DNA from: Nevskiales bacterium | GTDB taxonomy: Bacteria; Pseudomonadota; Gammaproteobacteria; Nevskiales; Nevskiaceae | Assembly (NCBI GenBank): GCA_028698335.1 | Contig: JAQVDP010000003.1 | Location: 1-49,249 of the forward strand | Reading direction: 5' to 3' | DNA length: 49,249 bases | Shown here: in pieces, positions 1 to 49,249 of the stretch | Layout: the number at the start of each line of letters is the position of its first letter | Numbering within the stretch: position 1 is the first letter of the stretch | The notes under the pieces: model-generated | What the model was told of the DNA's origin: nothing | The model's database searches: none | The model's input: the letters and a program-made list of their open reading frames with translations, nothing else | Program-made: the position numbers and the translations under genes

Positions 1-111
1 TCTGGGCAGAAAATGCCCGGTAACGGCGAAATTCAGCACAGGTGCGCGCCCAAAATCGTCAGAACTATCAAAAATCAAATCAACGCGTCTACACGCGCCA
101 ATATTCCGCAG

Positions 112-1812
112 TTACGCAGCGGTCTCGACGTCGAATTTCTCGCCGAGCGCCTGCTCCGCGCGCGTGCGCAGTTCCCGGATTTTCAGCTGGCCGATCTTGT
201 AGGCCAGCGCCTGGCCGGGCCAGGCGATGTAGCGGTCGATCTCGTTGACGATGTCGAGTTCCGACTTGGCCGCATGCGCCTTGAAGTAGTCGATCGCCTG
301 CTGGCGTGACCAGTGCTTGTAGTGCATGCCGGTGTCGACCACCAGGCGCACCGCGCGCCACATCTCGTAGGTCAGGGCGCCGAACTTCGAATACGGATCC
401 TGATAGAGCCCCAGCTCATCGCCGAGTGACTCGGCGTACAGCCCCCAGCCCTCGACGAAGGCGGTCATGCCCCAGCCGTTCTTGCGGAACTCCGGCAGGG
501 CTCCGAGTTCCTGGGCGAGCGCGATCTGGAAATGATGCCCGGGCACGGACTCGTGCAGGCTCAGCGCTTCCATCTCGTACTTCGGGCGCGTTTCCGGCTT
601 GTACAGGTTGACGTAGAAGTAGCCGGCGCGGGTGCCGTCGGCGGCGCCCGGCAGGTAGTACGCGGTGGTCGTGTCCGGGGCGACGTTGTCCGGGATCGGG
701 CGTACGCCGTAGGGCAGGCGCGGAAGGGTCTTGAACAGGCGGGGCAGCTCCGGGTCGATGCGCTTGGCCAGTGCGCGATAGGCTTCAAGCAGCGCGTCGC
801 CGTCGGCGTAGTAGTACTTCGGATTGGTCCGCAGTTCCTCGAAGAACGCGTTGCGGTCGCCGTTGAACCCGACCTCGCGCATGATCGCGTCCATCTGCGC
901 GCCGATGCGCTCGACCTCGTCGAGACCGATCCGGTGGACCTGCTCCGGGCTGAGGTCGGTGGTGGTGAAGCGGCGCACGCGATAGGCGTAGAAGCGGTCA
1001 CCGTCCGGTTGCAGCCAGGCACCGACGTCGTCCGGGCAGGCCGGCAGGTAGGTGGTGCTGACGAATTTCAGGAACCCGCGATAGGCCGGGATGATCTGGT
1101 CCGCGATCAGGCTGCGGGCCTCCTTCGCGTACTGCTTGCGGTACCTGGCGTCGACGCTGTCGGGGAAGTCGAGGAAGGGCGCATAGAACGGGCTGGTCTG
1201 CGGGTCGTCGACGATCTGCTTCTCGATCTGCGCCGGAACCCGCTGCATCACCACCTGCGGCAGCAGGCGGCCCTCCTCGATGCCCGCGCGCATCAGCGCT
1301 TCGGTCTGCGCGATCAGGGTCGACAGCGCGCGCAGGCGCGCGAGCCAGTCGTCGTAGTCGTCGCGGTTCCCGAACCGCAGCACCTCGAGAATCTCGTCCG
1401 CGGTCTGAACGCCGCCGCGTTGGTTCAGCGGGATCAGGAACTGGCGGAACGCGTAACCCTCGACCGTCACCCGGTACTGACGCTCGAACAGGTCGTAGTT
1501 GAGCTGCTCCGCCGGCGGCAGCGCAGCGCGATCGATCCGCGCCAGCGCCGTCAGCACCGCCTGATCGGCTGCGTGCGAGGCCGCGATCGCGTCCAGCGAG
1601 CGGTCGGCCCAGCGGTCGTTGTAGCGGTCGTCGCCGAGATAGCTTGCGGTCTCGGGATCCTCCTTGAGAGCGCGCTCCCACTCGGATTCGAACAGTGCAT
1701 GCAGCGCGGTGACCGCGTCGGTCGCGGCACCGGCCGGTTGCAGCAGATGGCCGGCCAGCAGCACCAGCGTCAGGGCGACGCCGGTCACGGAGCGGGAGAG
1801 CGATGGCGACAT
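112..1812 (-). CDS. DUF885 family metallopeptidase-like protein, exported
   Basis: A 566-residue protein of the DUF885 family, whose members look like zinc peptidases of the thermolysin/M3-like fold; the substrate is unknown. The N-terminus (residues 1-30) is a hydrophobic signal sequence ending in an Ala-rich cleavage region, so it probably acts in the periplasm. The family signature HESVPGHHF lies at residues 420-428 and supplies the HExxxxHH metal ligands. A second conserved acidic motif, VEGWGLYAE, is at about 453-461. Length is normal for the family. The ATG start is 32 bp from the stop of rsmI on the same strand, so the two could be cotranscribed. The family call is firm; the enzymatic activity is inferred from the motif. 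Confidence 0.88.
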
Positions 1813-1844
1813 GGGGATCTCGGTTCAGGTGCGGGGCGGCCGGC

Positions 1845-2720
1845 TCAGTCCGCTGCGTCAGCCTCATGCAGGCGCAGCGCCAGGGCGTACAGGGTCTTCT
1901 TGCGCAGGCCGGTCAACTCGGCTGCGACGCGCGCCGCGGACGAGGGCGATAGTTCGGTCAACAGCACGCGCAGCACCCGTTCGGCTTCGGCCTCGTCCTC
2001 GCCGTCGTGCTCCGGGCAGCCGCTCAGCAGCAGGACGAATTCTCCGCGCTGGCGGTATGCGTTCTCGGCCAGCCATGCCGGCAGGTCGCCGGCGGCCAGC
2101 ACCGCGCTTTCCTCGTGCAGCTTGGTCAGTTCGCGGGCGATGCAGATCTGGCGATCGGGCAACAGCTCCGCCAGATCGGCCGCGGTGTCGGCGATGCGGT
2201 GGCTGGACTCGTAGAAGATCAGGGTCCGCGGATCGGTCGCCAGCGCCTGCAAACGCTGGCGTCGCGGCCCGGACTTGGCTGGCAGGAAACCCTCGAAGGC
2301 GAAGCGGTCGCTCGGCAGTCCGCTGATCGACAGCGCGGCCACGGCTGCGCAGGGGCCGGGAACCGCGATCACCGGAATGCCGGCGCTGCGTGCGGCGCGC
2401 ACCAGAACGAAGCCCGGATCGGAGATCAGCGGCGTGCCGGCGTCGGAGATCAGCGCCAGCGACTGACCTTCCCGCAACTGTTCGATCAGGCGCTCGCTGA
2501 GCTGGCTTTCGTTGTGTTCATGCAGCGCGACCATCGGCCGGCGGATTCCGAAGTGGCTCAGCAGCTGCAGGCTGGTCCGCGTGTCTTCGGCACAGATGCG
2601 ATCCACCGCCTCGAGCACCTGCTGCGCCCGCGGTGACAGGTCCGACCGATTGCCGATCGGTGTGGCCACGACGTAAAGCTGTCCCGCGGACACGGTGTTC
2701 GTGCGAATGTCGTCGGTCAT
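1845..2720 (-). CDS. rsmI: 16S rRNA (cytidine(1402)-2'-O)-methyltransferase RsmI
   Basis: Tetrapyrrole-methylase-fold enzyme that 2'-O-methylates C1402 of 16S rRNA with SAM. The glycine-rich N-terminal signature LYVVATPIGN is at residues 15-24, followed by ICAEDTR and the ISDAGTPLISDPG loop that forms the SAM site. The C-terminus carries the usual short helical extension with an LRKKTLYALAL motif. I chose the ATG at 2720 (291 aa), which puts the methylase signature near the N-terminus. The open frame continues upstream to 2807, but that would overlap the divergent lpoA start. The gene is divergent from lpoA with only 43 bp between starts, the standard gammaproteobacterial arrangement. Confidence 0.95.
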   Translation of the reverse strand: MTDDIRTNTVSAGQLYVVATPIGNRSDLSPRAQQVLEAVDRICAEDTRTSLQLLSHFGIRRPMVALHEHNESQLSERLIEQLREGQSLALISDAGTPLISDPGFVLVRAARSAGIPVIAVPGPCAAVAALSISGLPSDRFAFEGFLPAKSGPRRQRLQALATDPRTLIFYESSHRIADTAADLAELLPDRQICIARELTKLHEESAVLAAGDLPAWLAENAYRQRGEFVLLLSGCPEHDGEDEAEAERVLRVLLTELSPSSAARVAAELTGLRKKTLYALALRLHEADAAD

Positions 2721-2763
2721 CGGTACGGCGTCGGGCGGTGCGGGCGTGTCATACTTTCGCATT

Positions 2764-4008
2764 ATGAGGAACCGTCTGCTTCGCTCCAAACCCGCCTTCG
2801 CGGGCATTCTGCTGCTGGCCGCCGTCGCGGGCGGCGTGACCGGTTGCGCGACGCCCCAGCGTTCGCATCCGCAGCGCGAGGTGCCGGCGACGCCGGCGCC
2901 GGCCGAGGCCGAACCGGCACGGCCGGACTATGTCGACCAGTGGGCACCCGGCGCGCTGCAGCCGCCGCGCATCGCGCTGCTGCTGCCGATGTCGGGGCCG
3001 TATGCGCGGACCGCCGAGGCGGTCCGTGACGGCTTCATGGCCGAGCACTTCGAGGTCGGCGATGCCGCCGAGATCCAGGTCTACGACGTCGGGGACAGTC
3101 CCGAATGGGTGCTGGCCGCGTATCAGCAGGCCCTCACCGACGGCGCCACGGCGATCGTCGGCCCCTTGAAAAAGGAGAGCGTCGAGCAGCTCGCCGGCAT
3201 GCTGCCGCCGGTCCCGGTGATCGGTCTCAACTATCTGGACGCGGGTGCGTTCCTGCCGTCGGGTTTCTACCAGTTCGGGCTGGCGCCGGAGGACGAGGCA
3301 CGGGCCGTTGCCGACGATGCCGGCAGCAAGCGCCTGCTCAATGCCGCGGCGCTGGTCCCCGAGGGCGAGTGGGGTTCCCGTGTGCTGGCGGCGCTGGACG
3401 AGCGCCTGCGCGCGTGGGGCGGCCGCGTGGTCTCGGCGGGGCGCTACCAGCAGGGCGTCAGCGACCAGAAGGATGCGATCGCCGAGGTCATGGGCGTCAG
3501 TGGCAGCCGTGAGCGCCACAATGCGCTGACGCGCGCACTCGGCGTGCGCACGCAGTTCGAGGCGAGCCGGCGCGGTGATATCGATTTCGTATTCATGGCG
3601 GCCCGGCCGCGCGACGCGCGCGTGCTGATGCCGCAGTTCCGTTTCTACCGTGCCAACGGATTGCCGCACTACGCGACCTCGCTGGTGTTCTCCGGCAGGG
3701 TCGATCGCGAACTCAGTGGGCTGCGGTTCTGCGACATGCCGTTCATGGTCGAGTCGGAGGGCGCCTGGGCGACCGCCCGCAATGCTGCGGCGCAGCTGTC
3801 CAGCGCTGGCGTGTTCCCGCGCCTGTACGCGCTCGGACAGGACGCCTACCGGGTGGCCGCGGCGCTGCAGCGCGGGGACTTCCGGGTCGGCGACACGCTC
3901 AGCGGTGCCAGCGGATGGCTGGAGTGGGGTGACTCGTCGGCCTTGCAGCGGCGCCTCGAATGCGTCGAGATCCGCGCGGACGGACTGCAGCCGCTGGCAC
4001 CGTCGTAG
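2764..4008 (+). CDS. lpoA: LppC/LpoA-type penicillin-binding protein activator lipoprotein (short form)
   Basis: Outer-membrane lipoprotein of the LppC family; E. coli LpoA activates the peptidoglycan synthase PBP1A from the outer membrane. The ATG at 2764 gives a lipoprotein signal: a hydrophobic stretch ending in the lipobox VTGC at about residues 25-28. The mature part begins with a Pro/Ala-rich linker, followed by a periplasmic-binding-protein-like domain starting at IALLLPMSGPYARTAEAV (from about residue 71). At 414 aa it is far shorter than E. coli LpoA (about 680 aa). The N-terminal TPR-like domain appears absent, leaving only the C-terminal domain. It is followed after 5 bp by yraN. 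The family is secure; PBP1A activation is by analogy. Confidence 0.9.
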   Translation: MRNRLLRSKPAFAGILLLAAVAGGVTGCATPQRSHPQREVPATPAPAEAEPARPDYVDQWAPGALQPPRIALLLPMSGPYARTAEAVRDGFMAEHFEVGDAAEIQVYDVGDSPEWVLAAYQQALTDGATAIVGPLKKESVEQLAGMLPPVPVIGLNYLDAGAFLPSGFYQFGLAPEDEARAVADDAGSKRLLNAAALVPEGEWGSRVLAALDERLRAWGGRVVSAGRYQQGVSDQKDAIAEVMGVSGSRERHNALTRALGVRTQFEASRRGDIDFVFMAARPRDARVLMPQFRFYRANGLPHYATSLVFSGRVDRELSGLRFCDMPFMVESEGAWATARNAAAQLSSAGVFPRLYALGQDAYRVAAALQRGDFRVGDTLSGASGWLEWGDSSALQRRLECVEIRADGLQPLAPS

Positions 4009-4013
4009 CTGCG

Positions 4014-4355
4014 ATGCAGGGCGATGCCGCCGAGCGCCGGGCCGAGCGTCTGCTCAGTCGAGCCGGGCTGCGGCTGATCACCCGCAATTTCCGCTGCCGG
4101 GGCGGGGAACTGGATCTGGTCATGCTCGACGGCGAGACCCTGGTCGTCGTCGAGGTGCGTGCGAGATCCCATCGTGGCTACGCCGGAGCCGCCGAGTCGG
4201 TCGATGCGCGCAAGCAGGCGCGGATCGTCACGGCAACCGGAATGTTCGTCGCAAGCCACCCGCAGCACGCGCAGCGACCGATCCGTTTCGACGTGGTTGC
4301 CTATGACGGCGATGCCCCGGCGCAATGGCTGCAGGCGGCGTTCGACGCCGGTTGA
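4014..4355 (+). CDS. yraN: YraN family (UPF0102) endonuclease-like protein
   Basis: A 113-residue UPF0102 protein with a predicted Holliday-junction-resolvase/restriction-endonuclease-like fold; its physiological role is unsettled. It shows the family core: AERRAERLLSRAGL near the N-terminus, then NFRCRGGELDLVMLD and LVVVEVRARS. The E-x-D ... V-V-E-V-x pattern resembles a PD-(D/E)xK nuclease site. The ATG at 4014, 5 bp after the lpoA stop, gives the normal family length, so translation is probably coupled to lpoA. The longer open frame from 3960 overlaps lpoA and is not needed. The lpoA-yraN-diaA order is conserved in Gammaproteobacteria. Confidence 0.92.
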   Translation: MQGDAAERRAERLLSRAGLRLITRNFRCRGGELDLVMLDGETLVVVEVRARSHRGYAGAAESVDARKQARIVTATGMFVASHPQHAQRPIRFDVVAYDGDAPAQWLQAAFDAG

Positions 4356-4432
4356 GACGGGCGGTGCCGGAGCACAATGATGGCCCGGCAGCGGCTCAGC
4401 GTTCACAATAAGGCCTGCCTTCACTCCAGCCG

Positions 4433-5035
4433 ATGCCGATGAACGCCGAGTCCCGCTTCCAGCACCATTTCGCAGCCAGCATCGCCGCCAAGCAGGCGAC
4501 GCTGGAGCGCCAGCTGCCGGCGCTGGTGGCGGCTGCCGATGCGCTGGTCGGAGGATTGCGGGATGGCGGCAAGATTCTGGTCTGCGGCAACGGCGGTTCG
4601 GCGGCCGATGCGCAACACTTCGCGGCGGAGCTGACGGGGCGATTCGAACGTGAGCGGCCGGGCCTGCCGGCGCTGGCGCTGACGGTCGACAGCTCGGCGC
4701 TGACCGCGATCGCCAACGACTACAGCTACGATCAGGTCTTCGCCAAGCAGGTCGAGGCGCTGGGGCGCAGCGGCGACATGCTGCTGGCGATCTCGACGTC
4801 CGGCAATTCCGGAAACGTGGTCAGCGCCGTCGAGGCCGCGCATGCCCGGGACATGCGGGTGATCGCGCTGACCGGCAAGGACGGCGGCCGGATCGGCGCG
4901 ATGCTGCGCGAGGGCGACGTCGAACTGCGCAGTGCGTCGGATGTCACAGCGCGGATTCAGGAAGTCCATATCCTGATGCTGCACTGCCTCTGCGACGCCA
5001 TCGACGAACAGCTCTATCCCGCCGAAGGCGCATGA
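4433..5035 (+). CDS. diaA: DiaA-type SIS domain protein (GmhA-like)
   Basis: A 200-residue SIS-domain protein. E. coli DiaA binds DnaA and times replication initiation; the close paralogue GmhA is sedoheptulose-7-phosphate isomerase. Visible signatures are [20 protein letters not shown] (about residues 47-66) and [14 protein letters not shown] (about 118-131), the sugar-phosphate-binding loops. I choose DiaA over GmhA because of its place downstream of lpoA-yraN, which is the diaA position in enteric bacteria and Pseudomonas. Sequence alone does not exclude isomerase activity. The 77 bp before it could hold a separate promoter. Its stop overlaps the start of the next gene (ATGA at 5032-5035). 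Confidence 0.85.
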
Positions 5036-6450
5036 GCACCTCCGGGCCGTCGATCCAGACCTGCGAACCCCTGCCGGGGGCTGCGGCGGCGCGCCTGCGC
5101 CAGGCGGTCGACCCCCGCTGCGTGTTCACCGATCCCGGCGACTGTCTGGCCTATGGCTACGACAATTCCAAACGCATGGCGCTGCCGCAGGCGGTGGTCC
5201 TCGCGCAGTCCCACGAGGACGTGGTTGCCGTCGTCGAGGTCTGCAACGAATTCGCGTTGCCGCTGGTCGTTCGCGGCCGCGGGACCAACACCACCGGCGC
5301 GACGGTTCCGATTCGGGGCGGGGTGGTGCTGTCGATGGAGCGGATGAACCGCATTCTCGATTGTTCTCCCGGCGACCGCCTGCTGCGCTGCGAAGGCGGG
5401 GCGCTCAATGGCGACGTGCAGGCCGAGGCCGGACGGCACGGACTGTTCTGGGCGCCGGACCCGACCAGCCTTGCCTATGCGACTGTCGGCGGCAATATCG
5501 GCTGCTGCGCCGGCGGGCCGCGTGCGGTCAAGTACGGCACCGTCCGCGAGAACGTGCTGGGCCTGCGCGCGGTCAGCGGTGCCGGTGCCACCCTCAAGAC
5601 CGGCTGCACGACGACCAAGGGCGTGGTCGGTTACGACCTGACACGCCTGCTGGTCGGCAGCGAGGGCACGCTGGCGATCGTGACCGAGGCGACTCTGCGG
5701 CTGCTGCCGAAGCCGGAGGTCGTGCGGACCGTCCGCGCCTGCTACGGCAGCGTCGGTGCGGCGGCGCAGGCGGTGGCCCGCATCATGGGGCAGCCCGAAA
5801 CCCCGGCGGCGCTGGAGTTCATGGATGGCGACGCCGTGCAGCTGGCCGAGGCCTATCGCCCGACGGGCGTCCCGGCCGGGACGGGCGCGTTGTTGCTGAT
5901 CGAGGTCGACGGCAGCGCGGCGTCGGTCGACGCGGCGCTGCGCGCCGTTGCGGCAGCGGCGGACGGTGACGGGCTGGTCGAGCTGCGCACCGCCGCCGAC
6001 GCCGACGAAATCGAAGCGCTGTGGGCGTGCCGCAAGGCGCTGTCCCCGTCGCTGCGCAAGATTGCCCCGAAGAAGGTCAACGAGGATGTCTGTGTGCCGG
6101 TGACCCGCATTCCCGAGCTGGTCGACGGACTGGCGGCGCTGTCGCGCAAGCACGGCGTGCGCATCGTCAACTTCGGGCATGCCGGCAACGGCAACATGCA
6201 TACCAACCTGCTCGCCGACCCGGACGATCCGGCGCAGATGCAGGCCGTGCACGCCTGTCTGCACGACGTGTTCCGGCTGGTGCTCGATCTGGAGGGCACA
6301 CTGTCCGGCGAGCACGGCGTCGGCATCGAGAAACGCGATTACGTCGGCTGGGAAATCGCGGCGGACACCCTCGAGCTGATGCGTCAGCTCAAGCGCAGCT
6401 TCGATCCGCTCGGAATCCTCAATCCCGGCAAGGCACTGCCCGGGATCTGA
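5032..6450 (+). CDS. FAD-binding oxidoreductase, GlcD / D-2-hydroxyacid dehydrogenase family
   Basis: A 472-residue flavoprotein with an N-terminal FAD_binding_4 (PCMH) domain and a C-terminal FAD-oxidase domain, as in glycolate oxidase GlcD, D-lactate dehydrogenase and D-2-hydroxyglutarate dehydrogenase. FAD-site motifs include [15 protein letters not shown] (about residues 79-93), the [13 protein letters not shown] loop (about 152-164) and [14 protein letters not shown]. The C-terminal domain has the metal-ligand signature [13 protein letters not shown] and the closing [13 protein letters not shown]. It oxidises a D-2-hydroxy acid; the exact substrate cannot be told from sequence. The start overlaps the diaA stop by 4 bp. 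In the syntenic Pseudomonas region the gene after diaA is the BON-domain lipoprotein yraP, so this looks like a replacement. Confidence 0.88.
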
Positions 6451-6464
6451 GCCGTGGGTTCCGT

Positions 6465-6489
6465 GCCCCCGTCCTGGCGGGACGGGGGC
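6465..6489. terminator. Hairpin between convergent GlcD-like gene and sspB
   Basis: A perfect 10-bp GC-rich stem (6465-6474 with 6480-6489) and a 5-nt loop, in the 51-bp gap between two convergent genes. There is no clear T-run on either side. It may be a bidirectional, weakly intrinsic or Rho-assisted terminator. The position is more persuasive than the sequence. Confidence 0.5.
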
Positions 6490-6501
6490 GGCGTCCCCGG
6501 A

Positions 6502-6912
6502 TTACTTGACGACCCGGAGCTGGGGACGTCCGCGCGGCGGTTTCGGCGGTTCGGGATCCTGCTCGGGCTGAGGCGCTGCGGCAGCAGCATCCTCGGGCGC
6601 CTCGACCTGGCCGAACAGGACCCCCTCGCCGTTTTCACGGGCGAACACGGCCAGGACCGCCCCAGGCGGAAACTGGACATCGAACGGGCGGCCGCCGAAG
6701 CGTGCGGAGAACCAGATCGGATCGGTCTCCAGATTGAGGTTCTGGACCGCGGCCGGGCTGATGTTCAGGGTGATGCGCCCTTCGTGCACATGCTCACGCG
6801 GGACCACCACGCCGGGATAGTCGGCCGCGATCAGGACGTGCGGCGTGAAACTGTGGTCGCAGCACCACTCGTAGATGGCGCGAATCAGATAGGGTCGACG
6901 GGACGGCAGCAT
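6502..6912 (-). CDS. sspB: ClpXP protease specificity-enhancing factor SspB
   Basis: Adaptor that binds ssrA-tagged proteins and delivers them to ClpXP. The 136-residue frame from the ATG at 6912 begins SRRPYLIRAIYEWC, the start of the SspB substrate-binding domain. It continues with NLNLETDPIWFSARF and a core ending near residue 105. A Pro/Glu-rich linker follows and the protein ends in RPQLRVVK, almost identical to the ClpX-docking (XB) tail of E. coli SspB. An upstream extension of the open frame to 7251 lies over sspA and is not coding. It sits 28 bp after sspA, the standard sspAB operon. Confidence 0.95.
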   Translation of the reverse strand: MLPSRRPYLIRAIYEWCCDHSFTPHVLIAADYPGVVVPREHVHEGRITLNISPAAVQNLNLETDPIWFSARFGGRPFDVQFPPGAVLAVFARENGEGVLFGQVEAPEDAAAAAPQPEQDPEPPKPPRGRPQLRVVK

Positions 6913-6940
6913 GGTATCGGGTGCAGGTCTGGAAGATCGA

Positions 6941-7576
6941 TCAGGCAAGCACGGATTGTACGCTCTGACGCGCAAGCAGACGTTGCGCGTAACGTTGCAG
7001 CGTCGCCTGAGCAGGCAGGCCAACCTGCAGTGCCGGCAGCTGTGACAGCAGGGCCGCCCATGCGCAATCGGCGAGGTTGAAATCGAGCCCGAGACACCAG
7101 CCCCGCTGCGGAAAGAACTGCGCGCTGGCGATGAGGTATTCGCCGAGCGTCTTGCGCGCGGCCTTGGCGTCGGCGGACTTGGGTGCCGACGAGATCGTCT
7201 GCGCCAGCGGAAACATCTCGCTTTCCATCCGTCCCAGCAGCATGCGGACATGCGCGCGTGAGACCGGATCCGTGGGGAGCAGGCGTGGGTGAGGGTACCG
7301 CTCGTCGAGGTATTCGGCGACGATCATTGCCGGATACAGCACGGCGTCGCGATCGACCAGGGTCGGCAGCGCCATCGTCGGATTGAGCGTCATCAGGTCC
7401 GGGTGCGGACGTCCGGGGCGGACCACTTCGACGCGGGCACTGTCCACGTCCTTTTCCGCAAGCACGATCCGGGTCCACAGGCTTGGCAGTTCCCCCGGCG
7501 CGCAGAACAGTGTCACGCCCGAGCGCGAGCCCGGCCTGGCGTTGATGACGTACTTGCTCTTCGCGGGTATGGCCAC
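6941..7576 (-). CDS. sspA: Stringent starvation protein SspA
   Basis: RNA-polymerase-associated protein with a glutathione-S-transferase fold that affects stationary-phase and acid-stress transcription. GST-N features are the VTLFCAPGELPSLWTRIVLA start, NPTMALPTLVDRD, and AEYLDERYPHPRLLP. The GST-C half contains the conserved FNLADCAWAALL. I place the start at GTG 7576 (211 aa): it aligns with the E. coli N-terminus and has AGGAA (7585-7581) just upstream. An ATG at 7642 lies in frame but has no Shine-Dalgarno. The gene follows petABC, separated by a terminator, the order also seen in Pseudomonas. Confidence 0.93.
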   Translation of the reverse strand: MAIPAKSKYVINARPGSRSGVTLFCAPGELPSLWTRIVLAEKDVDSARVEVVRPGRPHPDLMTLNPTMALPTLVDRDAVLYPAMIVAEYLDERYPHPRLLPTDPVSRAHVRMLLGRMESEMFPLAQTISSAPKSADAKAARKTLGEYLIASAQFFPQRGWCLGLDFNLADCAWAALLSQLPALQVGLPAQATLQRYAQRLLARQSVQSVLA

Positions 7577-7580
7577 CGGA

Positions 7581-7585
7581 TTCCT
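7581..7585 (-). promoter_or_regulatory. Ribosome binding site deciding the GTG start of sspA
   Basis: AGGAA on the minus strand, about 4-5 nt before the GTG at 7576. It favours this codon over the upstream in-frame ATG at 7642, which has only a C-rich leader. Confidence 0.6.
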
Positions 7586-7673
7586 GCCTGAGCGCCCGCG
7601 TGCATGTCGGCTGACGCAGGCATCAGTCCATAAGAATGGCATGTATGCGGGGGAAATGCAGCCCGCACAACGC

Positions 7674-7708
7674 AAAACGCCGCTTCGGTCTGACGAACCG
7701 AAGCGGCG
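7674..7708 (-). terminator. Rho-independent terminator of petABC
   Basis: A perfect 12-bp stem (7678-7689 with 7697-7708) and a 7-nt loop. On the minus strand it is followed by a short T-run (7677-7674). It lies 42 bp after the petC stop and before sspA, so it should separate the bc1 operon from sspAB. The plus strand has no T-run after the stem. Confidence 0.8.
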
Positions 7709-7749
7709 CCGGATACTGCTGAAGCCGATTGAGGTCGGAGGGCCGAACC

Positions 7750-8508
7750 TCAGTGGACCTCCTTCCAGAACTCCCGCTTGAGCAGGTAGAACAACCCGGT
7801 CAGTACCAGCAGGTACAGCATCACCTTGATGCCGAGGGAGATACGGCCGTTGCGGCCGGGTTCGGCCGTGTAGACCATGAAATTCACGGTGTCCGCGACG
7901 AACTTCTCGTACTCCTTCTCGTCCAGGCTGCCCTTGCTGACCAGCGTGAAGCCCGGGCCGGCATGTGCGCCGCCGTGGGCTTCTGCCGCCGCGGCGCCTT
8001 CCTCTGCGTGCGCCGTTTCCATCACCTGCCAGCCCTGCAGCTCGCCGAGGACGTGCGGCATCGACGCGCCGGGCAGCATCAGGTTGTTGGTGCCCGCGGG
8101 GCGGCTCGGATCCAGATAGAAGGTCATCAGGTAGTTGTAGACCCACTCCGGCCCGCGCATGCGAGTTTCAACCGTCAGGTCCGGGGGCTGCTTGCCGAAC
8201 CACTGTTCCGCATCGGCCGGCATGGCCGAAAGGATGTGATCGCCCGGCTTCTTGCTGGTGAACATCAGGTTGGCCTGCATCAGATCCTCGGGAATGCCGA
8301 GGTCCTGGCCGACGCGTCCGTAGCGCATGTGACGCATCGAATGGCAGCCGGAGCAGTAGTTCATGAAGTTGCGCGCGCCGCGCTGCAGCGAGGCTTCGTT
8401 GCCCGTATCCGGCTCGAACTTGTACGGCATGGCCGTTTCCGACGAGGCGAACGCGGGCGCGGCTGCCATCAGCGCGCCTGCGAAGAGGATGTGCTTAATG
8501 CGCTTCAT
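7750..8508 (-). CDS. petC: Ubiquinol-cytochrome c reductase, cytochrome c1 subunit
   Basis: Cytochrome c1 of the bc1 complex (complex III); it carries electrons from the Rieske centre to soluble cytochrome c on the periplasmic face. The 252-residue precursor has a signal peptide (residues 1-22, ending AFAS). The haem-binding CSGCH is at about residues 52-56 and the haem Met is probably in the LPGASMPHVL segment. One C-terminal membrane anchor (IKVMLYLLVLTGLFYLL) precedes a basic cytoplasmic tail. An Ala/His/Gly-rich insertion near residues 168-185 is a variable loop. The start overlaps the petB stop by 14 bp, indicating coupled translation. Confidence 0.97.
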   Translation of the reverse strand: MKRIKHILFAGALMAAAPAFASSETAMPYKFEPDTGNEASLQRGARNFMNYCSGCHSMRHMRYGRVGQDLGIPEDLMQANLMFTSKKPGDHILSAMPADAEQWFGKQPPDLTVETRMRGPEWVYNYLMTFYLDPSRPAGTNNLMLPGASMPHVLGELQGWQVMETAHAEEGAAAAEAHGGAHAGPGFTLVSKGSLDEKEYEKFVADTVNFMVYTAEPGRNGRISLGIKVMLYLLVLTGLFYLLKREFWKEVH

Positions 8509-9745
8509 AGGTCACGCGCTCCGGTTCCGGCTTGGTCTTGTCGATCTTCGAGTAGATGGGCATCAGCAGGAAGAACCCGAAATAGATCGCGGTGCCGATG
8601 CGTGAGACCAGCGTGCCGATCTCGGACGGTGCCTGCATCCCGAAGTAGCACAGCAGGATGAAGGTGACGGTGAACAGCGCGATCGCGGTCTTGAAGATCC
8701 AGCCCTTGTAGCGGATCGACTTGACCTTCGAGCGGTCGAGCCACGGCAGCGCGAAGAACGCCAGCACCGCGCCGAACATGCCGATCACGCCCATCAGCTT
8801 GTTCGGAATCGCACGCAGGATCGCGTAGAACGCGCCGAAGTACCACGCCGGCGTGATGTGCGGCGGCGTCACCAGCGGATTGGCCGGCTCGAAGTTGGGC
8901 TTCTCAAGGAAATAGCCGCCGCCGTCTGGCGCGAAGAATACGACGCCGAGGAAGATCAGCAGGAACACCCCGACGCCAAGCATGTCCTTGACGGTGTAGT
9001 AGGGGTGGGACGGGATGCTGTCCAGCGGGTGGCCGGTTTCCGGGTTCTTGTGCTTCTTGACTTCGATGCCGTCCGGATTTCCGGATCCGACCTCGTGCAG
9101 CGCGATCAGGTGCGCCACCACCAGGCCGACCAGCACGAACGGAATCGCCACGACGTGCAGGGAGAACAGGCGGTTGAGCGTCGCGTCGGACGGGATGTAG
9201 TCGCCCTGGATCCAGACCACCAGATCGTTGCCGATCACCGGAATTGCGCCGAACAGGGAGATGATCACCTGTGCGCCCCAATAGGACATCTGCCCCCAGG
9301 GCAGCACGTAACCGGCGAAGGCTTCAGCCATCAGGCACAGGAAGATCAGGCAGCCGAACAGCCAGATCAGTTCGCGCGGCTTGCGATAGGAGCCGTAGAG
9401 CAGCCCGCGATACATGTGCAGATAGACGACCACGAAGAATGCCGAGGCGCCGGTCGAATGCAGATAGCGGATGACGTTGCCCCAGGGCACGTCGCGCATG
9501 ATGTATTCGACGCTGTCCCACGCCTGCGCGGCGTCAGGCTTGTAGTGCATCGTCAGGAAGATGCCGGACAGCAGCTGGTTGACCAGTACGACGAGCGACA
9601 GGATGCCGAAGATGTACCACCAGTTGAAGTTCTTCGGCGCGTAGTATTCGCCCCATTGGTCCTTCCACAGCTTGGTCAGCGGGAAGCGGTCATCGATCCA
9701 GCCGAGCAGGCCGGTCGTCTTGTGAGGGTTCGGAGTGATCGCCAT
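8495..9745 (-). CDS. petB: Ubiquinol-cytochrome c reductase, cytochrome b subunit
   Basis: Cytochrome b, the quinol-oxidising and quinone-reducing membrane core of complex III; 416 residues, full-length (fused b6/IV type). The N-terminal half has the bis-haem helices, including RYLHSTGASAFFVVVYLHMY and FSLHVVAIPFVLVGLVVAHL. The C-terminal half carries the Qo-site segment, which reads ITPAWYFGAFYAILRAIP, so the usual PEWY motif is PAWY here. The ATG at 9745 lies 3 bp after the petA stop. Assignment is certain; the Qo-site variant is discussed under findings. Confidence 0.98.
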   Translation of the reverse strand: MAITPNPHKTTGLLGWIDDRFPLTKLWKDQWGEYYAPKNFNWWYIFGILSLVVLVNQLLSGIFLTMHYKPDAAQAWDSVEYIMRDVPWGNVIRYLHSTGASAFFVVVYLHMYRGLLYGSYRKPRELIWLFGCLIFLCLMAEAFAGYVLPWGQMSYWGAQVIISLFGAIPVIGNDLVVWIQGDYIPSDATLNRLFSLHVVAIPFVLVGLVVAHLIALHEVGSGNPDGIEVKKHKNPETGHPLDSIPSHPYYTVKDMLGVGVFLLIFLGVVFFAPDGGGYFLEKPNFEPANPLVTPPHITPAWYFGAFYAILRAIPNKLMGVIGMFGAVLAFFALPWLDRSKVKSIRYKGWIFKTAIALFTVTFILLCYFGMQAPSEIGTLVSRIGTAIYFGFFLLMPIYSKIDKTKPEPERVTYEAH

Positions 9746-9748
9746 TGA

Positions 9749-10342
9749 TTACGCTCCCACCGGATCTTCGCCGACGACGATGGTGTGGTCGTCTTCATAG
9801 CGGTGCGGCGGCACCAGCAGGTTCAGAGGCGCCGGGACGCTCTTGTAGACGCGGCCGGCGAGATCGAACTTCGAGCCGTGGCACGGGCAATAGAAGCCGC
9901 CCTGCCAGTTCGGGTCGATGTCCGGGGCCGGATGGTCCGGTCGGAAGCTCGGCGAGCAGCCCAGATGGGTGCAGGAACCGACCATCACCAGCACTTTCGG
10001 CTTGATCGAGCGTGCTTCGTTCTGCGCGTAGCTCGGCTGCTGCGGTTCCTGCGAATCGGGATCACGCAGGTCGTCGGTCACCTTCGGCAGCGACGCCAGC
10101 ATTTCGTCGGTGCGGTTGACGACCCAGACCGGCTTGCCGCGCCACGGGAAGATGATGCGCTGGCCGGCTTCGACCTTGCTGATGTCGACCGTGACCGGTG
10201 CGCCGAGTGCCTTCGCGCGTTCGCTGGGTTTCAGCGATGCCAGAAATGGCCAGGCCGCTGCGACCGCTCCCGCGCCGCCGACCACCGAGGTCGTCAGTGT
10301 CAGGAATCGGCGGCGGCCGGGGTCCACGCCTTGATTGCTCAT
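9749..10342 (-). CDS. petA: Ubiquinol-cytochrome c reductase, Rieske iron-sulfur subunit
   Basis: The 2Fe-2S Rieske protein of complex III, which takes the first electron from quinol at the Qo site. The 197-residue protein begins with a Tat-type signal anchor: GRRRFL at about residues 9-14, then a hydrophobic stretch to about residue 34. The cluster ligands are in CTHLGC (first box) and CPCHGS (second box), with the disulfide cysteines present. The proline loop is near VPAPLNLLVPP. It is the first gene of petABC. In Pseudomonas the upstream neighbours are rpsI/rplM; here a response regulator lies upstream, reading the same way. Confidence 0.97.
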   Translation of the reverse strand: MSNQGVDPGRRRFLTLTTSVVGGAGAVAAAWPFLASLKPSERAKALGAPVTVDISKVEAGQRIIFPWRGKPVWVVNRTDEMLASLPKVTDDLRDPDSQEPQQPSYAQNEARSIKPKVLVMVGSCTHLGCSPSFRPDHPAPDIDPNWQGGFYCPCHGSKFDLAGRVYKSVPAPLNLLVPPHRYEDDHTIVVGEDPVGA

Positions 10343-10468
10343 TGAACAAAGCCCCTTGATAAGCCCCTGAATGAGGTAGTTTTTCGAGTTGCGCGGGGCC
10401 GCGCGTCTACGGCACGCGATCAGTGTCGATCGGTCATGGAAATGCGCGGCGTCCAGCTCAACTCGCGA

Positions 10469-10474
10469 AGTATA
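10469..10474 (-). promoter_or_regulatory. Candidate -10 box for petABC
   Basis: TATACT on the minus strand (5/6 match to the sigma-70 -10), about 126 bp before the petA start, in the 219-bp gap 10343-10561. The -35 region is poor (TTACGT at an 18-nt spacing), so activator help would be needed. The rest of the gap shows nothing clear except the hairpin at 10515-10538. Confidence 0.3.
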
Positions 10475-10514
10475 ACGTTTGGCGGGAGCCGGACGTAAGG
10501 CTCTGGATCAATGC

Positions 10515-10538
10515 GCGACAGAGGCCGCGGTCTGTCGC
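10515..10538 (-). terminator. Hairpin after the NarL-type regulator gene
   Basis: A perfect 8-bp inverted repeat (10515-10522 with 10531-10538) with a GC-rich 8-nt loop, 23 bp past the regulator stop. No T-run follows on the minus strand, so it is at best a weak terminator. It would stand between the sensory operon and petA. Confidence 0.3.
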
Positions 10539-10561
10539 CGCGGTCGGGAACTCGGTCGACG

Positions 10562-11206
10562 TCAGGACAGCAGTCCGCGCAGGGCCGCGAAGCGGACCAC
10601 CTCGGCGGTGTTGCGCAATCCCAGCTTCTCCATCATGCGGGCGCGGTGGTTCTCCGCGGTCTTCACGCCGATGTCGAGAATCTGCGCGATCTCCTTGGTG
10701 GTCTTGCCCTGGATGACGAGATGGAAGGTCTCGCGTTCGCGCGCGGTCAGGGTCTCGTACGGGTCGGAGCTGAAGGAGCGGCTGCGGCTCTGGCGTTCGG
10801 CCAGCGCCTTGGTGGCACGCGGTCCGAAATAGGACTGGCCGACATGAATCGTCTTGATCGCCGTCATCAGCTCGTTGACCGATGTGTCCTTGTTGAGGAA
10901 GCCGTTGGCGCCGGCGCGCAGGATCGGCAGGATGTATTCGTCTTCCTCGTGGACCGTCAGCACCAGCGTGCGCGTGCCGGGGAGTTCGGCGCGCACGCGC
11001 TTGACGACTTCGAGGCCGGACATCCGCGGCATCGAGATGTCGGTGACGACGACGTCGGGTTTGGTCTTCAGCGCCAGTTCCATGGCCTGGAAGCCATCGG
11101 CGGCCTGGGCCACAACCTGGCATTCGCCGGTTTCCTCGAGCATCGAGACCAGGCCCTCACGGACGATCGTGTGGTCGTCGGCGACCAGCAGTCGGATCGG
11201 ATTCAT
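10562..11206 (-). CDS. NarL/FixJ-type response regulator
   Basis: A 214-residue two-domain regulator. The receiver (1-120) has the acidic pair D10-D11, phosphoacceptor D56 in VVVTDISMP and the conserved Lys in GFLNKDTS. The C-terminal LuxR-type helix-turn-helix (about 150-212) contains LTARERETFHLVIQGKTTKE and the VKTAENHRARMMEKLG recognition helix. It is 3 bp after the histidine kinase gene, so the two form a cognate pair. Its targets are unknown. The operon points toward petABC, which makes respiratory control a possibility, but that is inference from position. Confidence 0.93.
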   Translation of the reverse strand: MNPIRLLVADDHTIVREGLVSMLEETGECQVVAQAADGFQAMELALKTKPDVVVTDISMPRMSGLEVVKRVRAELPGTRTLVLTVHEEDEYILPILRAGANGFLNKDTSVNELMTAIKTIHVGQSYFGPRATKALAERQSRSRSFSSDPYETLTARERETFHLVIQGKTTKEIAQILDIGVKTAENHRARMMEKLGLRNTAEVVRFAALRGLLS

Positions 11207-11209
11207 CGT

Positions 11210-12037
11210 TTATGTATTCGTTTCGGTATCGGAGGCGTCGAGTGCCAGTGTCAACTGCACGGTCGTGCCGCGTCCAGGGGACGAACGCACCTCGATGCGT
11301 CCGCCGAACAGTTCGGCGCGATCACGCATGCCACGGACGCCGCCACTGGTGCCACCGCGCTCGGCGTTGCCGAGTGTTGCGGTGTCGAAGCCGCTGCCGT
11401 CGTCCTCGACGCGCAGAATCAGTGCGGATGTGCGCAAGTCGAGCACGATCCGTGCCGAGCGGGCGTCGGCATGACGGATGACATTGGTCAGCGCCTCCTG
11501 TGTGATGCGGAACACAAGGGTTTCGACATCGGGATGCAGGCGTTGTTCGTCAAGGCCCGACTGCAGCGAGATGTTGAGGCCGGTGCGTTCGGTCAGGGTC
11601 CGGGCGAGCCAGTTCAGGGCGGCGTCGAGACCCAGGTCGTCGAGCAGGGTCGGCCGCAGCAGTCGCGACAGTTCGCGCGTGTCGTGCAGCGAGCTGCGAG
11701 TCAGCTCCAGGGCGTCGCCGAGGCGATGCTCGAGTCCGAGGTTGCCGGCGCCGCGGGCGTCATCGAGGATGCGCTGCAACTGGTTGGCCAGCGCGGTCAG
11801 GGTCTGGCCGATGCCGTCATGCAGTTCGCGGGCGAGGCGTCGGCGCTCCTCCTCCTGGACATGCCAGACCGACTTGGCGAGCGTGCGGAAGCGGCGTTCG
11901 CTGCGGACGACCGATTGCAGGAGACGCTGGTTGTCTGCGGTGAGGGCCTCGACCTGCCGCAGGACCGCGCGCCGGAATTCCTCTGCTTCGCTGGACGGAT
12001 TGCGCGCGGATTCCGGTGTCGTGGGGGGAGGCGACAT
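11210..12037 (-). CDS. Soluble NarX-type sensor histidine kinase (HisKA_3)
   Basis: A 275-residue kinase with no membrane segment and no recognisable sensor domain. Residues 15-65 form a heptad-rich helix. The HisKA_3 phosphoacceptor is H73 in LARELHDGIGQTL. The HATPase domain has the N-box near EALTNVIRHADA, the D-box EDDGSGFD, and GGVRGMRDRAELFGG followed by SSPGRGTTVQL. It is 3 bp upstream of the response regulator and 30 bp downstream of a GAF-domain gene. The GAF protein is the obvious candidate for a detached sensor. It has no cysteine, so it is unlikely to hold an Fe-S or haem site itself (unlike NreB). Confidence 0.9.
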   Translation of the reverse strand: MSPPPTTPESARNPSSEAEEFRRAVLRQVEALTADNQRLLQSVVRSERRFRTLAKSVWHVQEEERRRLARELHDGIGQTLTALANQLQRILDDARGAGNLGLEHRLGDALELTRSSLHDTRELSRLLRPTLLDDLGLDAALNWLARTLTERTGLNISLQSGLDEQRLHPDVETLVFRITQEALTNVIRHADARSARIVLDLRTSALILRVEDDGSGFDTATLGNAERGGTSGGVRGMRDRAELFGGRIEVRSSPGRGTTVQLTLALDASDTETNT

Positions 12038-12067
12038 CGCCGGGATGGCTATGGCGGCGCGGCCCGA

Positions 12068-12739
12068 TCAGGCCAGGCGCGGCGACAGGCCGTTGAGGCT
12101 TGCGGCAAGGCGGCTCAGGGCGGACTGCTGGTTGGCGGCCTGCAGGGCGAGGGCGGCTTGTTCGGAGAGTGCCGACAGGATCTCCAGATCCAGCTCCGAG
12201 AGCTGGCGGGGCGTGCCGGTCTGGATCAGGCACAACGCCCCGCGATGGCGCGAGCCGAGTTCCAGCGGCAGGGCAATCACCGCCGGAGCGGTGCTGTCGG
12301 CGCTGTCGGAGATCTCCGCATGCGCCATTCCGGAGCCGCTGCACATTCCCGGAGCATTTTCTGACAGCGCGCGGTGCAGCGCGCGGCCGGCGCAGCCGAG
12401 AACGGCATCGAGCAGTTCGCGGGGCTTGATCTGGTGGGCGCAGGAGACTTCCAGCGCGGTTTCGTCGCGTAACAGCAGCACGAAGCCGTGCTGGGCGCCG
12501 ATGACCTCGCAGGCCGAGCGGAGGGTGTTTTCGAGGACGCCCTGCGCAGGTTCGTTGGAACTTTGTGCGCGCCAGGCGATCGGACTACTGAGGGTGCGTT
12601 GCGGGAGGGCGCGCCGACGCCGCGCGTTGCTGTGGGAAATCAGTGCTGTGCCGCTGAGTGCGAACTGCGGGCGGTGGGTCAACAAAGTCCTGATCCTCCT
12701 GACTAAAGCTGCGCTTGAAGCAAGCTTCATGCCATTCAT
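12068..12739 (-). CDS. Stand-alone GAF domain protein, putative sensor
   Basis: A 223-residue soluble protein with one GAF domain, approximately residues 65-205. Visible features are the helix LENTLRSACEVIGAQHGFVLLL, a central ALPLELGSRHRGALCLI strand pair, and the closing ELDLEILSALSEQAALALQ helix typical of GAF domains. The first 60 residues are basic and probably disordered. There are several cysteines (in SACEV, VSCAHQ, LGCAGR, GMCSG and ALCLI) that could bind a cofactor, but no canonical motif. It is the first gene of a three-gene operon with the kinase and regulator. The start is not certain: ATGs at 12739 and 12730 are both in frame with weak ribosome sites. Confidence 0.75.
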   Translation of the reverse strand: MNGMKLASSAALVRRIRTLLTHRPQFALSGTALISHSNARRRRALPQRTLSSPIAWRAQSSNEPAQGVLENTLRSACEVIGAQHGFVLLLRDETALEVSCAHQIKPRELLDAVLGCAGRALHRALSENAPGMCSGSGMAHAEISDSADSTAPAVIALPLELGSRHRGALCLIQTGTPRQLSELDLEILSALSEQAALALQAANQQSALSRLAASLNGLSPRLA

Positions 12740-12842
12740 CCGTCGCTACGTTGGCCGACGGTTCTGTCGTCCGAGTGTAACAGAAGGTTACGCGCCGTCA
12801 TCGGCGGGAAAATTAGCCCAATTCTGACCTCCGGTCGGGGGA

Positions 12843-14192
12843 TTACTCCTGGTCCAGGCCCAGTTTCTTGATGCGGTAGCGCAGCGAACGGAACGACATG
12901 CCGAGCAGTTCGGCCGCCTTGGTCTTGTTGTAGCGGGTCTTGACCAGGGCCTCGCGGATCGCCTCGCGTTCGATGTCCTCGATCTGCTGACCAAGAGCGG
13001 CGCCCCCGGTCTGGCCGGCGCTCGCATGCGGAGCGCTGCAGGGGCGCAGTTGCAGGTCATCGGCGTGGATCTGCCCGTTGTCGCACAGGGTCAGTGCCCG
13101 CTCGAGGATGTTTTCCAGTTCACGGACATTCCCGGGGAAGACATACCCCTGCAGTGCGTCCAGGGCGTCGTCATGCAGCACCGGGGTATCGTCCAGCAGC
13201 AGGCGGCCGGCCATGGCGGAGAGGATATGGCCGGCGATCAGCGGGATGTCGGTGGGATGTTCGCGCAGGGCGGGGGTGCGAACCTCGATGACGTTCAGGC
13301 GGTAATAAAGGTCCTGGCGGAAGGTGCCCTGCTCCACTGCGGCGGCAAGATCGCGATGCGTCGCCGAGATGATCCGCACATTGACCGGGGTCTCGCTCTC
13401 GGCGCCCACCGGGCGAACGGTGCGTTCCTGCAGTGCCCGCAGCAGCTTGACCTGCATGTGCAGCGGCAGTTCGGCGACCTCGTCGAGAAACAGCGTGCCG
13501 CCCTCGGCGGCCTGAAACAGCCCGACCTTGTCACGATGCGCGCCGGTGAAGCTGCCCTTCAGATGGCCGAAGAACTCGCTTTCCATCAGTTCGGTCGGGA
13601 TGGCGCCGCAGTTGACCGGGACGAACGGCTCGTGGGCGCGCGGGCCGCGTGCGTGGATCAACCGGGCGACCAGCTCCTTGCCAGTGCCCGATTCGCCGGA
13701 GATGTGCACCGGGGCCTGGCTGCGGGCCAGTCGTTCGATCAGAGCCCGCAGGCGTTTGACGCTTTCGTGTTCGCCGAGCAGGCCGCCCGCGGGATCCTCT
13801 GCGACCGGTTCCGGTTCGGTTGGCTGACGCAGTTTCAGCGCGGTGTCGACGAGTTTGCGCAGGATTGCGACGTCGACGGGTTTGGAGACGAAGTCGAAGG
13901 CACCGGCCTTGAGGCTGTCGACGGCGGCCTCCGCGTTTCCGAATGCGGTGATGACGGCCACCGGCGTCTGCGGGAACTGATCCTGGATCTCCCGGACCAG
14001 GCTGATGCCGCTGCCGTCGGGCAGGCGCATATCGGTGATGCACAGATCGAACGCCTGTTGGCGGAGGTGCTGGCGCGCTTCGGTGAGATTTGCGGCGGAG
14101 GTCGTCTTCAGCCCCATCCGCGACAGTGCGATCTCCACCAATTCACGGATGTCGGCTTCGTCGTCGACGATCAGGACGCGTGCTTTGTTCAT
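12843..14192 (-). CDS. pilR: Type IV pilus sigma-54 response regulator PilR
   Basis: NtrC-family activator that switches on pilA with sigma-54. The 449 residues comprise a receiver domain with an acidic pair in LIVDDEADI and phosphoacceptor Asp in LCITDMRLPDG. The AAA+ domain has Walker A GESGTGKE, the sigma-54 loop GSFTGA (a common variant of GAFTGA) and Walker B GGTLFLDE. A Fis-type HTH at the C-terminus contains NKTKAAELLGMSFRSLRYRI. I start at ATG 14192, directly before NKARVLIVDDE; the upstream open frame overlaps pilS. It lies 16 bp after pilS. An NtrC-like identity cannot be fully excluded, but the pilS and PP0621 neighbours support PilR. Confidence 0.93.
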   Translation of the reverse strand: MNKARVLIVDDEADIRELVEIALSRMGLKTTSAANLTEARQHLRQQAFDLCITDMRLPDGSGISLVREIQDQFPQTPVAVITAFGNAEAAVDSLKAGAFDFVSKPVDVAILRKLVDTALKLRQPTEPEPVAEDPAGGLLGEHESVKRLRALIERLARSQAPVHISGESGTGKELVARLIHARGPRAHEPFVPVNCGAIPTELMESEFFGHLKGSFTGAHRDKVGLFQAAEGGTLFLDEVAELPLHMQVKLLRALQERTVRPVGAESETPVNVRIISATHRDLAAAVEQGTFRQDLYYRLNVIEVRTPALREHPTDIPLIAGHILSAMAGRLLLDDTPVLHDDALDALQGYVFPGNVRELENILERALTLCDNGQIHADDLQLRPCSAPHASAGQTGGAALGQQIEDIEREAIREALVKTRYNKTKAAELLGMSFRSLRYRIKKLGLDQE

Positions 14193-14208
14193 GGGCGGGG
14201 CTAGGGCG

Positions 14209-15840
14209 TCATCGCTGGGCGCGGGCGGCGTCGCCGAAGCGGATGCTGAAGCTCGCGCCCCCGGGTGCGGGTCGGTATTGCAAACTGGCGCCATTGTATT
14301 CGCACAGCTCTCGGCAGAGATAAAGCCCCAGACCCGTTCCCGAGGCATCGGTCGTGAAGAAGGGCTCGAAGACGCGGTCGCACAGCGCGGGATCGATTCC
14401 ACCGCCGTTGTCGGTGACATGCAGGCTCGGGATCGAGTTCAGATCGATCGACGTGCGCAGTTTCACCTCCACGCCGTTCTCGGTCGCGGCGCCGTGTTCG
14501 AAGCTGTTGTCCCAGAGATTGAACAGGATCTGTCGCAGATGTTCGGGGTCGAAGCGCACCGAGATATCGGATGCGACCCCGGACATGTCGATTGGCCGGC
14601 GGCTGTGCGGATGGCTCTCGTGGTACACGCGCAGGGTGTGCTCGAGCCACTGACGCAGCTGCAGTTCAGTCAGTTCGGCGTTGTTGCGCCGGCTCAGGTC
14701 GAGCACGTCACCGACGATGTGATCGATACGCGCCGCGTGGCGGAGGACCATGTCGAGCAAGCGCCGATCCTCGGCATTCAGGTCCCGCGATTCGCCGAGG
14801 AGTTGGCTGGCCTGGGTGATCGCCGAGAGCGGGTTGCGGATTTCGTGCGCAATTCCCGCCGACAGGCGGCCCAGCGAAGCGAGTTTCATCTGCTGGGCCT
14901 GCTGGCGGAGCTGCGCCGCATCGTCGATGAGCACGAGGACGTCGGCATCGGCGCCCCAGCCCAGCGCGGTGAAGCGCGGCAGGACTTCGCGCCCGCCGGC
15001 GCCGACGGCGCAGGGCATCGTCCCGGGTTCACGGCGTTCGCGCCACAGGCGCAGTGCGTTGAACAGTTCGGGGAGCCGGGCTTCCAGGGACCGGCCCAGC
15101 ACCGGATCGACACCGGTCAGCCGGCGTGCTGCGACGTTGGCGGTGCGAATCTGGTCGTGGGCGTCGACGACGATGACGCCGGTCTGCATCGTCTCGATGA
15201 TGGTTTCGGACAGGCGCGCGAGATTGACGTACTGGCTGCCGACGCGCTCGGCCATCGCTTCGCTGCGGCGGGCGCGCTGTGCGACGACGCTCGCGGCCAT
15301 GCCGGCCGCGAAGAACATCAAACCCAGCAGCCCGGCCTGCGAAAAATCGCTTGTGCTGGGGACCGCGACATGCAGCTGATGCAGGGCTTCGGCGGCGAAT
15401 ATCGACAGTGTCGCGGCTGCGGCGTGCACCGCGGCCAGTCGCGGATTGAGCATCAGGCTCGAGCCGATGACGGGCGGCACCAGAAGAATGCCCAGTCCGC
15501 TGCCGACGCCACCGGTGTTGTAGACCAGCGTGGCGATGGCCAGTGTGTCGATCGCGAAGTTGAGATGGTTCTGGGTGCGCAGGCCGGGCCGCCGATAGAC
15601 GCCCAGCAGCTGCAGAATCAGGCCGGTCAGCGCGTAGCCCAGGCAGCCGTGGTAGAAGTGCTGCGGCTCCAGGAGGTTGACGAACTCCGGCGCGTAGCCG
15701 GCGCGATGCGTCAGCAGCAGAATGGCGACCAGTGCGAGGCGGTACAGACCCAGTACCGCGAGCAACCGCCAGTCGTCATGGTGCGGCCGGGGTTCGCCGG
15801 CGCGCGCGCCTGGGTTCGTCACTCGCTGCAGCGGCCGCAC
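14209..15840 (-). CDS. pilS: Type IV pilus sensor histidine kinase PilS
   Basis: Membrane histidine kinase partner of PilR. The 543 residues hold about six N-terminal membrane segments (about 25-180), including a Gly-rich YNTGGVGSGLGILLVPP stretch. A PAS domain (about 200-310) starts at IIETMQTGVIVVDAHDQIRT. HisKA contains the phosphoacceptor in LSAGIAHEIRNPLSAI. HATPase has DNGGGIDPAL, EPFFTTDASGTGLGLYL and a C-terminal closing strand. This is the standard PilS layout and length. Its start overlaps the stop of the small PP0621-family gene by 22 bp. Confidence 0.94.
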   Translation of the reverse strand: MRPLQRVTNPGARAGEPRPHHDDWRLLAVLGLYRLALVAILLLTHRAGYAPEFVNLLEPQHFYHGCLGYALTGLILQLLGVYRRPGLRTQNHLNFAIDTLAIATLVYNTGGVGSGLGILLVPPVIGSSLMLNPRLAAVHAAAATLSIFAAEALHQLHVAVPSTSDFSQAGLLGLMFFAAGMAASVVAQRARRSEAMAERVGSQYVNLARLSETIIETMQTGVIVVDAHDQIRTANVAARRLTGVDPVLGRSLEARLPELFNALRLWRERREPGTMPCAVGAGGREVLPRFTALGWGADADVLVLIDDAAQLRQQAQQMKLASLGRLSAGIAHEIRNPLSAITQASQLLGESRDLNAEDRRLLDMVLRHAARIDHIVGDVLDLSRRNNAELTELQLRQWLEHTLRVYHESHPHSRRPIDMSGVASDISVRFDPEHLRQILFNLWDNSFEHGAATENGVEVKLRTSIDLNSIPSLHVTDNGGGIDPALCDRVFEPFFTTDASGTGLGLYLCRELCEYNGASLQYRPAPGGASFSIRFGDAARAQR

Positions 15841-16022
15841 AAGCCGTTGGAATTCAGTGATTTCGCCGGCAGGTGGGTGCCGCAGCGGGCGCAGCGTGCC
15901 ATCGGCTCGAAGTCATCCTCGATTTCCGGGGGACGTTGCGACAGCTGGCGACGGACCTGTCGGGCGACCTGCCAGATCAGCCAGGCGGCGGCGACCAGCA
16001 GCAGAAGACGCAATAGATTCAT
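15819..16022 (-). CDS. PP0621 family protein, small zinc-ribbon membrane protein
   Basis: A 67-residue protein with an N-terminal membrane helix (LLRLLLLVAAAWLIWQVA) and two CxxC pairs, CARC and CGRC, separated by a short loop (HLPAKSLNSN): a small zinc-ribbon facing the cytoplasm. It matches the PP0621 family found upstream of pilS in pseudomonads; function unknown. A good AGAGGA site precedes the ATG by about 7 nt. Its 3' end overlaps pilS, so it is probably cotranscribed with pilSR. Confidence 0.85.
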   Translation of the reverse strand: MNLLRLLLLVAAAWLIWQVARQVRRQLSQRPPEIEDDFEPMARCARCGTHLPAKSLNSNGLCGRCSE

Positions 16023-16043
16023 GGGGCATTCCTCTTTGGTCGC

Positions 16044-16049
16044 ATTCTA
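16044..16049 (-). promoter_or_regulatory. Candidate -10 box for PP0621-pilS-pilR
   Basis: TAGAAT on the minus strand (5/6 to consensus), about 22 bp before the PP0621-family start in the 116-bp divergent gap shared with sucC. No good -35 lies 16-18 nt upstream. Confidence 0.3.
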
Positions 16050-16071
16050 GGCGAGAACCTCGTGGCCGGTT

Positions 16072-16100
16072 TTGCGTCCGGCGGTGCGGTAAGCGAGAAT
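16072..16100 (+). promoter_or_regulatory. Candidate sigma-70 promoter for sucCD
   Basis: TTGCGT (16072-16077), a 17-nt spacer and GAGAAT (16095-16100), about 39 bp before the sucC start. Only 3/6 and 4/6 bases match consensus; the call rests mainly on position and spacing. Confidence 0.3.
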
Positions 16101-16138
16101 GCCGCGCGATCCGACGATACCCGGCCAGAGGAAATGGC

Positions 16139-17305
16139 ATGAATCTGCACGAATACCAGGCGAAAGAGATTTTTGCGCGTTACGGCATCACCGTTCCGCA
16201 GGGGCAGCTGGCGTCGAGCCCCGAAGGCGCGCGAGCGGCTGCCAAGCAGCTCGGCGGTGAGAAATTCGTAGTCAAGGCACAGGTCCATGCCGGCGGCCGC
16301 GGCAAGGCCGGCGGTGTGAAGCTGGTCGAGGGCTTCGACGCGGTTGAAGAGGCCGCCAAGCACATGCTGGGCCACCATCTGGTGACCAAGCAGACCGGCG
16401 CCGAAGGCTTGCCGATCAACAGCGTGTGGGTCGAGAAGCCCTCCGCGATTGCGCGCGAGCTGTACGTGTCCGCCCTGGTAGATCGCACGCGCGAGCGCAT
16501 TGTGTTCATGGCATCGGCCGCCGGCGGCATGGACATCGAAGAGGTCGCGGCGACCACACCGGAAAAGATCAAGCACGTCTATGTCAATCCCGCGGCGGGG
16601 CTGCAGCCGTTCCAGGCGCGCCAGCTCGGGTTCTTCATGGACCTGAACAAGCAGCAGGTCGACCAGTTCACCAAGATCCTGATGGGGCTGTACCGCATCT
16701 TCGTCGACCTTGATGCCGCGCTGGTCGAGATCAACCCGCTGATCGTCACGGCCGATGGCGACGTGATGGCGCTGGATGCCAAGCTCAACTTCGATTCAAA
16801 CGCGTTGTATCGCCAGAAGGCGATCGCAGAGATGCGTGACCCGACGCAGGAAGACGAGCGTGAGCGCGAAGCGTCCAAGTTCGATCTGAACTATGTGACG
16901 CTGGAGGGCGACATCGGCTGCATGGTCAACGGCGCTGGTCTGGCGATGGCGACGATGGACATCGTCAAGCTGCACGGCGGCCGGCCGGCGAACTTCCTCG
17001 ACGTTGGCGGCGGCACCACCGCCGAAAAGGTGACCGAGGCGTTCAAGCTGATCACCAAGAGCGACGACGTCAAGGCCATCTTCATCAACATCTTCGGCGG
17101 GATCGTGCGTTGCGATCTGATCGCGGAAGGCATCATCCAGGCGGTCAAGCAGGTCGGGCTGAAGATGCCGGTCGTGGCGCGGCTGCAGGGCACCAACATG
17201 GACAAGGGACGCGAGATGCTGCAGGCCTCGGGCCTGAAGATCACGCCGGTCGATGATCTGACCGAAGCGGCCCAGACGGTAGTGGCGCTGGCCAAGGGTG
17301 CCTGA
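16139..17305 (+). CDS. sucC: Succinate-CoA ligase (ADP-forming) subunit beta
   Basis: Beta subunit of succinyl-CoA synthetase, TCA cycle: succinyl-CoA + ADP + Pi to succinate + ATP + CoA. The 388 residues equal the E. coli length. The ATP-grasp domain starts MNLHEYQAKEIFARYGI, with KAQVHAGGRGKAGGVKLV (about residues 46-63). The Mg-binding LVEINPLIVTADGDVMALDA lies near 196-215. The C-terminal CoA-ligase domain includes FLDVGGGTTAEKV and NIFGGIVRCDLIAEG. The ATG at 16139 has a GAGGAA ribosome site; the open frame runs far upstream but that part is not coding. It is 27 bp from sucD. Confidence 0.97.
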   Translation: MNLHEYQAKEIFARYGITVPQGQLASSPEGARAAAKQLGGEKFVVKAQVHAGGRGKAGGVKLVEGFDAVEEAAKHMLGHHLVTKQTGAEGLPINSVWVEKPSAIARELYVSALVDRTRERIVFMASAAGGMDIEEVAATTPEKIKHVYVNPAAGLQPFQARQLGFFMDLNKQQVDQFTKILMGLYRIFVDLDAALVEINPLIVTADGDVMALDAKLNFDSNALYRQKAIAEMRDPTQEDEREREASKFDLNYVTLEGDIGCMVNGAGLAMATMDIVKLHGGRPANFLDVGGGTTAEKVTEAFKLITKSDDVKAIFINIFGGIVRCDLIAEGIIQAVKQVGLKMPVVARLQGTNMDKGREMLQASGLKITPVDDLTEAAQTVVALAKGA

Positions 17306-17332
17306 GGCGCAGTCGAGACCAAGGATTCCAAG

Positions 17333-18205
17333 ATGAGCATTCTGATCAACAAAGACACCAAGGTGATCTGCCAGGGCTTCACCGGCAAGCAGGGCACCTT
17401 CCATTCCGAGCAGAGCATCGCGTACGGCACGCGACTGGTCGGCGGCGTCACGCCGGGCCGTGGCGGTGGCGAGCACCTCAATCTGCCTGTTTTCGACACC
17501 TGCCACGATGCGGTCAGCGCGACCGGCGCCGAGGCCACGATGATCTACGTGCCGGCGCCGTTTGCCGCCGATGCGATCCTCGAGGCCGCCGATGCGGGCA
17601 TCCGCGTGATCGTGTGCATTACCGAAGGCATTCCGGTCAACGATATGGTCAAGGTCAAGACCACGTTGCGCTCGCAGTATCCGGATTCGGTGCTGGTCGG
17701 CCCGAACTGCCCGGGTGTCATCACGCCGGGTGAATGCAAGATCGGCATCATGCCGGGACACATTCACAAGCCGGGCAAGATCGGCATCGTGTCGCGTTCC
17801 GGCACCTTGACCTACGAGACCGTCTACCAGACCACCCAGAACGGTCTGGGCCAGTCGACCTGTGTCGGCATCGGCGGCGATCCGGTCCGTGGCTGGGGTT
17901 TCATCGAGGTGATCGAGCAGTTCGAGAAAGATCCGCAGACCGAGGGCATCATCATGGTCGGTGAGATCGGCGGTTCGTCCGAGGAAGAGGCGGCCGACTA
18001 CATCAAGCACAACGTCAAGAAGCCGGTCGTCGCGTACATCGCCGGCGTGACCGCGCCGCCCGGCAAGCGCATGGGCCATGCCGGCGCGATCATTTCCGGC
18101 GGCAAGGGCACGGCCGACGAGAAGTTCGCCGCGCTCGAGGCCGCTGGCGTCAAGACGGTGCGTTCGCCCGCCGACCTCGGTGCGGCCATGCTGTCGCTGC
18201 TCTGA
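17333..18205 (+). CDS. sucD: Succinate-CoA ligase (ADP-forming) subunit alpha
   Basis: Alpha subunit that binds CoA and carries the phosphorylated histidine. The 290 residues begin [20 protein letters not shown], including the CoA-site loop [30 protein letters not shown] and the RSGTLTYE loop follow. The active-site His is in [11 protein letters not shown] at about residues 242-252. Length and motifs are normal. It follows sucC directly and is probably cotranscribed with it. Confidence 0.97.
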
Positions 18206-18219
18206 TTCAGTGCCACGAC

Positions 18220-18243
18220 GGGCGGGCCTCCTGAGGCCCGCCC
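18220..18243 (+). terminator. GC-rich hairpin after sucD
   Basis: An 11-bp inverted repeat (18220-18230 with 18233-18243) in the 71-bp gap between sucD and nadE. No T-run follows at once; a TTTT is about 14 bp later. It may attenuate rather than end transcription. Confidence 0.4.
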
Positions 18244-18276
18244 CGGACAGCGAACGGGTTTTCCAGAGGCGATTCA

Positions 18277-19890
18277 ATGGCCCAGCCGCTCAAACTGGCC
18301 CTGGCCCAGCTTCAGCTGTGGGTCGGTGACGTCGAGGGCAATGTTCAGCGCATCATCGATGCGGCGCTGCAGGCGCGCGACGAACTCGGTGCGAGCCTGG
18401 TCGCGTGCCCGGAGCTGTCGCTGATCGGATATCCCCCCGACGATCTGCTCCAGCGTTCGGCGATGCCCGCGCTGATCGAAGCGGGCTTGCAGCGGCTGCT
18501 CGCGGAGGTGTCCGGCATCACGATGGTGGTCGGGCTGCCCGAGTTCAGCGCCGGGGCGATCTACAACGCGGCGTACGTGATCCGCGACGGCAGGGTTGTC
18601 GCGCGCACGCGCAAGCAGCTGTTGCCGAACTACGGCGTATTCGACGAGCGCCGGCACTTCCAGCCGGGGACTTCCACCCTGGTGTTCGCGCACGAAGGGG
18701 TGAAGATCGGTCTGTGCATCTGCGAGGACTTGTGGGGCAGCGCGCCGGCAGCCGCGGCGCGAGCCGCAGGTGCGGAGCTGCTGCTCAATATCAATGCGTC
18801 GCCCTTCGATCTCGGCAAGACTGCCGAGCGGCGCCGGATTTTCGATGTGCGGGTGGCGGAAACCGGTCTGCCGATCGCCTACGTCAATTGTGTCGGCGGA
18901 CAGGACGACGTCGTGTTCGACGGCGATTCGGCGGCGGTGGATCGGGACGGTCGCATCGGCTTCTCGGCGCCGCTGTTTCGTCACGGCGTGTATCCGCTGA
19001 CGTTTGCGGATGGCGCCTGGCAGGCGGAACTGCGCGAAGACACGGGGCCCGAAGCCGTCGTCTATGCCGCACTGGTGCAGGCGGTCCGGGACTACGTCGA
19101 TCGCAATGGATTCCCCGGGGCGCTGATCGGCATGTCCGGTGGCATCGACTCGGCGCTGGTGGCCGCGATTGCGGCGGACGCGCTGGGGCCGGACCGGGTC
19201 TGGGGTGTATCGCTGCCGTCCCGCTACACCGCCGACATGTCCAATGACGACGCGCGCGTGGAGGCCGAGGCGCTCGGAATCCGCTATTCGCTGTTGCCGA
19301 TCGAGGCGGCGTTCGAGGCCTTTACCGGGACACTTGCCGAAACCTTTGCCGGGCGCGGCGTGGACCTCACCGAAGAGAATCTCCAGTCGCGTTGCCGTGG
19401 GACGCTGCTGATGGCCCTGTCGAACAAGTTCGGACAGGTCGTCTTGGCAACGGGCAACAAGAGCGAGATGGCGGTGGGGTATGCGACCCTGTATGGCGAT
19501 ATGTGCGGCGGGTTCGCGCCGATCAAGGATGTCTACAAGACCTGGGTCTATCGCCTTGCCCGGTACCGCAACACGGTTTCGCCGGTCATTCCCGAGCGGG
19601 TGATCGAGCGCCCGCCGAGTGCCGAGCTGCGTCCGGATCAAAAGGATTCCGATTCGCTGCCGCCGTACGATGTGCTGGATCCGCTGTTGGCGGCGTACGT
19701 CGAGGAGCAGCTGTCGATTCCAGAGATCGTCCGCCGCGGTTTCGCCGAGGCGGACGTCAAGCGCGTTGCGGCGCTGGTCAGGCGTTCCGAATACAAGCGG
19801 CGTCAGGCGCCGCCCGGCCCGAAGGTCACGGCCTGCGCGTTCGGCCGCGAGCGCCGCTACCCGATCACCGCCGTCTACGGCGACATCTGA
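18277..19890 (+). CDS. nadE: Glutamine-dependent NAD+ synthetase
   Basis: Last step of NAD biosynthesis: nicotinate adenine dinucleotide + Gln + ATP to NAD. The 537 residues form two domains. The N-terminal nitrilase-like glutaminase has the triad Glu in ACPELSLIGYPP, Lys in RTRKQLLPNYGVFDE and Cys in GLCICEDLWG. The C-terminal synthetase has the PP-loop GMSGGIDSALVAA, then ATGNKSEMAVGYATLYGDM and FAPIKDVYKT. It is followed by a strong terminator shared with bamD. Confidence 0.97.
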   Translation: MAQPLKLALAQLQLWVGDVEGNVQRIIDAALQARDELGASLVACPELSLIGYPPDDLLQRSAMPALIEAGLQRLLAEVSGITMVVGLPEFSAGAIYNAAYVIRDGRVVARTRKQLLPNYGVFDERRHFQPGTSTLVFAHEGVKIGLCICEDLWGSAPAAAARAAGAELLLNINASPFDLGKTAERRRIFDVRVAETGLPIAYVNCVGGQDDVVFDGDSAAVDRDGRIGFSAPLFRHGVYPLTFADGAWQAELREDTGPEAVVYAALVQAVRDYVDRNGFPGALIGMSGGIDSALVAAIAADALGPDRVWGVSLPSRYTADMSNDDARVEAEALGIRYSLLPIEAAFEAFTGTLAETFAGRGVDLTEENLQSRCRGTLLMALSNKFGQVVLATGNKSEMAVGYATLYGDMCGGFAPIKDVYKTWVYRLARYRNTVSPVIPERVIERPPSAELRPDQKDSDSLPPYDVLDPLLAAYVEEQLSIPEIVRRGFAEADVKRVAALVRRSEYKRRQAPPGPKVTACAFGRERRYPITAVYGDI

Positions 19891-19916
19891 CGACAAGGGG
19901 CGGCTAACGCCTCACA

Positions 19917-19956
19917 CGAAAAAGGGCGCGTTCCCGAAGGAACGCGCCCTTTTTCG
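19917..19956. terminator. Bidirectional terminator between nadE and bamD
   Basis: A perfect 18-bp inverted repeat (19917-19934 with 19939-19956) with a CGAA loop. The arms begin with A-runs and end with T-runs, so each strand reads GC-stem then TTTTT. It lies between two convergent genes and should terminate both. Confidence 0.95.
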
Positions 19957-19973
19957 TCGAGTCGGGCGGCGGA

Positions 19974-21011
19974 CTACAGCCGGGGTGGGGTGGCCGCGGC
20001 GTCGTCGTAAGACTCCATGTAGATCCGCAGGCGGCTGCCTTGATCGGCGTCGTCGCCAGCCGGAGCCGCCATCGCGGTCTCGGTTGTATCGTCGGCCGGT
20101 TGCGCAGCCGGGGCACCGGACGGGATCACCAGCGTGTAGCCTTCTCCGGCGATCAGCCGCGACCAGAAGCCGGGTGCGGCCGAGGCGGATTCCGCCGGGG
20201 CTTCCGTCGACGATTCCTCGTTCAGAACCTCCTTGGCCGCTGCGGCGACGTAGGCCTTGCGCAGCTTTGCCGCTTCGGCGGCCTGGACATCGAGGTCGAG
20301 CTCGCGATAGCTCTGCTCCAGCAGGGTCAGCGCGTCGAGGATCGCCGGTGCGCCCGGATACTGGGCGATCAGCTGCTCGGCGCGTTTGGCGGCGGCGACG
20401 AAGGCGCCGCGGCGCATGTAGTAGTCGACGATCGTCAGCTCATGGGCGGCGATGCGATTGCGCAGATAGATCATCCGCGCGCGGGCATCGCCGACATAGT
20501 CGCTGTTCGGAAAACGCTGAACCAGCAGCGCGAAATCGTCGAACGAGCGGCGCAGGTTGCTGACGTCACGCCGCGAGGTATCGAACCCAAGATTCTCGCT
20601 GAGGCTGCGGTCGCGTTCGAAGTTGATCAGTCCCTTCAGGTACTGGACGTAGTCGATGTGCTCGTGGCGCGGGTAGTCGCGCAGGAAACGGTCCGCCTGC
20701 GCCAGCGCCTCTTCCGGCTGGTAGGCGCGGTAGCTGGCGTAGATCCCCTCGAGCTGCGCCTGGATCGCGAAGTCGGTGAACGGGTAGCGCAGCTTCAGCT
20801 GGCTGTAGCGCTGCGCGGCGCCGGCGAAGTCGTTGGAGTCCAGTGCGGCGCGCGCAAGCCGGTACAATGACGCGGCCTCGAGGTTCTGCTCGCGCAGCAG
20901 GGTCTGCTCCGGTTTGAACGGATTCGACGGCGGCAGTTGCCGGTTGGGGTCAGAGCTACACCCACCGACGGCTGCCATGCCGGCGGCGAGAACCAGAATT
21001 CGGAATTTCAT
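19974..21011 (-). CDS. bamD: Outer membrane protein assembly factor BamD
   Basis: Essential lipoprotein of the BAM complex that folds beta-barrel proteins into the outer membrane. The ATG at 21011 gives a lipoprotein signal ending in VGGC (Cys18). Residues 45-270 form TPR repeats, with ASLYRLARAALDSNDFAGAA, YSQLKLRYPFTDFA and the conserved HEHIDYVQYLKGL. The last 70-90 residues are Ala/Glu/Pro-rich and probably disordered. At 345 aa it is longer than E. coli BamD (245 aa) but close to the Pseudomonas ComL length. It is divergent from rluD with 39 bp between starts. Confidence 0.95.
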   Translation of the reverse strand: MKFRILVLAAGMAAVGGCSSDPNRQLPPSNPFKPEQTLLREQNLEAASLYRLARAALDSNDFAGAAQRYSQLKLRYPFTDFAIQAQLEGIYASYRAYQPEEALAQADRFLRDYPRHEHIDYVQYLKGLINFERDRSLSENLGFDTSRRDVSNLRRSFDDFALLVQRFPNSDYVGDARARMIYLRNRIAAHELTIVDYYMRRGAFVAAAKRAEQLIAQYPGAPAILDALTLLEQSYRELDLDVQAAEAAKLRKAYVAAAAKEVLNEESSTEAPAESASAAPGFWSRLIAGEGYTLVIPSGAPAAQPADDTTETAMAAPAGDDADQGSRLRIYMESYDDAAATPPRL

Positions 21012-21040
21012 CGACGACGAGTGCTCCTGCGAGAATCGCG

Positions 21041-21046
21041 AGTATA
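21041..21046 (-). promoter_or_regulatory. Candidate -10 box for bamD
   Basis: TATACT on the minus strand, 29 bp before the bamD start in the 39-bp divergent gap. No convincing -35 is seen; the promoter would extend into the rluD coding region. Confidence 0.3.
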
Positions 21047-21050
21047 GCCC

Positions 21051-22034
21051 ATGACCGGTCAAACACCTGAAGACGACAACGACCTTCTGCTACAAGCCGA
21101 AGTTCCCGAGACGCTCGGCGGCAAGCGGCTGGACGCCGTTTGTGCCCGGGTATTCGATGCCTATTCGCGCTCGCGGATCCAGGCCTGGATCGAATCCGGA
21201 CGGGTCACCGTGGACGGCGAGGTGGTCACCCGGACCCGCTCGCCGGTGGAGGCGGGGTGCCTGCTGCGACTCGATGCCGAGCCGGAGCCGGATTTCAGCG
21301 TCCGCCCGCAGGACATCCCGATTGACGTCGTCTACAGCGACAAGGATCTGGCGATCATCAACAAGCCGCCGGGGCTGACCGTCCATCCGGGTGCCGGCCA
21401 GAGCGACGGCACCCTGCAGAACGCGCTGCTGTTCCATTTTCCGCAGTCGGCTGCGGTTCCGCGTGCCGGTATCGTGCATCGGCTGGACAAGGATACGTCC
21501 GGGTTGATGGTCGTCGCGCTGAGTCTGCAGGCGCACGCGCAGCTCGTCGCCGAACTCGGCGAGCGCGACATCCGGCGCGAGTACGACACCCTGGTGCAGG
21601 GCGAGTTGATCGCCGGCGGGACGATTGATGCGCCGATCGGGCGGCATCCGCGCGATCGCCTGCGCATGGCGGTGGTCGATCATGGTGGGCGGGACGCCGT
21701 TACGCACTACCGGATCGAGGAGCGTTTCGCCTTGTTCACGCGCTTGCGGGTGCGGCTCGAAACCGGTCGGACGCATCAGATCCGGGTGCACATGGCGCAT
21801 CTGCGCCATCCCATCGTCGGCGACCAGGTCTACGGCGGCCCTTTGCGCTGCAGCGGCCTCGATCCCGAGCTGCGCGAGGCGCTGCGGGCCTTTCCGCGAC
21901 AGGCCTTGCACGCCCGTGAACTCGAACTGACGCATCCGCGCAGTGGCGAGCGCGTGCGCTGGGAGGTCGAGCCGCCCGAGGACATGCAACACCTCTACGC
22001 GCTGCTGCGGACGCACGCGGCGTTTCAGCGGTAG
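21051..22034 (+). CDS. rluD: 23S rRNA pseudouridine(1911/1915/1917) synthase RluD
   Basis: Modifies helix 69 of 23S rRNA. The 327 residues begin with an S4 RNA-binding domain (KRLDAVCARVFDAYSRSRIQ, about residues 24-43). The RsuA/RluD catalytic domain follows, with YSDKDLAIINKPPGLTVHPG. The catalytic Asp is in IVHRLDKDTSGLMVVA (about 140-155). LETGRTHQIRVHM is also present. Divergent bamD and downstream pgeF are its conserved neighbours. Confidence 0.96.
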   Translation: MTGQTPEDDNDLLLQAEVPETLGGKRLDAVCARVFDAYSRSRIQAWIESGRVTVDGEVVTRTRSPVEAGCLLRLDAEPEPDFSVRPQDIPIDVVYSDKDLAIINKPPGLTVHPGAGQSDGTLQNALLFHFPQSAAVPRAGIVHRLDKDTSGLMVVALSLQAHAQLVAELGERDIRREYDTLVQGELIAGGTIDAPIGRHPRDRLRMAVVDHGGRDAVTHYRIEERFALFTRLRVRLETGRTHQIRVHMAHLRHPIVGDQVYGGPLRCSGLDPELREALRAFPRQALHARELELTHPRSGERVRWEVEPPEDMQHLYALLRTHAAFQR

Positions 22035-22037
22035 GCC

Positions 22038-22787
22038 GTGACGCTCGCGGACGACTTGTGGCGGCCGGAATGGCCCGCGCCGCGATCGGTGAAGGCGTTT
22101 CAGACGACCCGGGCGGGTGGCGTGAGTGTCGGGGCGTATGCGAGCTTCAACCTCGGAGCGCATTGCGGCGATGAGGGCGAAGCCGTCACGCGCAACCGCA
22201 GACATCTGGAGGCGCTGACGGGCATGCCGGCGCAGCCGCAGTGGTTGCGTCAGGTCCACGGCCGCAGGGTCGTGGAGCTGCCGGACCCCGATGTCGAGCC
22301 GGATGCCGACGGGTGCTGGACCGCACAGCCCGGTGTGGCCTGTGCGGTTCTGACCGCCGACTGTTTGCCAGTCCTCATCTGCGATACCGACGGCAGCTGC
22401 GTCGCTGCGGCGCACGCCGGCTGGCGGGGGCTCGCGGACGGGGTGCTGGAGGCAACCGTTGCGGCGCTGCCGGTGCCCGCCGACCGGCTCGTGGCTTGGA
22501 TCGGCGCTGCGATCGGCCCGCGCGCGTTCGAGATCGGCCCCGAGGTCCGGCAGCGCTTCGCCGATGACGATGCGCGCGCAGCGGCGGCTTTCGTCCCCGG
22601 TGCCGGCGATCGCTGGTATGGCGATCTGTTCGCGCTGGCGCGTCTGCGGCTCGGGCGTTGCGGCGTCGATCGCATCTACGGCGGCGGGGTCTGCACCTAC
22701 TCGGATGCGCGGACCTGGTACTCGTTCCGGCGGGACGGGCGCTGCGGGCGGATGGCCAGCCTGATCTGGATCGATCCAGGGGTTTGA
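22038..22787 (+). CDS. pgeF: Peptidoglycan editing factor PgeF (YfiH, laccase-domain family)
   Basis: A 249-residue protein of the YfiH/DUF152 family. E. coli PgeF removes mis-incorporated L-Ser from muropeptides; homologues have also been described as polyphenol oxidases and purine nucleosidases. Motifs are SFNLGAHCGDE, WLRQVHGRRVVEL, VLTADCLPVLI and AAHAGWRGLADGV, which supply the His/Cys metal ligands. The start is GTG at 22038, 3 bp after the rluD stop, so the two are coupled. In E. coli the next gene is clpB; here an accessory locus begins instead. Confidence 0.92.
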   Translation: MTLADDLWRPEWPAPRSVKAFQTTRAGGVSVGAYASFNLGAHCGDEGEAVTRNRRHLEALTGMPAQPQWLRQVHGRRVVELPDPDVEPDADGCWTAQPGVACAVLTADCLPVLICDTDGSCVAAAHAGWRGLADGVLEATVAALPVPADRLVAWIGAAIGPRAFEIGPEVRQRFADDDARAAAAFVPGAGDRWYGDLFALARLRLGRCGVDRIYGGGVCTYSDARTWYSFRRDGRCGRMASLIWIDPGV

Positions 22788-23002
22788 CGACACGCGGTGC
22801 CGTGTTGCGCCTTGCCGGGAGCCTCTGCTACAACCCGGCACATAAAGCGGCGACGGTGAGTCGCCCGTATTCGACTCGGGTCGGCCGTCGTGCGCGCACC
22901 CGAACTAGCTGGAGGAGAACCCCGGCCACCGGAGCTGTTGCCGCACGTACTCCGGGACTGCGGTGGGTGTGCCGAGTGCTCCTCATGGGACGTCAGGGGA
23001 AC

Positions 23003-23008
23003 GGGGAG
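23003..23008 (+). promoter_or_regulatory. Ribosome binding site deciding the GTG start of the DUF1302 gene
   Basis: GGGGAG, 5 nt before the GTG at 23014. The preceding gap from 22788 (226 bp) shows no strong promoter and no small gene I can support. A TTGCGC / TACAAC pair near 22810-22840 is only a weak match. Confidence 0.6.
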
Positions 23009-23013
23009 CAGCA

Positions 23014-25332
23014 GTGAATAACAAGACTCAGATCAGTGGGAAGTGGCCGGCGGTCACGCTGGCGGCGGCGTTCGCGGCCGTTGCCGGTGGCGCGCAGGCT
23101 TTCGAGGTCACCATCGCCGACACCAGTGTCCGCATCGACAATCTGGTGTCGATCGGCGGAATGCTGCGCATGCAGGAGCGCGACAGCAGCCTCGTCGGCA
23201 AGTCCAGCCTCAATCCGGGACTGTGCGTGCGTCGCGTATCGCCCGCGGGGGACGCGCCCGATCCGGGCGGTGACAATACGTTCGCTGGCGATACCTGCTC
23301 GGGGACGGTCGAGGACCCCGATTTCGGCAACCGCAACAATTACTTCGTGGCGCAGCCGGGCAGCTATCAGCCCAATGGCGACAACGGCAATCTCAACTTC
23401 GACAAATATGATGTCGTCCATGCCACGGCCAAGCTGACCACCGACGTCAATGTCGACCTGTTCGGCTTCAATGTCTTCGCCCGCGGTTTGTATTTCTTCG
23501 ACGCGCGCTACAGCGATTTCGAGGAGCGCCATCCGGATACGACGCTGCAGCCGTTCCGGACCGACTTTCCGCGTTCTGCGGAAAAAACCATCGGCAACGA
23601 TTTCAGGATGCTCGACTATTTCGTGAGCCGGACCTTCGAACTGGGGGATCGGCTGGTCAGCATCAAGCTCGGCAATCAGGCGCTCAACTGGGGCGAAAGC
23701 GCGTTTCTCGCGCTCAACAGTCTGAATACGGTCAACCCCCTGAACCAGGCACTGTTGCGCCTGCCGGGTTTCGATATCAAGGAGCTGTTCCTTCCGGTCG
23801 GGATGGCGACGATCAACGCGGACATCGCCGACGGCCTGAATCTGGAGATGTTCTACCAGTATGACTGGGAGCCCTTCGTCGTCGATCCCGTCGGCAGCTA
23901 TTTCTCGACGGCGGACATCCTCGGCGACGGCGGCACCTATGCGATGCTGTCATTCGGCAAGGCACCGGAGGATCCGCTCGAGCTGTACGAGCCGTGGCGC
24001 AATCCGGAAGACCCGGCGTCGGTGCTCGGGTCGACCTCCGATCGCACGATGCGGCGCAATTTCGACGAGGAACGCCGCCGCGCTCCCGACCAGGGCGGGC
24101 AGTACGGGGTCTCGCTCAAGGCCTATTTCGACAATTTCAACAACGGCACCGAGGTCGGGCTCTATTTCGCCAACTACCACTCGCGCATTCCGAGTGTCTC
24201 GATTCTGGCGGCGGACGCGACCTGCATTCCGGATCAGGCCCTGACCGGATCGATTCCGGTGCTCGGCAATGCGCTCGATGCGCTGCTTGGCAGCCTGCCG
24301 ACGCAGACCGCGCTGAACGTGCTGGGCCTGATCGACCCGACCGGCTGCGGCGTGCCGGCGACCAATCTGCTCGCGGCAGCCGGCATTCCCGGGGTCGAGC
24401 TGCAGCCGTCGACCGGCGCGCGTGATCCGCTGCCGGTGGGGTCGATCCAGTATTTCGCCGAGTACCCGGAAGACGTGCACGTCTACGGCATCTCGTTCAA
24501 CACCCTGCTCGGTGAGATCGCATGGTCCGGCGAGTACGCGTTCCGCGACAACCTGCCGGTGCAGATCCACATCACCGACCTGGTCTTCGCGGGTCTGCAG
24601 CCGGCGTTTCCGGCGCAGGATTTCAGCCTCGAACCGATCGCCACGCTGCCCGGGCGTCGCACCGCAGTGCCGGATTTCACCTCGGTCTATCGCGGCATCG
24701 AGTACGGCCCCGGCGACTACGTGCGCGGCTACGAGCGCATGAAGGTCGGCCAGCTCGGCACCACCTTCATCAAGACCATCGGCGGCGACAACCCGATCGG
24801 TGCCAGCCAGATCGTGCTGCTGCTGGAACTGGGGATGACCCAGGTGTTCGATATGCCGGACATCGATCAGCTGCAGTTCCAGGGCGCGGGCGTCAATACG
24901 CATGTTTCGGGCGGCGCCGACGGAACGGTGGGGATCAATCCGGTGGACGTGCGTACCGATCCAAATGATCGGAACAGCAATGGATCGGATCCCAACCTGC
25001 GCCAGAATCCGACGGCACATCCCGACCTGGCCGGATTTGGCACCGCGATTTCCTACGGGTATCGTTTCGTCACTCTGACCAAGTTCGATAGCGCGTTCTA
25101 CGGCATCAACATCGAACTGCTCAACGCCTTGTTTCACGACGTCGAAGGGGTTGCGCCGGGGCTTGGGCAAAACTTCGTCGAGGGACGCAAGCAGATCATC
25201 TCCGGTCTGCGCTGGGATTACCTGTCGAAATACAACGGCGAGCTTCGCTACACCTGGTTCACCGGTCCGCATGCCCGAAACTCCGCGCATGATCGCGACA
25301 ACTTGCTGATTTACTTTGGTTATCAGTTTTAA
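23014..25332 (+). CDS. DUF1302 family outer-membrane protein
   Basis: A 772-residue DUF1302 protein. These proteins are predicted outer-membrane beta-barrels often encoded with DUF1329 and RND/MMPL genes; their cargo is not established. The GTG start at 23014 gives a signal peptide ending near GGAQAFE. The mature protein has DUF1302 features: DNLVSIGGMLRMQERD, VDLFGFNVFARGLYFFDARY, IKLGNQALNWGES and the C-terminal strand LRYTWFTG..., ending in aromatic YFGYQF as in outer-membrane barrels. Insertions rich in Asp, Asn and Cys (about 70-115 and 400-480) look like extracellular loops. It overlaps the next start by one base (TAATG), so they are coupled. Confidence 0.85.
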   Translation: MNNKTQISGKWPAVTLAAAFAAVAGGAQAFEVTIADTSVRIDNLVSIGGMLRMQERDSSLVGKSSLNPGLCVRRVSPAGDAPDPGGDNTFAGDTCSGTVEDPDFGNRNNYFVAQPGSYQPNGDNGNLNFDKYDVVHATAKLTTDVNVDLFGFNVFARGLYFFDARYSDFEERHPDTTLQPFRTDFPRSAEKTIGNDFRMLDYFVSRTFELGDRLVSIKLGNQALNWGESAFLALNSLNTVNPLNQALLRLPGFDIKELFLPVGMATINADIADGLNLEMFYQYDWEPFVVDPVGSYFSTADILGDGGTYAMLSFGKAPEDPLELYEPWRNPEDPASVLGSTSDRTMRRNFDEERRRAPDQGGQYGVSLKAYFDNFNNGTEVGLYFANYHSRIPSVSILAADATCIPDQALTGSIPVLGNALDALLGSLPTQTALNVLGLIDPTGCGVPATNLLAAAGIPGVELQPSTGARDPLPVGSIQYFAEYPEDVHVYGISFNTLLGEIAWSGEYAFRDNLPVQIHITDLVFAGLQPAFPAQDFSLEPIATLPGRRTAVPDFTSVYRGIEYGPGDYVRGYERMKVGQLGTTFIKTIGGDNPIGASQIVLLLELGMTQVFDMPDIDQLQFQGAGVNTHVSGGADGTVGINPVDVRTDPNDRNSNGSDPNLRQNPTAHPDLAGFGTAISYGYRFVTLTKFDSAFYGINIELLNALFHDVEGVAPGLGQNFVEGRKQIISGLRWDYLSKYNGELRYTWFTGPHARNSAHDRDNLLIYFGYQF

Positions 25333-26732
25333 TGATCAAACCGGCTTTATCTGCACGACGCTTGGATTGGATGGGGGGCGCGCTGTTGCTGGGCGTCATG
25401 GCGGCGTTGCCTGCGGCGGGCATCGCCAAGGTGGCGCCGGAGGCGGCAGCGCGGCTGGGCGGGGCGCTGACGCCGATCGGGGCGGAGCGGGCCGCCAGTG
25501 CCGACGGCGCGATCCCCGAATGGACCGGCGGGCTGCGCAGCCCGCCGCCCTGCTTTACGGCTGTGCAGGGCGGCGGGCAGGGCCGGTATTGCGATCCATT
25601 CGTCGGCGAGCAACCGCTGTTCACGATCACCGCCGCCAATGCCGGGCAGTACCGCGACCATCTCAGCGCCGGGCAGCTCGCGCTGCTGGAGCGGTATCCG
25701 GACAGCTACCGGATGCCGGTCTACCGGACCCGGCGCAGCTTCGCCAATCCGGACTTCATCTACGCGGCCACCGCCCGCAATGCGCTGAGTGCCACGCTCG
25801 ACCAGGGCGGCGAGGCGCTGGTCGATGCGGCCACCGGTATTCCGTTTCCGCTCCCGGAGACCGGGCGCGAGGTGATCTGGAACCATCGCACCCGCTATCG
25901 CGGGGTGGCCGTGCGGCGCTGGAACAACCAGTTCGCGGTGACCCAGTCCGGGGACTACAACCGCACCCGCTTTCGGGAGGACATCCTGTTCAACTACAGC
26001 GCGCCATCGGTAGACCCGAAGGCGCGTGGCGGCGTGCTGATGTATTTCCTGCAGGTCGCCACCGCACCGGAGCGGTTGGCCGGCTCGATTCTGTTGATTC
26101 ACGATTCCCTCGATCCGGGGGCGGAGCCACGGCAGGCCTGGCAGTTCAGCCCGGGGCAGCGGCGGCTGCGCAAGGCCCCCAACATCGGCTACGACAATCC
26201 GGGCATGGGGGCGGACGGATTGCGGACCAATGACCAGCTCGACACTTTCAGCGGCGGCATGGACCGGTACGAGTGGAAGCTGGTCGACAAACAGACCCTG
26301 TTCGTTCCGGCCAACAGCTATCGACTGCACAGCGGCGCGCTGCGATATCCGGACATCGTGCAGCGTAATCACATCGATCAGAACCTGTCCCGCTACGAGC
26401 TGCGCCGGGTCTGGGTCGTCGACGCCACGCTCAAGGCCAATGCGACGCATCAGTACCGGCGCCGGCGCTTCTACGTCGACGAGGACGGCTGGCAGATCCG
26501 GGTCGTCGACATCCATGACGCCCGCAATCAGCTCTGGCGTGTGCAGGAGACCCATACGGTGATGGCCTACGACCGGCTCTATGAGCTGCCCGTTTGCGAA
26601 ACGGTGTACGATTTACAGAGCGGCCGTTATCTTGTGCAAGCACTCAACAACGAAGATCCGGAGACCGCAGAGGCGTCGTTCGACGCCGAACACTTCAAAT
26701 CCAGCAGTGCCTCGAAGCTCGCCAAGGAGTGA
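25332..26732 (+). CDS. DUF1329 family periplasmic/outer-membrane protein
   Basis: A 466-residue DUF1329 protein with a signal peptide (about residues 1-32). The family's N-terminal signature is visible: LTPIGAERAASADGAIPEWT at about residues 46-65. The remainder is a long beta-rich region with many Tyr/Arg motifs (RYDRLYEL-type strands). From memory, DUF1329 is grouped structurally with the LolA/LolB/LppX lipid-carrier fold, which would suit a lipid shuttle working with an RND pump; a structure prediction would test this. The start overlaps the DUF1302 stop by one base. Confidence 0.85.
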   Translation: MIKPALSARRLDWMGGALLLGVMAALPAAGIAKVAPEAAARLGGALTPIGAERAASADGAIPEWTGGLRSPPPCFTAVQGGGQGRYCDPFVGEQPLFTITAANAGQYRDHLSAGQLALLERYPDSYRMPVYRTRRSFANPDFIYAATARNALSATLDQGGEALVDAATGIPFPLPETGREVIWNHRTRYRGVAVRRWNNQFAVTQSGDYNRTRFREDILFNYSAPSVDPKARGGVLMYFLQVATAPERLAGSILLIHDSLDPGAEPRQAWQFSPGQRRLRKAPNIGYDNPGMGADGLRTNDQLDTFSGGMDRYEWKLVDKQTLFVPANSYRLHSGALRYPDIVQRNHIDQNLSRYELRRVWVVDATLKANATHQYRRRRFYVDEDGWQIRVVDIHDARNQLWRVQETHTVMAYDRLYELPVCETVYDLQSGRYLVQALNNEDPETAEASFDAEHFKSSSASKLAKE

Positions 26733-26833
26733 GACGGGGTGGAATTTCGTATCGGATCGGGTGCTCACTCACGCCGGGCGATCAAAGAGAGGACCATGCG
26801 GGGCGCGCTCTGCGCAGCCACCAGGGGGTAGCA

Positions 26834-27817
26834 ATGAAGTCGAATAATCACATGTGGCAGACCGTGGTATTGGCTGCTGCGATCGGATTCAGTTGTGTCG
26901 CAACGGCACAGGACGACGCGGGCGGCGAAGTCGAGACAGTCGTCAAATCCCTGCCGTCGGAACTGATGCCGCTGACGCCCCAGAGCCTGCTGCTGGATGT
27001 GGTCAACACCGGCGAACATCTGATCGCGGTGGGGGACCGCGGCGCCATCATCGTGTCCAACGACGGCCGCCAGTGGGCCCAGGTCCAGACGCCGACCCGG
27101 TCGGCCCTGACGGCGGTCGACTTCGTGGACGCCAAGAACGGATGGGCGGTGGGCCACGATGCGGTGATCCTGCATACCGCCGACGGCGGGCGGACCTGGT
27201 CGCTGCAGAACTTCGAGCCCGAGCTGGAGAAGCCGTTCCTGGACGTGCTGTTCCTGGATCCGCAGCGCGGTCTGGCGGTCGGCGCCTACGGCCTGCTGTA
27301 TGCGACGAGCGACGGCGGTCAGACCTGGAGCGACGTCGAGACGCCGATCCGCGAGGACGAATGGCACTTCAACGCCATCGTGCGCCTGAACGACGGCAGC
27401 ATCCTGATCGCGGGTGAAGCCGGAACCCTGGCGCTGTCGGAAGACGATGGCGCGACCTGGACCGCACTGACCTCGCCGTACGAGAGCTCGTACTTCGGCG
27501 CGGTCGCCCTCGGCGACAAGGGGGCGGTGCTCTATGGCCTGCGCGGCAATGTCTTCGTCAGCGACGACGTCCGGTCCGGTGAGTGGCGCGAGGCGCAGAC
27601 CGGATCGGTCGCGACCATGTTCGGGGACGCCCGCCTGGATGACGGGCGCGTGGTCATGGTCGGCCTCAACGGCAACGTCATGGAGACCGATGCCGCCCTG
27701 GAGGATGTGAAGATCATCAAGTCCAAGGCCGGAACCCCGCTGTCTGCCGCCATCGAGTTCGGTGGCGAGCTGCTCGCGGTCGGCGAGTCCGGCGTACAGC
27801 ACATCCGCATTCCGTAA
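26834..27817 (+). CDS. YCF48-related beta-propeller protein, exported
   Basis: A 327-residue exported protein. The ATG at 26834 has a strong AGGGGGT site and gives a signal peptide ending CVATAQ. The rest is repeated BNR/YCF48-type blades: LLDVVNTGEHLIAVGDRGAI, GWAVGHDAVILHTADGGRTW, GLAVGAYGLLYATSDGGQTW and AGEAGTLALSEDDGATW. Each carries the Asp-box-like SxDGGxTW. Such proteins are regularly found between DUF1329 and MMPL genes and may be an envelope assembly factor for the pump; this role is inferred. The 101 bp before it holds no other gene that I can see. Confidence 0.82.
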   Translation: MKSNNHMWQTVVLAAAIGFSCVATAQDDAGGEVETVVKSLPSELMPLTPQSLLLDVVNTGEHLIAVGDRGAIIVSNDGRQWAQVQTPTRSALTAVDFVDAKNGWAVGHDAVILHTADGGRTWSLQNFEPELEKPFLDVLFLDPQRGLAVGAYGLLYATSDGGQTWSDVETPIREDEWHFNAIVRLNDGSILIAGEAGTLALSEDDGATWTALTSPYESSYFGAVALGDKGAVLYGLRGNVFVSDDVRSGEWREAQTGSVATMFGDARLDDGRVVMVGLNGNVMETDAALEDVKIIKSKAGTPLSAAIEFGGELLAVGESGVQHIRIP

Positions 27818-27863
27818 GTCGGGGCCTCCCCGACGGTACAAACAGAATCAGGGAGCACAGCTG

Positions 27864-30437
27864 ATGGCTGGCAAATCAATGTTTTCTCAGGACAAGATCC
27901 TCGCGGTCGTCGAGCCGATCGTCTACGGCAAGCGCATGCTGATGCTGGCGCTGCTCGGCCTGCTGACCGCGCTGTTCGCGTGGTTCGCGGCCGGGACCCA
28001 TGTCGATGCCGGGTTCGACAAGTCGATCCCGCTTGAGCACCCGTACATGCAGGTGCTCAAGCAGTACGAGGACGATTTCGGCGGCGCCAACACGATCCTC
28101 GTGGCCTTGATCCAGAAGGACAAGTCCCATGACATGTACAACGAGCACTTCCTGAGCAAGCTCAAGGCTGTCACCGACGAAGTGTTCTTCCTGCCGGGCA
28201 TCGACCGTTCGCGCGTGTCCTCGCTGTTCACCCCGGACGTCCGTTTCATCGAGGTCGTCGAAGGCGGCTTCGCCGGCGGGAACGTCATCCCGGCCGAGTA
28301 CCAGCCCACCGAGCACTACTTCAATCTGGTGCGCGCGAATGTCGGCAAGGGTGGCCACGTCGGCCGTTACACGACCAAGGACCAGCGTGGCGCGATGGTC
28401 TTCGCGGAGCTGCTGGAGGTCGATCCGATCACCGGCAAGCGGCTCGACTACCGCGAAGTCGCCAAACAGCTCGAGGAAAAGATCCGCCAGCAGTATCAGG
28501 ACGATCAGGTCGACATCCACATTCTCGGGTTCGCCAAGGTCATCGGCGACGTCACCGATGCCGCCAACGAAGTCGTGATGTACTTCTTCGTCGCCCTGGC
28601 GATGACCTTCGTGCTGCTGGTGCTGTATCTGGGCAGCTTCAAGATGGCCGTGCTGCCGCTGGTATGTTCGTTCATCGCGGTGATCTGGGAGTTCGGGCTG
28701 CTGACCGCGAGCGGCTACGGTCTGGATCCGTTCGCGATCCTGGTTCCGTTCCTGATCCTGTCGGTGTCGGTGTCGCACGGCGTGCAGTACACCAGTTCCT
28801 GGGTGCATGAGCTGGCGGCCGGCAAGAACAGTTACGACGCGTCGCTGGAAACCTTCCGCCGCCTCGCGATTCCGGGTACCACCGCGCTGATCACCGATCT
28901 GGCCGGCTTCCTGACGATCCTGCTGATCCCGATCGACATCATCCGCGAGATGGCGATCAACGCGTCGTTCGGAATGGCCGCGATCATCGTGACCAACAAG
29001 ATCCTGATGCCGATCTGGCTGACGTACACCCACGTCAAGAACGTCGAGGAGTTCGTCCGCAAGCAGGAGGCGCGCGAAGCGGCGCTCAATCCGATCTTCC
29101 GTGCGATGACGGTGGTGACGCGTCCGGTGCCGGCCGCCGTCGTCATCATCGCGGTCGCCCTGCTGTACGGCTGGGCGAGCTGGAAGGGCGAGGGCATGCT
29201 GTACGGGGATTCGCAGGCGGGTGTCCCGGAGCTGCGTCCGGAGTCGCGCTACAACAAGGACACCGAAGCGGTCGTCAACAACTTCGCGATCGGGACCGAC
29301 ATCCTCAAGGTCATCGCCGAGACCGATCCCGAGGCCTGCATCAAGTACGACGTGATGGAGCAGATCGACCGCTTCACCTGGCACATGGACAATCTGCCGG
29401 GCGTACAGTCGACCCTGTCGCTGCCGGGGATCGCCAAGCAGGTCAATTCGGCGTTCTCCGAGGCGGCGCCCAAGTTCCGCGTGCTGCCGCGCAACCAGTA
29501 CGTGATGGTGCAGGCGATCACACCGGTGCCGACGTCGTCGGGGCTGCTCAACCCGAACTGCTCGGCGATGGCGCTGTTCCTGTTCACCGAGGATCACAAG
29601 GCGGTAACGATCGATCGCATCACCGACGCGGTCAAGCAGTTCAACGCCGACAATGCCGCGTCCTGGTTCGAGCTGAACAAGGGGGTCGACGCGGGCTACT
29701 GCGAGGACAAGCTGGCTGCCCGTCGCCAATGGGGCGATCTGCGGCTGCAGCTGAAGAACCGCCAGGCCATGCTCAAGGGACTCGACTACAAGGACACCGA
29801 GGTCGACGCGGATCCGGGCGTGCTTGATCTGCGCAAGCAGATCGACGAGGCCAAGACGAAATGGGACGGTTATTCGAAGCCGTGTCCGGTCAATTTCGCG
29901 CTGGCATCCGGCAACGTCGGCGTCATGGCGGCGTCCAACGAAGTCGTGCATGCCAAGGACAAGCCGATCGTCTACTACGTCTACGCGGTGATCATCGTGT
30001 TCCTGTGGCTGTCGTTCCGCAACGCCGCTGGTGTGCTCTCGATCCTGGTGCCGCTGTACGTGGTGTCGTCCCTGATCCTTGCGCTGATGACAATCAAGGG
30101 CATCGGCATGAAGGTCGCCACCTTGCCCGTTGCGGCCCTGGCCGTCGGGATCGGCGTCGACTACGGCATCTACATCTACTCGACGATCGAAGAGTTCGTG
30201 AACAAGGGCAAGAGCCTGGCCGACGCCTACTACGAGACGCTGCGGCTGACCGGCAAGCCGGTCATGTTCACCGGTCTGGTGCTGTCGGGTTCGGTCGCCA
30301 CCTGGCTGTGGTCGGGACTGCAGTTCCAGGCTGACATGGGCCTGCTGCTGATGTTCGCGTTCTTCGCCAACATGATCGGCGCGGTGCTCGTCTGCCCGGC
30401 GATCTGCCGCTATCTGATGAAGCTGCCGCACGGTTGA
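27864..30437 (+). CDS. MMPL/RND family transporter
   Basis: An 857-residue inner-membrane transporter of the RND superfamily, MMPL/hydrophobe-exporter type. It has TM1 at about 24-43, then a large periplasmic loop, a five-TM block (about 235-400) and a second loop. The second TM set (about 705-850) includes the proton-relay Asp in VGIGVDYGIYIYSTIEE. The first block contains ITDLAGFLTILLIPID. The ATG at 27864 has a GGGAG site; the upstream in-frame extension overlaps the YCF48 gene. Likely substrates are lipids or other hydrophobic molecules (family knowledge). It ends the first plus-strand module; a strong terminator follows. Confidence 0.88.
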   Translation: MAGKSMFSQDKILAVVEPIVYGKRMLMLALLGLLTALFAWFAAGTHVDAGFDKSIPLEHPYMQVLKQYEDDFGGANTILVALIQKDKSHDMYNEHFLSKLKAVTDEVFFLPGIDRSRVSSLFTPDVRFIEVVEGGFAGGNVIPAEYQPTEHYFNLVRANVGKGGHVGRYTTKDQRGAMVFAELLEVDPITGKRLDYREVAKQLEEKIRQQYQDDQVDIHILGFAKVIGDVTDAANEVVMYFFVALAMTFVLLVLYLGSFKMAVLPLVCSFIAVIWEFGLLTASGYGLDPFAILVPFLILSVSVSHGVQYTSSWVHELAAGKNSYDASLETFRRLAIPGTTALITDLAGFLTILLIPIDIIREMAINASFGMAAIIVTNKILMPIWLTYTHVKNVEEFVRKQEAREAALNPIFRAMTVVTRPVPAAVVIIAVALLYGWASWKGEGMLYGDSQAGVPELRPESRYNKDTEAVVNNFAIGTDILKVIAETDPEACIKYDVMEQIDRFTWHMDNLPGVQSTLSLPGIAKQVNSAFSEAAPKFRVLPRNQYVMVQAITPVPTSSGLLNPNCSAMALFLFTEDHKAVTIDRITDAVKQFNADNAASWFELNKGVDAGYCEDKLAARRQWGDLRLQLKNRQAMLKGLDYKDTEVDADPGVLDLRKQIDEAKTKWDGYSKPCPVNFALASGNVGVMAASNEVVHAKDKPIVYYVYAVIIVFLWLSFRNAAGVLSILVPLYVVSSLILALMTIKGIGMKVATLPVAALAVGIGVDYGIYIYSTIEEFVNKGKSLADAYYETLRLTGKPVMFTGLVLSGSVATWLWSGLQFQADMGLLLMFAFFANMIGAVLVCPAICRYLMKLPHG

Positions 30438-30464
30438 GCGGCGGCGTCAGGACGATGACTCGAG

Positions 30465-30493
30465 AACCCCGCGGCAACGCGGGGTTTTTGTTT
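30465..30493 (+). terminator. Rho-independent terminator after the MMPL gene
   Basis: A 9-bp stem (30465-30473 with 30478-30486), GCAA loop and a T-rich tail (TTTTTGTTT). It separates the DUF1302-MMPL module from the TolC-like gene. Confidence 0.92.
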
Positions 30494-30517
30494 GGGGCCG
30501 ATGCGCAAGATTCCGAC

Positions 30518-30546
30518 ACGACACTGCCGTCCGATTTATCCATAAT
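30518..30546 (+). promoter_or_regulatory. Candidate sigma-70 promoter of the TolC/HlyD/sulfotransferase unit
   Basis: ACGACA (30518-30523, 4/6), a 17-nt spacer and CATAAT (30541-30546, 5/6), just after the terminator and about 140 bp before the TolC-like start. The leader 30547-30687 shows no other feature I can support. Confidence 0.5.
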
Positions 30547-30687
30547 GCAGCCGGGGACTACATCGTGATGATTGCGGTTGGCGCATCCCGGCGATCGCGT
30601 GGAGCGTGCGCGTGCCGTTCCTGCCGTCCGGCGAGGCCGAGCCGGTCGTTTGCGGTCGAGCCGCCGAAACGCACTGAGGAAAGCAAG

Positions 30688-32082
30688 ATGTACAAGACGG
30701 GGCTCCGAGGGATCGGACTCGGGATCACATTGGGTTTGAGCGCAATGGCGGCCGTCCCGGCGTCCGCGCAGCAGGCGGCCCCGGCGAGCGGCGTGGCCGA
30801 CCTGCTGGCGGTCAGCAACGACGCGCTGCAGTTCAATCCGGGCTACGCCGCGGCGCGGGCCGAGCTGGCCGCCGCGCAGGAGACGGTGCCCCAGGCGGTG
30901 GGCAAGCTGCTGCCGCAGGTTGGCTTCCAGACCCAGTACGACTACGTCCACGAGTCGGTGGAGGGTGACTACTACGGTGTTGCCAACATCGACCGCAGTG
31001 ACGATTTTGACCGCTGGGTCTACGGCGCCAAGCTGAAACAGGCGCTGTACCAGCCATCGCTGTTCATCGGCCGCAAGCAGGCCGAACTCAAGGTGCAGCG
31101 TGCAGGGCTGACCTTCCAGGCCGAGCAGGACGCGCTGCTGATGCAGGTCGTCGAAGCGTATTTCGGGGTGCTGGCCTCCGAGGATGCCGTCGCGTTTGCC
31201 GGCGCGGAGATGCTGGCGGTCGGGCAGCAACGCGACCAGGTCCGCGCCCGTGCCCGGGCGGGATTGGCGACCGATGCCGACACCAAGGCGGCGACGGCGC
31301 AGTACGAACTGGCCGTCGCGAACCAGACCGATGCCAGAGTCGCGCTCGACAATGCGCTGGCCCGTCTGGAAGCCCTGACCGGGCGGTATTACGGGCAGGT
31401 CAAGCGCCTGCCGCTGAACCTGCTGCTGATCCCGCCGCAGCCGCAGCAGGAACAGGTCTGGATCGACCGAGCCCGACAGGCCAACCCGACCCTGCTGGCG
31501 CAACAGATCGCGCTTGAGGTCGCCAAGCTCGAGTACGACAAGTCGCGCAAGTTGCGCTGGCCGACACTGGATCTGGTCGGGCAGACCTTTGCGCTCGACT
31601 CCGGCGGCGGCATCACCGGGCAGCGCGACGAGCGCTCCGAGCGCATCGGTGTCGTGCTCGATCTGCCGCTGTACAGCGGTGGCCAGATCAGTGCCACCAA
31701 GCGCCAGAGCCTGGCCTTGCAGGAGCGCGCCGAGGCCCTGTACGACGATGCCCGCGCGCGGGTTGTCCGCGATACGCGCATCGCGTACCGCAACAGCAGT
31801 GCGGGTCTGCAGCGCGTTGCCGCGCTCAAGCGCGCGCTCGACGCGGCCGTGGCGGCCGAGGAAGCTACGCGCGCCGGCTTCGACGCCGGGACCCGGACCA
31901 GCGCCGATGTGCTGTCCGCGGTGGAGCGGCGCTATGCCGCCGAACGCGATCACAGCGCCTCGCGCTACCAGTTCCTGACGGCTTCGCTGCGTCTCAAGCA
32001 GCTGTCCGGAAATCTGCTGGTGGCCGATCTGGCGCAGATCAACCGGATGCTCGAATACCGGCCGTCCGCGCCGCAGCCCTGA
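30688..32082 (+). CDS. TolC family outer-membrane efflux protein
   Basis: A 464-residue channel-tunnel protein. The ATG at 30688 is preceded by GAGGAA (30676-30681), and the first 31 residues are a signal peptide ending in ASAQ. The body shows the two OEP repeats with long Ala/Gln/Arg-rich coiled-coil helices, for example LLMQVVEAYFGVLASEDAV and TRIAYRNSSAGLQRVAALKR. The beta-strand signatures are GVVLDLPLYSGGQISATKRQ and LLPQVGFQTQYDY. It would be the outer-membrane exit duct for the adaptor encoded next and perhaps for the MMPL pump. First gene of the second plus-strand operon. Confidence 0.9.
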   Translation: MYKTGLRGIGLGITLGLSAMAAVPASAQQAAPASGVADLLAVSNDALQFNPGYAAARAELAAAQETVPQAVGKLLPQVGFQTQYDYVHESVEGDYYGVANIDRSDDFDRWVYGAKLKQALYQPSLFIGRKQAELKVQRAGLTFQAEQDALLMQVVEAYFGVLASEDAVAFAGAEMLAVGQQRDQVRARARAGLATDADTKAATAQYELAVANQTDARVALDNALARLEALTGRYYGQVKRLPLNLLLIPPQPQQEQVWIDRARQANPTLLAQQIALEVAKLEYDKSRKLRWPTLDLVGQTFALDSGGGITGQRDERSERIGVVLDLPLYSGGQISATKRQSLALQERAEALYDDARARVVRDTRIAYRNSSAGLQRVAALKRALDAAVAAEEATRAGFDAGTRTSADVLSAVERRYAAERDHSASRYQFLTASLRLKQLSGNLLVADLAQINRMLEYRPSAPQP

Positions 32083-32119
32083 TCGCAGCGGCTGTCTTCC
32101 CGAAATTCCACCCCGACGC

Positions 32120-34456
32120 ATGTTCGAAAGCCGCTATCGCAAGTTCGTCGCGCAACGCAGCGTCGAGATCGAACGCGGCGTCGACGTCTTCGCGGGCGAC
32201 GACGAAACGCCGATCCGGATGTCGGCGGACGATTACGCGCTGGCGCAGTTGATCGACGGTCAGCGCGACGCCGACACCATCTGCGCCCTGGCCCGGGACC
32301 GTCTCGGCCGCGCGCTCAGCCGGGCCGAACTCGAGGGCTTCGCCGCCGAGCTGGTGAGATTCGGCCTGTTGCGGGCCGGCGCCGACGAGCCGCTGCCGCC
32401 GCCGGTGCACACCCCGGACCAGGCGCGCGTCGAGGGCTGGCGGCGCGACGGCATCGTACCTGCGGTGATCGGGCCGGATCTGCATCCGCCGTCGAGCGTC
32501 GCCGGCGGACTCAGTGCGCCGGGCCTGCTCGGCGGCCTGACCGGCCTGATCGGCCGCGAGCGTGGACGTGCCAACCGCCCGCATTTCGCGCTCGATCCTG
32601 GCGCCGTGCTGTGGCTGGGGCGCCTGCTGATCTGGCCGCTGCGCTCGCGTGCCACGCTGGCATTGTTCGCGGCGCTGGTGGCCGGCGCGCTGATCGCGCT
32701 GTACACGAACCGCCTCGAGGCGATTCCGAACGTCGCCGACAGCATCGTCGGGTACCGGCCGTTGTGGGGGATCGTCGCCGGCGCGATGCTGGTCAATCTC
32801 TTTGCCAGCGCCGCGCGCGCCGCGGCGCTGGAGCGTTACACGCCAGGGCGCATCGGCGTCGGCATCGTCATCGGCTTTCTCGGGATTCCCAGGCTGTTCG
32901 TCGATACCGCCGGCGCCGCCGAACATGCGGGGCGCAGCGACCGGATGCGCATCATCGGTTCCGGCCTGGTCGGCATCGCTTCGCTGCTGGCCGCCGGCAT
33001 CCTGGTCTGGTTCCTGTCGATGCCGGGCCGGCCGGTGGTCGCGGCGGCGGCACTGGCGGTCGCGGCCGTTGCTGCGGTCGTCTCCATCTTCATGATCAAT
33101 CCGTTGCCCAAGCGCGACGGCTACTACCTGCTGGCGCACGCGCTCAGCGCGCCCGATCTGCGCGAGCAGGCGGCAAGCGCGGTCTTCGGCTACAGCCGGC
33201 CGTGGTTCAATCAGGCGCACCGCCTGCCCAGGGCGGTGTTGCGGACCTACGCCGTCGCGATCGTGGTGTATTGGGTTTTCGTGATTTCGATGATGTTCGC
33301 GTACCTCGGCCGATGGCTCGGCGCGCACTTCAACGGAATCGGCTTCTTGATTCTGGTGATGGTTCTGGGGGCATACATGTACAGGCAGTTCGGCAAGACG
33401 ACTTCGTCGCGCAACAATCTCGGCTGGACCCGGGACTGGTCCTGGATCAAGCGATCGAAGTGGATCATCGGGGGGATCGTGCTGCTGTGTCTGCTGCCGT
33501 ACCGCTACGAGCCCAGCGGCGAGTTCTTGGTGCTGCCGCAGGACCGGGCCGATGTCCGCGCGCTGGTATCCGGCGACGTCCGCGAGGTCCTGGTAGAAGA
33601 GGGCGACGAAGTCCAGGCCGGCGACGTGATCGCGCGACTCGCCGACGAGGAACAACGCGCCCGGGTCGCGGCCAGCGAAGCCGAACTGGCGCAGCTGCAG
33701 GCCGACCTGTCGCTGGCGTGCAAGGGCGGCAAGCCCGAGGAGATCGAGGTCGCCAAGCAGCAGGTCGAGACCGCGCGCAAGCGGGCCGAAGTCGCGCGGG
33801 CCAACGCCAAGCGTCTGGCACAGGCGTACAGCCGCCGTGCCGTGACCGCGCAGGAGTACGATCATGCGCAGGGCCAGGCCGACGTCGCTGAGCAGGAACT
33901 GGTCGAGGCCCAGCGTTCGCTCGATCTGGTGTCGAGCCCGGCGACACCGGACCGCATTGCCGCGATCGAGGCACAGCTGCGCGAGGCCGAGGCGACGCTG
34001 CGCTACAACCAGCAGCAGTTGAAGGCGACGCGGATCGCGGCCCCGATCTCGGGGCGCGTGGTGTCGAGTTCGCTGATGTTCGCCGTCGGCGACTACCTCA
34101 ATCGCGGTGAGCTGCTTGCGGTGATCGAGGACACCTCGCAGCGGCTGGTCGAGATCAAGCTGCCGGAAACGGGCATCGGCGAGGTCGAGGTCGGCAAGCC
34201 GGCCTACGCCAAGGCCTGGGCGTATCCGGGAACGACTTTCGACGGCGCCGTGCGCAGCATCGCCCCCGCGGCCGAAGACGGCCGTTACGGCAAGGTCGTC
34301 CGGGTGACGGCGACGATCGAGGATCCGGACAACCGGCTCAAGTCGGGCATGACCGGCAACGCCAAGGTGCAGGGCGACTGGCACCTGCTGATCGTCGTAT
34401 TCACCCGGGCGCTGACCCGCTTCCTGTTCGTCGAGGTCTGGTCCTGGCTGCCGTGA
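32120..34456 (+). CDS. PqqD-like / degenerate M50 membrane / HlyD adaptor fusion
   Basis: A 778-residue three-part protein. Residues 30-90 resemble a PqqD-type winged helix (ALAQLIDGQRDADTICALAR, then ELVRFGLL). Residues 160-460 are polytopic with a site-2-protease (M50) outline. The second motif NPLPKRDGYYLL (327-338) is kept, but the HExxH zinc motif is gone: the corresponding stretch reads NLFASAARAAALERY (226-240). Residues 465-750 are an HlyD/RND adaptor: a lipoyl half-motif VSGDVREVLVEEGDEVQAGD, an alpha-hairpin coiled coil (510-635) and APISGRVVSS with a beta-barrel. It is probably a membrane-anchored periplasmic adaptor for the TolC-like channel. Protease activity is unlikely. Confidence 0.82.
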   Translation: MFESRYRKFVAQRSVEIERGVDVFAGDDETPIRMSADDYALAQLIDGQRDADTICALARDRLGRALSRAELEGFAAELVRFGLLRAGADEPLPPPVHTPDQARVEGWRRDGIVPAVIGPDLHPPSSVAGGLSAPGLLGGLTGLIGRERGRANRPHFALDPGAVLWLGRLLIWPLRSRATLALFAALVAGALIALYTNRLEAIPNVADSIVGYRPLWGIVAGAMLVNLFASAARAAALERYTPGRIGVGIVIGFLGIPRLFVDTAGAAEHAGRSDRMRIIGSGLVGIASLLAAGILVWFLSMPGRPVVAAAALAVAAVAAVVSIFMINPLPKRDGYYLLAHALSAPDLREQAASAVFGYSRPWFNQAHRLPRAVLRTYAVAIVVYWVFVISMMFAYLGRWLGAHFNGIGFLILVMVLGAYMYRQFGKTTSSRNNLGWTRDWSWIKRSKWIIGGIVLLCLLPYRYEPSGEFLVLPQDRADVRALVSGDVREVLVEEGDEVQAGDVIARLADEEQRARVAASEAELAQLQADLSLACKGGKPEEIEVAKQQVETARKRAEVARANAKRLAQAYSRRAVTAQEYDHAQGQADVAEQELVEAQRSLDLVSSPATPDRIAAIEAQLREAEATLRYNQQQLKATRIAAPISGRVVSSSLMFAVGDYLNRGELLAVIEDTSQRLVEIKLPETGIGEVEVGKPAYAKAWAYPGTTFDGAVRSIAPAAEDGRYGKVVRVTATIEDPDNRLKSGMTGNAKVQGDWHLLIVVFTRALTRFLFVEVWSWLP

Positions 34457-35946
34457 ATTCCGCCGCTGCGACCGCCGCTGCACGGGGGCTCGATGCCGCC
34501 GATTTTCGCCTGACCTGCACCAACGGCTTCGGCGACGGCTGGAACCACTACGCCCACAGCATGGCGTGGTTCGAGGGACGCATCTTCGTCGGGACCACGC
34601 GCGGCACGATGGCGATGAACAAGTGGAACGTGCCGCGTCCGGAGATGCGGCCGTGGCCCGTCGACAGTCCCGAGTACATCTACGACGTGCCGCGCCAGGC
34701 CGAGATCTGGTGCTACACGCCTGACCGGGACCGCTGGCACCGGGCCTACCAGGCGCCGCTGGTGACCGGGCGCAACAAACAGCTGGTGCCGCGCTATATC
34801 GGCTTCCGCGGCATGACGGTGTTCCAGGGTGCATCGGACCACAAGCCCTGTCTGTACGTCTCGACCTGGGCGCCGGCGCTGGCCGAGCCGCCGGAGATCC
34901 TGCGCAGCGAGGACGGCGTGCACTTCGAACCTGTGCCGCGCCCCCCGTTTCCGCCGACCGTGCGCTCGTTCCGGACCCTGCAGGTGTTCGGCGGGCGCGT
35001 GCACACGACGCCGACCAGTTCGACCGCGGGCGCGCGCCGCGCCTCCGACAGCATCGGCTCCGAAGCCACGATCTACGCGACCGACGATCTGCAGAGCGCG
35101 AACTGGCGTCCGGTCTGCGACGAGGGCTTCGGCCAGGCCGACAACGTCACGGTCTTCGAGATGCACGTCTTCGACGGCCATCTGTATGCCGCCACCGTCA
35201 ATCGCAACGGGCTGGAGCTGTGGAAGACGCCCGGCGGCGAGGTGCCCTACCGCTGGACCCGCGTGCTGCAACGGGGTGCCTGGCGCGGTGCCTTCGACGA
35301 GGTCGGCGTGGCGTTGTGCGATTTCAACGGTGCGCTCTACATCGGCACCGGCGTGCTCAACGGCGGTTATCACCGGGCATTCCAGATCGGGCCTGCCGCC
35401 GCCGAGATCCTGCGGGTCTGGCCGGACGACAGCTGGGACCTGCTCGTCGGCGACCCGCGCGTCACGCCCGATGGGCTGCGCTATCCGCTGTCGGGCTATT
35501 CCTCCGGGTTCGACAACATGTTCGCCGGTTACGTCTGGCGCATGGCGGTGCATGACGACTACCTCTACGCCGGGACCTTCAGCTGGGCCAGTGCGCTGCC
35601 GTTTCTGCCGATGCACGTCTGGCCCGAGGATGTCGTCGCCCTGGTGCACCGCTGGGGCGTTGCCAACCTGGTGCGCCATCACGGCGGTTGCGAGCTTTGG
35701 CGCAGCCGCGACGGCGCCTACTGGGAGCCGGTGACCCGCAACGGTTTCGGCAATCCGTACAACTGGGGCATCCGCAACATCGTGTCGACCCCGGGCGGCC
35801 TGTACGTCGCCACCGCCAATCCGTACGGGCCGACGATCGCCCAGCAGCAGGAGAACGGCGACTGGGCCTACGGGCCGAACCCCCGCGGCGGCTGCGAGGT
35901 GTGGCGCAGCCGGCCGCCGACTCCGGCCGGAGCGCCCGAACCATGA
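34453..35946 (+). CDS. Unrecognised repeat protein, probable beta-propeller
   Basis: A 497-residue protein I do not recognise. Recurrent strand motifs suggest a beta-propeller: AWFEGRIFVGTTRG, VFDGHLYAATVNRNGLELWK, DFNGALYIGTGVLNGG, VHDDYLYAGTFSWAS and TPGGLYVATANPYGP. Each is followed by a Trp-rich strand such as GCELWRSRDG or GCEVWRSR. It is rich in Trp, Tyr and Asn and has no signal peptide or membrane segment, so it is probably cytoplasmic unless exported by an unusual route. It starts with GTG overlapping the adaptor stop by 4 bp and its stop overlaps the sulfotransferase start by 4 bp, so it is translated with both. A scaffold, lectin-like or glycosidase-like role would be a guess. Confidence 0.7.
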   Translation: MNSAAATAAARGLDAADFRLTCTNGFGDGWNHYAHSMAWFEGRIFVGTTRGTMAMNKWNVPRPEMRPWPVDSPEYIYDVPRQAEIWCYTPDRDRWHRAYQAPLVTGRNKQLVPRYIGFRGMTVFQGASDHKPCLYVSTWAPALAEPPEILRSEDGVHFEPVPRPPFPPTVRSFRTLQVFGGRVHTTPTSSTAGARRASDSIGSEATIYATDDLQSANWRPVCDEGFGQADNVTVFEMHVFDGHLYAATVNRNGLELWKTPGGEVPYRWTRVLQRGAWRGAFDEVGVALCDFNGALYIGTGVLNGGYHRAFQIGPAAAEILRVWPDDSWDLLVGDPRVTPDGLRYPLSGYSSGFDNMFAGYVWRMAVHDDYLYAGTFSWASALPFLPMHVWPEDVVALVHRWGVANLVRHHGGCELWRSRDGAYWEPVTRNGFGNPYNWGIRNIVSTPGGLYVATANPYGPTIAQQQENGDWAYGPNPRGGCEVWRSRPPTPAGAPEP

Positions 35947-36848
35947 GCGCGCATCGGGATCCGATCCTCGTGCTGGCGCCGCCGTTTTCGGGCGCGTCGT
36001 TCATCGCCGCGGTTCTGGACCGCCATCACGGGCTGTGCGCGGTGCCGGAGCTGCATCTGTTCATGGCCGACAGCGTCGGCGGTCTGCTCGATCTGTTCGC
36101 GATCAGCCAGGGCGGGCATGGCGACGGGCTGCTGCGCACCGTCGCCCAGTTCGCATTCGGCGCGCAGAGCGACGGCGCCATCGATCAGGCGGCGGGCTGG
36201 CTGGACGAGCGGCGGGACTGGTCGACTGCGGCACTGCTCGATGCGGTCGCCGGATGGGCCGCGCCGGCGCGGCTGGTGATTCCGGATACCGATTCGCCGC
36301 TACGGCCGGTCGATCTGGCGCGCATGCGGACCATCGTTCCGGACGCGCCGGTGCTGCAGTGCCTGCGTCATCCCTATGCGGTGACCGCAGAGCACGCGGC
36401 GTGGCTGCGCGAACGGCTGTTCGTGCCGATCGACTACAAGGACCACAGCGTCGATCCGCCGCAGGTCGATCCGCAGCTCGGCTGGTATCGCATCCACCGC
36501 AACATCGAGCAGCATCTATTGGGCGCCGGCATGCGCACCCTGCGGTTGCAGGTCGATCGATTCGACGAAGGCGCCGACGACGACCTGCGCCGGTTGTGCG
36601 CGGACCTCGGCCTCGAATGCGACGCGGCGGACCTGCACGCCATGCGCGAGCCGCGGGCCTGGGTATTCGGGGGATACGGGCCGCGCGCAGCGCCGTACGG
36701 CGTGGACGTCGACCTGCTGGAGCCGGTCCGGCTGCCGGCCGACTGGGTGGTCGAGCCGAGCCTGGACGCGCTGTTGCCCTGGCGTCGCGATCGGAGCGGG
36801 TTCTCGCCCGACCTGGTGGCCCTGGCGCAGTCTTACGGCTACCGCTGA
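35943..36848 (+). CDS. Sulfotransferase family protein
   Basis: A 301-residue protein with the layout of PAPS-dependent sulfotransferases. The 5'-phosphosulfate loop is at residues 11-25 (LAPPFSGASFIAAVL, a variant of the usual PRSGTSLL pattern). The 3'-phosphate region is VLQCLRHPYAVTAEHAAWL (138-156), which keeps Arg142 and a following helix. The C-terminal half has YRIHRNIEQHLL and a terminal aromatic segment. It would transfer sulfate to a hydroxyl of a lipid, sugar or polyketide; the acceptor is unknown. The start overlaps the preceding stop (ATGA). Its 3' end overlaps the convergent lipoprotein gene by 10 bp. The P-loop is divergent, so activity needs testing. Confidence 0.75.
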   Translation: MSAHRDPILVLAPPFSGASFIAAVLDRHHGLCAVPELHLFMADSVGGLLDLFAISQGGHGDGLLRTVAQFAFGAQSDGAIDQAAGWLDERRDWSTAALLDAVAGWAAPARLVIPDTDSPLRPVDLARMRTIVPDAPVLQCLRHPYAVTAEHAAWLRERLFVPIDYKDHSVDPPQVDPQLGWYRIHRNIEQHLLGAGMRTLRLQVDRFDEGADDDLRRLCADLGLECDAADLHAMREPRAWVFGGYGPRAAPYGVDVDLLEPVRLPADWVVEPSLDALLPWRRDRSGFSPDLVALAQSYGYR

Positions 36849-37777
36849 GCGGCGTTGCGTCCGGCGCGCTGGCGCTCGAGGAAGGCGCCGATCGTGGCGG
36901 TGGCGTCGAAGGCGTCTGAATTGGCGCCAAGCAGCGCGGGCAGCAAGGTCTGTCCGCCGGGCCACTGATGGCCGACTCCGGCAACCCCGCACCATTCCAG
37001 CGACCGCCGGCAGGCCGGCGCCGTGCTGCACGTCGCCGGCGCGTCGGCTGCCGGAATCTGGGGTTCCTGCGCGCAGCCGTTGCGTTGCCGCAGCATCGTG
37101 ACGACTTCGGCCATGGCCGGCCGATAGCTGCCGTCGAACATGCCACCGTTCCACGGAATGCGGGGATCGTCGCGGCCCTGGATCAGCAACGCGGCGACAC
37201 CGCTGCGGTCGACGCAACGGTCGATCATCGGACCGCCCGATACCGGCGCGATCGCGTCGAAGGTTCCCGGGGCATCGCAGGCGATCCGGTGCAACAGCAT
37301 CGCGCCGTTGGAGAAGCCGGTGCCGTAGGTCTGTCCGGGCGCGATGACGTACTCGGACCGGATCCGCGCGATCATCGCGCGGATGAAACCGACATCGTCG
37401 ACGCCGTGATCGGCGGCCCAGCCGCAGCAGTGCCCGGCGTTCCATGACAGCTTGAGGCCGTCGGGATAGGCGATCACGTAGCCGTAGCGGTCGGCCAGTC
37501 GATTCAGGCCGCTCTGGCGGGCCAGCGCCGCGCCGGTGCCCCAGCCGCCGTGCAGCGCGACCAGCAACGGGTGCGGTTGCTGCGTGTCGAAATCCCGGGG
37601 CAGGTAGAGACTGTAGTCGCGGGTGCCATCGGCGGTCGCGATCTGCGCCGTCCGGACCTGGTCGGACGGCGCCTCGAGCGTCCTGCTCGCGCAGCCGACC
37701 ACGCCCAGCAGCAGTCCGGCGGTCAGCAGCAGCATGCGGTGGCGGACGGTCGGGACAGTGATCCTCATCGCCGTCAC
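36839..37777 (-). CDS. PHB depolymerase / LpqC-like esterase lipoprotein
   Basis: A 312-residue alpha/beta hydrolase of the poly(3-hydroxybutyrate) depolymerase / feruloyl esterase (LpqC) family. The N-terminus is a lipoprotein signal with lipobox VVGC (Cys29). The oxyanion region is LLVALHGGWGTGA, the nucleophile elbow GTGFSNGAM, the acid is near LLIQGRDDPRIPW and the His is in GVGHQWPGG. It should sit on the outer or inner membrane facing the periplasm and cleave an ester. As the last gene of the minus-strand operon it could trim or attach the synthase product; that is inferred. Its 3' end overlaps the sulfotransferase gene. ATG at 37768 is an alternative start. Confidence 0.82.
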   Translation of the reverse strand: MTAMRITVPTVRHRMLLLTAGLLLGVVGCASRTLEAPSDQVRTAQIATADGTRDYSLYLPRDFDTQQPHPLLVALHGGWGTGAALARQSGLNRLADRYGYVIAYPDGLKLSWNAGHCCGWAADHGVDDVGFIRAMIARIRSEYVIAPGQTYGTGFSNGAMLLHRIACDAPGTFDAIAPVSGGPMIDRCVDRSGVAALLIQGRDDPRIPWNGGMFDGSYRPAMAEVVTMLRQRNGCAQEPQIPAADAPATCSTAPACRRSLEWCGVAGVGHQWPGGQTLLPALLGANSDAFDATATIGAFLERQRAGRNAAQR

Positions 37778-37790
37778 GCGCCGACAGCCT

Positions 37791-38657
37791 TCACGCCGGA
37801 ACCGGTTCGTTCAGGAAGCCGCTCAGCTCCTGATTGACCGCTGCGGCGTGGCTGACCGGAAAGAAATGGCCGGCACCGAGCAGCACCTGGATCCGATTGT
37901 TCGGGAGCAGCTTCGACAGCGCCTCGCCCGAGGGCATGCAGCGCGATCCCTGTGCGTACATCAGCAGCGTAGGGACGTCGAGCCGGGTCAGATCCTCGGG
38001 CGGTGTGCCGACCTGCTCGAACTCGCCGGGGGCGCGGGTCTCTTCCAGGATCCGCAGCCACTGACGCGCCGCCCGGGCCGCGCCGCGGCCTTCGCCGAAC
38101 GGCGTGAAGCTGTCGCGCAATGCCGCGTCGAGCCCGTCGACACGCAGACGCGCGGTGGCTTCGAGAAAGCGGAAGCCCACCTGCGTTTCCCGTTCCCAGT
38201 CGTAACCGTAGGCTTCGGCGCTGGCCGCGGCGACCGCCTTTTCGTAGGCGCTCAGCGGCTGGTCGTTCAGACGCATCGCCGGCTGCAGTACCTGGATGCG
38301 CGAATCGAACAGGGCCAGCCGGCGGACGCGCGCCGGCGCCTGTGCCGTGGCCTCGAGTGCGATCGCGCCGCCATAGCTGTGCCCGGCGAGCACGGCGTCG
38401 CTGATGTCGAGCGCGTCCATGAGTCCGAGCACGTCGGACGCCATCGCCGCCGCGGCGTAACCGTCCGGACTCAGTTCGCTGTAGCCGTGTCCGCGCAGAT
38501 CGAACAGCGTCACCCGGAAGCGTTCGGCCATCGCCGACGCGGTCGAGAACCAGAACGCGCGATTGGCGGCGAGCCCGTGAATCAGGATCAGATCCTCGGG
38601 GCCGTCGCCGAGCTGCTGCCACGCCAGCTTGGCGCCGTTGATGACCGAGTAGCCCAC
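37791..38657 (-). CDS. Alpha/beta hydrolase (possible thioesterase-like)
   Basis: A 288-residue soluble alpha/beta hydrolase. Motifs are LILIHGLAANRAFW (oxyanion), LFDLRGHGYSE, the nucleophile elbow AGHSYGGAIAL with Ser94, and a terminal His in GAGHFFPVSH. The usual acid after strand 7 (as in WGEDD) is absent: the segment reads LLMYAQGSRCMPSGEAL. Either another acid serves or activity is altered. It lies 9-13 bp from both neighbours in a synthase operon, so release of acyl chains from the ACPs is a plausible role. Sequence alone does not show the substrate. Confidence 0.8.
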   Translation of the reverse strand: MGYSVINGAKLAWQQLGDGPEDLILIHGLAANRAFWFSTASAMAERFRVTLFDLRGHGYSELSPDGYAAAAMASDVLGLMDALDISDAVLAGHSYGGAIALEATAQAPARVRRLALFDSRIQVLQPAMRLNDQPLSAYEKAVAAASAEAYGYDWERETQVGFRFLEATARLRVDGLDAALRDSFTPFGEGRGAARAARQWLRILEETRAPGEFEQVGTPPEDLTRLDVPTLLMYAQGSRCMPSGEALSKLLPNNRIQVLLGAGHFFPVSHAAAVNQELSGFLNEPVPA

Positions 38658-38670
38658 CGGATCGACGGCC

Positions 38671-38961
38671 TCAGGCGGCGGCCGCGACGAACGGCTCGAG
38701 GAACGCGGCGATCTGGCCGATGCTCAGGTCGTCGACGTAGCGACCGTTGTTCATCAGCAGCTTGTCGAACGGCGTCTTGTGCAGACCGAAGTCCTCTTCG
38801 ATCGCGACGGTCAGCTGGATGATGTCGACCGACTCGAAGCCGAGATCGGCCAGCAACCGGGTTTCAGGGTTCATCGCGCTGTCGAGCTCGGTGTCCCAGT
38901 CCTGGGTGAAATCCTCGAGCAGGACGATCAGTTTGTTGACGATGGCGTCGGTGTTGGACAT
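38671..38961 (-). CDS. Stand-alone acyl carrier protein
   Basis: A 96-residue ACP. The phosphopantetheine site is Ser44 in LADLGFESVDIIQLTVAIEE, with the second helix acidic as usual. The start at ATG 38961 gives the normal ACP size; the open frame extends upstream but overlaps the acyltransferase gene. It differs in sequence from the ACPs of the large synthase, so it may carry a primer, an intermediate or an acyl group for the neighbouring acyltransferase. Attachment of the arm could be by the PPTase domain encoded in the same operon. Confidence 0.9.
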   Translation of the reverse strand: MSNTDAIVNKLIVLLEDFTQDWDTELDSAMNPETRLLADLGFESVDIIQLTVAIEEDFGLHKTPFDKLLMNNGRYVDDLSIGQIAAFLEPFVAAAA

Positions 38962-38969
38962 GGCGGGGG

Positions 38970-39758
38970 TTATTCCGGGTGTGCAAAGAACAGGGGCGAT
39001 TCGAGTTTGTCGACGGTCAGCTGACCGGCCTTGGCACCGACCCGATATGTTTCCGGGACGAGCGCCTGAAGTTCGCCGTCGGCCAGCTTCTGCTCGTAGA
39101 AATCGAGCGTTGCCTCGACGTTGCTGTAGTCGACCTGGCGTTTGAACGGCGCCAGATCGTAGCGCCACCATTGTAGTTTCAAAAAACGTTCGACGATGTT
39201 GTCGGCGAAGCGCAGCCGGATCACGCGCGCCGGCGCGCCCACGGCAATCGCGTAGGGGGGGATGTCGCGGGTCACGACGCTGCGTGCGCCGATCGCGGCG
39301 CCGTCACCGATGGTCACGCCGCGTTTGACGAAGCTGCCGGCGCCGACATAGGCCTCGTGCCCGATGTAGGTGTCGTTGGGCTGCGCCTCGACCCATGACG
39401 GACCGGCGTCGGCGTCCGGCGCCAGGCGTTCGAAGTCCGGGATCTGGTACAGACCCGGCATGTAGTGCGGGCGCGTGAACGCGAACATGTGGCTGGAGAA
39501 CCAGTCCATCGGATGTTCCGGCGGTCCGATGATCGAGGACTCGCCGATCTGGGCGTAACGACCGAAGTGCACGCGGAAGGCGCTGGTCATGCCGGCGGCG
39601 TTGAAGAAGGTGAACGCGCCGGCCGTGCAGTCCTTGAGCCGGTGCCCGTGGATCCAGGCCGGTCGCTCGTAGGTCAGGGACCCCACGAGCAACCGGCCGT
39701 CGGTCACCAGACCGTGTTCCGTCAGTGCCTCGGCTGTGATTCTGGAAGGCTCTGTCAT
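38970..39758 (-). CDS. CatB-like hexapeptide-repeat acyltransferase
   Basis: A 262-residue left-handed beta-helix acyltransferase of the CatB/xenobiotic acetyltransferase kind. Hexapeptide turns are seen in [20 protein letters not shown] and [20 protein letters not shown]. The family closing signature is [20 protein letters not shown]. The likely catalytic His is in the [13 protein letters not shown] loop. It would acylate a hydroxyl or amine, using acetyl-CoA or an acyl-ACP; the ACP gene 8 bp downstream makes the latter possible. Acceptor unknown. Confidence 0.84.
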
Positions 39759-39776
39759 CGCCGTGCGGACTCGGGC

Positions 39777-41378
39777 TTACTCCATGTATCCAAGCATCTG
39801 CAGCTGCTCGATCATCTTCTTCTTCTCTTCCTCGTCCATTTCCTCGCGGGCCTCGTTGCTGCGCTCGAGGCGGGTCCTGGCGCCCTGCTTGACCGGATTC
39901 TCGCTCCAGTGCTCGGACGTGAAGAAGGACTGCGGGACCTCGCCCTCGAGATCCGACGGGACCGACACGCCGAGGCTGTAGAGCAGGGTCGAGGTCACAT
40001 CGACGATCTGGCGCAGTTCGACTTCGCCGGCCGCCGCGACACCCTTGCCGTAGGCCATGAAGATGCCGTCCGGATGGTGCGTGCCGGCCGGGTTGGGGCG
40101 CTTGACCACCGCCGGCTTGTAGTCGCGGATCGAGACGAAGCCGTTGTCGCGCAGTACCAGGGTCAGATCGCAGGCATGCTTCATGTGCGGGCCGGGGAAC
40201 CATTCCTCGCGCTTGAGCACGTCGACGATGATCTGTTCGCCGCTATCCGGATCCTTCAGCGAGAACAGGTCCTGGATCAGCTTGTCGCGGAACTGCTCGT
40301 AGTCCTCCGGCTTGATCCCCGGGTCGCCGGGCTTCTCGGCGACGCGGATGTGGATGCCGTTGGACGAAGGCGTGCGGCAGTAGGCCGTGGTCTGAGACCA
40401 GTCGAGGTTGGCGAAGTCACTGGCTTCGCGGCGCAGCGCCTGCTCGCTGCCGTCGTTGACCGCCCACTTCAGGTAGCCGAGATCCTCGAGCAGGCTGTTG
40501 ATGCGCAGGACCTCGTAGCTGGCGGTGAAGCCGTGGTCGGATGCGAAGAACACCTGCGCGTCGGGGCCGGCGAGGGTGACGAGGCGCTCGATGTAGCCGT
40601 CGAGGTTGCGGAAGTACTCGAGGCAGACGTCGCGCATGCTCTTTTCCCAACCCTGCGGGTTTTCCGGGACCAGCGCCGGGTCGAGGAACTGCCAGGCCTG
40701 ATGCTGGATCTTGTCGGTGCCGTCGAACATCACCGCCATCAGATCCGGCTTCTCGGTCTCGAGGATGTACTCGGCGATCTTGAACCACTGCTCCTCGCGG
40801 GGCAGGTGGTAGCGCACCCACTTCTCGGTTTCCTCGGGCGAGAGAACCTCCAGCGCCTGCTTCTCGTTGTCGAAGTCCCAGGCCAGTTCCTTGGGATCGA
40901 AGCCTGCGATGTTCTGCTTCATCTGCTCGAACAGCTCGCGCGGATAGGTGTTTCGACGCAGATGCTTGGCCGGAATGAAGCCGGGAACGATGAATCCGTC
41001 GACGTTGCCCGGGGGCGGCGCCGTGAGCGGAAAGTTGAGGGCTGCGATGCGCTTCTTCTTGCGGCTGGCGATCGACCAGATCGTTTCGCTGTCGATGTCA
41101 CGCGAGTCGTAGAGGGTCCAGAACACCTCGCCGCCCTTGTCTTCGGCACGGATGAAGTCGAACACGCCGTGCTGGCCCGGGCCCTTGCCGGTCTGGATGC
41201 TGGTCCACGCGGGCGGGGTCAGCGGGTTGGGGGTCGAACGCAGCTTGGCGCGCGCACCGCCTTCCATCACGGACTTCATGAACGGCATCGTCACGCCGAT
41301 CCCCGGCAGGTCCCGGGTCATCTCGTTGAGTACGGTGAAAGTGCAGCCGTCGAGGCCAATGAACAGGGTACGGGTCAT
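39777..41378 (-). CDS. AlkP-superfamily phosphodiesterase/phosphohydrolase, cytoplasmic
   Basis: A 533-residue enzyme of the type I phosphodiesterase/nucleotide pyrophosphatase group. The metal site is built from Asp10 in FIGLDGCTF and a likely nucleophile Thr54 in PNPLTPPAWTSIQTG. VMFDGTDKIQHQAW (Asp, His), FFASDHGFT (Asp-His) and AGTHHPDGIF (His) complete it. There is no signal peptide. The C-terminus is a charged helix ending EEEKKKMIEQLQMLGYM, a tail often seen in this superfamily. It probably hydrolyses a phosphodiester or phosphate on a small molecule or lipid. It is 36 bp after the synthase gene and 18 bp before the acyltransferase. Confidence 0.84.
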   Translation of the reverse strand: MTRTLFIGLDGCTFTVLNEMTRDLPGIGVTMPFMKSVMEGGARAKLRSTPNPLTPPAWTSIQTGKGPGQHGVFDFIRAEDKGGEVFWTLYDSRDIDSETIWSIASRKKKRIAALNFPLTAPPPGNVDGFIVPGFIPAKHLRRNTYPRELFEQMKQNIAGFDPKELAWDFDNEKQALEVLSPEETEKWVRYHLPREEQWFKIAEYILETEKPDLMAVMFDGTDKIQHQAWQFLDPALVPENPQGWEKSMRDVCLEYFRNLDGYIERLVTLAGPDAQVFFASDHGFTASYEVLRINSLLEDLGYLKWAVNDGSEQALRREASDFANLDWSQTTAYCRTPSSNGIHIRVAEKPGDPGIKPEDYEQFRDKLIQDLFSLKDPDSGEQIIVDVLKREEWFPGPHMKHACDLTLVLRDNGFVSIRDYKPAVVKRPNPAGTHHPDGIFMAYGKGVAAAGEVELRQIVDVTSTLLYSLGVSVPSDLEGEVPQSFFTSEHWSENPVKQGARTRLERSNEAREEMDEEEKKKMIEQLQMLGYME

Positions 41379-41414
41379 GTGCTGCAGTCCTTGTCGATCA
41401 GAGTTTTGGTTGGA

Positions 41415-44400
41415 TCAGGCGACGGATTCGATCCGTTGATCGGCGCGCGCGGGAACGATGCAGAGCGCGCAGATTTCATCGATGGAGAAGTAGAGGCGGA
41501 CATCGTAGTCGTGGCCGTCATGGCGCACGCGCACGCGCGAGTTGTGAGCGTCGCGGCGGTCGAGTTCGGCGCTGACGATCGTCCAGTCGTGTGGACGCCC
41601 CATCAGGCCGGTCCCGGCCGCCTTCGATGCCGCTTCCTTGGCGCACCACAGCGCCACGGCGATGCGCAGGCGTTCGGCCTCCGACGCCGAGGCGGGAATC
41701 AGGCGGCGCTCCAGGTCGGTGAAGGCACCGGCACTGAGCTTGTCGGGATCGATGTCCTCGAGCCGCTGATAGTCGAGGCCGAGCGACTGTCCGGGCGGGA
41801 CCACCGCGGCCACTGCCCAATGGCGGCTGTGGCTGATCGACAGTTGCGGAATCGCCAGATTCTGCAGGGCCGGACAGATGATCTGCGGCGCGCCCTGCAC
41901 ATCGTTGGCGATCTCGATGTCGGCATCGGCGACTTCGACCCCCTTGGCGGCCGCCCACTCGCGTACCGCTTCCTTGGCCGCGATCCGGCCCATCAGCCAT
42001 TCCTCGCGACGGGGACCGGTGACGGGCAGTGCGTAGAACTGACGGCGCTCCGACTGATTGAGCACCATGTGGGCGAGCATGCGCTTCCAGATGGCGCCGC
42101 CTTCGTCGAGGAAGTGCTGTGCGAACGGTTCCATACGCCGGACCAGCAGGCCTTCCGGCAGCTCCCGCTCCAGCCAGCGCTGGGTCATGTACTCGCGCAG
42201 CGGATGGATCCGGAAGTTGTAGAGCCGCTTCGGCACCGCGAACTTGCGGTCCTCCCAGCCATCCGCGCGCATCAGCAGGCGGCCGTCGGGGCCGATGATG
42301 TCGAAGCGTGCCTCGAGAATGTTCTCGTCGGTGAAGCGCAGGTCGCCGCGGCAGATGCAGCGGCTGCCCGCCGGTGGCGGCGGTGCGAACAGCGTGAAGC
42401 GGGCCAGACGGAACGGGAAGCAGTTGAAACCCCAGGTGTGCTTCTCGGTCAGCCAGTAGCCCGCGAGCTGTCCGGCGGCGTCGAGCATCGCCGCGTCGAG
42501 CTGGAACTGCGGCGAGCGGGTGAAGCTGAAGTAGTCGTGGGTCGGAATCGCTTCGAGATCGGCCTCGATCGATTCGCTGCCCCAGCGGCGGACGTGCTTG
42601 ACACCCTGCAGGCGCGGGCCGTGAAACATGCCGTGGCTGTAGAGTTCGCCGTCCGGATTGTTGACCGGTGGATACTCGTCGTCCGACGACCACGGATACG
42701 GCTCCGGCGGCGCGGTGTAGGCGGCCGCGAGAACGACGGTGCCTTCGAACACCAGGAGTCCGCCCTTCGGGCCGGCGCCCTGCATGAAGATACGGACGCT
42801 GATGCGTTGCTCCTGCGCGTTCGACGACTCGCGTTCGGTGACAATGCGCAGGTCGACGCTGTCGTCGTCGAGCGACAGCCAGCGGTTGCCGCGGGCCTGT
42901 TCGATCGCGATCACCTTGAGGTCCGGGCGTGCGGCCATCTGCATCGCCGCCTCGGCCAGGATCTCCATGCTGAAGGTGAACGGAATCACCGCGATCGGCA
43001 GCAGGTGCGGGTTGCGGGCCGACGGTGCGCCGCCGATGGTGTGGTCGCGCAGGAACCAGTCGCGTTCCAGGGTGAAGCGGCGGGCGATGACCATGCGCTG
43101 ATCCGTCTGCTCGACGACCTTGCCGAGCATCGGGAAGCGGGCGGCCGGATCGACGACCGCGGGCGGGGCCGCCGTGGCCGGGACGGGCGGCATCGCGCCC
43201 GCCGCAGCCGGCTGCGGTGTGGCGCCGGTCAGCCCGAGCACACGCGCCTGGCTGTCGAGGAAGTCCTGCATCAGCGAGAAGTGCGACTGCAGCACGCCGA
43301 GTCGTGGATCGGAGGGCGCCGATGGTGCCGTCGGCGCCGCTGCGACGGCGCCTGTCGCGGCGGCAGGCGTTGCCGGGGCCGGGGCGGGTGCGGCGGCCTG
43401 GGGCAGCGCCGGGACCGGCAGGTCCTTGGGCCAGTGCACCTTCGGCATCATCAGATTCAGATGCGGCTTCGGCTTGGCCGGCTCCGGAACCGCGTCCAGA
43501 TCCACCGCCTCGATCTCGCGGAACGCGAACAATTGGGTCGGGTCGAGCGGAACACCGATCGCGTAGAGCTGCGCCAGCGCATGCTGCAACTGGGCGATGC
43601 CGGACTTGCGACGGCTGTTGGTCGCGACCGCGACCACGTCATCGAGGCCGCGCAGGGCGTCGCCGACGAAGGAGGTCAGGTTGCCGCTGGGGCCGGCTTC
43701 GACGAAGACCCGGAAGCCGTCGTCGTACATGCGCCGCAGCGTGTCGGTGAAGCGCACCCGGCTTTCCCACTGCTGGGCGACCAGCTCGCGAATCGCGTCG
43801 GGATCTTCGGGGAACGGGCCCGCGCTGCAGGCACTGTAGAGCTGCGCGATGCCCGGACCGAATCCGATCTCGGCGAAATAGCTGCGATAGGCATCGGCGA
43901 TCGGCCTGAACAGCGCGGTGTGGTAGGCACGGCCGAACGGCAGCTCGACGCAGATCGCGCCCTCCGCGGACAGCTCCTCGCGCAGTGCGGCGATGCGCTC
44001 GCGTTCGCCGAACAGCACCAGCTGGTTCGGGCAGTTGTCCATCGCAACCTGGATCTGGCCATCGGCGCGGGCCAGCAAAGCCTCCCGCTGCGGCGCCTTC
44101 AGGGCGCCGACGGTCAGCAATGCGCCTTCGACGATGCGGCCCTGCTCGTCCAGCTCGCGATAGATGCGGTTGAGATCGCGGATCGTCGTGGCGATCTCGC
44201 TCAGATCGTCGAACCGGCGCACGCGCGAAGCGGTCAGTGCGGTGTTCTCGCCGGTGGAGTGGCCGAGCATCGCATCCGGCTGGATGGCCAGCGACTGCAG
44301 CACCTCGAACAGCGCCATGCTGGCGGTGAACACGGACTCGGCGCCGTAGTCCATCTCGTGCAGCTGTGCGTCGAGTGCCTCACGCGTCTGCGCGCTGATT

Positions 44401-46286
44401 GCGGTCGGCACCGGGAAGATGACCGGTGCGCGCGGACTGCGGCCATCGCCGTCGGCGGTCTGTTCGAGGAAGTCGAACCATGCGCGTGCCTGCGGAAAAT
44501 GCACGCAGACATCGGCGAGCATGTTCGGATACTGGGCGCCCTCGCCGGGGAACAGCACACAGACCTTGCCCGGCTGCGCGCCCTGGCCGTAGTACAGGCC
44601 GCCGCGCGTCTTGAACGAGCCGGCATCGGAGCTGCGCAGTTTCTCTGCGGCCTGATCGAGACGCTTGAGCAGGTCGTCGCGATCCGCCGCGACGATCGCC
44701 AGGCGGTGGTCGCCATCGGCGTGTTCGGCGCAGTAGCGGGCGATCGCACTCAGCGGGGCGCGGTCGTGCTTCTCGATCTGGCGTCCCAGCGCCGCGACGC
44801 GCTGGAGCAGCGCCTCGCGGGTTGCGGCCGCGACCACGACCAGCTCGGACTCGCTCGGCGCATGCAGCACCGGCACCTGTACGCGCGGGTCGCGCGGTCG
44901 GTATTCCTCGAGGATCGCGTGCGCGTTGATGCCGCCGAAGCCGAAGGCGTCGACGCCGGCTCGGCGCGGAACCTTGCCGCCATGCACCCAGGGGCGGGTC
45001 TCGTTGTTGATGTAGAACGGCGTCTTCTCGAGCTCGAGTTCGGGCGCCGGTTCGTCGCACAGCGTCGGCGGCAGCACTTTCTGATGCAGCGCCAGCGCCG
45101 TCTTGATCAGGCTTGCGCCACCGGAGGCCGGAATGGCATGGCTGATCATCGATTTGATCGAGCCCAGCGCGATCGTCGGCAGCTCGCCGCGGCGTGCGCC
45201 GAAGACTTCCGACAGCGACCGGACTTCGGTGCGGTCGCCCAGCGCGATCCCGGTGGCATGTGCCTCGATCAGGCCCAGCGAATGGGGATCGATGCCGCAG
45301 GACTCATAGGCCCGGCGCAGCGCCACCATCTGGCCTTCCGGCCGCGGCGCGAACAGGCCCTTGGCCTTGCCGTCGCTGGCGACGCCGATGCCCTTGATGA
45401 CCGCGTAGATCCGGTCGCCATCGGCCTCGGCATCCTCGAGTCGCTTGAGTACGAACACGCCGCAGCCTTCGCCGAGCAACGTACCGTTGGCGCCTTTCTG
45501 GAACGGCCGGATCTTGTTGCGGGCCAGTGCGTTGATCTGCGAGAAGATCATGTACGTCTGCGCCGGCGTCTGCGCATGCACGCCGCCGGTCAGCATGATG
45601 TCGCAGCGGCCCGAGCGCAGCTCCCGCACCGCATGCTCGACCGCGACCAGGGTCGAGGCGCAGGCCGCGTCGACGATGTAGTTCGGCCCCATCAGGTCGA
45701 GGCGGTTGGCGATGATGCCGGTGGTGATGTTCGGGATCAGGCCCGGAAGAATCTCGGGATTGAACGGCGGCAACTGTGCCCGCAGGCCGTCACGCAGTGC
45801 ATCGAGTTCCTTGTCACCGAAATCCGGACGGACCTTGGCCACCAGCTCGAGCATCTGGTCGAGCATGCTGCCGTGGAACATCAGGTTCGCAGCGCCGCGG
45901 TTGGTGTTGTTGCCGCGGCCGAGGACGATGCCGGCCCGTTCGTGGTCGAACGGCTTGTCGAGATAGCCGGCGTCGGCCAGCGCGTCGCGCGCGTTCTTCA
46001 GCGCCAGGAAATGGTCCGGCTCGCGCCCGTCGACGGCATTGGGCATGACGCCGAATTCGCGGGGATCGAACTCCGCCAGATCGTGCAGCCAGCCGCCCTT
46101 GGCGGTGTAGATCCGGTTCGGTTCGCGCGAGTTCGCATCCAGATACGGCTCGGCCCACTCCGGCGTCGCATCGGTGACCGCGTAGACCTTGTTCAGGACG
46201 TTCTGCCACAGACGCACGGCACTACCGGCGCCGGCGTAGTTGCCGGCCATGCCGATGATGGCGATGTCGAGTGATTCTGACGACAT
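41415..46286 (-). CDS. Type I synthase: KS-AT-DH-phosphopantetheinyl transferase
   Basis: A 1623-residue multidomain synthase of PUFA-synthase-like type. KS (about 5-470) has Cys209 in VDAACASTL, His343 in EAHATGIALGD and His383 in KSMISHAIPASGG, so the triad is present although the EAHGTG motif is altered. AT (about 575-900) has VCVLFPGEGAQ and Ser677 in GHSTGE. An Ala/Pro-rich linker (960-1045) follows. The hotdog DH has His1082 in RDHTIGGA and Asp1269/Gln1273 in DAAMLDAAGQ. The C-terminal Sfp-type PPTase (about 1420-1610) has GLDYQRLED and WCAKEAASKA. It has no ACP or KR, so it must act on ACPs of the adjacent synthase (5 bp upstream) or the stand-alone ACP. Confidence 0.92.
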   Translation of the reverse strand: MSSESLDIAIIGMAGNYAGAGSAVRLWQNVLNKVYAVTDATPEWAEPYLDANSREPNRIYTAKGGWLHDLAEFDPREFGVMPNAVDGREPDHFLALKNARDALADAGYLDKPFDHERAGIVLGRGNNTNRGAANLMFHGSMLDQMLELVAKVRPDFGDKELDALRDGLRAQLPPFNPEILPGLIPNITTGIIANRLDLMGPNYIVDAACASTLVAVEHAVRELRSGRCDIMLTGGVHAQTPAQTYMIFSQINALARNKIRPFQKGANGTLLGEGCGVFVLKRLEDAEADGDRIYAVIKGIGVASDGKAKGLFAPRPEGQMVALRRAYESCGIDPHSLGLIEAHATGIALGDRTEVRSLSEVFGARRGELPTIALGSIKSMISHAIPASGGASLIKTALALHQKVLPPTLCDEPAPELELEKTPFYINNETRPWVHGGKVPRRAGVDAFGFGGINAHAILEEYRPRDPRVQVPVLHAPSESELVVVAAATREALLQRVAALGRQIEKHDRAPLSAIARYCAEHADGDHRLAIVAADRDDLLKRLDQAAEKLRSSDAGSFKTRGGLYYGQGAQPGKVCVLFPGEGAQYPNMLADVCVHFPQARAWFDFLEQTADGDGRSPRAPVIFPVPTAISAQTREALDAQLHEMDYGAESVFTASMALFEVLQSLAIQPDAMLGHSTGENTALTASRVRRFDDLSEIATTIRDLNRIYRELDEQGRIVEGALLTVGALKAPQREALLARADGQIQVAMDNCPNQLVLFGERERIAALREELSAEGAICVELPFGRAYHTALFRPIADAYRSYFAEIGFGPGIAQLYSACSAGPFPEDPDAIRELVAQQWESRVRFTDTLRRMYDDGFRVFVEAGPSGNLTSFVGDALRGLDDVVAVATNSRRKSGIAQLQHALAQLYAIGVPLDPTQLFAFREIEAVDLDAVPEPAKPKPHLNLMMPKVHWPKDLPVPALPQAAAPAPAPATPAAATGAVAAAPTAPSAPSDPRLGVLQSHFSLMQDFLDSQARVLGLTGATPQPAAAGAMPPVPATAAPPAVVDPAARFPMLGKVVEQTDQRMVIARRFTLERDWFLRDHTIGGAPSARNPHLLPIAVIPFTFSMEILAEAAMQMAARPDLKVIAIEQARGNRWLSLDDDSVDLRIVTERESSNAQEQRISVRIFMQGAGPKGGLLVFEGTVVLAAAYTAPPEPYPWSSDDEYPPVNNPDGELYSHGMFHGPRLQGVKHVRRWGSESIEADLEAIPTHDYFSFTRSPQFQLDAAMLDAAGQLAGYWLTEKHTWGFNCFPFRLARFTLFAPPPPAGSRCICRGDLRFTDENILEARFDIIGPDGRLLMRADGWEDRKFAVPKRLYNFRIHPLREYMTQRWLERELPEGLLVRRMEPFAQHFLDEGGAIWKRMLAHMVLNQSERRQFYALPVTGPRREEWLMGRIAAKEAVREWAAAKGVEVADADIEIANDVQGAPQIICPALQNLAIPQLSISHSRHWAVAAVVPPGQSLGLDYQRLEDIDPDKLSAGAFTDLERRLIPASASEAERLRIAVALWCAKEAASKAAGTGLMGRPHDWTIVSAELDRRDAHNSRVRVRHDGHDYDVRLYFSIDEICALCIVPARADQRIESVA

Positions 46287-46291
46287 GGCGA

Positions 46292-49249
46292 TTACCGGTG
46301 CCCGGCGAGGCGGTTCAGCGCCGCGCTCATCGTGCCTTCGAGCTGGAGCATTTCGAGCCGGACGCGTCCGTTGCGGTCAATGAACCACGCGTCGTAGACC
46401 ACGGCGTTGTCGTGCGGTGCCGAGCGCATGCGCAGCGCCAGGCGCAGCGGGCCCTCGGCGTTGCCGGCATAGCGGCGCACACTGCCGAATGCGGCCGGGA
46501 GCGCGGTCATCTCATGGTTGACGCGAGACCAGACGATCGCCAGCTGCGGCGGGACGTCCATGAGTCCCGGATCGAACAGCCACTCGCCGTCCCGTCCCAG
46601 CCATGCATTGACCGACGACGGTTGCACGGTGGCATCGATGCCGGATTCGGAGACGCCGTCGATGGCGGTGACCAGCTGGAAGCGCTCGCCGTGGAACAGA
46701 TAGTCGGCATAGGCCTGTTCGGCGGAGACCGTCTTGGCATCCTGCAGCGCGGCGATGGTGGGGGCCAAAGGCGCCTCCGGCAGCTGCTGGACCAGCACCA
46801 CGGTGGCGCGATAGGCCGGCAGCTTGCGTGCCGCATCGATGATCTCGACGGTGACGGCCTGACTGCCGGCGTCGGAATGGGACGACGCCCGGGCCCGCAG
46901 CTGGATGCCGCGGCCCTGGTCACTGTCCAGGACGATGCCGTTGAACATGCGCATGTCCTTGACCTCGGAGACGATCCAGCCCGGCCAGGCGGCGGAGGCG
47001 AACTCCGCCATCCATTCGGCTGCGCCCGCTGCCGGCAGGACCGGCTTGTCATCGAGGCGGTGGTCCATCAGGTACGGATCGCTGTCCACCGTCAGGCGGT
47101 GATCGAGCGTCATCGAACCGCCGGGGCCGATACGCGGCGCCATCCGGATCAGCGGAAGTTCGGTGGCCTCGTCGTCGTCGCCGCTGACGCGCGGCGGAGC
47201 CTGTTCCAGGCCCCAGGTGCCGCGGCCCGCGACCAGCTCGACTTCGTGGCGTGGCCCGAGTTCGAGTTCCTCGCGGAACATGCGGCGTCCCGCCGCGACC
47301 GGAATCGGGTCGATGCCGCGCTCGCGGAAAGCCTGTTTGACCGCCTCGCTGGCCATGCCGGCGTCCCACGGTCCCCAGTTGATCGAGATGACGCGGGTAT
47401 CGGACCAGCGATGCTGCAGGTCCCAGGCCATCCGGTTGAGGGTTTCATTGGCCGCGGCATAGTCGCTCTGGCCGCGGTTGCCGTAGCGGCCGGCAACCGA
47501 GGTGAACAGGGCAAGACACTTCAGCGACTCGGGGCGTAGCTTGCGACTCAGGACGAAGGCCGCATCCAGCTTGGTCGACAGGACGCGCTCGAACGATTCG
47601 GCGGTCTTGTCGGCCAGCAGCTTGTCCTCGATCACGCCGGCGCCGTGGATGGCCAGGTCGATGCGGCCGAGCCGGTCGTAGAGGTCGTCGATCAGCTGGC
47701 CGAACACGGCTTCGTCGCGAACGTCGCAGGCGACGTAGTCGACCTGCGCACCGGCGCTGCGCATGCGCTGCAGGTTGGCCCGGATCTCGCGATTGGCGCG
47801 CAGGCGGGCGATGTCACGATCGATCTCCGCCGGCTTCGGCTTGCGGCCGGCGCTGAGTTCGGTCGCGATCAGGGCCTTGCGCAGAGCGTTGGTGTCGTCG
47901 ATGCCGGAGGTTTCGGCGCCTTCGGGCGCAGGCTCGGCGCTGCGTCCCAGCAGCACCAGACGCATCCCCGGCTTGATCAGCTCCTCGATGATCTCGGCGG
48001 TGATGCCGCGGGCGCCGCCGGTGGCGAGGACGACCCAGTCGGCCTCCGGCGTCAGATGCGGCGAGAACGGACTGTCGGTGAGCGGCCGTTCGACCGTGGT
48101 CGAGCCAAGGCGGTCGGTATCGGCGTAGCCGACTTCCGGCTCATTGGCCTGGGCGCAGAGTTCGGTGTGGAGCAACTCGGCGATCGTTGCGTCGTCCTGG
48201 CCGTCGAAATCGACGCTGCGCATGACGCTGTCCGGGAACTCGTGGCGCAGGCAGTTGGTGATGCCCACGACGCCGCCGGCGGTGATCGAGCCGGTTCCCA
48301 TCGTGTCGCGCCCGAAGGTGCCGCCGAGGCGCGTTGCGGCGATCAGCCGCACCGTGCGGATGTCGTCGCCGAGCGCCTGGGCCGTATGGAACAGGCTCAA
48401 CAGGTTGCGCCGGTACTTTTCCCGCCATTCGTCGAGCGACTCGGCGGTCGCCTCCGACAGACCGTGCAGGTGTGCCACGGTGCGGACCGGGCCATGGGCC
48501 TCGCGCGCCGCGGCAATCTGCTGACGGATCGCATCCGGTTCGTCGGCGGTGATCGACACGACGACCGCGCCGTCGCCGCGCAGGCGTTCGGTCAGCGCTG
48601 CAGTGATCGGATCGGGGCCGCCCAGCAACAGCGTCAGGCCGGACAGCGTGACGCGCTCGCCGGACAGCGGCGCCGGGGTCGGAATCAAGGCGTAACGCGG
48701 AATCGATTCGGCCGCCGCCGGAGCCGCCACCGGCGTTGCCGGGGAGACCGCGGCGGGCATCGCTGCCGCTGCGATATCGCTGCCGGATTCAAGCTTCCCC
48801 ATTTCGGCGAGGATCGCGTTGAGCGACTTGGCGCGGGTGAAGCGCTCCATCGCGCCCTGGACGGTGTTGCCGAGATCGCCGGGCATGGCCTTCTGGAAGG
48901 CGCCGAGGATCTCGACCCGCTTGATCGAATCGATACCGAGGTCGGCTTCGAGATCGGCGTCGAGGCCGAGCATGTCCTCGGGGTAGCCGGTGCGCTCGGC
49001 GACGATGCCCAGCAGCAGACCCTTGAAGTCGATCGCGGCAGCCGGGGCTGCGGCAACGGCGGTCACCGGAGCGGCGGTCGCGGCCGGAGCGGCGACGGTC
49101 GGAGCCAGCGCCTGGACTTCGGCGAGGATCGCGTTGAGCGACTTGGCGCGGGTGAAGCGTTCCATCGCGCCCTGGACGGTGTTGCCGAGATCGCCGGGCA
49201 TGGCCTTCTGGAAGGCGCCGAGGATCTCGACCCGCTTGATCGAATCGAT
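46292..49249 (-). CDS. PfaA-like synthase, C-terminal part: ACP-ACP-KR-DH (partial)
   Basis: The gene enters from the right edge; 985 residues are visible and the N-terminus is missing. Two tandem ACPs come first: the edge cuts the first at IDSIKRVEILGAFQKAMPGD, and the second has its Ser at codon 48926-48928 in DLGIDSIKRVEILG, the PUFA-synthase ACP signature. An Ala/Pro linker follows. The KR has an N-terminal structural subdomain, TGGARGIT (visible residues 411-418), Ser584 in FTSVAGRYG and Tyr597 in SDYAAANE. The C-terminal DH has His730 in MDHRLDDKPVLP and Asp898 in FDPGLMDVPPQ. A KS-AT front end would be expected beyond the edge, as in PfaA. It ends 5 bp before the second synthase. Confidence 0.9.
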   Translation of the reverse strand: MDSIKRVEILGAFQKAMPGDLGNTVQGAMERFTRAKSLNAILAEVQALAPTVAAPAATAAPVTAVAAAPAAAIDFKGLLLGIVAERTGYPEDMLGLDADLEADLGIDSIKRVEILGAFQKAMPGDLGNTVQGAMERFTRAKSLNAILAEMGKLESGSDIAAAAMPAAVSPATPVAAPAAAESIPRYALIPTPAPLSGERVTLSGLTLLLGGPDPITAALTERLRGDGAVVVSITADEPDAIRQQIAAAREAHGPVRTVAHLHGLSEATAESLDEWREKYRRNLLSLFHTAQALGDDIRTVRLIAATRLGGTFGRDTMGTGSITAGGVVGITNCLRHEFPDSVMRSVDFDGQDDATIAELLHTELCAQANEPEVGYADTDRLGSTTVERPLTDSPFSPHLTPEADWVVLATGGARGITAEIIEELIKPGMRLVLLGRSAEPAPEGAETSGIDDTNALRKALIATELSAGRKPKPAEIDRDIARLRANREIRANLQRMRSAGAQVDYVACDVRDEAVFGQLIDDLYDRLGRIDLAIHGAGVIEDKLLADKTAESFERVLSTKLDAAFVLSRKLRPESLKCLALFTSVAGRYGNRGQSDYAAANETLNRMAWDLQHRWSDTRVISINWGPWDAGMASEAVKQAFRERGIDPIPVAAGRRMFREELELGPRHEVELVAGRGTWGLEQAPPRVSGDDDEATELPLIRMAPRIGPGGSMTLDHRLTVDSDPYLMDHRLDDKPVLPAAGAAEWMAEFASAAWPGWIVSEVKDMRMFNGIVLDSDQGRGIQLRARASSHSDAGSQAVTVEIIDAARKLPAYRATVVLVQQLPEAPLAPTIAALQDAKTVSAEQAYADYLFHGERFQLVTAIDGVSESGIDATVQPSSVNAWLGRDGEWLFDPGLMDVPPQLAIVWSRVNHEMTALPAAFGSVRRYAGNAEGPLRLALRMRSAPHDNAVVYDAWFIDRNGRVRLEMLQLEGTMSAALNRLAGHR
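48803..49249. repeat. Near-identical tandem ACP repeat, 315-bp period
   Basis: Bases 48803-48934 and 49118-49249 (132 bp each, the second cut by the edge) differ at one position that I can find (C versus T at 48845/49160). They encode the second half of successive ACPs. Between them the linker and first ACP half differ from what can be seen. Such identity points to recent duplication or gene conversion; more copies may lie beyond the edge. Confidence 0.92.

Follow-up and report, generated by a model that had tools for sequence, protein, structure and literature searches.

Within the window, a stretch of 49,249 nucleotides from a Nevskiales bacterium, lies the larger part of a gene set of 25 kilobases that appears to make and export a long-chain lipid. 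On balance, we interpret this set as a so far uncharacterised 'secondary lipid' locus that brings its own TolC/HlyD export and includes a propeller of an unnamed family, and we keep a neighbouring MMPL quartet separate from it. The specialised-lipid locus extends from the TolC gene (30.6 kb) through a gene for a 271-aa protein of the alkaline-phosphatase (AP) superfamily (C16:55.7 kb). Domain content, catalytic motifs, co-occurrence, synteny, an empty site in a relative and the monophyly of the KS domains in our sample were read directly from sequence. No published description of this gene set was found in the titles, abstracts and passages of the literature searched. The conservation of the set across several phyla, its intact two-part synthase and its dedicated export point to a conserved lipid whose structure we did not find described.

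The gene inventory of the original prediction, namely two plus-strand units and a minus-strand synthase operon, was recovered from open reading frames, coding bias and Pfam matches. On the plus strand these place DUF1302 (22963-25332), DUF1329 (25332-26732), YCF48 (ORF 26594-27817) and MMPL (ORF 27762-30437), and on the minus strand a PHB-type esterase, an alpha/beta-hydrolase, an ACP, a hexapeptide transferase, a Phosphodiest protein, KS-AT-DH-PPTase and ACP-KR-DH. Extension of the contig to the right, which had been proposed as a check, revealed that the synthase operon runs on past the window with NMO-KS-AT-ACP (C16:49063-54855) and the 271-aa AP-superfamily gene (C16:54898-55713), after which apaH follows. 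Since the locus is syntenic in relatives, its arrangement is more than chance.

Synthase 2 (41415..46286, minus strand) carries KS, AT, DH and PPTase domains by Pfam and keeps its catalytic motifs, that is the KS cysteine with two histidine motifs, GHSTG and WCAKEAASK. The ACP-KR-DH gene (46292..49249, minus strand, Pfam) had been taken for a synthase in its own right; its domains are present, but they form only the C-terminal portion of synthase 1, a larger protein that continues beyond an assembly gap as NMO(ER)-KS-AT-ACP up to C16:54855. A run of exactly 100 N (C16:49250-49349) lies inside the tandem ACP repeats, and the reading frame differs to the left and right of this run. Of the 52 genomes of the order with a synthase, 38 encode the proximal KS of synthase 1 in a single ORF of 2.7-3.3 kaa; 14 have a shorter ORF, including the genome of the window. 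Hence, an assembly fragment is the best interpretation of the ACP-KR-DH ORF. ACP copies flank the gap on both sides and several tandem ACP matches were obtained in relatives; a tandem-repeat finder returned no repeats in L005:1-4000.

Taken together, the synthase parts contain KS, ACP and KR plus AT, DH, ER and PPTase, which is the domain content of a Pfa-like secondary lipid synthase. A plain PUFA synthase making polyunsaturated fatty acids for the membrane would account for the finding that PfaA (TIGR02813) is the best NCBIfam match of all three synthase parts, but we regard this explanation as quite improbable: the scores of 868, 620 and 371 bits all lie below the curated cut-off of 1010 bits, the distal KS retains its active-site cysteine and hence is no typical CLF, and membrane lipids need none of the conserved export partners. 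The mycobacterial Pks2/sulfolipid model NF041183 scored 289 and 355 bits against a cut-off of 2400 bits.

Four smaller minus-strand genes lie at the left end of the operon. They encode a PHB-depolymerase-type esterase with a hydrophobic N-terminus by hydropathy (36839..37777; PF10503, NF050058 just under its cut-off), an alpha/beta-hydrolase assigned by Pfam and its GHSYG motif (37791..38657), a free acyl carrier protein (38671..38961; PF00550, start set by sequence, the mechanical ORF being longer) and a left-handed beta-helix (hexapeptide) acyltransferase (38970..39758; PF00132). The alpha/beta-hydrolase is a candidate thioesterase/acyltransferase; its relatives adjoin the synthase in several phyla, and the free ACP shares 31-72% identity with relatives from several phyla. 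For the acyltransferase, the TIGR03308, CatB and Vat matches all stay under cut-off; it recurs in the Nevskiales loci L007, L008, L010, L016, L018 and L025 and was not seen in the examined loci of other phyla.

The phosphodiesterase between these genes and synthase 2 (39777..41378, minus strand, no signal peptide by eye) is of the NPP type within the alkaline-phosphatase superfamily, as judged by its PF01663 score of 137 bits and the conservation of D9, T53, D221, H225, D280, H281 and H433, which are invariant across 12 sequences and which we take to be the metal ligands plus the nucleophilic threonine. Its profile search matches phosphonoacetate hydrolase and NPP structures. Formylglycine sulfatases use a cysteine or serine nucleophile in a CxPxR-type motif; the 271-aa protein was considered as such a sulfatase and rejected, as it carries SWT[SA]PSH with a threonine at the place of the nucleophile (in 5 of 7 sequences, those covering the site). 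An apparent PDE-propeller fusion in L086 was likewise discarded as a longest-ORF artefact, the PDE match being in another frame.

The export unit of the locus is encoded on the plus strand. It begins with a TolC-type outer-membrane channel (ORF 30565..32082, likely start by sequence at 30688), which scores 167 bits with PF02321 and 254 bits, above cut-off, with TIGR01844. The HlyD fusion that follows (32120..34456, plus strand) matches HlyD_3 in Pfam and TIGR01730 above cut-off. Motifs and hydropathy assign about 7 hydrophobic helices and an M50-like NPxxxxDGY motif to its N-terminal region, while the C-terminal region is an HlyD/adaptor part. The original prediction of an M50-like/HlyD fusion therefore holds for the fusion and this motif, but since the HExxH motif of M50 metallopeptidases is absent, the N-terminal part would be M50-like at most. 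The protein weakly matches the daptide-metalloprotease model NF041824, aligns with cyanobacterial forms to the C-terminus and gives a 29% match to a Scalindua form. Since its structure model is poor (pLDDT 58), the direction of export rests on family resemblance.

A 4-nt GTGA overlap joins the HlyD fusion gene to that of a 497-aa protein of an unnamed family (34453..35946, plus strand, no signal peptide by eye), for which Pfam and NCBIfam searches gave no match. Its AF2 model has a pLDDT of 85.8 and a pTM of 0.90, and Foldseek returns generic propeller matches only; AlphaFold and Foldseek together support a predicted beta-propeller, in line with the 'unknown propeller' described initially. Neither a single-sequence nor a profile search retrieved sequence relatives in the PDB, and a plasmid search with the propeller gave no match. 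The analysis thereby puts on the map an unnamed propeller family and an HlyD fusion that has no obvious motor.

The KS-AT-DH-PPTase synthase is found in 52 of 85 genomes of the order, a count that omits G056 and G058, which harbor only another PUFA-type KS at 36-45% (54 with them). The propeller is present in 51 of these 52 genomes, the HlyD fusion in 50 and the phosphodiesterase in 45, and each of the three in 0 of the 33 others; Fisher p-values for this co-occurrence overstate independence, as the 85 genomes share ancestry. Exceptions are G008, whose synthase comes without propeller and HlyD fusion, G029, which has no HlyD fusion, and G023 together with the six genomes that carry the synthase in families f4 and f5, in all of which the phosphodiesterase is missing. 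The link between synthase and propeller persists where the two are not neighbors, as a distance of 1.57 Mb separates them in G045 and they occupy separate contigs in G039, G006 and G060. Where a single contig holds both propeller and KS (37 genomes), the two are within 20 kb of each other in 34, the remaining genomes being split over contigs or without one of the two. The HlyD fusion adjoins the propeller in 30/30 loci examined and the sulfotransferase-like gene does so in 29/30. This near-exceptionless co-occurrence, which also recurs in other phyla, bears out the earlier grouping of the TolC/HlyD-fusion/propeller/sulfotransferase-like unit and the synthase operon as one set.

With regard to the question whether the plus-strand units occur independently of the synthase operon, the two units differ: HlyD fusion and propeller occur with the synthase, whereas the MMPL quartet (22963..30437, plus strand, by Pfam) stands alone in a relative of the same genus, G047. 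There it occupies the same bamD-rluD-pgeF site as in the window's genome, directly beside apaH, and synthase and propeller are absent. This empty site and the co-occurrence counts give the gene set sharp boundaries. The order DUF1302-DUF1329-YCF48-HAE3/MMPL matches the described tetrapartite exporter AmeABCD; passages of PMC6394551 describe AmeABCD from Castellaniella defragrans with the same families in the same order (DUF1302/DUF1329/YCF48-like/HAE3-RND), a likeness that concerns the neighboring quartet only and excludes the lipid locus. Against the HAE3 model TIGR00921, the MMPL protein scores 133 bits (cut-off 351.9). The quartet is probably not part of the lipid system and rather a separate Ame-like exporter that is a neighbor in this genus.

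The original prediction had instead united both export units and the synthase in one machine for an MMPL-exported sulfated lipid, which we now consider rather unlikely. This arrangement would fit the finding that 9 of the 10 propeller-bearing genomes of the genus have a strong MMPL match and the propeller about 4 kb apart. All ten have a DUF1302/DUF1329/MMPL-type set near TolC (in G039, G040 and G048 only its MMPL gene was seen, by search), the tenth, G043, carrying a distant paralogous set upstream of TolC with an MMPL of 24% identity. MMPL also stays beside TolC/HlyD in G041 and G045, where the synthase lies elsewhere, and it is present in 51/52 synthase genomes versus 15/33 others, though 16 of 17 family f6 genomes are without both. 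However, apart from the quartet of G047, G035 has the MMPL quartet and the lipid set at different sites, and outside the genus, where many genomes are fragmented, no MMPL match at E <= 1e-150 was found within 80 kb of the propeller. In the window, a terminator-like hairpin followed by a T-run (30461..30490, plus strand; -23.4 kcal/mol, z -4.67) separates MMPL from TolC, with a promoter-like site at 30518-30546 (plus strand) also between them; a pattern scan yielded 0 terminators and 1 promoter-like site. The quartet was thus rejected as a part of the system on the basis of G047 and the lack of linked MMPL outside the genus, with G043 as a reservation. The sulfated product is addressed below.

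For the lipid locus with its own export, we infer how long the chain is, in which order the steps occur, what the head group is, where the soluble proteins reside and which way export runs, as well as every biochemical activity. Synthase 1 (NMO-type enoyl reductase, KS, AT, tandem ACPs, KR, DH) and synthase 2 (KS, AT, DH), whose own PPTase would arm the ACPs, would work together as a reducing, iterative FAS/PKS of type I and assemble malonyl units into a long acyl chain. This chain may then pass to the free ACP and be released or transferred by the alpha/beta-hydrolase, and two putatively cytosolic AP-superfamily enzymes, the phosphodiesterase and the 271-aa protein, would finish the head group together with the hexapeptide acyltransferase. 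The HlyD-fusion membrane protein would take up the amphiphile and deliver it to TolC for release from the cell; its presumed partners in the cytosol are the propeller and the sulfotransferase-like protein.

The search for the gene set in other genomes, suggested at the outset, uncovered the core of synthase, NPP-type phosphodiesterase, alpha/beta-hydrolase and propeller not only in the order but also in cyanobacteria, Planctomycetota, Myxococcota and others (loci L012-L028). Of 17 genomes to which the synthase scan led, 14 have the propeller, while Fischerella PCC 9431, Pelatocladus and Loosdrechtia carry the synthase but gave no propeller match. Outside the order, the propeller adjoins the synthase, the phosphodiesterase/hydrolase or the sulfotransferase; G381 shows a sulfotransferase-propeller pair without synthase on its 15.9-kb contig. 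Among 194 cyanobacteria, 7 gave PDE matches, of which only G087 and G109 reach E below 1e-250; the other five match less strongly, with best E values of 1e-62 to 2e-89, and we take them for other NPP proteins. Three genomes of this sample possess the propeller, one of which, G290, is without a PDE match.

A KS tree of 69 of 75 rows (L090-L093, L098 and L099 were dropped, as their genomes were already present) contains a 21-row and a 29-row clade with support of 100/100 each, the latter comprising the synthase 2 KS. The proximal KS clade does not include the remaining Pfa-like KS that the same cyanobacteria carry, five rows that we infer to belong to hgl or hgl-like islands; the branch joining these to the NMO-fused clade is weak (80/58). 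An Hgl-like pathway to long-chain 1,3-diols or glycolipids, analogous to heterocyte glycolipids, would be consistent with the related iterative type I FAS/PKS and with the UDPGT-type glycosyltransferases in L022 (Myxococcota) and L026 (Herpetosiphonaceae). Passages of PMC11804610 report export genes hgdBC in such islands and C24 diols in non-heterocytous strains with hgl islands. We nevertheless hold this pathway to be unlikely here, as the proximal KS form a clade of their own, with 57-90% KS identity to the window as against 46-48% for the other Pfa-like cyanobacterial KS, and neither the window operon nor its right-hand part has a Pfam match to a thioester reductase or an (hglT-type) glycosyltransferase.

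When compared to the Pfa-like 'secondary lipid' synthase clusters of types A-T as presented in the text of Shulse and Allen 2011 (PMC3098273), the locus shares a small number of large genes that hold KS, AT, tandem ACPs, KR, DH, ER and PPTase, and by eye the P1a-like QGAP and P1b'-like LSISH motifs of types M-T. It differs by the fusion of the ER to the synthase N-terminus and of the PPTase to the C-terminus, and by the conserved propeller, HlyD fusion and phosphodiesterase; the words 'sulfotransferase' and 'phosphodiesterase' have 0 occurrences in the main text of that paper. The cyanobacterial PUFA-PKS cluster family CF-3 occurs in heterocystous and other cyanobacteria, and its first two KS form clades apart from CF-1 (hgl) KS, according to passages of PMC4247773. 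The window synthase is perhaps of the same type; the CF-3 descriptions in these passages mention neither a propeller nor an export set, and the main text has 0 occurrences of 'sulfotransferase'.

The sulfotransferase-like gene (35943..36848, plus strand, start by sequence) is joined to the propeller gene by a 4-nt ATGA overlap. Its weak Sulfotransfer_3 match of 25.5 bits is under the Pfam gathering score of 27, while the orthologues L012, L115, L116 and L119 score 89-110. In PAPS-dependent sulfotransferases, the 5' phosphosulfate loop carries an arginine or lysine. The loop of the window's protein is altered to LAPPFSGASF, with the 3' motif LRHP kept, and the canonical arginine is absent in 34/34 readable genomes of the window's family f1. 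These 34 sequences comprise 29 of the 30 loci L037-L066 (L061 is without the gene), L069-L072 and L078; L073, L074 and L079 were omitted as duplicates of genomes already counted. At the 3' motif, L045, L063 and L065 align poorly and the arginine is replaced in some other family sequences too. The loop arginine or lysine is present in the orthologues L012, L080, L087, L115 and L116 and altered in L076; the arginine is kept in orthologues of a cyanobacterium, Scalindua, two other gammaproteobacteria and family f4. Since the loop arginine is absent throughout, sulfation of the product is doubtful in the window's family, where the protein is probably a degenerate partner, which also weighs against the sulfated-lipid machine. 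Elsewhere in the system the sulfotransferase may really sulfate the product. A sulfotransferase is here seen losing its cofactor motif within a conserved operon.

In CurM/Ols systems, sulfation of a beta-hydroxyl and thioesterase cleavage yield a terminal olefin. Such a route, with the alpha/beta-hydrolase as thioesterase, would explain why sulfotransferase and hydrolase both recur with the synthase, but it is highly improbable given the altered PAPS loop in the window's family and the coupling of the sulfotransferase-like gene to the propeller/HlyD unit and not to the hydrolase. Returning to an exported secondary lipid, we tentatively propose, as one joint and speculative reading, a single class of ancient spread spanning Nevskiaceae, cyanobacteria, anammox planctomycetes, Myxococcota and others, in which a product of a distinct two-protein type I FAS/PKS would be escorted by a new family of cytosolic beta-propellers and exit via the M50-like/HlyD fusion and TolC without an ABC/RND motor. 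Head groups would have been swapped between lineages, being sulfate in those with an intact PAPS loop, sugar in those whose locus has glycosyltransferases and perhaps acyl in Nevskiaceae, whose sulfotransferase would have decayed to a pseudo-enzyme. Co-variation of APS kinase with the synthase was also considered and rejected as uninformative, the gene being present in 79/85 genomes. Separately, an APS-kinase gene adjoins the Westiellopsis synthase, an observation that is only suggestive.

Searches with Pfam and NCBIfam bore out the gene list of the original prediction, and extension of the contig to the right of the window, which corresponds to C16:1-49249 in a genome of 4.30 Mb and 44 contigs, revealed that the synthase operon continues with a gene for an NMO-KS-AT-ACP protein (C16:49063-54855) and one for a 271-aa AP-superfamily protein (C16:54898-55713), with apaH next. 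The point where the window stops is a run of 100 N within tandem ACPs. Since the reading frames on either side of this run differ, and since the proximal KS lies in a single ORF of 2.7-3.3 kaa in 38 of 52 synthase genomes, we read the split of this synthase (synthase 1) in the window as an assembly effect. The other 14 genomes possess a shorter ORF with the proximal KS, partly at contig ends, and some cyanobacteria (locus L012) encode synthase 1 as two genes, split after the ACPs and overlapping by 4 nt.

The MMPL export unit, i.e. the plus-strand quartet DUF1302-DUF1329-YCF48-MMPL (22963-30437), had been proposed as part of the lipid machinery, an assignment that related genomes do not support well. 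G047, a genome of the same genus with neither synthase nor propeller, keeps the quartet at the same site in the order NAD synthetase-bamD-rluD-pgeF-DUF1302-DUF1329-YCF48-MMPL-apaH-Tad-type genes; between MMPL and apaH the window has the block running from TolC to the gene of the 271-aa protein, and in G035 the quartet occupies the bamD site and the block another. We therefore take the quartet to be resident at this site and regard the 25-kb block as a unit of its own. The quartet matches AmeABCD of Castellaniella, a tetrapartite exporter of the HAE3 type that PMC6394551 links to tolerance of monoterpenes. Within the genus MMPL may have a helper role for the block, because in 9 of the 10 genomes that bear the propeller a strong MMPL match is found at a distance of about 4 kb from it, and the tenth, G043, has a distant DUF1302/DUF1329/MMPL set upstream of TolC (L073:385-9986; by eye accompanied by dehydrogenase- and FadL-like genes). 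The genes upstream of TolC differ from the quartet in stretches of other genera (L074 of G035, L079 of G003 and L080 of G060). By identity to the window, MMPL near the propeller unit (in G047, at the same site) falls into two types within the genus, 78-88% or 58-61% (G000, G041, G044, G045 and G047 versus G039, G040, G042, G046 and G048), both found near bamD/rluD/pgeF in stretches L067 and L069-L072.

Synthase 2 (KS-AT-DH-PPTase) is present in 52 of the 85 Nevskiales genomes, its nearest named relative in the synthase scan being that of Sinimarinibacterium sp. CAU 1509 (73% over the protein). Among these 52 genomes, 51 carry the propeller, 50 the HlyD fusion and 45 the NPP-type phosphodiesterase (PDE), none of which was found in the remaining 33. 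The predicted joint set is thus supported for the TolC/HlyD-fusion/propeller/sulfotransferase-like unit with the synthase operon, but not well supported for the MMPL quartet, which G047 holds without the block. Fisher values for this co-occurrence are too strong since the 85 genomes are related, and one functional set is better argued from the way the genes have been lost. Synthase and propeller are also both kept where they lie apart, by 1.57 Mb in G045, ~43 kb in G041 and ~74 kb in G005, or on different contigs in G039. At the propeller loci retrieved from Nevskiales (best 30 of 51 genomes), the HlyD fusion adjoins the propeller in 30/30 and the sulfotransferase-like gene is present at 29/30. 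The 4-nt overlaps in the window (HlyD fusion/propeller, GTGA; propeller/sulfotransferase-like gene, ATGA) suggest translational coupling of the three genes. In G008, which lacks propeller and HlyD fusion, the synthase occurs twice with identical scores, at a spacing of 203 kb (C1:27005-31858 and 230537-235390); given the 9% contamination listed for this genome, this may be an assembly duplication. A second, different PUFA-type cluster, with ORFs of ~2.4 and ~1.5 kaa at 36-45% to the KS-AT of the window, is carried by many Nevskiales genomes (G039, G043, G049-G051, G053, G054, G056-G058 and others).

A search of other genomes for the gene set, as proposed with the original prediction, showed that its synthase/PDE/hydrolase/propeller core recurs in several phyla. 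The synthase scan matched cyanobacteria, Scalindua, Loosdrechtia, Myxococcota, Desulfobulbaceae, Acidobacteriota, Herpetosiphonaceae, Thermoleophilaceae, Nitrospinota and Poribacteria. The synthase is accompanied by PDE, alpha/beta-hydrolase and propeller in Scalindua, which also has relatives of the HlyD fusion and the sulfotransferase (29% each), Trichocoleus, Thermoleophilaceae, two Myxococcota and Herpetosiphonaceae, where the contig begins inside synthase 2. Of 17 searched genomes reached from the synthase scan, 14 carry the propeller, which is rare in samples of cyanobacteria (3/194) and Gammaproteobacteria (5/369, two of the five belonging to the order). New finds in those samples were G109, G290 and G602, with a synthase in the fetched stretch, G617, whose 10-kb contig holds PDE, hydrolase and sulfotransferase, and G381, with the sulfotransferase alone beside the propeller. 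G381, a small gammaproteobacterial genome, has three propeller matches on as many contigs (C28, C125 and C105).

In a motif search of the window and its right-hand part, both KS showed a Cys and two His motifs and both AT showed GHSxG, alongside KR and PPTase motifs; the distal KS is thus predicted not to be a classical chain-length factor. In the PDE, D9, T53, D221, H225, D280, H281 and H433 are kept in 12/12 aligned sequences. Formylglycine sulfatases possess Cys or Ser at the nucleophile position, where the 271-aa protein has Thr. The window's HlyD fusion comprises about seven hydrophobic helices with an NPxxxxDGY motif, and HExxH was absent from it in the motif search. In the KS tree, the proximal KS (21 rows) and the distal KS (29 rows) each form one clade, and other Pfa-like KS of cyanobacteria are set apart (support 100/100 in each case). 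Among described systems, the synthase belongs with the secondary-lipid synthases of the Pfa-like kind (PMC3098273), and it may correspond to what is named CF-3 in cyanobacteria (PMC4247773); the literature searched yielded no description of the conserved set of accessory and export genes.

The window's sulfotransferase-like protein is, from its sequence, probably not an active PAPS enzyme, because the Arg of the PRS loop is missing in 34/34 readable sequences of its family (F, G, H, Y or D instead) and the canonical loop is kept in orthologues elsewhere (L012, L087, L115, L116 and L080). The loop is altered as well in L076, from another family of the order. The 3' RHP motif is kept in the window's protein, and an APS kinase gene is present in its genome and in 79/85 genomes of the order.

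For the propeller, no sequence relative was found in Pfam, NCBIfam or PDB. Its AF2 model (pLDDT 85.8, pTM 0.90) retrieved generic propellers alone in Foldseek (kelch designs, Keap1, GH43 and Bub3), with TM by query <=0.45 among the 50 matches listed. An Acidobacteria propeller (L086:3984-6100) has, by eye, a signal-peptide-like N-terminus, unlike that of the window.

Accessory genes vary by lineage: UDPGT-type glycosyltransferases (L022 and L026), an additional sulfatase (L022), sulfotransferases (L015 and L026), a CoA-transferase together with a methyltransferase-propeller fusion (L015), and an APS kinase adjoining the synthase (L012). This fits, as we infer, one core chain whose head groups would change by lineage. 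The CoA-transferase family III protein of Scalindua lies between hydrolase and propeller (L015:18958-21363), and by eye similar N-termini are seen in L069, L079 and L118. Methyltransf_11 methyltransferases that carry the motif N-[YF]-G-[YF]-W close to their N-terminus lie near the locus in four lineages (L087:6085-6924, L078:3463-4284, L085:12940-13773 and L088:10331-11188). Beside a Scalindua propeller, two large proteins (L087:4117-6075 and 7139-9055) resemble, by eye, B12-binding radical SAM enzymes.
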